In this document: positions 1 through 64,000 of the stretch, piece after piece | How positions within the stretch are numbered: the first letter of the stretch is position 1 | How the letters are laid out: every line of letters begins with the position of its first letter | NCBI GenBank assembly: GCA_022606135.1 | Contig: JABYQN010000005.1 | Span: forward strand, 186,001-250,000 | From: Fomes fomentarius | Taxonomy: Eukaryota > Basidiomycota > Agaricomycetes > Polyporales > Polyporaceae | Direction: 5' to 3' | Length of the DNA stretch: 64,000 nt | Made by a program: the position numbers and the translations under genes | The notes under the pieces: generated by a model | What the model saw: only the letters and a program-made list of their open reading frames with translations | Told to the model about the DNA's origin: nothing | Databases searched by the model: none

Positions 1-1538
1 CTTCTTGTTTCGTAGGCCTCTTTCCTTATGATGCATTGAGCGCAGCATGCGCAGGCGTGTAGGTGTGTAGTGGGCATGGTGGATGCGCACGATCTGATCT
101 CATCGGCCATCACCACCAGGACACCACTGGCAGATCGAAAGTCATGGCCAAGGCTTAGGGCGCTCGTCGACTTGGAGCTTGATTCCTAGTTCCCATCCCC
201 ATCTTGATCTTGTCATCACTGTCGACGTCACTGGCAGTGCGCGGACGCTTCGCCATCCCCGGCAGAGTATCACGACGCACGTATGGGCTATATGTGCGCA
301 GAACGATACTGCTTTAACTGAGGATGTCACTGTGCGACTCTCGGCTACGGCGCTCGTACGAAGTACTATCCATATTGATCTCAGGCTGCCAGTGTCCGGA
401 TCCACAGGTGCAATCCTCGGGGTCTCAGAGGGGACTCACGGCATACCACATGAAAGGGTAAGATGACCAGATCATCTGAGAATCAGCAGGTGATATGTAC
501 TATCCTTGAACTTCACGAGGCTGTAGTACCCTCGACAAGGATTTTTCTTGCTCTGACAAGGCTGCATGCGACATTCGCAGTGGTATATCTACTGACCATC
601 ATTAGCAGCCTATGTAATGTCGCGGTCCTGTGCCATATGCATATCCGCACTAGAGATGAGGATTTCCTGCCCTGCGTTGGCATATCCCGTCGATACTAGT
701 CACGACCGCGGAGCGACTCTTCGGAAACGATACTCCGTGGATTCAGCAACGGTATAGAACCGGAATGGCCTTTTGACGGGTGGGAGGTGCCGGCGAGCAC
801 GAGATTCGTTGTGGATGCTTTGAGCCGGGCCGCGCGGGAAGGTCCGCTCTACGGATTATCTGGAAAGTCTGCGAGACTGTTATACCCCGCATTCCGAGTC
901 TGCGGAACGACTCCGCGAGTATAGGGAAACAAGCTTTATAGTATAGTACATACGGACTTACAGAAGCGCATGTCCAACTTGGTGGTGGAAGCATGACCAG
1001 GACAGTCACCGAGCCTCGGTCACAGGGCTCTCTGCTTGGCACGATTTTGTATCCTCCTTCGACTTTCATGACAGAACATCACGTCCAGCGGCTTTGCGTC
1101 GGAATCAGTCTGCTCGCACATCACACATCTGGTCGCGATAAATATCCGCGGTGGCCGACCACATGCTCACGTGCACCTCCTCTCGACATAGTGTGCGTCG
1201 TGCAACGATGAAGGTTGAGTCAAGTTGATCATACTAGTCCCCCGTGCATGTCTCTCAGAACCATCGGAATACATATGCATCTCGCGTCTAATCTCGCGGG
1301 ACTTTCGCGGCCTAAAACAATCTTTCCACTCTCTCAAGCACGTCCGTCGCCCCACTGGCACCTCGGAAACACTCATCCTTCTGGCCCGTCGAAGGTCAGA
1401 TGTGCCTTTTTTGATCTTGATTCCTGACACGGCGCCGGGCATTTATCCTGACGCATATAACAGGGCCTCGCCACCATTCGAATGTCCCTCGACGCTTTCG
1501 AGCCCAATCCCACTGACTGACCTCTCAGACTTCCAGAC
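1..1538. other. No supported gene; upstream region of esterase
   Basis: Open frames exist on both strands, but none shows a recognisable domain, a coherent exon chain or a signal peptide, and they overlap each other antisense. The last few hundred bases are the presumed promoter of the esterase that starts at 1539. Confidence 0.5.
1453..1462 (+). promoter_or_regulatory. TATA-like box of the esterase gene
   Basis: A CATATAA motif lies about 80 bases before the ATG at 1539. This is a plausible core promoter position for a strongly inducible fungal secreted enzyme. The call rests on motif and position only. Confidence 0.3.
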
Positions 1539-2988
1539 ATGTTCTCGTTCAAGTCGGTCTTGGGCCTCGTCGCCCTGCTCCCCCTCCTCGCTGCAGCCCA
1601 GGCACCCATTTGGGGCCAGTGCGGCGGCGTCAACTGGAGCGGCGCGACCACCTGCGGTACGCGAACTATCATGTACCGTACCATACGAGACGAACCGCCT
1701 TCGCTGACGAGTTCAACCCAAACAGTGTCCGGCGCGAGCTGCGTAAAGCTCAACGACTACTACTCCCAGTGCCAGCCCGGCGCCGCGGCCCCAACGACGA
1801 CGACGACGACGACGACGACAACCGCGCCCAGCGGGCCGACGACTACGACGTCGACTTCCACTGCGCCGACGGGCCTCGCGTCCATCCCCGCCGGCCAGCT
1901 CTACCAGATCTCGAACTTTGGCGCGAACCCGAACAACGTCGCGATCTACGCCTACAAGCCGAGCACCGTCGCCTCCAAGCCCGCGCTCCTCGTCGCGAGC
2001 CACTGTGCGTCTCTCGCCTATCCTGCAATCCGTTGTGAATAACGAACGAACTGACGACTGACATTTGGTATGGTTCGCCTCGCTGCGGGCAGACTGCACG
2101 GGTACCGCTCAGGCGTACTACCAGGGCTCCAAGTTCGCGCAGCTCGCCGAGACGTACGGCTACGTCGTCCTCTACCCGTCTTCTGTAAGTCTCTTTTATT
2201 CCTTGTCCGCGCCTTCAATGACCCTCCAAGGCTGATGTCAAACCCCACCACGAACTCGAAGCCCCGCTCCGGTGGCTGCTGGGACGTCTCCTCCGACCAG
2301 ACGCTCAAGCACGACGGCGGCGGCGACTCTCTCGGCATCGCCTCCGCCGTGCGGTACGCGCTCCAGAACTGGGGCATCGACGCGAGCAAGGTCTTCGCCG
2401 TCGGCACCTCCTCCGGCGCGATGCTCACGAACGTCCTCGCGGGCGCGTACCCCGACCTCTTCAAGGGCGGCGTCGTCGACTCTGGCGTGCCGTTTGGCTG
2501 CTTCGCCGTCCCCGGCCAGCCGAGCGGCTCGTGGAACTCGCAGTGCGCGAACGGCCAGCTCGTCCTCTCCGGGCAGGCGTGGGCGCAGAAGGTGTACGAT
2601 GCGTACCCCGGCTACTCCGGCGAGCGCCCGAGGATGCAAGTGTGGCACGGAACGAGGTCCGTGCACATCATCTACCATCTCTATCCCACTCATCCCGGAT
2701 GAGTTCGAGTCGTGGGTTGGTGTTGGACTAATACAACGCGGTCTGCTTCTTCCTTGCCACAGCGACACGACGCTCGCGCCGCAGAATTTCGACGAGCAGG
2801 TGAAGCAGTGGACGACCGTGTTCGGGTACTCGAGCACGCCCCTCTCGAACGCGACCTCGGCTGGCCTCCCGAGCAACTACTACAACGCCACGTTCGGCCC
2901 CAAGTTCCAGGCCATCCTCGCCCAGGGCGTCGGCCACACCGTGCCGCTCTATGAGCAGCAGTACCTCCAGTTCCTCGGTATCGCGTAG
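1539..2988 (+). CDS. Secreted CE1-type acetyl xylan / feruloyl esterase with N-terminal CBM1
   Basis: Five exons (1539-1656, 1726-2004, 2093-2184, 2262-2656, 2763-2988) give 369 residues. Residues 1-20 are a signal peptide. Residues 22-57 are a fungal cellulose-binding CBM1 (WGQCGG, then a YYSQC end), with intron 1 inside the module. A Thr/Pro/Ser-rich linker of ACG repeats follows. The catalytic domain starts near residue 80 and has the pattern of polyhydroxybutyrate-depolymerase-like CE1 esterases: an HYC motif, GGCWDV near residue 167, the nucleophile elbow GTSSG (Ser213), and a C-terminal GVGHTVP segment supplying the His. Such enzymes remove acetyl or feruloyl groups from hemicellulose outside the cell. 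Acetyl xylan versus feruloyl specificity cannot be decided from sequence alone. Start and frame are secure because the exons sum to 370 codons. Confidence 0.9.
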
Positions 2989-3028
2989 GCGGCTACGATC
3001 TCGGAGTGCTGGGTGTGGACGGTAGGGT

Positions 3029-3055
3029 CACTCAGCCTCGAGGCGAGGCTGAGTG
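3029..3055 (+). repeat. Perfect 12-bp stem hairpin after the esterase stop
   Basis: CACTCAGCCTCG (3029-3040) and its exact reverse complement (3044-3055) are separated by a 3-base loop. The hairpin starts 40 bases after the stop codon, so it probably lies in the 3' untranslated region. A role in mRNA stability or 3' end formation is inference. Confidence 0.6.
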
Positions 3056-4162
3056 GGACGGACTCGTCTGCCAGGTGGACTGGGAGCGGAAGGCAGATGA
3101 TTGCGTGTGGTAAAACTTGGTTCTCAGTCGTCGTCTTGTTTGGTGTCGTCCCGCTGTGTGGTTTTACCAGTGTAACATATGTATCATCTACGACCCAAGT
3201 TTCCTATACTGCTGAGTTCGACATCCCCTCGGATCTCAGGTGACTCAGGCTATAGATAGTTGCTAACATAGCGGGAACTTGCCTGGACCGTCCTCGTCGG
3301 TGGGCACAGTAACACCTTTACGAGCGACCGTCAGTGACTTCGAACACTGATGCGACGGAATAGCATTCATTACCTTTGAACAACCCTGTGCGATCGTGTG
3401 AGTGCTACGTGCATACCCAAACCTTTGCGACACATACCTCCAGCCTTGAACTCCGAGTTCGGCTTTTTCACTTCTTCGTCATACTTCGCACGAAGTTCGG
3501 CAGCGAGCTTGGCGGTGACAAGCCCGTCGACAACACCCGAGAGTACAAACTCGTGTATGACTACAAGACACTGCGCGCCCAGATAGTCGTGAAAAATGAC
3601 ATGCCAGTTTTACCATAAGAAGTGTCAGAATTGACGGTTTTGGGGGCTTTAGCGCCGCGTAAAATACACGATGTAAGGTCGAAGTTCTGTACCGGATTTT
3701 TGACATAGAAACTTTCCCTTTCGCGACTTTCCACAGCGCCCGTAAGACGTATATTTCCCCACTTAAATTCTCAGTGAGTGTCGGGTTTCCTCCAGCATGC
3801 AATCCCTTGAATGCATTGCTCCACTGCATGCAGCCACACCGGTAACGATACCCTCAAGGAGGCACCTAAGATGCATAGCATGAAACTATATTAAGTGTCG
3901 TAGCATACAGGGCAGTATATACATTAGAGCTACGATTTCGTTAGGTGGCAGTAGGCCGGGGTAGGTGGCACTTGCGGGGTCTGTCCTGAATGCTGAATGG
4001 CTTGAAGGAGGCCAGTGCAGGTGGCGCAAGCACTTACAATAGATTGACGGCTCTCGCAGCCCTCCCTCCTTAGCGCCTTCCCCAAGAAGGACACTTGCCT
4101 ACCACGGACACGAGTCACGACAACATAGCAGAGATCCAGATGCACCACAAACATCCGGTGGC

Positions 4163-4230
4163 TCTTTTTTGAGAGCGGCGGTGTGATGCAAGCAATCACA
4201 CACGTCAGGGGCGCACTCTCAAAGAAGAGG
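4163..4230. repeat. Imperfect inverted repeat / long hairpin
   Basis: An outer arm reading CTCTTTTTTGAGAGCG is matched imperfectly by the reverse complement of GCGCACTCTCAAAGAAGAG. Inside it, GTGTGAT pairs with ATCACAC around a short loop. The whole could fold into one interrupted hairpin. No function can be assigned. Confidence 0.4.
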
Positions 4231-4233
4231 CAT

Positions 4234-4258
4234 GGGGTGGGGCGGGGCGGGGCGGGGC
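4234..4258 (+). repeat. G-quadruplex-capable G4 tract
   Basis: Five runs of four G are separated by single T or C bases, which far exceeds the usual G3-loop quadruplex rule. It directly follows the inverted repeat at 4163-4230. Confidence 0.6.
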
Positions 4259-4557
4259 GATGGTGAATTGGGACCATGGAGCTGTTCAATGCTCCTGTCA
4301 GTCCTCTGCCCATTAGCTACATTTGCGACGTACATTTGCGACAGGGAAGCGGATTGCGAGAAACCCTGGGGGTGATGACTATGACCTGTATAAGACAAAG
4401 AGGGCCAGGCGGGCTCGGAGTAGCATGTGAGATGGGAGCCGGCTGACAAACAAGGATAGGCTATAGGAACCGCACACCTTGAGGCAGGGAACCATAGACA
4501 CAAAAAGATATTACATACCTGAATGAATCCACGAAGAGACCCCAGGTAACCAGTGCA

Positions 4558-4602
4558 CGGAGCAACGGAGCAACGGAGCAACGGAGCAACGGAGCAACGG
4601 AG
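4558..4602 (+). repeat. Octanucleotide tandem array (CGGAGCAA)
   Basis: The unit CGGAGCAA repeats about five times head to tail with no visible mismatch. It is a minisatellite in non-coding DNA. Confidence 0.75.
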
Positions 4603-4777
4603 GACCATAACGTGGCAGCAGATTCTAGCCGAGCAGATTCACTAGAGACCAGATCAAGATGAGTATGGCCAGAACCAGATAGACAGACACAGTCATAATG
4701 GAAGCACAGAGCACACGAGAATCAAGCAAGCTGCACCCAGACAGGAGACTCAAGAGTGGACGAAAAATGAACGAAGT

Positions 4778-7700
4778 TCAAAGCGCCGAGGGTCTGCACG
4801 TGAGAAGCGCCTGCATACAAACAGCCACAAACAGCAACCAGCTGTAGCGCCTATACTGATCGTACTTATGTGCACAATAAGTCGTGTTTGCGGAGCTCTC
4901 CAAATATACGATCAAATCACTACTGCCCAACAAACCCCGACTTTGGGTCGTAAAGTGGCAAAACACCGACATTATATATGACCTTTTACGACCTCTGAGG
5001 CGCGTAGTGAGAGCGCCACGAACACTCAGGAGAATGTTTGCAAGTTCTCGCCCCTTCGAGTCGCCCACGACGTCTTTGAGCAAGTCCATCTGCTCCTCCA
5101 AACGCTCGAGAGCGTCGCGGAGGACACGTGCCCATTGATTCCCGTTGGATGAAGTCAAGGAAAATTCAGTGAGGTCCGAGGTAGATTTCGAAGAGGCGAT
5201 ACGAGCGTCCTCCAGTAAACGGACGACATATTGATTGCGAGGACTGATCGTTTTGTCTCCGTGCCAGTCACCCAGAGCACCAGTATTACCAGAACTCCAT
5301 GCGGCTTCGATGAGGCGGATCGGGTTATCGCCCCAACTGTTCTTTCCCCACTTCAAACACCTGGAGAGCAAGCTGCGAGTGCGATAGATCGTAAACTCCG
5401 TCAGGATGGCGAGATGCAGACCCGGCTGTTTTTTGGGGACCCGCAAGAAGTAATTGACGATGGCGCAAACATCCCGAGCATGATCCTTGACAGAGACGAC
5501 CCTGCGACGGGGGTACTGAACTTAGAAATCAGCGTGCGCGCGCAATGCAAACCCCCACGTGACAGTGGCGCACGCACGACTTGTGATTGGGGATGGGCAG
5601 CGCCCGCCTTAGCGAGCTCAGCCGGCGTCCGGGCGTCTAGGAGCCGCGTACCACTCGGATAGATGTCAGGACTCTTATCTCCCAAGTGATTACACGGCCC
5701 CTCATCGGCATGGAAAAACTCCGCTCGCTTACGGCGGGAAGATGGTACATGGCTTGTACAGCAGATCCCACCTCTTATTCCTCACCATTTCATTTTTAAA
5801 GTTGCGTGATTGATACAGAAGGATATATTCTACAACAATCCCTGACCGATTGTCATCACGTGGAATAGCACCGAAGACATGAACGAACAAACATATCGAG
5901 CATATAAGCGCGCATTTTGGCCTCCTGTACCATGCAGAATGACATCCGAGTCTACATTGTACTACACAAAAATCTTGCAGCAGAAGATGTATCTCATTCA
6001 TTCATCAGTAAACAAGAATAATGGATGCAATTCATCCCTTCCTCCTATTCCTACCCCTCTCAGTCTCTCACCAGTACATTGGACAACAGAGCCTCTCTGA
6101 GTCAGGCTGCCTCCACCTGCACTTCGAGGAGCCCCAGATTGAAGCTTACAGCAGAGCACCAGAGGTGCAAATTGAGGAGGCCCAGGCCACAACTACGACG
6201 TGAGAGGTGACTACAAACATCATGGAGGCAAGTCCTCATGGCAGGTCTGGCATTGAAGACTCATGTTCAACGAATGTCCAAGTACCTGCTATGACTTCTA
6301 TACTCCAGCACATGAATGATTGTTGTGTCTACGTCTAGATGTGGATGTTGCACTTCAGGAATACTGTTGCGTATCCATCACAGAAAAGGCGGCGAAGTCA
6401 GGAGGCGGAAAAGAATTAAACAAGTAATAATCCCCTTACATCCAGATGAAATGTTGTGCGGGTTTTGTAAGTAATTGTTAGGTGGCTCGGATCATTCCAG
6501 CCGGTCACAACCGCCCATCATCTCGTACCTTATTGCCATCGCACTGCAGTCCTCTTGCAATCATCTTGCAAGCTGTTCCTATTGTGTATCCACTAGCCAC
6601 TTCCTCGCAAGTACTTTCCAATATGTGCGCTTTCCTGAAGCTTCTGCCTTGGGTCCGGATCAAGACTGTACAGTTTATCGACGGAGTTCGAAAGTTGTCA
6701 TCAATATAAGGTCGCCACAGGTTTCTTCTCGCTCTTCCATCCCTACCTTCATCACCCTGCCTTATACTCGACAACTCGGTGAGTCCCTCTCCTCCCCTTC
6801 ATACTTGCACAGAGATATGTGTGTACTGCTCTACTCTTGACACTACAACTCCTCCGTCGCTCATCAGGGCTGCCGCACTTATCTTTCCTAGGACTGTCAC
6901 TCTCGCTGCCTGGCTTTCGCTTGCTGATCGACATCTCTCATGCTAGCTAACTGGACTTGGACTTGTGCTTATGGCTGGCAGTGCTTGGGGCTGACGTTAC
7001 TAGGATGGCCAACGACTTGTAGCTTCGTCTCGATGTACTCGTCAGCATCGCCCCCTCACTGCCGTTGCTATGGCCTTGGTGCCTACCCTCAACACCGCCT
7101 CCGCCTGCTTGATCTGCTCGTCCGATGCTCCAGCACGTAGATAGAGGTCGTATATACCCCCTTGTACCAGTAGTGCTAGCTAGCTAATGCATATATTTCG
7201 CACTATTTGCATCCACGAGTGTAGTTCCAAAAAGGGTAATTTGATTGAGAGACCGTGAAAGTGGAACTATCCTCCTGAGTTCTTTATAATACACTATAAT
7301 GATCAGCATCATCGGGGACCTCACACGTTGCACAATACTTGTGTACATTGCAAGTGCTGAGTGGATTGTGCCCCTTGTAATGGGCCCGACCCCATTAAAG
7401 GCACACTATGATGGATTGCAAAGTTACCATGATTGCACCACTTCCATATAGATTATAATTGATGGCAACGACATGATAATCAATTACAATTTTGCAGACA
7501 ATTCAGTGATGTCACTGCACAGTGAGGACCGTTGATCCTAGTCGGAGTTTGAACAATGGACCACTGAATCGTATATCTCGCTTAGATGTGAGGAAAGGAG
7601 TTATCTCTCCTCGTTTCGTGGGCGCTTGGACCCGTGTGAACTGGACACCGGCTAACGGGCGCTGCCCATCCCCATTGTGATACTTCAAGTTCAATAGGTT

Positions 7701-7870
7701 TCGCACCTCCTCCGAGTCGTCGCTTCCGAGTTCTATTTCTTTTTCGACGAATGGTCCGGTCCGTCTTGCTTCTCCTCTCGCACCCCAAGTCTTTTCTTCT
7801 TCTCGCGCGTCTTGCTGCGCTTCAAGTTCGATCGTCCGTCTCGCTCCTCCTCTCGCCGCACTTTAACCGC
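4778..7870 (-). pseudogene. Unrecognised gene interrupted by a DNA transposon-like element
   Basis: The downstream exon runs from about 5520 to 4778 and contains coherent, helix-rich sequence (motifs LAILTEFTIYR, LEEQMDLLKDVV, RELANILLSVRGAL). Its acceptor is TTCAG at about 5521, and a matching GTGGGG donor lies upstream at about 5572. Upstream of that, the coding frame reaches the target-site duplication at 5581-5587. If the element 5588-7674 is removed, the frame continues into 7675-7740 (Glu/Asp-rich, then VRNLLNLKYH), which supports an exonic insertion. The frame stays open up to about 7870, where no start codon is seen, so further upstream exons must exist or are lost. I recognise no family. 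The far C-terminus beyond about 5000 may contain another intron. Confidence 0.5.
5588..7674. mobile_element. 2,087-bp TIR transposon-like element, non-autonomous
   Basis: The ends are perfect 19-bp inverted repeats, TGGGGATGGGCAGCGCCCG (5588-5606) and its complement (7656-7674). They are flanked directly by TTGTGAT on both sides (5581-5587 and 7675-7681), a 7-bp target-site duplication. The terminus itself contains the small palindrome GGGC-AGC-GCCC. No transposase-like frame is seen inside, so the copy is probably non-autonomous or a deleted derivative. TSD length is near that of hAT, P or KDZ-type cut-and-paste elements, but the superfamily is not resolved. A related element lies at 21797-22822. 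Confidence 0.85.
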
Positions 7871-9180
7871 ATATATATACGCCGTCGCCCGACGCGTATC
7901 ATTGGTTGCAAGCACGAGCGCAGACTGGATGACGAGCTGCCGCTCTCGGACGTGTACTACACCCGTGACGGCGACCACTGGGCCAGTGACTGTGACTCCA
8001 GTGCTGAGCAGTGAGGATGGCGGAGAGGTTGCTCCACAGTTTGATCAAGCTGGTCGTCCGTGGGCGAGGATGCCGGTTTGCTGACCCGATAGCCAGCGAT
8101 AAGCTTGGTGAGAATGAAGATGGTGGAGCGGAGTACATGTTCGGTGTCAATGTCGATGCCGATGCCCTCGAATTATCGGAGAAGAACGAGTGAGGATCGA
8201 AAGGATGCAGAGATGCCATGAGTATCGGATTCGGAATCGTGGTGGAGGGACAAGTTCAAACAGCTTCCAGTCAGACGCGCAACCAATCTCGGAGGTGATA
8301 TATGTTCGCCCACATGAGCAGGGAAGAGGCCGAATGACATACATATTAGTGCACGCACGACGACCACTGCGGGATCTATCATGTGCAGACGTGGAAGCCA
8401 ATATGGAGACAGGCCTGGAGGCTGGAGATCATATGCGAATTATAGTGATACGCGGGAGTATGTACCAATCGTGCTACATCACCTAGTAGATAGTACGACG
8501 TCATCATGATCATGATAGGATAAATGTAAAGACAGAGAGAGAGAGAGATGTCCGTTCCTATATATAAACTACAAGTTATCCTGTACGTAGATGGTCATCA
8601 GAGTGTCATGGAGCGATCTGGCAGATCAAGAAGTGCAGCAGGGGAAGGAGAGACATGGACGAGCAGCGATACATGTTACAGCCTATGAGATGTCGGACGT
8701 ATGTAGTGCGTGAGAGGCATGAAGGTACATATACAGCATGAACCGACGGGAATAGGTATAATTGCCGTGTGTTCCATATACGTCCAAGGGAGAACGACTC
8801 GAACAAGGATAAATTCCCGGCTTTCCGGAAGGCGCGACGACAATCCACCTATCTTCCACCCGTCGTCAGGTCGTTGCAAAGAGCAGATGGAGGGATGGAG
8901 ATCACGGGAAGCTGCCAGTGATGGACTAGAAAGGCAAGTAACCGTAGCCGCAGAAGCTCAGACGTGCGCGCGCGCCACGGGTCATAAATGGCAGCCCTCC
9001 TGGTACCATCCCCACGTCATAGCACAGCCAGGAAGCGAACGAGCGAAAAAGCAAGTAAGCAAAACAACAACATTAGATTGAGATTGAGACGTCAAGCTGT
9101 CCTTGGTTCCAGTCATGTCCGTATATAGAACGCCATCATGTCCTCGAGTCCACCTCCGAGCGGCCTACATGCCTCTGGGG
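7871..9180. other. No supported gene
   Basis: Overlapping short frames occur on both strands. One plus-strand frame ends in an acidic stretch near 8190, but no start, domain or exon chain supports it. A (GA) microsatellite of about 18 bases lies near 8531-8548. An ATATATAT tract lies at about 7870-7880. Confidence 0.4.
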
Positions 9181-11004
9181 CTACGACGGTCCCGCAGACT
9201 GAGGCTGAGACTGAGGATGCGAGTGTGAGGGTGAGTGAGAGATTGTCCGTTCGGTCTGGGGACCTGGAACTTGGAACGTCTGCGGTGGCGGGGGGAACTT
9301 GGCCGACCAGCTTGGTGGCGACGTCAAGTTTGGGTCGCGCCGCAGCTCACGAGGGTATGCGCCCGAAGTCGTCGAGGACGTGTTCGCGCGGCGAGGGCTA
9401 GGTAGCCACGAATGCGCTCTTCCGCCTAGCCAAGACGTGTTTGTGTGCGAAGCTGTTCCCGAATACGCCGAGGGTGGCTGTGGGGGGGCAAACGAGCATG
9501 AGAAGTCAGCAAGTGACTAGAATTAGAGGGCGCAGAAGCCTTAGCGAATGATAGAAGTCAGATACCAGCGGTTCCGGAATGTGGACACCGGGCACGGGCG
9601 GGGAAATGGAAGTAGAACAGAAGGATGGATAAGGAAGGTATATAAAATAAAGAAGAGGCACTCACCTGTCTGGCAGAAGACGGCGTCCTCGGGCTTCCCA
9701 CCGCAGTCGTGGCAGAGTCGTCGAAGTTCTCGCCATTGCGGGAGATTAGAAGTACATCATTCGGTATGTTGCTAGAACTCGGCCTCGGGTCTCTCACCGG
9801 CTGTTGCTGTTGCTGCGTGGCACGTTCTGCGACCTCTTGACGTCCTGCGACTGCGTGTGGTTGCCTTCGGAAGTCCGCGATGGTGTTGAAGAATTTCGGC
9901 GCAGCAGAGGCAGGTGAAGGCTCCGAGCCGTCGATACGGAACGTGGCGTCTGGCGATACTGGCGAGACATACCTGCTTTTGTAACTCGCGCTCTTCCGGA
10001 TACCGTCCTTGAACCTGGCGAAGCGCTCCATGATAGTCGGCACCCGGACTTCTGGGAAGTCGATGTGCGGTAGCAATGACGAGCTTGACGTCTCTTGGAT
10101 GTGCGGTGACGTGTGGGATTCGCCAAGATCGCGCACATGGGTCTCGCGCATGGGCGGCGATTGTACGCGCTCCACGGGGTTGTAGGGATCGTTGTAAGGC
10201 GTCGTCGAACGATCACGGCCGTGTAGCCACTGGGTGTCGTCGTCCTCGATCTCCCAATTCGAGTCCTTCCTCAGCGGACGCAGGGGGTGTGAGACGAGGT
10301 TGAGCTTCAGTCTATAGGCCCATCTTTGGGGGTACGACCACAGTCCGCCCTCGTCGGGAAGGAGGGGAAGGGTCGCCTTCCGCACGTTCCTGTTTCTGTA
10401 ACTTCGCGACTTCCTGCGGAGGTACCACCGGGCCACAACAAATGATAGAAGCGCAACACCAACTGCGACGGCAATGGGCACGGCTATTTGCGCAGCTCGA
10501 GGCATCCCACCACCCGAACCTGCCCTATTCTTAGTAACTGCATGGGCATGGCGCGAGATACCCAGATGTGCTTACTGGTATCAGCGTCGTCCTCGACAAT
10601 TCCTGGGAGGTCGAAGTCTTGGTTGGAGGAAAGCTGCTGATACGCCCACTGCGGTATCATCGTATCGAGCTGACTGGAGGGTGGGGGTTGAAATGGCCCG
10701 GGGTCAGGGTTGCATTTGTTCTGCTCGGCCCATGAAGGCCATTGAGGCGCATCCCCGCCTGCACATAGCGTACAAGCCACATCGATGTTGTACATCACGG
10801 TATTGCTACTGAAGGTGAGCTAGAGCAAGAACGACGAGTGTCGGGACATACCACATGCAATCCTGTGTTGGTGAGCCATCTAACGGATGGGGATGTAAGA
10901 GATGCGCGGTGTGCAGAGGGGCCTGACAGCGTACCAGTATCTGTACATGCTCGTAACAATTCAGTGTGCACCGTGCACGGCGACTGTCCAAGTTTGTTGT
11001 ACAG
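9181..11004 (-). CDS. Cys-rich single-pass membrane protein (5' end unresolved)
   Basis: Five minus-strand exons fit in phase: 10935-11004, 10852-10879, 10576-10808, 9666-10519, 9477-9181. The N-terminal ectodomain has the pattern LGQSPC...C, then DCMC and NTVMYN, then ACTLC, W..W...N.C and IPQWAY. This array occurs in a large Agaricomycete family of putative cell-surface proteins of unknown function. One membrane helix follows (VAVGVALLSFVVARWYL), then a basic, Ser/Pro-rich cytoplasmic tail with a short polyQ run and a Pro-rich last exon (stop 9181-9183). The exon with the start codon and signal peptide lies upstream of 11004 and was not resolved; MNYIL at about 11075 is a weak candidate. 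The 188-base last intron is long and could hide a small exon. Confidence 0.7.
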
Positions 11005-11229
11005 CTGTTCGGGACGCGTTAGTATTCAAGTCATCGAGGAACGCCGTGAACGAGGTCAGGGTGCGACCAAGATATAGTTCATGGACCGCGGCAGGACTTC
11101 TAGGTGTTGGAGAAAGTGCTCGACACCCCTCGGTGGGCGGTGGGGGGCATAAACGTAGCAGCGAAGCAAGCACTCCGGCATGCAAGCCGTTAGGTGGAGG
11201 AAGAAAGACCCAGAAGCATGCCGCATAGA

Positions 11230-13066
11230 CAGCATGAGAGCGTCACGACCGCCAAGACTAGTACACCCCCTCCTTTGCCATAGCCTACGCTGACCGCGAC
11301 AGCTGCGCGTGTCGCGTGCTCGGACGCGATGCACGCGAGGGTGCATGAGATTGAGTTCTTCGCTTCAACAATTGTGCTCGAATTTGGCCGTTCATAGTCG
11401 CGACTCATAACCCCACCTCCGATCACCCTTGTTTACCTCGAGGGGTAGCCACAATCGACCCACCCCTTGCTCCTTTGCCAAGCCCTGCATGAGAGCGCCA
11501 CGGACCGCTCTCGTTCGACCGCCCTCAGACCGCCTCGAGGAACAGCCACGATCGGGCCCACCACGATCGCATGCTAGATAGTTCACGACGACCATACAGC
11601 AAGAATATGTGGCTTTCTCGCTGCATGAGGCTACCCGGGACGTAGCTACGCCATGCTGATGGGCAGACGCCTCACACTCCTTTGCTTAAGGCTGCGGTGC
11701 TCGCGACAGTTGCGCGCGTCGGGTACGCGAGGGTGGCAGGGACTGGCTTCATCTCGGACACGCGATGGATGACGCTCACCTTTGCGAGGTTATATCGAGT
11801 GCATTCAGCAGCAGCCTAGGAGACGAGAGCCGAATACACATGTTAGGAGATCGTTCGCACGGAGAAGCAAGCAGAGCGCACGTCAGTCTGTGCAGCGACG
11901 AGGCCAGCGAGGACGAGCTCGATGGGGAGGAGAGCGAGCGGGAACATTGCGCGTGCCTTTCGCAGGTAGAGCCCGGGGCCGTCGCGGACAGCGGCGGGAG
12001 AGAGTGGGACGGTGGAGGGAGAGAAGGCAGTCGGGGGACGGGCAAAGAAGGTTCAGCAGATGCGTCAAGAGAGGTCCCACGCTGTCGGGCACGGCGGGTG
12101 CGATCCGGTTGGCGTGTCCATGTGCATCCGAAAGAACACCAACGCCGAGCAGAGCGAAATATAAATCCAGTCAATGTTTTCTCGTCCAATCACCACCAGC
12201 CTTGGCAGATAGACGCCTGCAATAGCGCGACCTGTGCCTGTACATTACTATACTGCAGTGCTGCAGTGTGCACCGCGTCGGGATGCAATTGTCAATGCCA
12301 TGATGCCGAAGGCGATCCAGGGTTCATAACCGTTTATATACGTGCAGCCCCCAAAGCCCGCCCAACGTATCTCGCTAGCGCGTGCCTAGACGTACCCAGC
12401 AACGACATTAGCACGGGCAGACGAGTCAGCGGTGGAAGTACTCAGACAGCTTTGCAGCTATCACATCGTTCTCTCCACTGATTCTGAGATATGAAATTCT
12501 GTGCCATCTCGCAAGTCGAAGGGCTGTACGACATCGTGACCGCTGAACGTGAACGTAACGTTTGAGCATCTGCGCACAGCATCGTCCAAAGTGGCGTTGA
12601 GCCGAGTGATAGGCTCAACGATCGCTCGATCGCAGCAACAACGCTTGCTGTGGTGGCGGCGCGCCCATAGCGCATGGTCTACTCTGAGAGGAGTACTGGC
12701 TACATTCGTATTGCGAGAGATTAGCTCTGTATCGAGCTGCGAGCGGTACGTCACTGCCAGTCACGGTGGGCTGCTCATCGTCAACTGCAGAGGGAGATAC
12801 TGTGTCATAGGCAATTGAAGGGTGACATGTTGAACAGACTACAAGGAAAGGATCTCAGTCGGACAGGTCCATCATATGCGACACAGTGTTAACAGGAAGA
12901 GTTACACGCAACGGAAGTCACATAGGATACCGTCCCTCGATGTTGGACCCTGACGCGCTCATCGGGGTCGCGAACGATGCAGAAGTCGACCCATGTACCA
13001 ACGTGTTCGTATGATAGTTTCCACAGCAATATTGAGTCAAAGGGACTCCAGGACCGAGGAAACGAG
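11230..13066. other. No confidently supported gene
   Basis: A 238-codon plus frame (11765-12481) and a 137-codon minus frame (11776-12189) overlap antisense and both are low in complexity. A minus frame at 12461-12754 looks more protein-like but shows no splice-linked neighbours and no family. None is called. Confidence 0.4.
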
Positions 13067-13917
13067 CTAGGGTTTCGGCGACGCCTCTTGTTCCTTCTCC
13101 AATCTCAAGAGCAGATCATCCACGAACCACAATCCTATCTGGTTGTGATCGTCATAGAACATAACGGGGAATCCAGGTTGAGCTTGACCATACGCAGCTA
13201 GCAGCTTCTATGGAGGTGCCAGGAGTTAGCCAACCATTTCCTGAGCCGTATCATCCATTTCAACCGAACAGGAGATACACAGTACTCGCTACTGACCACC
13301 AGAGCGTCCCCAGTGTCGTCTGCCCAATATTGATATCGCTTGATCTGCATCGACGTGATATGCGCGAACGTCGCTACTACCTGCGAAGTCGGCGCAGTAC
13401 TCCAGCTCAAGATCCCTGATGGATGGCGTCCGGCGTCGTTCCAGAATCCCCAATAGCTCCGTACTTGTCAGAAGCTTAGGATACTGGTACTGGCGGTCGA
13501 ACCTCGTCACATAAGAACATGTCGTGCGAGGCCGGGTTTGCAAGGTTCAACTGCTCAAGCTTCAAGGTATGACTGGGGGAAGGACGTATCGTGCCCCGAT
13601 GGCCAGAATGGCCAGGGAGAGAGAGAACGAGAGCGTGCTGCGGAGGTGCCAGTTGAGCATCATGGACAGACACTGCCAACAGAGACAAGTTTCGACATAC
13701 GTACATGTCATATCGGAGACATGTCACACGCGCAGGGGTGGGGTGTTGATATATATCTCGTCAGAGGGCAGACAGTATGAGGCCGTTCGGGCAGAGCTCG
13801 TGGACCTGGGGAAGTTTGAGAGTCGACGCAGTTGAACACTGAGGAGGTGCTAGCAGCCGAGAACGCGCCCGGTGAGTGTGTTACATGGGCCGGTTCCATG
13901 TCAGGACATTCGTCCAC
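13067..13917 (-). CDS. Unrecognised multi-exon protein (3' exons firm, 5' end tentative)
   Basis: The last three exons are phase-consistent. Exon 13067-13207 encodes YGQAQPGFPVMFYDDHNQIG and a Leu/Glu-rich end. Exon 13279-13319 encodes DDTGDALVVSSEYC. Upstream of 13381 the exon includes RTPSIRDLELEYCADFA. The introns, 13208-13278 and 13320-13380, have standard GT..AG ends. Further upstream, frames such as RTASYCLPSDEIYINTPPLR (about 13735-13830) probably belong to the same gene, but the joins are uncertain. No signal peptide, membrane helix or known domain was recognised. The antisense frames over the same bases are less coherent. Confidence 0.45.
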
Positions 13918-15081
13918 AATCGTGAGGTACCTATGAATAGATGGATGTGAGTCAGCTGCAGTCTTTATGACTCTATCACAACCATATTGAGGCTGGAAGG
14001 AACGATGCTGTGTAAATAAGGGTCACCAAAGGTGTCTTAGCTACTCTCTCAACAAGCAAGGCTTACACTGTGGTCGTATGTCGCAACATGTTGAGGAAAA
14101 GTTAGTCAGACAACCGACGACCAGCTAGTTTGTTGGGGCCAGCCTATAGATGTGTATGTCAAGCTATGTCTATATGGTCGGGATAAGCTACTCATTGACG
14201 TACAGATAGTATATCGGGAAAGGCAGACATGCTTCGGGAGTGCATGTATCAGCGTAAGTACTCAGAGACTCAGAGACGAGGCAAGCTGAGTATTCGACAA
14301 CCTGCCCTAAACCTCACAGGCGCCTAGAATGTTAGGGGACGACCACATTTACTACTTACCATCACTTGAAGCATGGCCAGTCAAACTGGTAGAGAACGCT
14401 GCTTCAAGTTCGAGGTCATTGGAGCAACAGTTTGTGCGTGAGTAAGTCCCCCACGGTGGCTCCGAGTATTTGAGTCTTCAAGTTGGACGCGTCAGAAAGA
14501 CGTCCAAACGCATGTCCAAACAGTTGAGACCACATGGCCAGCGTAGCTATGGTATCACATCCCCTCGTGCACAACTAACCACGCCATAGACATGGCCCAG
14601 TGCCTCACCAACGTCACACAGCCAAAATCATGAAGTTCGCCTCAAACCGGTAATCTCCGGTATGTCCGCCGCCAACGTATACACAGACTGGTAAGTGACG
14701 TTGACCAACAACCACAACCCAGCTTGCTTGAATGCAATGACCGGCCGTCGACCACGCGCACATGTCCAGCCGGCATACAGCTTTGTAAAGCCGGCCACTG
14801 TCTAGTTGCCGGCCGGACAGCGATGTTGGATGACACTGCTTTGTCCGTCCACCAAAAGACCCGTGCCCAAGAGTTCGACCATCGGGCAACGGTTTATGGT
14901 CGTCAATTACCGACCAAAGCGTGCATGAACACCTATATCTGGCTGCGCTAGCACTACAGTGCGCCTCCAACATCTTTCAGTTCACGACCACTGATCCCGA
15001 CCCGCACACACCCACTCCCTTGTGAATAGACCTTCGTTCTCCTCTGTTACACTTCTCTAGACTCTAGACTCCATCAGCGAC
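13918..15081. other. No supported gene
   Basis: Only short frames without continuity are present. The last part is the presumed promoter of the small gene at 15082, with a pyrimidine-rich stretch just before its ATG. Confidence 0.4.
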
Positions 15082-15686
15082 ATGCAGAGCTACAGCCACC
15101 CCGACGTCTTCTTCTGCCCACTTTACAACCAGCCCGGGATGGCCGACCCGAAGACGAACTTGTGTGGTGGTTCAGAGAACGACTCGATGCTATGGGACTC
15201 GTCGGATTCGGGCAGCCAGACGTCTTCGCCTTCCGTACGTCCCCTTTTACGAGTCTCGTACCGAATACCTCCGAGGACGGGGCACTAACCTTACTTCCGT
15301 CGCAGACCTCGGCCTCCTCGTCTCGGAGCACATCGTTTTCGCCCCCGTCCTCTCCGGGTTCGGATGCGAGCTCTCGAGGGTCAGACCGGGAGAAGAGAGT
15401 GGGCAAGTACAAGCGCATGAGCGCAAAAGCGGGCAAGTCCCTCCTCGACTTCGCGACGGAAATCGAGAGCCGACGGATCGTGTGCGAAAAGAGGAAACAG
15501 GTGGGCACCCTCCTCAGACTTCGTAATAGCCAACATTCCGGGCTTTCCGACACCGTCCAAGTCGAGCTCGGGTTTGGGATGGCTGGCACACGCCGAACGT
15601 TGAACGCTGACTGACACTTGGCACCCATCCAGGTGAAAGACTCGCAATCGTGTCGGAACTCACCTGAGCGTCCGCAGTCAGCCTGA
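15082..15686 (+). CDS. Small Ser-rich protein with basic helical C-terminus, unknown function
   Basis: Three exons (15082-15234, 15306-15500, 15633-15686) total 134 codons, giving 133 residues. The first half holds many Ser residues and clusters such as SSDSGSQTSS and SSRSTSFSPPSSPGS. A basic segment follows (KRVGKYKRMSAKAGKSLL, then an FATEIESRR helix). All three exons keep phase 0 and both introns have clean GT..AG ends, which argues for a real gene. It has no signal peptide or membrane segment, so a nuclear or cytosolic phosphoprotein is plausible. No family was recognised. Confidence 0.6.
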
Positions 15687-16858
15687 GGCCGGTGCTGCTG
15701 ACACCCTGCATGGAATGATACAGACCAAGCATCCCTATACCCCACCGCCTCTTACTTCAAGTTAGACTAGAAACGTTGGTCGATCGTCATCGTCATATGC
15801 TACCATCGTGCGGGGCCCCAGACTGGCGCAGGCTTGGACTCAGGTGAGAGGTTCGCAAATGAGTCGGAACGCGCCTTGTGCGCCACCATCCCCGCTCTGT
15901 CCTGCATGCCCCGCATGTCACGCTGTCGCACTGAAAACTAGGTTATTGCGAATTGTACTCACTCGTCCTAGTGTGTTTTGACATACCCCTGCCCATCAGT
16001 CTGTTATCATTGTATCTATAGTGTTGTTCATGTGTCGTGTATCCGAATGCATAGGCATGTGTTAGAGCAGTCTGGGTGAAGTCTAGAGCGCGTGAGATCA
16101 GATGTCCGAGAAGATGTTGGAGGTGGCCAATGCCAATGGGAGGTGCCTAGCTGAGTGTGGGGTTCCGAGAATCTTGGTTGACCGAGCAGGGGCGGGGATG
16201 TTTGGTAACCTCTCGGCGTGGGTATGCCGTGGACGGAATAACGAATGCGACATCCTGATCGATGAAGCGTAAAGAACAGTTTTGGTAAGTACTGGTTGCA
16301 GTATTGCACCGAATTGCACCGAATTGCACCGAATTGCAAGCTGCTCTGGGGAACACTCGGGCTTGTATCAAGACAAAAACCTGCGCAAGGTTGAGTGCGT
16401 TGAAGATTAAGTACTGGACTCGGAAGGTTCAATTGAGCGGACGTAGACCGGAATGAAGTCAATTCAAGGCCTTCTTGCTTCTCGCGTGTGCTCCCGCGAC
16501 GCGTCTAGTGTTGCGACATTACCCGTGAGGCCTCTTTTCCTCAACATTTGCGAGATTGGTCGGTATCTACAAGGTTGTTGAGTCGAGGAGCCCCGTGCGG
16601 AACCGTGTTGCGGAGATACGCTCAGGCGCTGTGCCTGAGGTCATCGCGATACGTTCGAGGGCGTTTACCCCGCATTTCCCCGCATTTAGACTCTGCAGTG
16701 CGGGGTGCGCCATAAATCACGCTGCTCGCTCGCTCTCTTCCTCTACCTTCTCCCTTCGTCTCCCGCGCCCCCTTCTTCCGTTCTTATCCCACCTCCCCCT
16801 CCATCTCTAACCCCCTCGACACATTCCAGCGACGTCAACGTTGACGACCCTCCGCGCG
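15687..16858. other. Intergenic; 10-bp tandem repeat near 16305
   Basis: No gene is seen. A decanucleotide ATTGCACCGA repeats about 3.7 times at about 16305-16341. A short hairpin (CTCAGGC / GCCTGAG) lies at about 16619-16637. The end is the promoter and leader of the carnitine acetyltransferase gene. Confidence 0.5.
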
Positions 16859-19800
16859 ATGTCCAATCCCGTAACGCGCTTCGAAGCCAACCCACCCGAG
16901 TCGCGGACGTTTGCCCGCCAAGATGAGCTACCAAAGCTCCCCATTCCACCACTCGAAGAGACATGTCGTCGGTACCTGAGGGCACTTGAAGGGCTTCAAG
17001 ATCCGCGCGAGCACGAAGAGACAAAACGTGCGGTCGAAGAGTTCTTGCACAACGACGGCCCCCGCATTCAAGATAAGCTCAGGGAATATGCCAAGGACAA
17101 GGCGAGGTGCGTCCTTCGCATGCTCACACATTCAGTGTAGGACTTAGAGCGCAATGCTCACGCGTCTCTTGCTTCTTCGACTTCGGCGGGGAACAGCTAC
17201 ATCGAGGAGTTCTGGTGCGTCGATCTCAATCTATTGTATTGATCACGAGTTTTAACACGTCTTCTCCCTCCTACCCTTGCCTCGGATCTAGGTATGAATC
17301 GTACCTCTCACATTCGGACCCCGTCGTCCTCGCGCTCAACCCATTCTTCGTACTCGAGTGAGTGGTGCAATCTCTGTCTCGTCGTACCGAATGTTTCGAT
17401 AGGCCGAGCCTCTATACATAGTGCCTTGCTTCCTTACCAGACGCGTCGTATTGGTTCTTCCGTTCCGTCAGCGTGAGAGCTACGGAGTGCACCCCACCTT
17501 CTCTATATCGCGGCATCCCAATTCCGAGATTGACTCCGTTCTAACTCTTCCTATAGGAACGATCCTACGCCGGACCGTGGCCAACAGCTCCCTCGCGCAG
17601 CCTCATTGATTATATCATCACTAGGCTTCATCCATGATTTACGTGCAGGCATGCTCGAACCCGACAATATGCGCGGCATCCCACTCGATATGGACCAATA
17701 CACACGCCTGTTCGGCACCGCGCGTATACCCACAGAGGTGCGCTACTTTCTTCCGCGGGCTCGTCACGCACGCTCGCTTATGCAAGCTCTTGACCGCATA
17801 GCGCGGCTGCAAGATGGAGGTGCATTCGGAATCGCGACACATCGTCGTTCTCAGGCGCGGCCAGTTCTGTACGGTTTTCTCCCTTTTCCGCTACGACGAC
17901 ACTCAAGAGTTGACCCATGCATGACCAGACTGGTTTGATGTTCTTGACGCCGAAAATCGCCCGGTGCTCACAGAACGCGAAATCCTCCGAAATCTCCAAG
18001 CCATTGTCTCGGATGCCGACCAGATGCCTATCCACGAGGTGTGTGTTCTGCTTCCGTGCTCTATCTTTGGTACTGAATGTGCGCGTAACACTTGTAGGTT
18101 GCACGAAACGCTATTGGCGTTCTATCTACAGAGAACCGCAAAGTTTGGTCGAGCCTCCGCAAATCGCTCGTCAGCAACAAGAATAACGAGTCGTGTCTGG
18201 ATGTCGTCGACAACGCCCTCTTTGTCGTCTGTCTCGACGATGCGGCTTCAGATAATCTCGCTGAGCTGTGCTCCAACTTTTTGTGTGGCACATATGATCT
18301 CAAGGGCGGTATCCAGGTAGGAACATGTACAAACAGGTGGTACGACAAGGTAGGATTCAATACGTCTACCTACACCATCACGCTCTCATCGTGAGCTATA
18401 TGGCTAGCTCCAAATCATCATCACTGCGGACGGCGCGGCAGGTATAAACTTCGAGCATACCGGTGTCGACGGTCATACTGTCCTGAGGTATGTCATGCAG
18501 GTAGTGGTCGGTCATGCATGAGACTGACAGAGAGTAGGTTTGCAGCAGACATCTTCACCGAAGGGCTCATGCTCCTCGCGCGCTCCATCAACCCCTCGGC
18601 TCCAACGCTTTTCCATGCCCCCCTTTCTCCGTACGCCAAGTCTTACAAGCCCCCACGCGGACATCCCCTATCTTCACCCTCACCGACGTACGTGATCGAC
18701 ACGACGCCAAAGAAGCTCGAGTGGGCACTCTACCCGGAGCTCCGTGCAGGCATCCGTTTTGCAGAAACGCGCCTGAGTGACCTGATCTGCCAGAACGACT
18801 GTCAGGCGCTCGAGTTCAAGACGTACGGCAAGAACTTCATCACCTCTCATGGCTTCTCGCCAGACGCGTTTGTGCAGATGGCGTTCCAGGCGGCATACTA
18901 TGGCCTGTACGGCCGTATCGAGTGCACGTACGAGCCGGCGATGACGAAAGCGTTCCTGCACGGTCGCACGGAGGCCATCCGCACGGTGCAGCCGCCCACG
19001 GTCGAGTTCGTGAAGACGTTTTTCTCCGAAGCGTCGATCCAACAGAAGGTCGCGCTCCTCAGAAAGGCGTGCCAGGGGCACGTGATCCTCACGAAGGAGT
19101 GCAGCAAGGGTCTCGGCCAGGACAGACATCTGTACGCGCTCTACTGCCTCCTGCAGCGCGAACGCGAGCGGGAGTACGCGAACGGCAACCTTGACGATGA
19201 CGAGCGGCCGACGTCTCCAACGAGCACGATTTCTAGTGCGAGCAATGGACGCGACAAGTCTCCACTTCCCTCGATCTTCAACGATCCTGGGTGGGCGCTC
19301 CTTGGGCGGTCAATCCTCTCGACGTCGAATTGCGGGAACCCTGCGCTCAGGTTGTTCGGCTTTGGGCCTGTTGCGGCCGATGGGTATGGTATCGGGTACA
19401 TCATCAAGGACGAGGGCATCTCTGTGTACGTCCGCTCTATCCCCTTCCCTTTCGTAAACAGCGGGGCTGAAGTATGCTGTGCTAACATATTTGCATGCTT
19501 AGATGCGCGTCGTCGAAGCACCTGCAGACGCGCCGGTTCCTGGACACGCTGCAGGGATACCTGCTCGACATCCAGCGGATCCTGATTCAGCTGCACCTGT
19601 CTGCCAACCAGCGCGCGGAGCCGTTTATCGACCATGCAGGTGTCCTGCGCGACTCGAAGACTGGGCGGCCGATCAATGGCCGTGGTGGCGCGGTGCCCGT
19701 CAGTGCATATGACGATGAGGATACCATGCGTACGTTGTCCCCTCCTTTCCTGACTTTTGGAGCCGTTTGCGCTGACGACGTGTGGTGACAGCCGGATACT

Positions 19801-19898
19801 CGTTCTTCGACAGCGGAGACGTTGAGCTGCTCGGCCGGAAGAAGTCGCGTCCGTCGTTCTACAACACGGGCAAGATCATCCCTCTGGCCGAGTATTGA
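16859..19898 (+). CDS. Carnitine O-acetyltransferase
   Basis: Eleven exons: 16859-17106, 17197-17214, 17292-17357, 17557-17737, 17802-17868, 17929-18038, 18098-18349, 18408-18487, 18538-19425, 19503-19729, 19792-19898. They sum to 748 codons (747 residues). The choline/carnitine acyltransferase fold is clear: an N-terminal LPIPPLEETCRRYL segment, then GTCTNRWYDK, the catalytic His331 in NFEHTGVDG, and the substrate-site block YGKNF..HGFSPDAFVQMAFQ with TYEPAMTKAFLHGRTE. The enzyme moves acetyl groups between CoA and carnitine, which lets acetyl units cross organelle membranes during growth on fatty acids or acetate. No C-terminal peroxisomal signal (ends PLAEY) and no clear mitochondrial presequence are seen, so a cytosolic (Yat-like) form is likely. 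The ATG at 16859 is chosen because the longer frame begins at a non-ATG codon. Confidence 0.95.
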
Positions 19899-20429
19899 TC
19901 ATCTCGGTCCGTTCTTCTTGGGTACTTGCAGTAACATTTATGTTGTCATCTCTATCTTGTATCGCGTGTGGAGCCTTCTTGAAGGGGAATGGACATTCAC
20001 TGATCACAATTCCACGAATGTTGTGTGTCCGTACTGTACTTCTAACTGTATAACTATGTGTGCTGTAGCAATGCTATATCTTTGTGAAACAATACATTAT
20101 GATCAAAAACGAGCCAGAGAGGCTCCGTCATAATGAGGGGACTTCCGTTGTGGGTTAAAGGCTGCTTGCCAACAAGCGTGCATAAGTGTCGCTTTGTTCT
20201 TCTTGCCTTCCCAAACTGTTGCTGGAGTCGAGAACGACATACGAAACGCCACCATTGTGGATCAAGGTTTTATCTCTTGTCTGTTATAGCATGGCCAGAA
20301 CCCGTCGCGTTCGCCTTGACTTGCTTCGCTTTGCCACTCAGCTGGGCCACCACTGTGCAGCAGACGAATATTTAGCCACACGACTCGGATCCGCCAGTCA
20401 TCAAGGCAAAACGTCCCGTTTCCGCTAGG

Positions 20430-21112
20430 ATGTCTGCTGGAAAGCACTCTACGTCGCGGCCAGTGTCTCACTCAGAGAAGAATATTGTCGTTGAATCCTT
20501 GGCCACACCCAGCGTAGAACCCGCACCCGCACCCGCACCCGTGCAGTCCACGCCAATCAATCCATTCTCGAGCTTCGACGAGCGCGCTGCTTCCTGCGGC
20601 GCGAGCCCTGCACCGACCGGAGCAAGCTCTGTAAACGATTTATTCGGAGACCATCAGCCTGACATCAAGGATCCTCTGCCTACTCGCGCCCCTGCACGTA
20701 TAGAGGCCGAGGACCTGCAGGGAAAGCCACATGATGTACTCGACAACTGTTACGCGAAAGCGAAGAAACCTACCTGGAACGAGCGTGTCCGGATCGCTAA
20801 GGCATGTGGATGGTCGACGGAGCAGGTCAACCGGTGGTAAGTGCCATGCCAACCACTGGTAGCGGCCTGGCTTGCTTTCGAGCCGCACGTCTCGAGTGTA
20901 CGCTGAAATCCTAACGCGCTTTCTACCGGTCCGCGTCAAGGTTCAAGAACAGGAGAAGGCGAGATCCGACGCTGACAGAGGCTGACAAGAGGGAAGTGTT
21001 GCCGCGCCAGGCGAGGAAGCCGCGGGTCATATTCAAGGGGGAGCAGTTGGAGATCTTGAATGCCGCATTCCAAGCTGGGGACGTACTGCGAACGTTAAAA
21101 GTCTCGGTTTGA
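20430..21112 (+). pseudogene. Truncated copy of the double-homeodomain gene at 23775-24788
   Basis: Exon 1 (20430-20836) and exon 2 (20941-21112) match the minus-strand gene at 23775-24788 almost throughout, starting about 300 bases upstream of the ATG (similarity begins near 20130). The first homeodomain is complete (WFKNRRRR across the intron). The second homeodomain stops after its first helix (GEQLEILNAAF, about 21076). There the sequence switches abruptly to the upstream region of a family M gene, and a stop follows at 21110-21112. The frame is otherwise intact, so a one-homeodomain protein of about 192 residues could still be made. The Ala-Pro repeat is only about four units here. Confidence 0.75.
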
Positions 21113-21307
21113 TCTCATCCGCCAGGAGAGCAGTCGAGTGAACTGTGCTGCCAACGCGCCGGGCCGGGAGTTCGAAGCAAGCATCGGAGCAAGGTTCGCC
21201 AAGCGCGACGGTTCGTGACGCGTCGTCGGAGATCAAACTGTCAAGTTCACTGTTCATATGTTACGGTCTGCTCTAGTCGAAGCAGTCGTCTCTCTGAATC
21301 TTTCATC

Positions 21308-23250
21308 ATGTCTATCGACATCTACAAACTCCCCCGCGAGAGCGTTGACGTTGAAGCTATTGCTCAGGAGATGACTCGATACCTCAAGATGGCTGCTGAA
21401 GATACAGAGTTCCTCAGCTACGATTCCCCTCGTCGCGACAAGCTCATTGCTGAACTCTACTCCACGGAGGGGGTGATGCCCTTCCAATACGCTGACCAGA
21501 TTGTGGGTGATGGAAATCCTGACGACTATCTTCGTGCGGCCAACGCTGCGATCGCAGAACTCACGCCGCCGAAATCGTTCAAGGAGTGGGTGCGAACTTG
21601 ATTTGTTATCACGCTCCCCTCATAAACGCTGTGTTATAGTCGGGTCTTACGGCTCCATATTGCATTCCCTGCTCTCCTGGTTTTCAACCAGTTCAAGTTT
21701 GGGTATGCGTTGTCGGATCATTATGACCTTATGATGCAAGTTATGAAGCGAAAGGCTGCGATGTACGTACTTTGGAATCGGTGTGTCTCGTATGTATGGG
21801 GACAGGCAGCGCCCGCTAGCCGACGGACAGCTTACTTAAGAAGATGAGCCTCTGATGGACGTTATCTCTCTCGTTGATAAAGGATCATGTCATCTTATCT
21901 AGTCTTATCTCTGTCCTGAGTTCGATAACCGAGACGCGATCAAGAGACTGAGGCCTCACAGATGGTCATGTCCCCCTTACACCATTCATTAGCATTTGAT
22001 ATGCCCTACAGCACTTGTAATCGACCACGGGTGTTCCCAGGAGCGTCCAGAATATCGATGTTATGCTACGATCAGAATATGGCCATGGCATGTTCACATT
22101 CTGGCTGTTCTGCTTGCAGAGCATGGAGCAGTGGCAATGCCTCGGGTCGTGCTAGTCGTAGCCCAGCCTCTCCCGCTCGGCTCTTCCAATCAACTTACAG
22201 CACGCCCAGGTATTAAGCATAGAAGATAGACCATAATGTTAGTGTCATGTCTGCGCATTCTTTCTGTCTCTTGCAAAGGGTAATGCTGTAGGATCCGAAG
22301 TAGTGAGCACTATGAGTGCTGCGTTGAGACGAGCGCCTAATGCACCTCCGAGGCGCCTGCCCTTGGAATCGCACTTGACTTGCAGTCCGCCCTTGCTCGA
22401 AATCTGCCCAACAAACACATTTGGAGGTACTTTTGTAACCAACTGCTTGACTTGTTCGGGCTACATTTTTGATTATCCCTCAGTAATGCCTGATTCTCCA
22501 CCCATGCACCACCAGATGTCCATAAGCCAGTCAACAAACACAAAATCGGCTCCGAACGATTTGTTGTAGATCATAGTAAGAAGCTATCTGAGGCAATTTG
22601 GAGACCGATAAAAGATGATTACGGACTGCAGACATTCATACCACCGACATAGTGAACTTCAGCGTCTCTTCCTGGTCTCTCCACCATCTAATCTACAATC
22701 TGGGTCATTAGATACGACGGCATATCGGCGGCATCTCGGCGGCTTCCACTATCTCCCATCAGCGACCAGGAGACGCTGGGCCGCGCGCTAAAGGGCATTT
22801 GGCAGAGGGTTGCCGGTCCCCAGTATGTATGCTGATATCTGATCATTCTACAGAATGAAACATTGGCATCACCATGATCTCCCTCGTTTATTCCCTGATC
22901 GTCATGGGAACAGACAAGTGATATCGACTCCGCCAAATCAAGGGCGCCTCCTCACACCTCCCGCAACGCGTCGGTCTGCCACACCCAAGGTTGTTTCTGC
23001 AGAGGACATAGCGGAATATTTGAACAGTCCACATATGCTTCTGAAAAAGCGGTTCCAGAACTCTCCTCCTCAGGACCAGGACCAGGACTGCAAGGGCGAG
23101 TGGGAGATGGCTTCGTACAGCGTGCGGGTGGTTGATGGAGAGGTTGAGCACGAGTACCAGATCCTGCTTGATGAACTTGGTGGGGCGGTGGTGCCTATGG
23201 GGCGAGAGGAGGTTAGGTTCCTCCTTATGCATTCGACGCTGGTTGGGTGA
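21308..23250 (+). CDS. Family M protein, copy A (unknown function; transposon in intron 2)
   Basis: Exons 21308-21585, 21640-21780 and 22854-23250 total 272 codons (271 residues) with all phases consistent. The protein starts MSIDIYKLPRESVDVEAIAQ and has a conserved FLSYD..RRDKLIAEL segment, a FPALLVFNQFKFGYAL middle exon and a C-terminal VVDGEVEHEYQILLDELGG. I recognise no domain. The close match to copy B (27191-28101) in all three exons, mostly as conservative or synonymous changes, argues that both encode proteins. Intron 2 is 1,073 bases here but 38 in copy B; the excess is the element at 21797-22822. Its GTGGGT donor for intron 1 is weaker than the GTGAGT of copy B. Confidence 0.65.
21797..22822. 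mobile_element. 1,026-bp TIR element inside intron 2 of family M copy A
   Basis: The left end TGGGGACAGGCAGC and the complement of the right end TGGGGACCGGCAAC match at 12 of 14 positions. Direct 7-bp duplications GTATGTA flank it (21790-21796 and 22823-22829). The empty site is visible in paralogous copy B, whose intron reads straight across the insertion point. The left terminus continues GCCCGCTAGC, like the element at 5588-7674, so the two belong to one family. No transposase frame is seen. Confidence 0.8.
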
Positions 23251-23340
23251 TTGATGCTGTACCTCCCCATAATCGCTCTTCTATGTCCTTGTCAATGTCA
23301 TGTCATCGCGTTCATTGTCGGGTCTCAATCGAACTCCATG

Positions 23341-23402
23341 TCGCTGGCCTACGATCATATTCAAACCGACACGTACTACACACCGGACATCGCTTTGAAG
23401 AC
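23341..23402 (+). pseudogene. Fragment of alpha/beta hydrolase gene (20 codons)
   Basis: The frame reads LAYDHIQTDTYYTPDIAL, matching LAYDQIQTDTYYTRDIAW in the larger minus-strand fragment at 26717-27050. It is joined directly to the 3' flank of family M copy A on one side and to a TAP-type hydrolase fragment on the other, so it is a rearrangement product. Confidence 0.55.
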
Positions 23403-23720
23403 GCGGGCTTGCTCACATAGAATGTGTCCTCGCCGTCTCTGTGTACCGTCAAGCGAATACGTGAGTATACTGTCAATGATGGGTCGCTGCCTGAGGAGGG
23501 AACGGTCGGTGAGGTTGATGAGTTGCCTTTCGTTGTAGGGACTCGCGCGGTCCGCGCCCTCTCAGGGGAGGATGAGGAGCTTCTCCAGGCGATGAGGGCC
23601 CTTGGCTAAGAGATTCCAATATTCAGTCCCACACACTACGGATCTCACTGATTCGACTTCTTTTAAATAAAGTCGCGTGAGGATAACATAGACTGGACAC
23701 ACACATCGTGGTATTCGCAG
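23403..23720 (+). pseudogene. C-terminal fragment of TAP-type serine hydrolase with its 3' UTR
   Basis: The segment encodes SPSLCTVKRIREY, SLPEEGTVGEVDELPFV and EDEELLQAMRALG before a stop (about 23607-23609). It corresponds to the last 65 or so residues of the intact hydrolase at 56392-58304. Similarity to the decayed copy near 30370-30650 continues into the 3' flank to about 23720. The catalytic Ser and Asp regions are absent. Confidence 0.7.
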
Positions 23721-23774
23721 GGCGCTAGTGCAACGCATGACATCCGACCACGATGATAATCCACAGTAGGTATC

Positions 23775-24788
23775 TTATGTATCATCGTCCGCTGTCAAAT
23801 CAATGACCTCGAAACACTCAGGTGAACTAGCAGTACTGGTCTCGCTCTCCTGCACACTGCGAGCCTTCGGCTTCCGCGGGTTCCTCCTGCGCGAAAACCT
23901 GACGACAAACGACGATGATCGCATGAGCCGTGCGCGTGAACTGAGAAGCCTGTCAGCCTCGCGTCCGCGAACTTTACACTCACCACGTATAGACAGTCTC
24001 GAAGTCTGCCCCCACCTGCTCAGCTAAAGCCGCGCATTGCCTCTCCGTGGGGTGCGGCCCAGCTCGGAATGCGGCAGTCAAGATATCCAACTGCTCCCCC
24101 TTGAACATGACCCGCGGCTTCCTCGCCTGGCGCGGCAACACTTCCCTCCTGTCAGCCTCTGTCAGCGTCGGGTCGCGCCTTCTCCTGTTCTTGAACCTTG
24201 ACGCGGACGGGTAGAAAGCGCGTTAGGATTTCAGCGTACACACGAGACATGCGGCTCGAAAGCAAGCCAGGCCGCTGGCCATGGCACTAGCACTTACCAC
24301 CGGTTGACCTGCTCCGTCGACCATCCACACGCCTTGGCGATCCGGACACGCTCGTCCCAGGTAGGTTTCTTCGCTTTCGCGTAACAGTTGTCGAGTACAT
24401 CATGTGGCTTCCCCTGCAGGTCCTCGGCCTCTATACGTGCAGGGGCGCGAGTAGGCAGAGGATCCTTGATGTCAGGCTGAGGGTCTCCGAATAAATCGTC
24501 TACAGAGCTTGCTCCGGTCGGTGCAGGGCTCGCGCCGCAGGAAGCAGAGCGCTCGTCGAAGCTCGAGAATGGATTGATTGGCGTGGACTGCACGGGTGCG
24601 GGTGCGGGTGCGGGTGCGGGTGCAGGTGCAGGTGCAGGTGCGGGTGCGGGTGCGGGTGCGGGTGCGGGTGCGGGTGCGGGTGCGGGTGCGGGTGCGGGTT
24701 CTGCGCTAGGTGTGGCCAAGGATTCAACGACAATATTCTTCTCTGAGCGAGAGACTGGCCGCGACGTAGAGTGCTTCCCAGCAGACAT
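23775..24788 (-). CDS. Double-homeodomain protein (intact copy) with SUMO-interaction-like tail
   Basis: Exons 24788-24298, 24196-23984 and 23898-23775 total 276 codons (275 residues). A long Ala-Pro repeat near residues 36-65 is encoded by GGTGCG-type hexamers. The first homeodomain (about 117-176) ends EQVNRWFKNRRRR, with Trp48, Phe49, Lys50, Asn51 and Arg53. The second (about 188-247) has Phe8, Leu16, Phe20, Leu34, Ala35, Val45 and Trp48 at exact homeodomain positions but reads WFSRRRN, so position 51 is Arg. The C-terminus FEVIDLTADDDT is a classic hydrophobic-acidic SUMO-interacting motif. The open frame extends upstream to 25076, but the ATG at 24788 is preferred because the upstream part is broken in the paralog at 20133. 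Likely a nuclear DNA-binding regulator; targets are unknown. Confidence 0.75.
24594..24702 (-). repeat. Coding hexanucleotide minisatellite (Ala-Pro repeat)
   Basis: About 18 tandem GGTGCG/GGTGCA units (plus strand) encode a run of alternating Pro and Ala in the double-homeodomain protein. The paralog near 20520-20540 has only about four units, so the array expanded or contracted after duplication. The frames read Ala-Pro, His-Pro or Gly-Ala depending on strand and phase; only Ala-Pro lies in the gene. Confidence 0.85.
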
Positions 24789-25080
24789 CCTAGCGGAAAC
24801 GGGACGTTTTGCCTTGATGACTGGGGGGTCGTGTAGGTAAATATTCGTCTGCTGCATGGTGGCCCAGCTGAGTGGCAAAGCGAAGCAAGTCAAGGCGAAC
24901 GCGACGGGTTCTGGCCATACTATAACAGACAAGAGATAAAAGCTCGATCCACAATGGTGGCGTTTCGTATGTCGTTCTCGACTCCAGCAACAGTTTGGGA
25001 AGGCAGGAAGAACAAAGCGACAGTTATGCACGCTTGTTGGCAAGCAGCCTTTAACCCACAACGGAAGCCCCCTCATTATG

Positions 25081-25333
25081 ACCGGTGGACATAACGTTCT
25101 TTCGTCGACTCCTTCAGGTATGCATCATATCTCGACCTTGGGTTTCACGCTTACGGGTGGGTGTGACTAGATACTCTTCAAGCAGCACTAGTGTTCTGCC
25201 AGACATGTCGACATGGTGGCCATGCATCGCATATCCTCGAGTGGTTCTATGGCGAAGGCGGCGCTGCCTCTCGCGCACACGGGACGTGTCCCATCGCGGG
25301 GTGCGAATGCCGCTGTTCTGACGAGCTGTGACA
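25081..25333 (+). pseudogene. Duplicated 3' end of the SEA4/Mio gene
   Basis: The segment copies the end of exon 9, intron 9 and all of exon 10 of the gene at 32376-36344. It encodes VFCQTCRHGGHASHILEW, GTCPIAGCECRCSDEL and a stop at 25329-25331. The frame and the zinc-ligand Cys/His residues are intact and several differences are synonymous. With no upstream exons it cannot make the full protein. It abuts the 5' flank of the minus-strand double-homeodomain gene (about 25080). Confidence 0.75.
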
Positions 25334-25784
25334 TGGCACAACAGAATGTTCTAGTTCCCTTGCCTTGCGCTCTACGAGAATGGCGGGATGACATCCAGGA
25401 CTCCAGGTGGGCGGTTTCACCGAGATGTGTCTCTGGTAAAATGGCGTCTGCATCGCGCCTGTGGGAAATCGTCACTGAGGCGAATGTGGTAGATATGACG
25501 TGGTAGACGAGGGTAGACGAGGGTGTACATATCGGACACAGACGACAGCAACAGACACCTCTGCAGGGGGAAGATAATCTTGGCGTCGCAAGAGCCGGAT
25601 CCGTATGCCTTCAAGATTCAGGAAGAGAACACAAACCTGAGAATACGACAAATCCCTTAATGAACTTACCATGGCATCCTGGGTGGGGAAAACATCGGAG
25701 GGATTCTATACGACAAGATCTGTCATAATTGATACAACGGTTCATAGCATTTTCAACGACACAGATTGATGCATAGATACAGCT

Positions 25785-26385
25785 GGTTCCATTTTTGGTG
25801 GCCGAGCGCCCAACTGCACAGCACACTTTGCACACGAAAAATTCGAAAATGATGAAAGAGGTCAGTTCACGTTGGCACCTTGATTGGCCGACAAAACTCA
25901 TTCGGAGGCATTAATGAACACATTGAGCGATTTCTATGCCTCCCGAGGTACAGAAATCCACTCTTCGGCCTGCCTCAGGAACCACGTCATCGGGCGCCAA
26001 GAGTCCGCAACTTTGAACAAGGCATCAGAACCCCGGAATTGCTCATAGGCTACATAGCATCGCACATAGATGGTAGGGAGTGTGTATATATCATGCTAGG
26101 AAGCTCTAGGGCGAAGAGAAGAGGTTTCCGTGGCCGGACCCTCGTCAGAAATCCGGGATTGTCCCTAGATGATCTGACTTCTGTAACTTACAAACCCGAG
26201 TATCCATGGAGATTCCGAAAGTGTAGGTGTGTTTGCGATGCTTGTAGCAGTACATATCACCAGTCTCAGAGCAAGGGATGGAGCAGCAAGGGCACAGTCG
26301 ATTTATTTGTATTTTCTGACTTTTTCGTGTCGAAAGTGCGCGCGCGTCTGTGCGGCCACCAATTTCGCAAACAGCTGTACAAATA
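25785..26385. repeat. Degenerate inverted repeat pair (arms about 85 bases)
   Basis: The minus strand of about 25787-25867 and the plus strand of about 26296-26375 share interrupted similarity. Both read through a TTTTTCGTGT..AAAGTG core, GGCCACCA and CAGCTGTA in order. The arms face each other with about 430 bases between. Termini and target duplication were not found, so this may be an old element or an inverted local duplication. Confidence 0.4.
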
Positions 26386-26716
26386 TGCCATGCCCCGACT
26401 GAGCGCGAGTGAGCTCGATAAACATGATGAATGTTCAGAGAGACGAAAGATGGTGGTGTCAGTCCTCACGCGGCGTGATCTAATGTTTGTGAACTGTGTG
26501 TCCAGATTTCCAAGACTGTTTTGTTCAGCTAAGCAAAGTACAACAGCGGCTGCGAAGGAGGGCATGCATGCGTTCCAGCTGCGGCCGTGCCAGCAGACGA
26601 GAGGCAAGTTGGTGCTACATACGGGACCGTCGATCCCAACGATGGCAAGGCGTGCGTATCTCTGAGTCGTGCTCTTCGTGTGTTGCGAGTGCAAGGCTGC
26701 CAATGACTTACTTCGG

Positions 26717-27050
26717 CAGGTCCGAAATGGCTACAGTACACGCTGTCTTCTCCTCCATGGATGACTTCAACCGGTTGGAGCAGGTTGCGCACATCGAATC
26801 TGCCCAGTCTCTTAGCACAGTAGTCTCGTTTCCCTACGGGCAGGGTCCGGGTCGTGAGCATCGTGAATCGCGTCAAATCTGCAAGTGTGCATCGGGGGTT
26901 ATAAGGTCATACTTAGCACCCAGGCGATGTCCCGTGTGTAGTACGTGTCGGTTTGGATCTGATCGTAGGCCAGCTTTGCAGCGCCGCAAAGCATCTGATC
27001 GAAATCGGATCGGAGGTCCGTCCTGAAGACTAGTACAGCAGATCAAACTC
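26717..27050 (-). pseudogene. Alpha/beta-hydrolase fold gene fragment
   Basis: Two exon-like pieces are linked by an intron. The first (about 27020-26930) encodes DQMLCGAAKLAYDQIQ and TRDIAW before a GTGCTA donor. The second (about 26881-26718) follows a TTGCAG acceptor, encodes LLQPVEVIHGGEDSVYCSH and ends at a GTAAGT donor. VIHGGEDSV is typical of the catalytic-Asp turn of alpha/beta hydrolases. No nucleophile exon or His exon was found nearby, so it is called a remnant. A 20-codon piece of the same gene lies at 23341-23402. Confidence 0.45.
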
Positions 27051-27190
27051 GACATCATTGGGATTGGATCCCAAGCATTTGCAAGAGATGGAGTTCGATC
27101 GAGATCCGACAATGAACGCGATATACATACATGACATGACATAACAAGGACACAGAGAAGCGATTGCGGGAGAAGCATGGCATGCACTGA

Positions 27191-28101
27191 TCACACAACC
27201 AGTGTCGAATGCATGAGGAGGAACCTAACCTCCTCTCGTCCCATAGGCACCACCGCCCCACCGAGTTCATCGAGCAGGATCTGGTACTCATGCTCAACCT
27301 CTCCATCGACCACCCGCACGCTGTACGAAGCCATCTCCCACTCGCCCTTGCAGCCCTGGTCCTGGTCCTGAGGAGGAGAGTGGTGGAACCGCTTTTTTAG
27401 AAGCATATGCGGACTGTTCAAAAGTTCCACGATGTCCTCTGCAGAAACAACCTTGGGTGTGGCAGACCGACGCATTGCGGGAGATGTGGGGAGGCGCCCT
27501 TGATTTGGCGGAGTCGGTATCACCTGTCTGTTCCCATGACGATCTGGGAATAGGCGAGGGAGATCATGTTGACGCCAATGGTTCATTCTGTAGAATGATC
27601 AGATATCAGCATACAAATGAGACACCGATTCCAAAGCACGTACATCGCAGTCTTTCGCTTCATAACTTGCAACATAAAGTCATGATGATCCGACAACGCA
27701 TACCCGACCTTGAACTGGTCGAAAACCTGGAGAGCAGGGAATGCAATACGTTGCCGTAAGACCCGACTATAACACACCGTTTATGAGGAGAGCGTGATAA
27801 CACATAAAGTTCGCACTCACTCCTTGAACGATTTCGGCGGCGTGAGTTCTGCGATCGCAGTGTTGGCCGCACGAAGATAGTCGTCAGGATTTCCATCAGG
27901 GCCCACAATCTGGTCAGCGTATTGGAAGGGCATCACCCCCTCAGTGGCATGCAGTTCAGCAATGAGCTTGTCGCGACGAGTGGGATCGTAGCTGAGGAAC
28001 TCTGTATCTTCAGCAATCATCTTGAAGTATCGAGTCAGCTCCTGAGCAATAGCTTCAACGTCAACGCTCTCGCGGGGGAGTTTGTAAATGTCGATAGACA
28101 T
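27191..28101 (-). CDS. Family M protein, copy B (unknown function)
   Basis: Exons 28101-27821, 27766-27626 and 27587-27191 total 273 codons (272 residues), with short introns of 54 and 38 bases and consensus ends. It begins MSIDIYKLPRESVDVEAIAQ and ends in a segment VVDGEVEHEYQILLDELGG and MGREEVRFLLMHSTLVV. It is soluble, with no signal peptide, membrane helix or recognised domain. Close paralogs lie at 21308 (intact), 29050 and 38323 (both decayed). About 220 bases before the ATG are shared with copy A, so the copies probably share a promoter. As the copy with the cleanest introns, it is the best reference for the family. Confidence 0.7.
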
Positions 28102-28522
28102 GATGAAAGATTCAGAGAGACGACTGCTTCAGACCGTAACATATGAACTTGACAATTTGATCTCCGACGACGCGTCACGAACCGTCACGCTTGGCGAACC
28201 TTGCTCCGATGCTTGCTTCGAACTCCCGGGCCGGCGCGTTGGCAGCACAGTTCGCTCGACTGCTCTCCTGGCGCATGGTATCAAACCGGGACTTTATACG
28301 TCACATTTTGCTGGTGTTGTACAGATGAGATATACATCGCCTCAACGAGTGTGCCAGTCACAAGTATGGCCCCACATATGCATCACTGAGCCTGCTATAA
28401 TAGCCTCCTGACCGTACAAGTCTGTATATAGGCGCATAGTGCCTTCAGAATAGTGTGTACTATTACTACGGTGCATTAGGTCACAATGTGGATATACTAC
28501 TATCAAAACAAATACACGGGCA

Positions 28523-29037
28523 GTGTCCGCCGAACTTGAAGTTGATCTTGAACAGGCTTTCGTTAGCGCGGAGAACCTTGACGTCACCGAGAGACGCCGG
28601 TCTCGTCCTCCGCAGCGGGAGCAACCGTTCTTTGACCTAGGGCCTCCACCAGTTCTGGCACATACATCTACACTCTCACTCTCAGTGAGCGGGAGCATAC
28701 CCACGACACCAACCGGGATCATCTCCGCACGGGACCTCAGTCCGTGCGGCAGAATCTCGTGAAGCCGCTCTACACGGGTACGTTTCCTTCCTCCGACCTC
28801 CTCTTCCGTCCCTCGTCCCTCGTCCCCCTCATTCACATCCACTCCAACCCCGCATTCGCACCACCCAACTCGCCCACCATGCCCACCACGCCCAACATGA
28901 CAACGCCAACCCGGGCCTTCAGCCAGCGCGCCCTCGCCCCAATCTACTCCGGCGCCATCTCGGGGGGGCACAGTCGGCATCGCCTGGATCGTCGGACTAC
29001 GTTCAGGGGCTCGCAGGAAACCAGCTGTTTCTCTAAA
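28523..29037 (+). pseudogene. Remnant of a membrane-protein gene
   Basis: A Pro/Ser/Thr-rich open stretch (QREQPFFDLGPPPVLAHTS) is followed by a segment near 28920-29020. One frame shift there joins ALAPIYSGAISGG to TVGIAWIVGL, like a stalk followed by the start of a membrane helix. It stops within about 15 bases of family M copy C, suggesting truncation at a rearrangement junction. The family was not identified. The 258-codon antisense frame over this region (28342-29118) is not considered real. Confidence 0.3.
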
Positions 29038-29049
29038 CCAAGTTGCACC

Positions 29050-29995
29050 ATGTCTATCGACAGCTACAAAGTCCCCCGCGAGAACTTTGACGTTGAAGCT
29101 CTTGCTCAGGAGCCTCAATATGAGATGATCACTGAAGATACAGAGTTCCTCAGCTACGATCCCAACCGTCGCGACAAGCTCTTCGCCGAACTCTAGGCCA
29201 CGGAGGGGTGAGACCCCATCATTACGCTGACCAGGTTGTCCCCCCTGGTGGAGACCCTGAGGAATATCTTCGTCCGGCCAACGCCGCGATCACAGAACTC
29301 ACGCCGCCGAAATCGTTCAAGGAGTGAGTGCGAACTCAGTTCAAAGTTGCCACCGTGACGCTCTCCTCATAAATTTCATAGATGGTGTGTCATAATTATA
29401 GTCGCGTCCTACGGCTCCATATTTCATTCCCCGCTCTCCAGGTCTTCGACCAGTTCAAGTTTGGGTATGCGTTGTTGGATCACCATGACCTTATGCGGCA
29501 AATTATGAAGCGAAAGACTGCAATGTACATACCTTGGACTCAGTGTGTCTCATTTATATACTGAGATCTCATACCACAACAGATTGAATGATTGGCGTCA
29601 GCATGAATTCCTCTGTCTATTCCCTGATCGTGTCAAGTCAAACGATCAAGTGATATCGACTTCGTCTAATCATAGGCGCCTCCTCACGCCGCGTCCGTCT
29701 GCTACCTCCGAGGTAGTTTCTCCTAAGGTTTCTGCGGATGAGATAGCGGAATTCTTGAACAGTCCGCGTAAACTCTTAGGCAAGCAATTCCAGCACTCTC
29801 CGCCTCCAGACGAATATCAGCACTACAAGGGCAAGGTGGTAGATGGCTTTGTACAGCGTGCAGATGGCCGATGGAGAGGTTGGGCACGAGTACCAGATCC
29901 TGCTCGACGCACTCGATGGGGCGCCGTTGCCTATGGGACCAGAGGAGATTAGGTTCCTCCTTATGTATTCGACGCTAGTTGTGTGGATCGCGTTC
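29050..29995 (+). pseudogene. Family M copy C, decayed
   Basis: All three exon regions can be followed. Exon 1 starts MSIDSYKVPRENFDVEALAQ but has a stop at about 29194-29196 (after KLFAEL) and further indels. Exon 2 (about 29401-29540) keeps QVFDQFKFGYALLDHHDL. Exon 3 (about 29585-29990) has lost its reading frame near 29840, where YSVQMADGEVGHEYQILLD resumes in another frame. It cannot encode the full protein. Confidence 0.75.
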
Positions 29996-30059
29996 GTTGT
30001 CGGATATCAGTCGAACTCCATCTCTTGTGGACCCGTGACTCAATCCCAATGACGTCGAG

Positions 30060-30345
30060 TTTGATGTACAATATGAGAGTGTACACGGAAGCCAGCGCAT
30101 GAAGGCACATAATACATTCAGGGTGGCGCGGACTGTGGTCTTTTCTCAAGCACAACTATTCGAAAATACCTTCATTGATATTCAAATGCACTCCTATAGA
30201 CAACTGACCGGGTCCGTCGTGAATGGAGGACGCCGCACGTTGGGAGCTGCTGAAGATATGGATTGACTTGTACGTTTAGACGTGGATGATATGTTATTGG
30301 GGTATAGAAGAGGTATCAAGGAGCCGTCCCAGGGAACATCCGTCG
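30060..30345 (-). pseudogene. Short remnant of O-fucosyltransferase-like gene
   Basis: The minus strand here resembles part of the plus-strand remnant at about 36920-37260, including the shared block around GGGTATAGAAGAGGTATCAA. No useful frame remains. It is followed by a decayed TAP-type hydrolase on the same strand, the same order as the intact pair at 54075-58304. Confidence 0.45.
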
Positions 30346-30492
30346 GATGTCATGCGTCGCACTAGTGCGCATGCCCTGCAAGTACCATGATGTGTGTCCA
30401 GTCTGTACTGTCCTCACACAACGTCTTCGAAAGAAGTCGGCTCGGATCAGCGAGATTGGTGGTGTATGCGACCGAACAATTGAATCTCATTC

Positions 30493-31940
30493 TCAAGGGC
30501 CCTCATCGCCTCGAGAAGCTCCTCTCATCCTCTGCTGAGAGTGCGCGGACCGCGCGAGTCCTTCCAACGAAAAGCAGCTCATCGACCTCACAGACCGTTC
30601 ACTCCTCCGGCAACGTCCCACTCGCGTATCCGCTTGGCGGTACACAGACACGGCGAGGACACCGACAGGTGCCCGTGCGAACTCTGTGTGAGCAAGCCCG
30701 CGTCTCCAAAGCGCTCTTGCACCCTCCTCGTATGTGTGAGCGGGCAGACGGGGTCGTACTGGTTCGAAACCAGGAGGAGGGGATTGAAATTCTGTTTTGG
30801 CGTGCAAAAAAAGCCAGCATTCCGCCATTTTGGTGTGGGCTTCCAGTCGGCGCAGCGAATCCACCATCTTGCCCACATTGGCGCGAGAAGAGGAGAGAGG
30901 TGGGAGATGCGTTTGTAGGTTCGCGCAAAGGCGCCTTGGTCGTAGGTGTACGGGTATCGCAACATCGGATGGCGAGGTTAAGAGTCCTGCCTGATCGAGA
31001 GTGATTTCTTGCCAGAGTCGGCCTTGCACTCCCCGCATTCGGTCGGGCAGAGACAATTTGGCGTGCAAGCGCGGTGAGTGCAGTTTAGTTCCGAGTCTCG
31101 AGGGCGTTGTTTGTACGGGCGACGGGAGGGAATGAGGCGAGAGGTTTGTGGACTGCGTAGAAGAGCTGCTGCGAGACGAGCACTTTACGGGTGATGAATA
31201 GCGGAGGTTCGGCGAGGGGCACTGGGTCTGAAGTCTGCTCAACCTGACCATGCATACAGATATAGCGGGCGCGGATATCCTGAGGGGCCAAGTCGTAGTT
31301 GGGGCAAGCGTCTGGTCTGGCTTGGTGATAGTAGATGAAGAGAAAGTTGACGACGTCTTCGATGAATACTAGGTCGCTGTCGATCACGCCTGCACGGTAT
31401 TATCCCACGTCGCGTCCACTTGTGCTCTCGCGCGGAAGATACACATAGACTCGTTGCCTAGTAATAGATGTCCTTCCCGGGTAGCCCAGATATCCTCTGC
31501 GAGGCCGTTTCAAAGCAGCTAATCGACAGTGTCATAGTCGAGAGGAAGCAGAAGACGAGCGCATCTCTGACCAGCATAACACGAAGTCCATTGCAAACTC
31601 CTGCTTGGCTGGACCTAGGTGACGAGTCACAGGCGCGTTCAGACAACATGAGGGACGCGAGGACTCACCGTGTCCCAATCGAACTTCCTCGACACTTCCT
31701 CTCTCTAGCCTCTCTACGACTCCCGCCCAGATGAGGTAAGGTGATCTAGCGGAAAGTACAGCGACGAAGGCAACCCTTCGTGCGCTGTCGCGCAAGGCGC
31801 TCCTGCGTCCTATGTCACCAGTGGCTTTGGATTGTCGAGGTTCAGCTGCAAGGAGCGCATCCTGTCGTCCATGGCTCACTCCTACAGTGACTCGATATTC
31901 ATGAGGTTGTAGAGGGGAGCGCACTTCTCCGTAGGTCCGT
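30493..31940 (-). pseudogene. TAP-type serine hydrolase, decayed copy lacking the active site
   Basis: Pieces of the gene at 56392-58304 can be followed in order. FDWDT and a GTGAGTCC donor lie at about 31670. IWATREGHLLL..NESM...RARAQV lies at about 31440-31500. This jumps directly to DSDLVFIEDVV (about 31380). The intervening 70 or so codons of the parent, with the GFSYG nucleophile elbow, are deleted. The rest (EPPLFITRKVLV, then frameshifted pieces up to about 30493) carries several frame breaks. It cannot be catalytic. Confidence 0.75.
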
Positions 31941-32375
31941 AGGTATTGCAGCTACTTAAAATAAAATTACAATAGTTAAAATCTTTTTATGTATCAAATA
32001 GTAGTATGGCGCTTGGCTTGCGCGCGACGTCGCGGCCCGGATGGGCTACTTTGACCCGTATTCAGCAACTGTTCAATGTCTCTTGTCAATTACCACTCGA
32101 CATCTACTGCTTCCTGCGTTGAGATGTACTGAGACTCCTGCATTATAAGTACAACCAGGACAATATTCTGATTCTGACCGGTTTGTCCGACTACCTGCTC
32201 AATAATCTTGCAGAAAGTTGAGACAGACGACTGCAGTTCTGAGTTCTCGTCTCGGAAGCTCGCATCGCCTATACTGTTCAGGAACACCACGAGACCAGGC
32301 AATTGCAGAGTATGTCTTAGTGCGTACACAGCAAAGGAGTTATTGACGTTGGATGCAGGATTTTGACTCTTACAG
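31941..32375. other. Intergenic, upstream of SEA4/Mio
   Basis: An AT-rich patch (about 31960-32000) lies between the hydrolase pseudogene and the Mio start. A minus frame at 32090-32458 overlaps the Mio start and is not supported. Confidence 0.4.
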
Positions 32376-35300
32376 ATGGTCGCGCAGTCCGACAAACGCC
32401 TCATATGGCACCCTCGAGGGCAAAACAAATTCATCGTTGGAGGGAGCACACAAATCACCTTATACGAATGGCTTCCTTACACCTCCGAGATCAAACAGGT
32501 CGCCTCGCAGCTTGAGTTGAACCAGATGAAGGTGAGCAAATACGTGTATCAGTTTCCCGACCACCAATCCCGACCCTCAATCCCGACCCTCCTCCACGCC
32601 TCGGGCAGTGCTTCGCGTGGTCGCCTGATCCAGTGCTGGATGACCTCGTCGCAGTAGGCTTCAGCAATGGTCGCGTGGATCTCCTCCGCTTTGAAGCTTC
32701 CAAACATGCCCGCAATGGCGCTGCTGTCTCTCTCCCTGCGCGGAACACACGGACCTGTCACACCCTCGCGTTCTCTCCCGCCAACCCGAACTACCTCGCA
32801 GTGGGCCTTGACAAAGTGCGCAACGATCCCAGTCTAGTCATATGGGACATACACTCCACTCTGCCTGCCTTGTCATTCGATGCTGTATCTCACCTCGACA
32901 CCTCCAGTCAGCTGCCTCCTCCCCTTCCGCGTAGTGATGGTGCACGCGCGGGTGCTGATACTCGCGTACTACAACAACATGCTTCTGCGGAGGTAGTCTC
33001 GACTCTGGCTTGGCTCCCGGACAACTCTCAGCTGCTACTCGCTGGCATATCCCACCGTTGGCTCCAGCTCTATGACCTTCGGAGTCCCGCGTCTTCACCT
33101 GCCAAGGCAGCTAGCAAGGTCCATGGTATTGCGACAGACCCGTTCGACGCCCATCGCGTCGCATGCTTCAGCGAGGGCATAGTCTCCATCTGGGATATCC
33201 GGCGGTTCACTCAGCCAGTCCTCACCTTCACCGCAAAGGATGCATCTGCAGACGGTGCGGACGGGGTCGTCGTTCCTCATGTCATCTCTCGTGGGAAGGG
33301 GGGTCTTCGGCGTCAAGCGCTGTGGTCCCTCTCGCGCATGTAGAATTCTCGCCTACGCGTAGTGGCACGCTGGCTACGCTCGAGCGCGACGCGAGTCATG
33401 TGCGCTTTTGGGACATTCGCCAGGCGCAATACGTAGATTCATCGCAGGAGAGAAACCGCTCGCGGGATTCGTCACAGTCTGGGGGCAAGGCGGTGAGGAC
33501 ATCGTGGGTCAAACCATGGGCCGGTGCGGGGTCGGGCTCAAGCTACCCATCGCCTCTTCCACCCCCGACGACGCCTGGAGAACCATCTCCATATAATCTG
33601 ATCCTCGCTGACACACGCAGAAGTGAGTCCTCATACACGCAATGAACGTCTGCTAGCTCATCCTTTCCACCCATAGCAAAGAACTTTCCGCGTCCATTTG
33701 CCTCTTTTGCGCTGGTCCCAAGCGCACAGCCGCATACGCTCACGTCGAATGTCATGCTGGTCAATAAGGACGGCGATCTAGAGCTCTACGCGGTGCACGA
33801 CACTCCAGTCCATCCTCCCTGGAGTTCCCGCGGAGACCTCGCGCTGGGCATTGGCTGCTCCTACACCATCATTCCTGGTATCACTGATACGACACCTCCG
33901 CGAGAACCTTGGAGCGTCCTTGCAGCCCGACCATCCCGCCCAGGCTCGCGAGCGTACTCTTCGGAGCGTGGGGACTACGCCGTGGATCAACGATATCACG
34001 AGTCGCCGACGACTTACGCTGCGTCAGCTCCTATGTTTGGGAGAGGCGACGAAGAGGGTTTCCCTGCGTTGAGCCCGGCCCGTGCGACTCCTGCTGAAGG
34101 GATGTCCCCAGGTCGCAGAAGACAGCAGGCCTCTGACCCGGAGTCTTCACAAGTTGTGAGGGCGCTGCCCTTTGAGCACACTGCGATCGAGCAGTTCCAC
34201 CTACCCAAACGCTCAAGAGGGCAAGGACACGGGCATGGGCGTGATTATGAACATGATTCTGCTCATCCGCATGCGCCTCCCACGACGCCGAAGGCTGTCA
34301 CTTTGGCTTTGGACGATGGAGAGGGTCGAGCGAAGCATCGGAAGCAGTCTGCGGCGTTGAAGGCCCTACAGCATGTTGTTGAGCGGGACATCTCCATGCT
34401 CATGCGACGACGTGCAATATTGGCTTATGGTCTTACGGACGTGAGTCACACTGTCAACTCTATATGATCGGCGTCATTGGGACTGAAAGCCGATCCATGC
34501 AGCCGATGTACAACTCCGTCATCGCGTACACTATCACCCCGGACACTCTCGCCGTATCGGAACTCTGGCTCTGGATAGATCGTAAGTAACCTTTACGTCT
34601 ATCCAGTTCCGAAAATCTATCTGATACCGCTCATACGTTAAGACTCACAGCGCCTAATGTCCTCCCCTTCACCCGTGATTGAGGGCTACAACTTCGCATA
34701 CCAAGGCCTCTCTGGCATCTGGGAAGGCTTCAAGCCCGTCCGGCCTTCCCCGCCCTCCGCACAGCCAACACCTCGCATGCCGGCCCGCAGCACACTATTC
34801 GACGGGCCCACGGCCTCGCCGCGTCTCGCACCTCTGAACCTCGAGGTCCCACAGCATCGATCGAGCTCCAAGCATACGGGAAGAAAGCACAGCAGGGCAC
34901 CGACATCATCGATGGCAGAGGACTTCTTGGTGGCAATTGACGAGCTGAACGCACGGTGTGGGTCGCTGGAGAGCGGTGTGGCGTGGAGGCCGTCGGTCGC
35001 GACTGCTCGGTTGTCGCAACGACGCTTTGCGCTGCAGTTGTGTGGTTGGAGTCTGGCGCAGGACGTGCTGGCTAGAGCTATTCGGAGGTGAGCCGGGCAT
35101 GAGCCGTATAAAGAGTCGTAGAGTATGCTGACTAGATGGTCCTCTGCAGATGGGAGAAAGAGAACAAGCACACGCAGGCTGCGTGTTGGCTGGTGTTCAC
35201 CGAACAGCACAAGCAGGCCATAGACATGCTGATGCGAAGCAAAGGTACAATTCCTCTTCTTCTTGATACGTGGAGCAATGCATTGATGTTGGAACCTGTT

Positions 35301-36344
35301 GGCCAGACGAGTCGCATCATATGATGTCTGGTATGCTGGCGGCGTTGACCTCGAGCACAAGCCGGAATCCCGAGCTCGTACAGCACTGCGAGCGACTGAT
35401 CGTGCGACTGCAAGACCCCTACCTCCGTGCCCTTCTCACGCACTTGACAGTGCGCGACTGGACCGAGGTTCTGGAAGAGGACTCGCTTCCGTTGCGCGAG
35501 CGTTTGGCAGTAGCGTTCCAGTTCCTCGACGACAAGGATCTCTCTTCGTATCTGCGGCGAATCACAGATCGTGCGATCCATGACGGGGACCTGCACGGGC
35601 TGTTCGTCACCGGCTTAACCCCCGCTGGGATGGATTTGCTCCAGGCGTATGTCGACACGTCTGGGGATGTGCAGACCGCTGCATTGATCGCGTCCCTGCC
35701 TCCTGCTCTCGCGCGAGACACGCGAGCTGCGCGGTGGATGAATGCATATCGGAACCTGCTCGATGGGTGGAAGCTTTTCCATCATCGCTGTCAGCTTGAC
35801 ATTGAGCGCGGGAAGATTCTGAAGGAGTCCATCGAGTGCGGGGAGATCCAACCGTTTGACTGGGCGCCGAAGCATATCCTTCTGCGCTGTCATTACTGCA
35901 ACAAACCGATGCAGTCTCCGTTCCCTGCGGAAGGCAACCCTCGTGTGAGTGAATATATCCGCGAATGCAGGAGCTGCGTGTAATTGACGTCCGGCTTCGT
36001 CGTAACTGCAGGCTACGCTGTGTCCGCACTGCAGCAGACCCTTACCTCGATGTTCTGTCTGCCTCATGACGCTCAACCTCGCGCCGGAGAACACTCGTGG
36101 ACAGAACGTTTTTTCGTCGCCTCCTTCAGGTATGCATCATATTCCGACCTTGGGTTTCATTTCACGCTTACGGGTGTGACTAGATACTCTTCAAGAAGCG
36201 CTAGTGTTCTGCCAGACATGTCGACATGGTGGCCATGCGTCGCATATCATCGAGTGGTTCTATGGCGAGGGCGGCGCTGCCTCTCGCGCACATGGGACTT
36301 GTCCGATCGCGGGGTGCGAATGTCGCTGTTCTGACGAGTTGTGA
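32376..36344 (+). CDS. SEA4: WD-repeat protein Mio / SEA4 (GATOR2-SEACAT subunit)
   Basis: Ten exons: 32376-32531, 32609-33254, 33344-33622, 33677-34440, 34503-34581, 34643-35087, 35150-35244, 35307-35944, 36012-36129, 36205-36344. They total 1120 codons (1119 residues). The N-terminal half has WD40-type strands (IWHPRGQNKFIVGG, VHGIATDPFDAHRVACF, SIWDIRRF, VRFWDIRQAQ). A helical solenoid follows. The C-terminus is the Mio zinc region: CHYCNKPM, CPHCSRPLPRCSVCL, then CQTCRHGGHASHI and CPIAGCECRC. Mio is part of the GATOR2/SEACAT complex on the vacuole, which relays amino-acid status to TORC1. The linker near residues 410-590 is low in complexity and variable. Exon 3's acceptor was chosen to restore the WD frame. 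Confidence 0.9.
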
Positions 36345-36452
36345 CATGGCACAATGAATGATCTCCGGCGCATGACTGCACAAAACAAGTTCCTACCATA
36401 TCTCCATCACGGTGACGTTCGCCAGTACTGAGTAAGCCTGCTGCACGTAGGC

Positions 36453-37150
36453 ATGTCTCCCTTCTCTTGGTTAGCATGCACACAACGGCCTCCAGGTTGG
36501 CGTTTGTCATATGTCGAGCAGCTCTATGACACGCAGTTGCCTGTCCTTTTCATCGTTTTCTTGATCACTGCTTCAGCTACTCTGAACTCGGCTTATGCTG
36601 TCTTCTATGGTATTTGCGGAGTTCCCCGGCTTCTTTCTCTATCATCCAATTCCAGTACCAATTGTCACTACTGCCAAGCCCAAGATCTTCGCTGAACGTC
36701 GTTCTATCCAGCACCACCTGAAGCATCTTATTCTGAGCATCAAGAGGTACTTCGCATAATTGCTGGATAGTACTTACTTTTCACGCGCTGGAGGACCTAG
36801 CGGATAATATCCGTTCTTGGGGCTTTGCTCGGCTACTTACCTCTCGAACGAGCTCTACGAGAGTCCGGAAACTCGCGGATCCGCCGGAGTGCAAGGAGTA
36901 TTCGAGATATATGTACGTTTCATGGGACGGCTCGTTGATACCTCTTCTATACCCCAAGAACATATTACCCACGTCTTAACCCTCCACGTGCAGGGTGCAA
37001 GTCAATCCATATCATCAGTGGCTGATCATGCTTGAGCCCGCTGAGTGTACGTTCTATCTCTACGGGCACAACCGTCAGCCTGCACTTCCAACGTGTGGCC
37101 TCCTTTTCACGACGGACGCAGTGACATTTATATAGGAATGCATTTTAAGA
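36453..37150 (+). pseudogene. Decayed N-terminal half of O-fucosyltransferase-like gene
   Basis: The segment QLYDTQLPVLFIVFLITASA and NSAYAVFYG matches the cytosolic tail and signal anchor of the protein at 54075-55703. Later pieces around AKPKIFA and the FDELYE region (here SNELYES at about 36840) are in different frames. The catalytic half is missing. It is in the opposite orientation to the intact gene and sits directly after SEA4/Mio. Confidence 0.65.
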
Positions 37151-37421
37151 TCAATGAAGGTACTTTCGAATGGTTGAGTGCTTGAGAAAAGACCACACCC
37201 TAAATGTATTATGTGGCTTCATGTGTTACTATGTTAGCTCCCGTGTATACTCTCATATCGTACATCACACTCGACGACATTTGGATTGGGCTGCAATGGT
37301 TCGCAAGAGATGTAGTTCAACTGAGACCCGACAACAAACACGATACACATACTTGCCAACATGGCAGAACAAGGACATAGAGGAGCGATTATGGGAGAAG
37401 CATAGCATCATCATGCACTGA

Positions 37422-38323
37422 TCACACAACCAGTGTCGAATGCATGAGGAGGAACCCAATCTCCTCTTGTCCCATGGGCAAGGGCGCCCCATCGAGTGTG
37501 TCGAGTAGGATCTGGTACTCGTGCTCAACCTCTCCATCGTCTGCACGCTGTACGAAGCCATCTCCCACTTGTCGGGAGGCGGAGAGTGCTGGAATTGCTT
37601 GCCTAAGAGTGTATGGACTGTTAAGGAATTCCGTTATCTCCTCTGTAGAAACCACCTTAGGGGAAACTACCTCGGGGATAGCAGACGGATGCATTGCTGG
37701 AGGTGTGCGGAGTTAGGCGAAGTCGATATCACTTGTTCGTTCGACTTGACACGATCAGGGAATAGACGGGAGTATTCACGCTGAAGCCAATCATTCAATC
37801 TATTGTGGTAGATTGATGAGATCTCAATATACAAATGAGACACACCGAGTCCAAGGTACGTACATCGCAGTCTGTCGCCTTGCGACTTGCCCCGCAAGGT
37901 CATGATGATCTAACTGGTCGAAAACCTGGAGAGCAGGGAATGCAATATGGAGCCGTAGGACGGGACTATAATTATGACACACCATTTATGAGATTTATGA
38001 GGAGAGCGTCACGGTGGCAACTTTGAACTAAGTTCGCACTCACTCCTTAAAAAATTTCGGCGGCGTGAGTTCTGTGATCGCGGCGTTGGCCGGACGAAGA
38101 TATTCCTCAGGGTCTCCACCAGGGGGGCAATCTGGTCAGAGTATTGATGGAGTCTCACCCCCTCCGTGGCGTAGAGTTCAGCGATGAGTTTGTCGCGACG
38201 GTTGGGCTAAGGAACTCTGTATCTTCAGTGATCACATCATATTGAGGTATCGAGCTAGCTCCTGAGCAAGAGCTTCAACGTCAACTTTCTCGCGGGGACT
38301 GTGTAGATGTCGATAGTAGACAT
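37422..38323 (-). pseudogene. Family M copy D, decayed
   Basis: Exon 3 (about 37800-37422) is split by a stop after PNSAHLQQCIRLLSPR and a frame change into EVVSPKVVSTEEITEFLNSP and EVEHEYQILLDTLDGAP. Exon 1 (about 38323-38040) carries indels after a damaged start that reads like MSTIDIYTVP. It groups with copy C rather than A and B because exon 3 shares KSN(E/D)QVIST and LLGKQF-like features. Confidence 0.7.
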
Positions 38324-39043
38324 GATGCAAGATTCAGAGAAATGGCTGGTTCAATAAGAGCCCCTGAACGTAGTCCCTAACATATGAATCTGAATACTTG
38401 ATCTCCCCGTCAACATCTATCCGGACTTGACCGGGTACAAATTGTTTGTTTACAGTGGCATATTACACGAATCACCGCCATGCGGCGCGTTTTGGCTCGA
38501 AGAGCGCAGCCGAGCTAATAATATTGCCTTTCTGCGCGTGCGAATTATGTTTTCGCGATGCCACTCCTCGTATAAATATACCGTCGAGGGAGAGGCGAGA
38601 AAGGGTTTCTTACCTCTCTCTGCTCGCTAGGTGAATGCAGTCGAATACTGTCGCGGACGGCTCTCAAGCTCCTGAGTCAAGAACTCCGTTTTCTCTTGGC
38701 AGTGCAGCGAAGAAGAGGGTTCGAGTGTGGGGTTGTGTACTTTAGGACATGGCGGATGTAAACTAGTAGCAACATCTCACATTTGCAACGGCAACGTCGT
38801 CAGTCTAACTCGTTCACTGTATGTTTAACCTGACAAGATGGAGTCATGAGACTCGCCCCAGATCTAATCTGAGTGTTAGATAAGATAAGATTGAATTTGG
38901 AGCAAAATTCTGGTCCTCATCCTGATGATTCTTGCACGATGTCTCCTACTCTTCAAGTTTGCACGTACTCCTAACGTGTTCACGCAGAGGTTCGCCGCGA
39001 GGAGTCCTAATTGAAAACCTATGCTCAAGATTCACATTCTTAG
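38324..39043. other. Promoter region of FGAM synthase, no other gene
   Basis: The first part continues the upstream flank shared by family M copies. A CGTATAAATATA block near 38570 is TATA-like but lies about 470 bases from the ATG at 39044. No supported gene. Confidence 0.4.
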
Positions 39044-42000
39044 ATGTTGGCCCTCTACGGAGGCTCCGCGCTCTCGCAATCAAAGCGCGGTGTTATCCTG
39101 AAGAACATCCAGGAGTTGCATCCCCAAATCACCTCCGTTGATGCCATCTACATACACCTTGTGTCAGCTCGCTCCAGCGAAGCCGAAGCAGAGTTATCGA
39201 GACCTGACTCTTGGCAAAGACGTGCTTTGGACAGGTTATTCCAGTACGGGGACCACATCCACCTCCCTACTCTGAAGAATACCCTGCAGTCCGGCCAAAA
39301 TGTCGCCTACGTCCTCCCCCGACCCGGCTCTGTTTCTCCATGGTCTAGCAAAGCGACCGATGTTGCAGTGATATGCAAACTCGGAGACTACGTTCAAAGG
39401 CTGGAACGCGGGCTCGCGTTCGTCTTCACTACGAGTGACGGCTCAAGCCTGACCTCCGATGTCATCGCCTCAATCTCCCCTCTCATCCATGATCGCATGA
39501 CACAGGTCGTTCAGCTCTCAATACCTGACCAGGAAGCGATCTTCATGCACAAGGCTGCCAATCCCCTTCGGACGATCGACCTCGTGTCGGGATCCACTCG
39601 CGATGCCGCACGCGAGAAACTCGCATCTGCGAACAAGGCGCTCGGGCTCGCACTTTCCTCTGACGAAATCGACTACCTCGTCGACGCATACGTAGCAGGT
39701 GCTCATCCGATCAACCGCAATCCGACAGATGCAGAGCTGTTCATGTTCGCGCAAGTCAACTCAGAACACTGTCGGCACAAGATCTTCAACGCGTCGTGGA
39801 CGATCGATGGCGTGGCCCAGGACACGTCTCTCTTCCAGATGATTCGCAACACCGAGAGGCTCAACGGCACTGGCACCATCTCTGCATACTCCGACAATGC
39901 TGCCGTCTTCGAGGGACATCGCGCCGCCCGCTTTGCTGTGTCATACAAAGCAGATACGAACCTGTACCACGCCGAAGAAGAGGATATACCTATTCTAATC
40001 AAGGTCGAGACACACAACCACCCGACGGCCGTCTCTCCCTACCCAGGTGCGGCGACGGGCTCTGGTGGCGAAATTCGCGACGAGGGTGCAGTTGGACGCG
40101 GCTCGAAGCCCAAGGCGGGCCTCGCGGGGTTCACCGTCTCCAATCTTCTCATTCCCGGCTACGAACAGCCCTGGGAGACCGATTTCGGCCGCCCTGCGCA
40201 CATCGCGTCTGCACTGGACATCATGACTGAGGGTCCCCTTGGCGCGAGCGCGTTCAATAACGAGTTTGGACGGCCCGCACTCGCTGGGTACTTCCGTACC
40301 TTCGCAGAGCGCGTACCTCTTCAGGAGGGAAGCAAGACGGAAGTGCGTGGTTACCACAAGCCCATAATGATCGCGGGAGGTCTTGGGAACGTCCGATCAG
40401 GCTTCGCGCGCAAGTCGAGGATCTCTGCTGGAGCGAAGATCGTCGTCCTCGGCGGGCCCGGTCTGCTCATCGGCTTGGGTGGAGGAGCTGCGAGTAGTCA
40501 GGTTTCTGGCGCGGGTTCTGCGGATCTCGACTTTGCGAGTGTCCAGCGCGACAATGCGGAGATGCAGCGACGATGTCAGCAGGTCATTGATGCCTGTGCC
40601 AACCTTGGAGATGAGAACCCTATCCAATCCATTCACGACGTTGGTGCTGGAGGTCTGAGCAACGCACTCCCCGAGCTTGTGCACGACTCGGACCTCGGAG
40701 CGACGTTCGAGATCCGGGACGTCCTCGTCGCGGACTCGAGCATGTCGCCGATGGAGATCTGGTGCAACGAGAGTCAGGAGCGGTACGTCCTGGCCATCGC
40801 ACCCGAGCAAGAGGCGTTGTTCCGTAGTCTTGCGGAGCGCGAGCGGTGTCCGTTCTCGATCGTCGGGACAGCAAGCGACTCGGACGAGCTCGTCGTCACG
40901 GACCGTGTTCTGAAGCAAGACGTCATCCGCCTGAAGATGTCGACACTGTTTGGGAAGCCCCCACGGATGCACCGCACCGACAAGCACGTCGCGCCTCCTG
41001 CTGTGCCATTCAAGTCTGACCTGGCCGACTACCTTCCCAATGTCGAGGCTCCTGAGCGAATTGCTCATGCAGTCGATCGCGTGCTGCGTCTACCCTCCGT
41101 CGGCTCCAAGTCGTTCCTCATCACCATTGGCGACCGTACGGTTACCGGCCTCGTCACACGCGACCAGATGGTCGGCCCATGGCAGGTACCTGTTGCGGAC
41201 GTTGCGGTCACGCGCTCGACGTACGGCTTCGGCGTCCTGACTGGCGAAGCGATGGCGATGGGTGAACGCACGCCGGTCGCGATTCTGAATGCTGCAGCCT
41301 CTGCGCGCATCGCTGTCGCCGAGTCGCTCACCAACCTCGCTGCGGCGGACGTGGGCGACCTCGGGCGTGTCAAGCTCAGCGCGAACTGGATGTGCGCTGC
41401 GAGCAAGGAGGGGGAGGGTGCTGCCCTGTACGACGCGGTCAAGGCTGTCGGTCTTGAGCTGTGCCCCGCGCTTGGCGTTGGGATCCCTGTGGGCAAAGAC
41501 TCGATGAGCATGTCGATGAAGTGGCAGGACGGCGAGGAGAAGAAGGAAGTAAGCGCGCCGCTCTCGCTCATCGTCACTGCGTTCGCGGCGGTGGAGGACG
41601 TTAGCAAGACCTGGACGCCGCAGCTCCGGACTGATCTGAATGAACCGACGGTGTTGCTCTTCTTTGACCTTGCACGGGGCAAGCAACGGCTGGGCGGCTC
41701 TGCGATCGCGCAGGTGTTCAAGCAGGTTGGATCCGAGGCGCCGGATGTCGTCGACCCCCAAGATATCAAGGTCTTCTTCGAAGGCACCCAAGCACTCCGT
41801 CGCAAGCTTCCTGGAGCAGTACTCGCCTACCACGACCGCTCTGATGGTGGTCTTTTCACCACGCTCGTCGAGATGGCCTTTGCGGGCAGGTCTGGTCTGG
41901 ACATCAACGTGGACGCGGTATCGTTGCAGACCGACAACGTATCCGCTTTGTTCAATGAAGAACTCGGCGCCGTCATGCAAGTGCGCGAGAGCGATGCGCA

Positions 42001-43092
42001 GAAGGTGTCGTCGTCATTCATTCAGCGAGGCTTCCCACCCAGCTCTATCCACAACCTTGGCTACGTAATCTCAGACGAGCGGATCAGGATCTCCTGTGTA
42101 TCCGGCGAAGTGTTGACCGGCACCCGCGCACAGCTACAGGAAGCGTGGGCAGAGACGTCCTACCGCATGCAGAGTTTGCGCGACAACCCGACAGCGGCGA
42201 AGGAAGAGTTCTCATTGATCACCTCCGCTGAGCACACTGGGCTCTTCTACGACCTCACATTCACCTACCGCCCGTCCCGGAGCCTCTTCCGGCGTCCCAA
42301 GGTCGCCATCCTGCGCGAACAAGGTGTCAACGGGCACGTCGAGATGGCATGGGCCTTCACCGCAGCAGGGTTCGACGCCGTCGACGTGCACATGTCCGAC
42401 ATCCTCTCCGGCGCGCTCTCCCTCTCCTCCTTCCGCGGGCTCGCAGCCTGCGGCGGCTTCTCCTACGGCGACGTCCTCGGCGCCGGCAAAGGCTGGGCCA
42501 ACTCCGTCCTCCTCAACGCCACCGCGCGCGCAGCCTTCTCGGACTTCTTCCGCCGCGAAGACACGTTCGCCCTGGGCGTGTGCAACGGCTGCCAGTTCCT
42601 GAGCGCCCTCCGCGAGATCATCCCCGGCGCGCAGGACTGGCCCGACTTCGCGCCGAACAGGAGCGAGCGCTTCGAGGCGCGCGTGTGCGTCGTCGAGGTC
42701 GTGAAGAGCTCAGCGACTGAAAACTCGGTCTTCCTCCGCGAGATGGCCGGCTCGAAGCTCCCTGTCGCTGTCGCGCACGGCGAGGGCCGCGCGGCCTTCG
42801 CTCGGGAGGGGCAGCAGGCCGCACTTGAGGCGCAGGGATTGGTGGGCGTGCGCTATGTGGACGCGAAGGGCGCGGCGGCGGCGGCGTACCCGCTCAATCC
42901 CAATGGAAGCCCCGGGGCATCACGGGCGTGCAGACTCCGGACGGACGTGTCCTGGCGCTGATGCCGCACCCCGAGCGTGTGGTCACGCTGGAGAGCAACA
43001 GCTGGTACCCGCCTTCGTTCGGCGAAGAGTGGAAGGGCACCGGGCCGTGGTTCAGGCTGTTCCAGAGTGCGCGGAAGTGGTGCGGAGAGTAG
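39044..43092 (+). CDS. ADE6: Phosphoribosylformylglycinamidine synthase (purine biosynthesis), with apparent frameshift
   Basis: A single intronless frame covers 39044 to about 42915, encoding the FGAM synthase (PurL) region. Motifs include EHCRHK, KVETHNHPTA, GGEIRDEGAVGRGSKPKAG and the second synthetase half. The C-terminal glutamine amidotransferase starts near residue 1086 (VAILREQGVNGH), with the nucleophile in LGVCNGCQF (about Cys1179). The enzyme makes FGAM from FGAR, Gln and ATP, step 4 of purine synthesis. At 42914-42918 (CCCCGGGG) the frame changes. The conserved end GGITGVQTPDG, LMPHPERV and WFRLFQSARKW continues in another frame to the stop at 43090-43092. One added base would give 1350 codons. 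Either a sequencing indel or a true mutation is possible. Confidence 0.93.
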
Positions 43093-44266
43093 GTGCGTCG
43101 ACCGCTCAACGCTCAGCAGTCATAACAACTTTGGACTGTTCACGTTCTCACTGTGGCATGTCAGAGCTGCGGGCGTATGTTTGAAGGACAGATGGGTGTG
43201 ATAAAACGCGGCGAATTGACGTGATGGTGTACGTTAGTTCCTGGGGCAAGTATAGTACGCAGAACAAGAAGCACCAGAAATAGCGATGTATTCTTAACGC
43301 GAACAAGAGCAAGCAATAGAGATGCGTAGAATAGACGGTCACATCCCAACTATAGCCGCGATCGTATAGGATGTTGGATGATGCAGATAAAAAAATATGC
43401 ATTCTCCGTAGGACCCGTAACCAAGTATACGTACTTGATCACATCTGCACAGTACATACTCCTTGGTTGGATCGACTGACGCTCGCGTCCAGAGGCAGTC
43501 GCCAAGCAATTAAATGGGTGCCGACGATACACACGAAGGCCACAGCAGACCGATACATATTACAAATCGCACACACCAAGGCAGTGTTACTTTAACAGCG
43601 GGGTGCCCAAGACAACGTCCATTTGCGTTTTTCGAAAACGTACGAAAGTAGACACAGCATGGTAACGACGATTAGTAAAAGGGGGAGAGGCACCAGACCT
43701 TGGCGAGCTACTAGCTAGAATAGATAGAAGAACGTGAGTGAGTAGCAGAACTATTGTACGCAACAGAAACAATCCATGCTGTGCAAGAGCCAAAAAAACA
43801 ATCCGCGACAGGCACACTGTCCTAGCACAGAGTTTCTATGTCAGCGTAACGGGAATTGTCCGAGACAGAGGGAGTAGAGAATCTTGACTGTACACGTTAC
43901 ATGCACATTGCGTGGTAGCAGAACAGGGGCATGGATGATGGCAGAGACGATGACGATGACGGCGACGACAGCGAGGTAGTGCAGACGAAATTAGATTTCC
44001 ATGCACCGGTTTCGTAGGACACGGTTGGTATATTCTGTATATCGTAGATGAGTGGGCGTAGCGACTGTGATGCAGATGTAGGGGTAAGTTGAGCGGCACG
44101 GGAGGCAAGGCAGTGAATCCGTAGAGGAAAGACGCCAGCGGTAGCTGGGATCGTGCGTGCAGGGAGCAGGAATCGAATCCAGGAAACAAAGGGCAGTGTC
44201 ATGGTCATCATCATCACATCTCGTATACTCCCCTCTAATGCTTCTGCGCGTTGCTGGTCAACCTGT
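43093..44266. other. 3' flanks of convergent ADE6 and Cps1-like genes
   Basis: Two genes end toward each other here. Overlapping frames on both strands (for example minus 43897-44514) read through the Cps1-like gene's last exon in the wrong frame and are not supported. Confidence 0.5.
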
Positions 44267-45995
44267 TCACCGTGCGTACCCCGTCTGCAACTCCACCGGA
44301 GGTTGCTGATAATATTGCTGCTGCTGTTGGTACTGTTGCTGTGGTGGCTGCGGCGAAAACGGCTGTGATGGATACTGGTTCTGAGGGTAGCTCGGCGTGT
44401 CCGGGAGCTTCTCAGTGTACCCTGCGCCTCCGCCAGTGCCTGCATCTGCCGCCGCAGTGGCAGCCCTCGCATCACCGATACCTGCACGAGTTCCCCAACC
44501 GGTCTGCAAAGCACGGATTAACGAAACGTGGTGCATGCGAAGAAGGGCCGAAACGTACCTCGTGGAGGGTGAAAAGCGCGTAGAGCTTCATGATCGAGAA
44601 GTAGTAACCGAACAAGATGAATGCAGGAATGTGAATGACGTCCTGCGGGCGGTGCCACAGGTGGGGAAGCAGCTTCGCTGTCCGGGTGGCGAACAACCAA
44701 ATGAAGTAACTGACAAGGACGTTCCTGCAATTCCGGATCAGGAACAGCACAATTCTCAGGATACGTGCGACTCACCACCAAGGCAAGTGATATCCACCCT
44801 TCTCAACCGGTATGAAAGTCTTGTAGACGATGTAGCCGACAAAGAATGGACCAGCGAGCAGCGTCAGGGGGTTGAACAGCTTGTCCACCTGAATCGAAGA
44901 TATCAGCGCCCGAGAATGTTCTGGGCAGCATTCACGCTTACCATCGTGTAAGCGACGTAAGGGTGGGAGGTCCAGATTTGACGCTCCGTGAAGAGCGAAC
45001 GAAGGTCCGACCGCCAAGTGTTACGTGTCCACCGGAGTACCTGCTTCAAGAACCGCCAGTTGGGCTTCATCGTACTAAGAAGCTCAGCTTCCTTGCAGCA
45101 CTGCACATATGTGCTCCAGCCGTGGGTGACCATCCACCGCGTGAGGAACTTGTCGTCGCCAGAGTTGAGCTGGTACTTCCCGAGCCAGTAGTCGTGGGTG
45201 AAGCCGTGCAAGAACTCGGGATCCTTGAGAATGACGGTCCGGTAGGCGGCAGTACGACCAGAGAGACAGGGCAGACCGCCGTCGATGTGAGTCGAGGACG
45301 AGATCTCGATGTTCCGGATGGAGAGACGGAAGGCAGCAAGGACCTCCCAGACGGTCATGCTCTTGCCCACGGGCTGCACACGCTGGGATGTGCCGACACC
45401 ACCGACCTTCTGGTCCTCGAAGCAAGCGAGGATGTAGGGTAGCATGGTAGGCGGCCATATGGCGTCGTCGTCAGCAAAGACGATGATGTCGGTAGTGGTG
45501 TTTTTGATGCCGTGAGACATCTGCAGCCGCTTGTTAGCGAAGGGCACGGTCAAGACGCGGATGCGCTCTGGATCGACAGCGTTGGCGAGGTCTTGGAGGG
45601 GCCCAAGCATCTTCTCCTCGGTGATGATGACAATCTCCTTGGGCTTGCCGACGAGCCAACTGTGGGCAGCCTCCTTGAACTCCTCTCCGGCGTCGATGGT
45701 AGGGACAATGATAGTGACATCCTCTTCGGCGATGTAGGTCGGGTTCTCGGGGAGCGGGACGTGGCGGTAGGTGAGAGAAGCGATGATACGTATTATGTAC
45801 CACAAGTATCGGTAGAAGCTGCGCATCGTCAGTATTTTCGTCTTCAAGAGCGGAAAAAGACGGTAGAAACGCACCCAATGACCCCAAATGGTACAACTGT
45901 GGAACGTTGGTCAACACCGAGACCTTTGTGCGTCGTTTGGGGAGGCAAGAGAGGGACTTACAGACTGGGAAGTGATCCGAGGTCAACCGGAGCAT
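44267..45995 (-). CDS. Cps1-like family 2 polysaccharide synthase (hyaluronan-synthase-like)
   Basis: Six exons (45995-45962, 45896-45875, 45818-44942, 44888-44776, 44724-44559, 44503-44267) sum to 483 codons (482 residues). An N-terminal membrane helix (PFGVIGFYRYLWYIIRII) precedes a GT-A domain. It carries VTIIVPTIDAG for nucleotide-sugar binding, the DxD-type FADDDAIW, GDDKFLTRW as the acceptor-site acid, and QVLRW, the QxxRW signature of processive synthases. Two or three helices follow, then a cytosolic Gln/Pro-rich tail with a polyQ run. Similar fungal proteins (Cps1 of Cryptococcus) make hyaluronan or a related surface polysaccharide at the plasma membrane. The product here is unknown. 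The first two exons are only 34 and 22 coding bases, so an annotation without RNA data would likely miss them. Confidence 0.88.
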
Positions 45996-46692
45996 GGTGG
46001 GACCACCCTTGAACGGTAGAGAAACAAAACAGCAGAAGCAAATTAAGGAGCGGCTGGTTGAGGACGACGGGGACGAGGGGGTCGCAGCACGGCGACGACG
46101 GCGAGGGGGAGGGCGATGGCAGAGAGAGAGGGACGTTGGCGGTATCAGGCCGAGCGCTCGGTCGTGATGTCCCAGCCAGTGCCACTGCCAGCCGCCGCAA
46201 GCCGCAAGCCGCCAGCCCGTCGGAGATTCAATTCAACTCCAATTCCGGCCAGTCCCCTCCAGCCTCCTCCACTCGCCGGCATCCCTCTTTCATGATTTCA
46301 TGTGTCGGACTCATACAGACTAATCATGCTCTCATTCACTAGTACTGCCCATATCTGCTGAACGACTGTAGCTCCTCGCCATTCCCATCCTACACTGGCA
46401 TATAACAACTCGAGAATACCTATGACAAATCTTTCATGGCGTTCCGCAGTTCTGCAGCAGTGGCACTTGGAAACCAAGTTCACGTAAGTGACATGATGAT
46501 GTTGAACCCCGAACTTGTACGCCCTGCCATCGTCATCTTCGTGCTTGATTTTCATGTCCCCGTCTATATGTGTAGCACATACATCCACAGGTGTCAGCCG
46601 CAGCATGCTTGTATTCAGTGAAGCTCAAACCATCAGTAATCAGTGCTTGGACTCTATGTAGACTTGACAAAAATGTCATGACCTGCCCACAC
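45996..46692. other. 5' flank of Cps1-like gene; no gene seen
   Basis: Purine-rich tracts (about 46060-46135) probably belong to the leader of the minus-strand gene. Nothing else is supported. Confidence 0.4.
46667..46674 (-). terminator. RNA polymerase III T-run for tRNA-Ser
   Basis: A run of five T on the minus strand lies about 20 bases past the 3' end of the tRNA gene, as expected for polymerase III termination. Confidence 0.5.
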
Positions 46693-46785
46693 CGCTGACA
46701 GCAGGATTTGAACCTACGCGGGCAATGCCCAAGTGATACTGAATCAGATTCAAATCACTCGCCTTAACGACTCGGCCATATCAGC
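46693..46785 (-). tRNA. tRNA-Ser(UGA) with an 11-base intron
   Basis: The minus strand folds fully. The acceptor stem is GCTGATA/TGTCAGC, the D arm GCCGAGTCGTTAAGGC. The anticodon stem AGTGA/TCACT encloses TTTGAA and an intron (about 11 bases, TCTGATTCAGT) placed one base 3' of anticodon TGA. The long variable arm GGGC-ATT-GCCC is typical of class II tRNAs. The T arm is GTAGG TTCAAAT CCTGC, and the discriminator is G73, as in serine tRNAs. Length without intron is 82. It decodes UCA codons. Confidence 0.92.
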
Positions 46786-48983
46786 GTAGGGTAAATTGTT
46801 GCGTAATTGACGCAACCGCGGTTGACATTCGTGTAATGGTGGAACCTTTCTAATCCTTCCTTTCTTCACGAGTTCATCTCTTCCGTGCACATACAACAAG
46901 CCACAGTCTGTGTTTAGCGTGCGGAGCGCTATCCTCACTCAGACTCACGCGTACGAGAAGTTCGGTCGGGCATCTTTTTCGCAGTCAGCGCGAGAATACG
47001 ATGGCATGCACCATGATGCAGGGAATCCCGGTGAGCGTTGGAAGAGACTTTCTAGGCTACCGCCAAGCATAATCATCCGCACTAACACCTAGAAGTTGGA
47101 CAGGCAATTGTTAACTTGACGGCGATCAACGCGAAACCCTATATATTTATGGATGATGCCAGATGTCATGGGTGCCATGCGTTCCATACAGTGTCGAAGC
47201 GTTGGCAGTGGCCGTTACAGATCCTCCAGTCGAGGTCGCGAACGACAAAACACACTGCATACCAAGTAGGAATGGACACATCGTGTATCGATTGCGTCAA
47301 CGTTCGCTCGGATGTTATTCCACGCATGCTTACCATGAACATGAACCTGAACATAAATGCTAAAAAGGGGCTACAGCTTATGACGATGCTGAAGGGATTC
47401 GCCACCTCGATAACGTTACGTAGCAAGCACAGACTGGTCCGATCCCCATCCCATCTAGTGTTCCGATGACTACGGCTCTTGACCGCATGACCGAGGCCTA
47501 TATAGAACAGAAGTCGACCTCCGAGAGACGTACTCAAAATGTACATCCGTCCGCGTTCGGTCTTATTCCCACTCTACACATCGCGGATCGAGTCTCTACA
47601 TCTGCTACTGCACTTCCCGATGCCACGTATACAGTACGGGTTGGGCTGACATCGCACTAGGCATTCGATGCGAGGCACCAATTCGGGTGTCGGCCTCTAT
47701 TCCCTGCATTCGACCAGTGATTCCCCGCGTTTTCGCGAATGCGTTCGCAGACTATGCATGGCTTGTATTAGCATGCAATTACGTCTTTGTTCGGCGACGA
47801 TCCTGCGGTGATACGAGCGTCGAGAGCGATTGACGTATGCATGACGTCCTGGCGGACCATTCAACACAGAATCGATCGCGAGCGCGCGCGGCTTCCCTTC
47901 GTGCCACGGTCTTCTTCGCCCGTTGAATGGTTCTATTCTGTATCGTACTTATTGTGTGACTGAGTACTGCTGGCTGAGCGACTCCCGCCTCTTGTCCCGA
48001 GTGCTCGATCTTCAATATTGGATGGTGAGCAACGGCCGAATCTCTCCTCGCGCAGTTAAATACTTGCTGGGCGCGTCGGACGCGCAGCGCAGCGCCTCGC
48101 GCCGTCCCACGCGTCATGTAGAAACGTGTGTGGAGAGCGCGCACCGCGTTCGACACAACTCTCCAGGCGGGTGATACAGTACTTATCAGATAGTGAAACG
48201 CGACATGGTGTGACCGGACGTTTTAACATGCCAGCTCGAGAGTCTGCGCGGGGTCAGCGTGTCATCTGGCAACAGAGTTGAGCCACTTATGATAAGGTTG
48301 GCTTTGACTAGTATGATAAGTAGTAGTCAGCTGCTAGTAAAGTCGTTCCCTGCCTCGGCGGTCAAGCTTGGGGATATCGATGAACCACATCGTGAGTACT
48401 GTGCGTTTCGTCCGAGCTTTGCAACCCCAGCAATGTTTACTGCTACATACCTGAACTAAAGGAAAAAGATATCAATCAGAGTCATGAAGCTTTATATTAG
48501 ATGACCGACCGGGCAGTGTATAGATACCGCGAAGGTTGGGAACATCTGCCGTCTCAAGTTCTGACTCGCTGGAATCGCAACGGAAGTCCATTCGCCGCAG
48601 TGACGATCTGGAAGGGCGCTGACTTGGGTATCCTGACGTCAGTTGTGTGCCCGCATGAGCACCGGGGAGTCCATTGTAAACGAAGCGAGGTTATTGACCT
48701 GGACACGGCCAGTACTGAGTAAGTAGCTATAGTACAGGGGCGCGGCCATTAGTGGCTGTGCCGGATTTTCGGCGGAAATAGCCTAAGCCTGGCGCGCGGA
48801 AAAGCAGACGGGTCAGACGCCTGACCTCTTTCTGCTTTCTGCCCGTTTGGCGAGTGGACCCGAGTGGAGTTGGTCACGAACGTGTGTGCTCCACCACAAC
48901 CGTCTCCTCGATCACCCAGCACTTGCCGTAGATTTAAAGGACCACACACCATCGCGCTTACACTCACCCCCCACGCCCTCATC
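46786..48983. other. No supported gene between tRNA-Ser and the phosphate transporter
   Basis: Several open frames of 60-125 codons lie on both strands, but none has recognisable domains or splice-linked partners. The last 250 bases are the presumed promoter and leader of the phosphate transporter. Confidence 0.4.
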
Positions 48984-51472
48984 ATGTCCACACACGGCTC
49001 TGTCCCCCATCGAACGAGGATCGCCCCGCGGTGCACAAGTCGAATCTGGAGGACTTCGAGCGTGAAGGAGATGTTCGCTATCCGTTCCTATTGTCATATC
49101 GCGAGGTCAAGATCCTGGGCATCGCTGGTGTACGTCGATCAGGTCTGTCACACGACCAGTACTTATCCCTCTCTTTTTTCCCTTGCAGGTCGGATTCTTC
49201 CTAGACGGTGCGTACAAGCATGCTGGAAGTGTATGAAATTTGTTCTGATCCCCAGAAAGCCTACGATTTGTTCGTCATCAACGTACGTGCCAAACCACAT
49301 CTATCCACGCTTTGAGAAAGCTGACCCGCTCTCCAGCCCGTCGCAACCATGCTGCAATACCGATTATACGGCGGTCAGCCCCTGCCTCCTAATCTCGAGG
49401 GTTTCATCAAGGCTGGTGCAAATATTGGGAGTGTGATCGGCCAGTTCGCGTTCGGTATGTTCATTTTCACTTGCTCGTGTGACCACACCCTTTCCCCCGC
49501 CTGCACCCCGGCCTACTTGGGCACGCGAGCAAGACGCGCGAAAAAGTGATTATGATAGCTCATGCAATGGCGGATAGGGTATTCTGCAGACTACTTCGGT
49601 CGTAAAGCGGTCTGTGAGTTCAATTTAAAGAACACGCATCACATGCGCATATACTCACTTGGCCGGACAGACGGCAAGGAGCTGATGCTTATCATCTTCG
49701 CTACGATTGGCACTATCTGCAATCCCACCGGTGCGTCCGCTGTTTGGTAGTAGAAGAATGGCCAGTACTCACGCAAAGGTATCTCCGGACAGGCGCGATA
49801 TCCCCCGAGGGCGCTCTCATCTGGCTCGGTGTCTGGCGTATCATCCTTGGTATAGGCATCGGTGGTGACTACCCCATGTCTGCCTCTGTCGCGACCGACC
49901 GCTCGAACCTGCGTCGCCGTGGTACTCTTCTCACCTACATATTCGCGAACCAGGGTTGGGGGTCGTTCGTGGGTAGTCTAGCGACGATCATCATCCTCCT
50001 GTGCTACAAGTCGTCCATGGACACTCATGGTCACACGAGCAAAACTGATGGAGGTGCGTACACGCTTGGCTCATGATTTTGGCTCAGATCGCAATCTGCG
50101 CTTGGCAATGCGGTTATGTTTCTTTTCTTCTTGTGTGCTCTTGGCTCATGTTGCTCACACGACCACATATCATTGCAGTGTGGCGCATCCTTATTGGCCT
50201 GTCGCTCATTCCGGCGTTTGGCACGCTCTACCAGCGTCTCACGCTGCCGGAGTCGACGCGCTTCACAGAGGCACGCAAGAACGCGCGGATCCAGGACGAG
50301 GAGTCGGTGGAGGAGCTCAAGAAGAAGGCCGAGGCGGATCCGGGCGTGAACGAGAAGGATGTCTCTGAGCGTGTGCAGCCTGTCAACTCGGACAGCTCGT
50401 CCACGGACTCCCCGGCCGAGAGCGCCGTGAACGCTCCGGCGAACGCCCAGGAGGAGCTGGCCGAGGCGAAGAAGACGCATTTTAAGGAGTTCTTTGCGTA
50501 CTTTTCCGAGTGGCGCCATGCAAAGATCCTCGTTGGCACGTGCTCGTGCTGGTTCCTGCTCGACATTGCGTACGTCTTGCCCAGCCCTATACCCTCTACT
50601 TCAAACTCACATTTGATGGGATGGACAGGTTCTACGGTATCAACCTGAACCAGAACGTCGTCCTGCAGCAGATTGGCTTTGACGGCAACTCAGGCTCGCC
50701 GTGGAACAGGCTCTTCCGCGTCGGCGTCGGCAACCTCATCATCACCGCGCTCGGATTCGTCCCCGGATACTATGCCTCCATCCTCACCATCGAGAAGCTT
50801 GGCCGCAAGTGGATCCAGATCCAGGGTTTCCTCTTGGCCGCCTTTTTCCGTGCGTGACAATTTTTGCTGCATACAAACTGCGTGTTGACAGCATATATTC
50901 AGTCGCCATCCTTGCTGGGAAGTTCAACACGCTCAGCACGCCTGCGTTCATCGTCTGCTTTGCGTTCCTCCAGTTCTTCTTCAACTTCGGCGCGAACACG
51001 TACGTCCTCTCCTTCTCCGTCCCATCTATCTGAAACTGACCTTAGTTCCCTTAGTACGACCTACGTGCGTAGACTCTACCTGTCGTCCCAAAGGCTGGAG
51101 GTACTGACATGATGTGTATCGTTGTAGTGCTACCCCGCCGAGGTCTTCCCCACCCGCTTCCGTGCCTCCGCACACGGCATGTCCGCCGCGGCCGGCAAGG
51201 CAGGTGCAATCATCTCCGCCCTCGCCTTCAACACACTTTCGAAGGACATCGGCACGCCCGCCGTCCTCTGGAGTGAGTACCTTTCCCCTTCCCTCCTTCC
51301 CGTATTTCCTGCACTTGAGGACACTTGTGCTGATAACGCTTTTTGAACAGTCTTCTTCGGATGCTGTATCGCGGGTGCCGGCTGCACGCTACTCCTACCG
51401 GAGGTGCGCAACCGCGACCCTGACATCATCTACGCGGAGGAGCAGCGCGAGCGGCTGCAGGCCAGGCAGTGA
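48984..51472 (+). CDS. PHO84-like high-affinity phosphate:H+ symporter (frameshift near start)
   Basis: Thirteen exons: 48984-49129, 49189-49207, 49260-49282, 49337-49454, 49578-49613, 49671-49730, 49793-50053, 50179-50569, 50629-50849, 50903-50999, 51055-51064, 51128-51272, 51351-51472. They sum to 1649 bases, one short of 550 codons. The protein has the phosphate:H+ symporter pattern of the major facilitator family: [20 protein letters not shown], then [27 protein letters not shown] with the signature acids, a charged cytosolic loop rich in Ser and Glu, and [17 protein letters not shown]. It imports inorganic phosphate at the plasma membrane. Exon 11 is only 10 bases. From the ATG at 48984 the frame is off by one until about 49008, so either a C is missing from the CCCCC run or an unseen upstream exon provides the start. 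Confidence 0.9.
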
Positions 51473-51923
51473 TTCCGCGCCGCATCGCAGGTTAACCCCT
51501 GGTTCTTTTGGGCGTTTCTCCGGGGTAAAGGGGGGTTTAAGCCCACATGACATCACAAATTAGCAACGATCGCAACGAAGGTGGAAGTATCTACTAGCTA
51601 TCTAGAGGCAGAAATTGTCCAACAGGGGACCGTGTATTGATTATCATCCACAATGAACTGGTAACGAATGTGGTATTTGCGATCGCCCTCGACTCAGGCC
51701 CAGAAACGTGAAGGTATTTGGCAATCAGGCAAGAATGCGCTTGGAATCCGTGACGAGCTGGTGTGCTCCCATAAAAATAACATTGTCATCACTCACAGTT
51801 GATATACCAACAGGTTCAATAACGCTCACAAGCGGAAGATGCAGGAGAAAACGTCGGGATGCGCGCAAAGAGGCATGCCTATCCAATCATTGGCATATCC
51901 TACTTTGCCTTTGCGCGTCCACG
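51473..51923. other. Intergenic between convergent transporter and homeodomain gene
   Basis: No gene is seen. This holds the 3' ends of both genes. Confidence 0.5.
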
Positions 51924-52789
51924 TCACGCCCTACTACGCCGAGACAGGGAAGAGCTGGCCATCCCTCCTTCATCCGTAGTACGTGCGCGTTCAAACCTGC
52001 CCACCATAGATGAGAGAGACGACCACGGAACAAAACTCTCGATGCGTACCAGCCCTGGACAGAGCTCTCCGTCAAACCCAGCTGCTGCGCCAGCATCATC
52101 CGACGGGTCTTCTTCAAGAACCGATCCTCCTTGAACGCCGCGCTGAGGACGCGCAGCTGCCCCTGCGTGAACTTCGTCGGGCGCCGCGGCTCGTCTGGGG
52201 GATATTGTCTGTTCGACCTCGACGGCTCGCTTCTTACAGGTAGCAGCTCCGGGGACGGGCCCGTGCCGAACGCGAGGGTGAGTCTCCGGCGTTTGAACCT
52301 GCACCTGCGTCTCAACGCTTGCTTTTTCTTTTTGAACCCAACAGCAACCGCACAGCACACACACCAATTCTCAACAGACATCTCCGCTCTGCAGAAGTCC
52401 TGGCTGAGACGGGTCTTCTCGCCGCGACTCGGGTATTGGTTCCTCGCGAAGACCTCCTCGAGCGCGGCCAGCTGCGCCGCCGTGAAACGCGTGTAGTCAT
52501 CCTCCGGGTAGGGCGCGGACACCGTGCGAGGCCCCCGCGCGAGATGTTCGCTGCTGGAACTGGAACTCGAAGCCGCTCCCGATGTCATCCTGCTCAGGTC
52601 CTGAGAGGTCGAGCCTCTAGATCTGCGGCCGCCATTTGCAGTCGTCCAAAGAGAAGAGACCATCGCTTCGGGATTCTCGCCGCCCCGTGTGGCGAGTGAG
52701 GAATATGTGCTGTGGCCCTGCGGTGTCCCGTGCAACGTGGAACCAGGGGGGCGAACAGTGTCATTGGACTTCGCATGAGGACTAGACAT
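51924..52789 (-). CDS. Double-homeodomain protein, second locus
   Basis: Exons 52789-52365, 52298-52050 and 51996-51924 total 249 codons (248 residues). After a Ser-rich N-terminus, homeodomain 1 (about 95-154) has Phe8, Leu16, Phe20, Pro26, Leu34, Val45 and Trp48 at canonical spacing and ends SVENWFKRRR. Homeodomain 2 (about 178-237) reads KFTQGQLRVLSAAF, LAQQLGLTESSVQGW then FERAR. Position 51 is Arg in both, not the usual Asn. Both introns split the Trp48 codon after TG. Homeodomain 2 is very close to that of the gene at 62636-63473, so these two are paralogs. It is likely nuclear. An annotation that misses the introns would end each homeodomain before its recognition helix. Confidence 0.75.
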
Positions 52790-54074
52790 CTCGAGTTAGC
52801 GGCGAGTTATTCTACAACCCAGTAGTGGGCTGAGCGACTGACCTATTCCTCCCGTGTTCTCAGCAATATATATGGTCTCCTTGGGCCAAAGCCAGGGTGG
52901 TGAGTCAGTCGTGCTGCAGTGGTTCATCGCGCTCTGCAGTCAAAGCTGAACCTGAGGGGCGCGCCATGTCAAACCACAACTGACGACCACTATTGAGTGG
53001 CGGGTTGGTTGCACAGTCGAGTTCCCCGACCACAGGCATCCTACAGGTGAAATTGACGACACCCAGGCTAAACTGAAGATGATGCTAGCTGCACCTCGTT
53101 GATCTTGTTTCTTCTCGCACGAAGCGACTTGTGCTCTTGAAACTTGATACGATTCCTCTGAATTTCACTTGGATCTTCAAATTGAGTGCAGTATACCATA
53201 TAAAATGATAGATGAATGTGTTCATGTTAATCAGAAATGTAGTAGAAAATTACATACCAACCAGTCGCGATTGTATCGACCTAAGTCGCAGCTGCAAGGC
53301 CACAATGTTCAAACGTTACTTGGTTGTGGGCTTGATCAAATTGTACTTACAAGCTCCGGGACCGCGCTGGACTCTGGCGCAACATCAAGTCGCACTTCTA
53401 CTATGACTGATTATTGCTGGGTATGACCCGGAGTGCTATCATGGCTTCCCGCGGGGGGCTTGCGGGCGCCCGAGGAGATGACGTCATGGCTATACTCCGT
53501 CGCTACTATGGCTAGGCCGCGACACTGGTGACTGCACCCACGAATATCAAACTGCAGACGTGGCGGTTGTCTGTTCCATGTGAGCTTGTCCGGGTGGATG
53601 AGTCCGGAGGTGTTGCGTCAGTCTGGGTAGAAGTAGGCATAATCAGGGTGGTGACCTATCCTGCCGTCTCTGCCCTTCTCAACAGTGTCTGGCCACGCCG
53701 AAGGTAGGCATTGGGTCGTATCGCAGTGCCCCATTGCACCCGGAAGTCAAGGCACCGAGCCATACCTTGTGCTGGTGGAAGCGTCTACGAGACAATTCGC
53801 TAACACCACTTGAGCGTCCCGGTGTTGGCCAGAGAACGACATGTAGAGGGAACGAGGATTGATTTATCGGATGAGTTGTTATAGAGGAAACAGTACTAAT
53901 TCAGCGAACTGGAGACGACATTCTTGCACCACTGTAACTTCTCTGCGACTTCTGTTGACCGAAGATGAGCAGAGGATCAGCCACAGCAAAGGTTGAAACG
54001 CGGCGCGGTAGAATCTTCCTTACGCACCGGAGCCATGTTCTGAAAAAATTCATCCACATCCCCCATAAACACCG
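52790..54074. other. No supported gene
   Basis: Short frames only. The first part is the 5' flank of the minus-strand homeodomain gene, with TATATATGG near 52868. Confidence 0.45.
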
Positions 54075-55703
54075 TCACCCCCTCTGGACTATCTCAAAGC
54101 CATGGTGCGTCCTCCAGAGCACATCCGTCACAAACGCGCTGAACGTACTCTGCTCCGTCCCGACAACCTGCCACGCCTGAGCTACGACCATCGCGTCCAA
54201 GAACGGCATCAAGAACGGCCCAAGCGGAACCCCGTCCGATTCGCTTCGTAGCGCGGTAAGTGACCGCGTATGCTCAGGGAAGTCCTCGAGGAAGAACGAA
54301 CACGGGAACGTGCGAGTGAAGCGCCAGAGGAGCGAGTTCACTGAGGGGTTGTGTGCGTCTGTGGCGATGAAGAGCGGGACGTTGAGGATGCGCAAGTTCG
54401 ATTGATGGTGCAGAGAGCCTCGGCATGAGTATCCAGGTGAAGGAGTCGCATCCGCCGGAAAGACGGGCAGCGGTGGATGAGGTGAACGCATGGCTGGGAT
54501 GTCGGGAGCAATAACCGGAGGCTCCAGAGCGTCTTCCTCGGGGAATAGCTCGCTCTCGAGAGTGAGCAGCTCCTCATCAGAGAAGCCGAGCGCGACGTGC
54601 AGGAGCTTCCACCACGCGAGACGGACGTTCTCGAGTGCACTCCATTCGAAGATGCCGTCCCTGATCCGCATATGCACTCCTAGATACGACCCGCCGAGTG
54701 CATCATGGATAGAGGATGCCGCGTGTTCGAGGTGTGGGTTGTTGAATGCCATCCGCTCACGGATGTGCCTGCGGAGAAGGAATGTATCCTCAGCCCGCAG
54801 GTGCAGGCGCGCGGAGCCGAAGAGTGTGCCCAGCATGATCAGCCGCTCCGAACGACGCGCTAGCATGGGGATATGAATCGACTCGAGGAACTTGCGCACT
54901 GGAGGATTGACCGCGGGGAAGTCTTGGAATGCAAACTGATTACGAATCTCGTCCTTCAGATAGAACGTGTCGCCAGAGGAAATATTGAGGACGTCGTGAA
55001 GCCAGGCGTCGGTGAAGTTCCACCCATCGACGAGACGTTGCTCTTGGCGTATAGAAGAGATGTCGACGAGCCAGTCCCACGGAACGTACGTATAGGTCGA
55101 ATACTCCTCGCACTCCGGCGAAAGATCGACGTCGTGGGCGGTGGTCTGGGCACAGTAGTCTAGGCCAAATTTACTCGAGTTTGCGGACATCTCGTAGAGC
55201 TCGTCGAAGGGTAAGTAGCTGAGTGGTGCCCCAAGACGGACGGGTGGCAATAGAAGAGTACGATTCAGGATCCGCGCAAGAACAAGAGCATTCTCCAGAG
55301 CAATGCGTTGATTGTGAAAACCACTGTGAGGCAAATAGGCGAAGTACTTGACACTAGAATAAGATGCTTCATGCAGTATTGGAGTTTCAGGTTGACGATG
55401 TCCAGTAAATATCTTGGGCTTCGTCACAGTGACAATCGATGCTGGAATCGGATCCATGATAGACAAAGGAGCCGAAGAACGCCCCCATGTATCATAGAAG
55501 ACAGCATAAGCCGAGTATAGAGTAACTGAAGCCGCGATCAAGAGGACGATGATAAGGACAGTCAACTGTTTGTCGTAGAGCTGCTGAGCGTGTGTTTTTG
55601 TACGAGACCTCCAGCGAGATTTGCGCTGGCGATCCCGGTGGAGAAGATGGGCGGGCTGTCCATTGAGAGACTGTGTCAGTATGCGTCTGCCGAGAGTCGC
55701 CAT
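54075..55703 (-). CDS. O-fucosyltransferase-like type II membrane protein
   Basis: One intronless frame gives 542 residues from the ATG at 55703; the frame stays open to 55784, but MATLGRRI is the more likely start. A basic cytosolic tail is followed by one signal anchor (LTVLIIVLLIAASVTLYSAY, about residues 45-65). The lumenal part has features of the GDP-fucose O-fucosyltransferase fold: GFHNQRIALENALVLARILN then RTLLLPP near the N-terminal side, VHMRIRDGIFEW (HxRxxDG-like) in the middle, and a late LFIATDAHNPSVNSLL segment. It would act in the Golgi on secreted proteins or glycans; donor and acceptor are inferred. The lack of introns is unusual here. Decayed relatives lie at 36453-37150 and 30060-30345. 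Confidence 0.75.
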   Translation of the reverse strand: MATLGRRILTQSLNGQPAHLLHRDRQRKSRWRSRTKTHAQQLYDKQLTVLIIVLLIAASVTLYSAYAVFYDTWGRSSAPLSIMDPIPASIVTVTKPKIFTGHRQPETPILHEASYSSVKYFAYLPHSGFHNQRIALENALVLARILNRTLLLPPVRLGAPLSYLPFDELYEMSANSSKFGLDYCAQTTAHDVDLSPECEEYSTYTYVPWDWLVDISSIRQEQRLVDGWNFTDAWLHDVLNISSGDTFYLKDEIRNQFAFQDFPAVNPPVRKFLESIHIPMLARRSERLIMLGTLFGSARLHLRAEDTFLLRRHIRERMAFNNPHLEHAASSIHDALGGSYLGVHMRIRDGIFEWSALENVRLAWWKLLHVALGFSDEELLTLESELFPEEDALEPPVIAPDIPAMRSPHPPLPVFPADATPSPGYSCRGSLHHQSNLRILNVPLFIATDAHNPSVNSLLWRFTRTFPCSFFLEDFPEHTRSLTALRSESDGVPLGPFLMPFLDAMVVAQAWQVVGTEQSTFSAFVTDVLWRTHHGFEIVQRG

Positions 55704-55784
55704 AACAAATGTGTTGTCCCTGCGAAGTGCATCGTAAATGACGCGTGATGGTGTGCGGATCCCCCAGCATAAGAAACAACGCAC

Positions 55785-56391
55785 AACACGGCCGACAGCA
55801 GGTAATTGGAGATGTAAAGCCTTCCGGATTGACGAGGGACGCTAGTCGGGGGTGGTCAAGAACGATCAAGCGATAGTAAACGCCTACAGTCGTCATCGGT
55901 CGCCGCTTCAATACCGTCGCACTATACCACTTTCTCCGCCCAGGTTTTTGTGCTCCGCAACTTTACACTGCCAAGCAAGCGCCGGAACAACGGCTGGACA
56001 ACTTCATGAAGTCCACATCAATAAGTCCCACCAGTGAACGTTTGAATCCGCGTTTTCATCATCGAGCTCAGTGTTACGCGGCCGGGCTTCAATCTTCAGC
56101 TGTTCCTCAGGAGGTGTTCGAAGCTTTTGACCTCTAGTACAGCACAATGGCAAGATCAGTTATTTGAGCTATTCAGAAGCACAACTACGATCCAAGCATC
56201 GACACGATTGAAATATGAAGACAGGGCACGAGAGGAAATGAGATGAACGTCAACCATCTCGAAATGGACACCGGCGTTAATCGACCATCTCAACCTGAAA
56301 TACGGTGGTAGGTTCAATCAAGAGCGTATGAAGTGACAGACTTGTAAGGTAGCAGTGCTGTGGGCGAATATACGAGATCCTCCTGTAACAG
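55785..56391. other. Intergenic between two minus-strand genes
   Basis: No gene is seen; 3' flank of the hydrolase and 5' flank of the fucosyltransferase-like gene. Confidence 0.5.
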
Positions 56392-58304
56392 CTAGACACG
56401 AGCAAACACTGGCATGCCTTCTGCAAGACCCCTCATTGCGTCCAGGAGTTCTTCATCTTCCGTGGACAACACGCGCGTCGTCTTTGTCCGCCCAACAAAA
56501 GGTAGCTCGTCAACCTCACAAGTAGCCCCCTCTTCCGGCAGCGTCCCGTTCACAAAATATTCGCGGAGATATTTTGCCGTGCACAGCGACGGCGCAGATA
56601 GCGAACAGTGCCCATGAGACTCCTGTGTGAGCAGTACCGAGCCCCCGAAGCGCTTCTGCACGGCGCGGGCCTGTGTGAGCGGGCAGACGGGATCGTACGA
56701 CGTCGAGACGAGGAGGATTGGATGAGAGGTATTCGCGGCGCGCAGAGGACCCGTCCACCGCCATTTGGGGGTGATCTTCCAGTCCGCGCACCCGAGATAC
56801 GAGTCCGCCCAAAGCGGAGCGAGGAGCGCGGATGATTCAGAGAGGCGGCTGAAAACCTGCGCAAACTCGGCTGGGTTGTAGGTGTATGGGTCACCGTCGC
56901 CGCAGATGACGACGAGGTTGGCCTCGCCCTTGGGCATCAACGTTGGGCCGTCCTTGGACTCGCATTTGCACTCGGTGGGGCTGACGATCTCGGACGCGAG
57001 CGCGACGAGTGCGGTTTGGTTATTAGTCTCGATGGCGTGGATCGTTTTTGCGACAGTAGGGAACAGGGCGAGTGGCTTATAAGTCGCGTAGAAGAGCTGT
57101 GTGACGAGCGCTTTGCGAGTGATGACCATCGGGGGCTCAGCGAGAGACACAGGCACTGGGTCCCGCGCAACGTGGTCGAGGACATTGAAGTAGCGTTCGC
57201 GGATCTTCGTAGCGTTGGAGTCGTAGATGGGACAAGTATCCGGTCCAGCTTGATGACAGTGTTTGAAGAGGGAGTCGACGATGTCGTCGATGAACACTAG
57301 GTCCGTGTCCACCGAGGAAGCACGGTATAGTTCCGCATCAGCGACCCCGTCGATAACAAAGCGCTTGAGCTTATCAGGATACATTCCAGCAAAGTACTGG
57401 CCAAGAATCGTCCCGTAGCTCTAGCGTGTGCCCAATTAGCTGAGAACCGTATCAGGAATCAGTCGTACTTACGAAACCCCAATATTGTACTTTCTCCTGG
57501 CCGAGCAACTGCGATAACTCCAGTATATCGCGTGCGACGTTTGGGGTGCTGGAAAACCGTCCGATGTCGAGATCTCCGCCAATTCGGTCTGCACATCTCG
57601 CTGCGACGACTTGAGCTCTTGCACGGGCGATCCCCAGGGACTCATTGGTAGCGCTGAAGAACTGATGCCCCTCCTGAGTCGCCCAGATATCCCTCTGAGA
57701 TTCTGTTTCGAAGCAAGTCGCCAACGGAGTCGTCCTACCGATGCCACGTGGGTCGAAACCCAGGACATCAAAGGAAGGTCCAACGATGTGCGAGATGTTC
57801 TTTCCCAGGCGCCGGATGAAGTCGACGCCTGAACCACCGGGACCGCCTGGGTTTACGAAGATCGTCCCACGGTAGATCTCGGTGTCCGTTGCTGGAATCA
57901 TACGAAGTGCGATTGCGGTCGTCGGTCCATCCGGGGTCTCGTAATCGAGTGGGAGCAGAACCCGAGCGCACTTCTGGTCAGTGTAGCATGATGCCCACTG
58001 TATCTGCCTACTAGGCTCGAGCTGTATTGCAAAGGAATAAGCATTACCTCAGTGACCTAACAGAGCTTATTGATCGTGCGTGACTCACCGTGTCCCAATC
58101 AAATTCTTGGAGGCTGGTCTTGGGCTCCGCTCCCGGAGTAGTCTCACAATCCTGCAGAAAGCCGTAGTGTGTCACTATCAGAGTAACGATGGCAAGGGCA
58201 ACTAGCCCAATCTGGCCATTACGACTGAGCGAAGGACGTCGGATGTCGCCTGAGGCTGGCCCCTTCGGCACGAAGAGTGGCCTGTATTGAGACTTGTTAT
58301 CCAT
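56392..58304 (-). CDS. Membrane-anchored TAP-type serine hydrolase / peptidase (alpha/beta hydrolase)
   Basis: Exons 58304-58089, 58021-57473 and 57420-56392 total 598 codons (597 residues). A short cytosolic N-terminus and one helix (IGLVALAIVTLIVTHYGF, about 31-48) anchor the enzyme. The fold has W..CY...CA.LLPLDY, the oxyanion turn FVNPGGPGGSG, the nucleophile elbow GFSYG (split by intron 2 after GF), the acid in STSYDPVCPL, and the catalytic His in ESHGHCSLS, which begins the TAP C-terminal domain. Streptomyces relatives are tripeptidyl aminopeptidases, and many fungal ones are extracytosolic exo-peptidases. The substrate here is not known. A decayed copy lies at 30493-31940 and a C-terminal fragment at 23403-23720. 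Confidence 0.88.
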
Positions 58305-59464
58305 AGTTCGAGGAAAGGGGTCCTGTGAATAGAGTGATCAGCTGCATGAGTCGACATGAGGTTCGCGTGACTGGAATTCACTACCCGAACAAGCAGTGCT
58401 TTCTGTGCCGTGAACCTAGATATCAAAATCAACAAGGGGTACCTCTCCTCAGGAAAACCTGAGAGGAGTACAAGACAATAGACACGTAAACTTGAGTGTC
58501 GGCACGAGATTCACAAGCCCAGGGAACTTCTACATAATCGGTCAAGCGAGAATTCGGACAATTTCTATCAACTTCAAGTGGCTTGAACATATCGCCAATC
58601 CCGAAGTCCCGTCAGGGCTTGTTTGCTACCAGTCGACTGCACTCGGCTCGTCGATAGAGGAGTGAAAGTCTTGCTTACCTGTGTGTGTTCTCAGATGTGG
58701 CACATCCTCAACTCGACTGTGTAAGTTCAAGTTGAGGTGGCCGCGTCGTTCCAATAGAAGAGGCGCCCGCCCATGAAGGCGGCCCGAACCGGGCCCGCGT
58801 CATGATCATGATGTTGTCGAATCCGAACCTCATGCATCGACTGAGTCTTGCCCAATACTGAGTACTGAAAACTGGGTGCCACTGGGCTCCCTAAGCACCC
58901 ACTCGCGCTCGGTTTACAGTAGTAGCAAGTCTTTATTTCTCGCTCTCAAAATTTGTATGATAAATGGAGGAGATGAGCTCAATAGGCGTGCAAATTTTCA
59001 GATGGATATGAGCTTATGTCAAGTCACAGTAGACGAATCTTTTTGGCACACTGGTGAACTAAAAGAAGTCCTAAGAAACTAAGGGATCTCCTGATGCCGG
59101 CCGGCGTCTCTTCCACACTGTCAGCTGATCACAGCATGATTCACCGCTACACCTACTACTACTAGTAAGCGCGGCTGTATAGCTGGATACCGCAGTCAGA
59201 TCTGTTCGTTCATGTCCCATCTATTGATGAACGTCTATACCTGTCGGATGAAGACAACGTGAGAATCACAATGTGGTTGTGAAGCTACAGCCTACAGGTT
59301 TCAAGGTCTCTAGGACAGGCTAGCACTGTAGTACGACACTCTCAACACTCGCTCTTCTTCACCACTCCCGCCACCTTTTTCCAACCCACCCATACTTTCA
59401 CGCTTGCAGGTGCTGTGGCTATGCTCTCTGATGGGTTGTGACTAATGCCCATGTAGTCGCAGGC
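58305..59464. other. Intergenic, no supported gene
   Basis: Divergent promoters of the TAP-type hydrolase (minus) and HET-domain gene (plus). An exact inverted repeat CTCTCCTCAGG / CCTGAGAGGAG-like hairpin lies near 58443-58468. No gene is seen. Confidence 0.4.
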
Positions 59465-61564
59465 ATGTGGCTCCTGCATACAACGAAGCACAAGCTGGAG
59501 TACTTTCCTGCTCCTCCAGCGGAATACGCCATATTATCCCATGTATGGGACAAGAAGGAAATGACCTTTCAACAGGTTAAGGAGCATGCAATCTACAATT
59601 CTAAAGTCCTTGGAGCTTGTCGGTACGCTGCACACGAAGGCTTTCGCTGGTTGTGGGTCGATACATGCTGTATCGACAAGACCAACAGCACAGAGCTTTC
59701 CGAAGCCGTCAACTCGATGTTCTCCTGGTACGCAACCGCCACTATCTGCTACGTGTACCTCGCAGACGTCCAAACACCCCGACGCTCCATTGAATACACC
59801 TCACGCTTCAGGAGCAGTAGGTGGCACACCAGAGGGTGGACCTTGCAAGAGCTTCTTGCCCCCGCCGAAGTCCGATTTCTGTCGTCGCAATGGGAATATA
59901 TCGGGGACAAGACACTCCTCGCGCCTCTACTTGAAGAGATCACCGGTATCGAGGCCGACATCCTCGTCCATGGAGGGGCTTTCTCGTCCATTTCTATAGC
60001 AGATCGGATGTCTTGGGCGTCTCATCGCGTCACCACCAGGCCAGAGGACGAGGCTTATTGTCTCATGGGTATATTCAATGTCAATATTCCTATCATCTAC
60101 GGTGAGGGTCGGCGTGCTTTCCGCCGCCTACAGGAGGAGATAATGCGCACGTCCCCCGACCATACATTGTTCATGTGGGGACTCCCGATTGCGCCGTCTT
60201 CAACCATATGTCTATGCTCCGATAGCCCCTCATTGCCCCGACCAGCAGACGCCAATCTTCTTGCACTCTCCCCCAAGGTGTTCAGCCGACCGGGTCATGG
60301 CTCATCTCACTCGGTCGCTACCTCCCCCGAAGTCATCCCATACTCCAGCTTTGTAAGCACTCTTGAGTCCCTCATCAGACGTCCGGTGCTACAAGGTGGT
60401 GATGCGACCCCGTCACCTAGAGTGAGTGAATAGCTTCCCATCTCCCTACTATCAACTTATCGCAAATGACAGGGTTACGACATCCCAGAGTTCACCGTCA
60501 CAAGCTATGGTATCCGTGCACGTCTCCCGATCATTCCCCTCCCTGCCCCCCTGCTTGAGCAGAGTTGCTCGATGGCTGGTGCTGACAGTGCTGGCATGCC
60601 ATCTACCGATGATGCTTACTTAGCATTGCTTGCTTGCTCTCCTCGGGGCCTTGAGTCATCGAATACTGCTCTTACCGGGCTCATACTACGGCGGTCGCAC
60701 GGATCGCATGTCCTCCGTGTCGGGGCTCTACAGCTGCACGGAAGCAACCAATATCGTCGGTATATAGACGTTACGCCGGCGTTCTTCGAACTCATGAGCA
60801 CAGGGATCACTCTCGACTGGGACAAGCTTTGGGAGACGGTCTACATTGCTCAGGAGCTGTTCCCAGAACTAGAACTTCCATTCCGCCCCTCGCAGCCGTG
60901 GGAGGCGGATTCTGGTATACACGTCGTCATTCCGCGTCACGTCATCGGTAATCTCCAGGCCCAATGCTTCGTTCCCCGATCAGGGATCGATGAGACATAT
61001 GGCAGCCCACAAGTTCGATTATTGCAGGACATACCGTACACCTTTCTCCGCACAAAGACGGCTGAACACTCTCCCAATCCGATTGTGGACAAGGATGACG
61101 GATTTAGAGTCCACTTTGGCTCATGTGGTGCCGCACTATGGTTTGACGTCGAGGTCATAAGGCGTACCGGCACATCGGATAATAGTACCACAACATCGCT
61201 GGAGCCGCATACCCCTGGCCTTCCTCATCCCCATTGTCCACGGGTACACCTTCACGAGTGGTCTTCGTCGCTTCCACCAGGCGAGCACTGGAAGGTCGAC
61301 CGCGATGTACAGTTGCATTGGAGCTACTATCGCACCTTCCAGGTGAATGGGCGGAACATTCATCTGCGCGTCGCAAGCCGACCTGGTGTCAGGTCCGGGG
61401 AGCCGGAACTGATTCACCTGGCTATTGAGGTGGATGTGCGTTCATGGGACACGATGGCAGCATTGGAAGCTTCCATGTCTCCGGCGTCGACCAGTGGGTC
61501 TTTTGTGGGTCGCTTGACTGCTAGGTTGCGCAAGTCACAGTCCCAGGCTTCGGTTCGGCGGTAA
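59465..61564 (+). CDS. HET-domain (heterokaryon incompatibility-type) protein
   Basis: Exons 59465-60421 and 60473-61564 total 683 codons (682 residues). The N-terminus MWLLHTTKHKLEYF, YAILSHVWDKKEMTFQQV, WLWVDTCCIDKTNSTELSEA, ATICYVYLADV and SRWHTRGWTLQELLAP is the standard HET domain (residues 1-150). DEAYCLMGIFNVNIPIIYGEG follows. The second exon encodes a C-terminal region I do not recognise, ending in a beta-rich module (HEWSSSLPPGEHWKVDRDV, IHLAIEVDVRSWDT). HET proteins act in non-self recognition and can trigger cell death on hyphal fusion; many paralogs have other or unknown roles. The longer frame upstream begins at a non-ATG codon, so Met at 59465 is chosen. Confidence 0.9.
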
Positions 61565-61593
61565 TGGGATTGGACGATATGCAATAAACTTCG

Positions 61594-62007
61594 TGCCAGG
61601 GCCGCACGCTTGTCGCGACATTACCTAGTGTTGTACCCGTTCCAGATAACGCCGACAATGTTGATGACTCCCTGGTACCGTATTTGCCCTCTGTCTTCGG
61701 CCTGTGTGAAGACCTACTGTGGGCTGAGGTCAGGGAACTGGAAGCCGCTGACGCCACGCTTGCGGAGTCCCCACCTGCAGACGCTTCGGGGCGCTGCTCG
61801 CACTCGCATGTTTGCGAGTTGTCTGGATTTGTACCATCAGGCGAGCACGGCGGTGTTGCACTGGAGTGGAATTACTCCCACTCGTTTAACGCAGGGAGCA
61901 GGCGAGTTCATGTCCGAGTGGCCGGCCAACCAAGGGTGGTTGGGCGCGCTGATCCCATCCTCGTGGGCATAGAGGTGGACTTGAACGATTCGGACAGTTC
62001 ATCATGA
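61594..62007 (+). pseudogene. Partial tandem copy of the HET protein C-terminal module
   Basis: A single open frame encodes SVFGLCEDLLWAEVRELEAA, then GFVPSGEHGGVALEWNYSHS, RRVHVRVAGQPRV and ILVGIEVDLNDSDSSS before a stop at 62005-62007. This parallels the last 80 or so residues of the HET-domain protein 30 bases upstream (LPPGEHWKVD..LHWSYY..IHLRVASRPG..HLAIEVDV). No start codon, HET domain or splice link was found, so it is called a fragment. It could be an alternative last exon. Confidence 0.55.
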
Positions 62008-62635
62008 CGGCGAGGCTCTACTGCACAGTATGCGTTGTGACGATACCTAGCTGTCCCATGAGCGCTTATCCCAGGTTTTGACCCAAACGCTCATGGCCGC
62101 GTCGCGTGCTCCGTGGCCGTCTCTTGAGTCTCCCTCCCACCATAAACGTTCCATAGCAGTCATAGTGGTTTGTTCCATTGATCGCAATCCTGAATATTTA
62201 TTCTGCCGCTTGGCTGCCAACGACACCGTTTCAGGACAGATCCCCAGCCCAAAGCCTTGGTAACCAGGAGCCTCCTCAAATGAATGCACACTGGACAGCA
62301 AAAAGTAGGTAAGCACGTATACTGATGTTGCATACTTATCAATCTCTTGACGGGCGGAATCCGGAGGCCACCTGTCGAGGACACATCCTTCTTCCCTATT
62401 ACCACGAGATACATCTGGCGCTAGCCCGTTCAACCGGACATACGATGTCGAATGTCGCCTACGCAGGCTCGGAGCCGCGTACTTAGGCAGTGTTCAACCT
62501 CTGGATCGCCGTTGCTGTGCATTGTGGAACATTTTCTGCAGTATCTCACGAGAGAGCCCTTCGGGTGAAGTCGACGAATCGCCTTGCAAGTACAAGTATG
62601 TCCGCGTCCACTCAGATACACAAACTCGCTATGAT
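62008..62635. other. Intergenic between HET locus and homeodomain gene
   Basis: No gene is seen. Minus-strand frames here lack domains. Confidence 0.45.
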
Positions 62636-63473
62636 CTATTTAGATCGCGCATCACTTCGAAACGGAGAAGTGCTGGCTAACGCTGCCTTCTTCCTTTGCA
62701 CCTTGAACCTGTTACCTCCGGCGAGATGCATGCGTAGCGAGATTTTAGAGCCTCGAGCTGACCAATTCTCCACAGAGCGTTCCGGAACACCAAGCTGTTG
62801 AGCTAGCGACATACGACGCGCTTGTTTCAACGACCGCTCCTCGCTGAAAGCCGCAGTCAGAATGCTAAGCTGCTCCGCAGTGAACCTGTGCGCCGACGAG
62901 TTCCGCAGCCCGGCAGCGGGATAGTTCCTCTTGCCGTCACCGGGCATGGCAGACTGGCTGGTTCCCGCACTTCTCTGACGTTGCTTGAACCTACAGTCTT
63001 CTCTCAGCCCCAAACTCGACAGCAGCGTGCAAAAGTGCACAGACCACGCCTCGACTGTGAGCTCTGATTTGCCAATCTCATGGCTGATGCGGTTCTTCTC
63101 ATCCGTACTGGGACGGTTATTCCTCGAGAAATGCCCCTCGAGAATGGCGAGCTGCTCCGGGGTTAACTTCATCCAAGCCTTGCGTTGTCCGGGCGCCGCA
63201 GGGCTAGAGGTGTATTCTCCAGCGGCCGAAGACCCTGGCGATTCTGCGATTCCTTCGGATCGAGAGAATGCATGACTATCCAAGAGTGAGTGCAGTGAAC
63301 TCGTTGCAAGCCCCGGGCCGGAATATGGAACCGTTGGGGACTCATGATACAACGGAAGACTGAGAATGGGCAGGAGCAACGGCCCATCCAGGTCCCTGTG
63401 GATTGTAAGGTACCTCATCAACTGGTGAGTCTCCGAACAGTGAGGAATCATCGTTCATATTATGATGAGACAT
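62636..63473 (-). CDS. Double-homeodomain protein, third locus (5' end unresolved)
   Basis: Exon 3 is 62708-62636, exon 2 is 62990-62763, and exon 1 ends at 63045. Homeodomain 1 reads KLTPEQLAILEGHF, ISHEIGKSELTVEAW then FKQRQR. Homeodomain 2 reads RFTAEQLSILTAAF, LAQQLGVPERSVENW then FKVQRKK. Both have canonical 60-residue spacing and both introns split the Trp48 codon after TG. Position 51 is Gln in the first and Val in the second. Two starts compete: MIPHCSETHQ at 63451 is in frame with the homeodomains but looks unlike coding sequence. MSHHNMNDDSSLFGDSPVDE at 63473 looks real but needs a small intron to reach the homeodomain frame. Confidence 0.7.
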
Positions 63474-64000
63474 TTCCAGAACTGCACAAAAATGAAGGGA
63501 GGAATGTTGGAACTATCGTGTCCCTCACTTTCGCCAGCACTAAATACGCTTTTCTCAAGTCAAAGCGGGCTTGAGACACTCGTACCAGCGACCACTGGCA
63601 TAGCGGTGCATGTGGTCTGGTTAATAGTGAGTGGCGTGGGCTGCAGTCAAAGCGAGGCTAACTCCTTAGAAACATGAAATTTCTGTGCCACGGATTTGCG
63701 ATGTACCCTGATCAAACTTTCTTGGCATAGGTCCAACTCCTACAGGACTCTAGCGCTGAGTGGATAGTAAAGCGCCCAACATCTGGGTCCCGCAACCGCG
63801 ACCGAAGTCGGTGCCTGGCTTCCGTGCATATAGAACACAGTAACGAAAACTGATATACTGAAGGTATTGTTTTATGCTGATAACATGTTCTGTTCTCCGA
63901 GTCGCGCTTTGACTGCCAAGCACCGAACTTGATGTAACGAACAAGAGCCCCGGCACGGAAACCCTTTGACTCCAGCAACAGTGCCGGTGCATATATAGGC
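63474..64000. other. No supported gene
   Basis: 5' flank of the third homeodomain gene and unassigned sequence to the window edge. Confidence 0.4.

What the first reader, a model, noticed from the sequence alone, without database searches (positions are those of the whole stretch)
23775..63473. A fungal family of tandem double-homeodomain proteins
Three separate loci (23775-24788, 51924-52789, 62636-63473) and one truncated copy (20430-21112) each encode two homeodomains in one polypeptide of about 250-275 residues. Hydrophobic core positions (8, 16, 20, 34, 45, 48, 49) fall at exact spacing in every domain. Known fungal homeodomain proteins, including mating-type HD1 and HD2, have one homeodomain each. 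Tandem double homeodomains are best known from mammalian DUX proteins. The architecture looks convergent and expanded in this genome.
Basis: partly seen in the sequence, partly recalled or inferred. Interest (0 to 1): 0.88.

Follow-up and report, generated by a model that had tools for sequence, protein, structure and literature searches.

The report
Twin-homeodomain gene cluster in tinder fungus
One stretch of the genome of the tinder fungus Fomes fomentarius holds a cluster of much-diverged related genes, five of them predicted to encode two linked homeodomains each, and nearly all of these domains lack the asparagine by which homeodomains normally read DNA, so the proteins likely recognise DNA or partners in an unusual way.

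Summary
Three window loci (23775-24788, 51924-52789, 62636-63418) each give a gene model with two Pfam homeodomains; 20430-21112 is a truncated inverted copy of the first. The genome is Fomes fomentarius. Two more two-domain genes lie on the same contig, one starting about 60 bases past the window's end, plus four single-domain or relic loci, all found within 220 kb. Every whole domain read is predicted to be split by an intron at the same base, inside the Trp48 codon, and the middle exon of each two-domain gene joins both domains. One published model (C8Q74DRAFT_682953) has copy B's splice junctions. DUX4's double homeodomain is the best PDB match by sequence and by Foldseek. The premise that fungal homeodomain proteins carry one domain is wrong: a three-homeodomain protein in this genome has homologues across Agaricomycetes. 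Likeness to DUX is architectural only: Asn51 is kept in 1 of 12 domains tabulated but in 11 of 11 others read in this genome, and DUX4's poly-Arg arms are absent. No named relative outside Fomes was found in two word-limited searches. The cluster is not at a mating-type locus. Most likely: a local duplicated family with altered DNA or partner recognition; function untested.

The parts
23775..24788 (-). Gene A, two homeodomains. Predicted exons 24298-24788, 23984-24196, 23775-23898; introns 24197-24297 and 23899-23983, both in a Trp48 codon. Its first domain has Asn51 (WFKNRR), the only one of the 12 tabulated.
20430..21112 (+). Truncated inverted copy of A (Ap): whole first domain (also WFKNRR), second domain cut at profile position 22. 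Predicted intron 20837-20940.
20127..21079 (+). Segment repeated in inverted orientation at 24058-25082, 94.7% and 95.4% identical in two aligned pieces
51924..52789 (-). Gene B, two homeodomains; predicted introns 52299-52364 and 51997-52049. Published model C8Q74DRAFT_682953 (P0005, 206 aa, starts at a later Met) has the same two splice junctions.
62636..63418 (-). Gene C, two homeodomains; predicted introns 62991-63044 and 62709-62762. Start codon unsure (63418 or 63451). Head to head with gene D, which starts about 60 bases beyond the window's end.
59432..60430 (+). Neighbouring HET-domain frame (context only, not part of the family)

Best explanation
It is a local family of predicted two-homeodomain genes in Fomes fomentarius that likely spread by duplication and likely act as nuclear regulators whose linked domains no longer read the usual TAAT-type site, because the base-reading Asn51 is absent from 11 of the 12 domains tabulated while the fold residues remain. 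Shown by sequence: the paired domains in joined exons, the clustering of the copies found on one contig (75-295 kb of C5) away from the mating-type loci, the truncated relics and near-identical duplicated segments, and the absence of Asn51. Predicted: introns at the same base of the Trp48 codon in every whole domain read. Inferred: (1) the two domains arose by internal duplication of a one-domain gene that had the Trp48 intron, before the family spread; (2) the domains still fold, since core positions are kept and a model of copy E shows two three-helix units; (3) position 51, now Arg in 7 of 12 domains, would contact another base (such as guanine) or the backbone, or the helix now serves protein contacts; (4) two linked domains would act as a built-in dimer, as in DUX4. 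Expression, DNA binding and biological role are untested.
For: Two PF00046 stretches in A, B, C, D and in P0005 and P0001. A search for introns opening inside a Trp48 codon found one in all 10 domains of A-E and in F, the F-like copy, G, the 110-kb copy and Ap's first domain; of the other homeodomain loci searched the same way only L015 has it (the match listed for L014 is spurious, its WFQNRR being contiguous), and the MAT HD2-like gene has its intron just after the Trp codon. The middle exon joins both domains. P0005 is an independent model with B's junctions. PDB profile search: best match DUX4 6e8c, E 6.7e-22 over both domains; Foldseek with the model of P0001: first seven rows all two-homeodomain structures, six DUX4 and one tandem engrailed. 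AlphaFold model of P0001: two three-helix units, block pLDDT 70-88 and 75-80. Asn51 in 1 of 12 against 11 of 11 other homeodomains read, Fisher p 9.6e-6. Arg/Lys53 in 11 of 12. Unnamed relatives of A, B, C keep the one domain compared at 41/44, 38/43, 39/43 residues without gaps; gap columns (2, 16, 4) fall outside it. In DUX4, single N69A or N144A mutants lose transactivation (PMC5990521, passages).
Against: No expression data. Published models were found for only 2 of 5 two-domain genes. The intron search looked for this one intron class only, and offered other acceptors in A, B, D and E; I took those giving WF or WY and a basic stretch. E's second intron differs between the published model (WYNHQ) and mine (WYSKQR). 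Between B and P0007 the aligned residues outside the domain are as alike (37/41) as inside (38/43); between E and P0002 the homeodomain differs more (28/44) than the rest (151/186), which fits relaxed as well as shifted selection. A against Ap: dN/dS 0.32 in exon 1 (6 and 6 changes) but 0.69 over 50 codons of exon 2, a stretch that runs past Ap's break. The model of P0005 is of very low confidence (mean pLDDT 43.3, no residue over 70), though with the same 3+3 helices. Foldseek E-values did not reach 0.001, and the two-domain rows have rmsd of 12-16, so the relative placing of the domains is not matched. The tree of 22 domains is weak: A's two domains and B's and C's first domains fall with the other homeodomains in the free tree, though one family clade is not rejected (AU p 0.537). 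Loss of Asn51 could mean loss of function. B's second recognition helix is net acidic.
Confidence: 0.55

Rival explanations
1. Decaying gene family: most copies are pseudogenes or are drifting, Asn51 was lost because nothing selects for DNA binding any more, and there is no present function.
For: Five relic or single-domain loci (Ap, F, F-like, G, the 110-kb copy); F against its copy dN/dS 0.8 on 50 codons, 4.7 synonymous to 11.3 nonsynonymous changes; A against Ap 0.69 in exon 2; E's homeodomain less alike than its N-terminus against P0002; published models for only 2 of 5.
Against: A-E all keep open frames, GT-AG introns and core residues after great divergence (28-35% identity to E over the two-domain core); relatives of A, B, C keep the compared domain without gaps; A against Ap exon 1 dN/dS 0.32, but only 6 and 6 changes.
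Confidence: 0.25
2. DUX4-like transcription factors proper: tandem homeodomains binding TAAT-type double sites.
For: Architecture and best PDB matches.
Against: Asn51 absent in 11 of 12 domains and no poly-Arg arm in the 10 domains examined (at most 3 basic of 7); these motifs are needed in DUX4 (PMC5990521, passages).
Confidence: 0.08
3. Duplicated mating-type (HD1/HD2) genes or a third homeodomain compatibility locus; C and D stand head to head like a mating-type pair.
For: C and D are divergent, about 610-640 bases apart; great divergence; the MAT HD2-like gene has an intron one base from the family's.
Against: The MAT HD2-like gene lies on C2 at 3.07 Mb, about 1.4 kb from a Peptidase_M3 (MIP-like) gene; STE3 receptors lie on C16 and C3; two domains instead of one; Asn51 absent. 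Mating_C found nothing, but that search had no positive control either.
Confidence: 0.07
4. DNA-binding part of a mobile element (HTH_Tnp-like pair), not a host regulator.
For: PF01527 HTH_Tnp_1 passes its curated cut-off for P0001 (27 bits, cut-off 24.1, E 5.3e-6), though no stretch passes alone; segmental copies exist.
Against: PF00046 scores far better (65.8 bits in P0001); 30 of the window's 70 frames of 150 aa or more were scanned and gave no transposase, but carnitine acyltransferase, MIOS, FGAR-AT, glycosyltransferase and others.
Confidence: 0.03

Closest known systems
DUX4 / DUX double-homeobox proteins (mammals)
   Same: Two homeodomains in one polypeptide joined by a short linker; best PDB profile match across both domains (6e8c, E 6.7e-22) and top Foldseek rows.
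   Different: Base-reading Asn absent in 11 of 12 domains, no poly-Arg arms, the two domains 14-17 of 57 identical within a protein against 54% in DUX4 (PMC5990521), a predicted intron in each domain.
Agaricomycete three-homeodomain protein (F. fomentarius C8Q74DRAFT_1192864, C. cinerea CC1G_06624)
   Same: Several homeodomains in one fungal polypeptide.
   Different: Three domains, all with Asn51 in the F. fomentarius copy, conserved across the class, introns of its first two domains in the Met codon before helix 3.
Basidiomycete mating-type HD2 protein (L016)
   Same: Homeodomain protein with an intron at Trp48.
   Different: One domain, WFQNRR kept, intron after the Trp codon (phase 0), beside a Peptidase_M3 gene on C2.
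One-homeodomain gene L015 (C5:2243519)
   Same: Intron at the identical base, inside Trp48; possible source of the family (inference).
   Different: One domain, Asn51 kept, 2 Mb away.

Membership tests
Homeodomain superfamily (PF00046) | Profile match over the curated cut-off, three helices with the Trp48-Phe49 core | tested here: met
   (E 1e-17 to 2.4e-24 for whole proteins, two stretches each); core positions; helices (the latter of low confidence)
Homeodomain superfamily (PF00046) | Asn51 in the recognition helix (usual, not part of Pfam's definition) | tested here: not met
   1 of 12 domains tabulated; 11 of 11 other homeodomains read in this genome have it
DUX double-homeobox proteins | Two homeodomains in one polypeptide | tested here: met
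DUX double-homeobox proteins | QNR base-reading motif in both domains | tested here: not met
   motif defined in PMC5990521
DUX double-homeobox proteins | Poly-Arg arm before each domain | tested here: not met
   at most 3 basic residues of 7 in 10 domains
Mating-type HD1/HD2 | One homeodomain per protein | tested here: not met
Mating-type HD1/HD2 | Location beside MIP | tested here: not met
   Peptidase_M3 matches on C2 and C7 only, the C2 one about 1.4 kb from the HD2-like gene
Agaricomycete three-homeodomain protein | Three homeodomain stretches | tested here: not met
   Two stretches in A-D, P0001, P0005 against three in 8 of 8 members scanned
Any of these | Sequence-specific DNA binding and transcription control | not testable with these tools
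   Needs SELEX, gel shift or reporter assays

The most novel reading that the evidence does not exclude
A fungal tandem-homeodomain family has rewritten the homeodomain code: Asn51, the most constant base-reading residue, is replaced, mostly by Arg, so that two linked domains read guanine-containing sites instead of TAAT, and the cluster evolves as a fast, lineage-private regulatory or recognition system outside the mating-type loci.
Probability: 0.2. Interest if true: 0.8.

Novelty: new variant of a known kind. Interest (0 to 1): 0.5.

Why it matters
Tandem double homeodomains are best known from mammalian DUX genes. A fungal family with the same layout but without Asn51 gives natural proteins in which to ask what a homeodomain does once its main base-reading residue is gone, and whether Arg51 makes a new specificity. 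The three-homeodomain protein met on the way shows that multi-homeodomain proteins are widespread in mushrooms.
Full report
What is there. The window is C5:186001-250000 of a 40.9-Mb genome in 24 contigs, identified as Fomes fomentarius because two published protein models on a contig of C5's length match genes found here (P0001 = C8Q74DRAFT_1216834 at copy E, P0005 = C8Q74DRAFT_682953 at copy B). Genes A (23775-24788), B (51924-52789) and C (62636 to about 63418), all on the minus strand, each encode two homeodomains. PF00046 finds two stretches in each of A-D at E 1e-17 to 3e-22.

The intron rule. I searched for introns that open after TG of a Trp codon, the next exon supplying the G, and that lead to a WF- or WY-like continuation (for other loci). 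Such an intron exists in both domains of A-E and in the single whole domains of F, the F-like copy, G, the 110-kb copy and Ap. The search looked for this class only and listed other acceptors for A, B, D and E; I took those giving WF or WY plus a basic stretch. The published model of B (P0005) has the same two junctions; that of E (P0001) has the same first junction and a different second one. Of the other homeodomain loci searched the same way only L015 has this intron; the match listed for L014 is spurious. The mating-type HD2-like gene has its intron directly after the Trp codon and L021 after WFQN plus two bases; the first two domains of the three-homeodomain gene have theirs in the Met codon before helix 3. 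The middle exon of each two-domain gene holds helix 3 of domain 1 and helices 1-2 of domain 2, so the two domains are joined without any assumption on outer exons; in B and C the unspliced frame also runs through both.

The family in the genome. Whole-genome searches place the members found on C5 between about 75 and 295 kb: F (75.2 kb), an F-like copy (82.4), a third such copy (109.7), E (144.4-145.3), Ap (206.4), A (209.8-210.8), B (237.9-238.8), C (248.6-249.4), D (250.06-251.65) and G (295.4). A-E have two domains; F, its two copies and G have one; Ap is truncated. Weak matches elsewhere (such as C11:489864 and C7:924591) were not read. Ap and A lie in an inverted repeat of about 1 kb, 94.7-95.4% identical. 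The F-like copy and the 109.7-kb copy share about 2.6 kb at 92.6%. C and D are divergent, about 610-640 bases apart. Gaps between fetched stretches of C5 were searched only with the genome tool, whose counts are lower bounds.

What the domains keep and lose. Twelve domains were tabulated: both of A-E, F's and G's. Ap's (Asn51, nearly identical to A's) and those of the F-like and 110-kb copies (Arg51) were left out as near copies. Leu16 and Trp48 are kept in 12 of 12, Phe/Tyr20 and Phe/Tyr49 in 12 of 12, Arg/Lys53 in 11 of 12; Asn51 is kept in 1 of 12 (A's first) and is Arg in 7, with Lys, Gln, Thr and Val once each. The Lys is E's second domain by my splice; the published model would put another residue there. 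Eleven other homeodomains that I read in this genome all have Asn51 (L014-L019, three in L020, L021, L022; by eye; Fisher p 9.6e-6). In DUX4 the matching Asn of HD2 hydrogen-bonds an adenine, is called strictly conserved in the superfamily, and single N69A or N144A mutants lose transactivation (PMC5990521, passages). DUX4's poly-Arg arms are also missing: at most 3 basic residues of 7. So the likeness to DUX4, strong by profile (E 6.7e-22 across both domains) and top-ranked by fold (first seven Foldseek rows are two-homeodomain structures, E about 0.003-0.013, rmsd 12-16), concerns layout and fold, not the base-reading chemistry.

Structure. P0001 folded from a single sequence gives two three-helix units (191-204/211-221/225-236 and 254-266/272-281/286-295) at block pLDDT 70-88 and 75-80 after a low-confidence N-terminus, overall mean 53.8. 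P0005 gave helices in the same pattern but at mean pLDDT 43.3.

Relatives. Two protein searches found, apart from the two F. fomentarius models and the window's own Ap frame (P0003), five unnamed proteins, all from contigs under 5 kb, close to A (P0004), B (P0006, P0007), C (P0008) and E (P0002), and one insect BarH-like protein at E 3.4e-6. I compared four of the five (P0006 was left out, being close to P0007). For A, B and C the one domain compared is 41/44, 38/43 and 39/43 identical without gaps; outside it 64/80 with 2 gap columns, 37/41 with 16, and 51/65 with 4; for E the domain is less alike (28/44) than the rest (151/186, 1 gap column). The same database holds proteins of close relatives (Earliella, Daedaleopsis, Cerioporus, Ganoderma, Trametes), so the lack of named hits there suggests a young or very fast family; but candidates must share exact five-residue words and only about 8000 were scored, so absence is not shown.

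The premise on fungi. The gene at C2:1934666-1935905 encodes three homeodomains. A search with it found 266 proteins at E up to 1e-8; of the 120 listed, every row that names an organism names an Agaricomycete (class by my own knowledge). I scanned 8 (P0010, P0011, P0012, P0016, P0027, P0056, P0103, P0126); 8 of 8 have three PF00046 stretches. Several homeodomains in one polypeptide are thus not new for fungi.

Mating type. The HD2-like gene is at C2:3070912, about 1.4 kb from a Peptidase_M3 (MIP-like) gene; STE3 receptors are on C16 and C3. The family is at neither.

Origin and mechanism (inference). Shared intron base and domain likeness point to one ancestral domain with a Trp48 intron, doubled inside one gene and then spread over 220 kb by segmental copying with loss. 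The tree of 22 short domains is too weak to prove this; one clade for the family (AU p 0.537), for first domains (0.156) and for second domains (0.526) is not rejected. I take altered DNA or partner recognition as likelier than plain decay, because frames, splice sites, core residues and Arg53 persist in five very diverged genes, but decay keeps a quarter of my belief.

Noticed in passing
L020 (G000:C2:1933000-1937500): Three-homeodomain gene (published model P0010) with homologues across Agaricomycetes; 8 of 8 scanned have three homeodomain stretches.
   Followed up: yes
L010 and L030 (C5:81-84 kb and 109-112 kb): Duplicated segment of about 2.6 kb (92.6% identical) that carries an RNase H-like frame (named by eye from its VKGHAGIEGNEGADQLA-like stretch) next to a one-homeodomain relic.
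   Followed up: partly
window 24597-24700: Hexanucleotide (GCGGGT-like) array coding for Pro-Ala in gene A, much longer than in its inverted copy at about 20520-20545: possibly variable in length.
   Followed up: no
window 23775-23820: Gene A ends in ECFEVIDLTADDDT, which looks like a SUMO-interaction motif (recalled, untested).
   Followed up: no
L012 (C5:250060-250800): N-terminal part of gene D contains an internal repeat of about 110 residues (around HYTPPLGGHALSNDQTLHSSGPFP, twice).
   Followed up: no
L026 and L024: E and F share an N-terminal motif (RLPGIxSFxPPPG...PPGHSF) outside the homeodomains.
   Followed up: no
window 59432-60430: HET-domain (heterokaryon incompatibility) frame beside gene C.
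   Followed up: no
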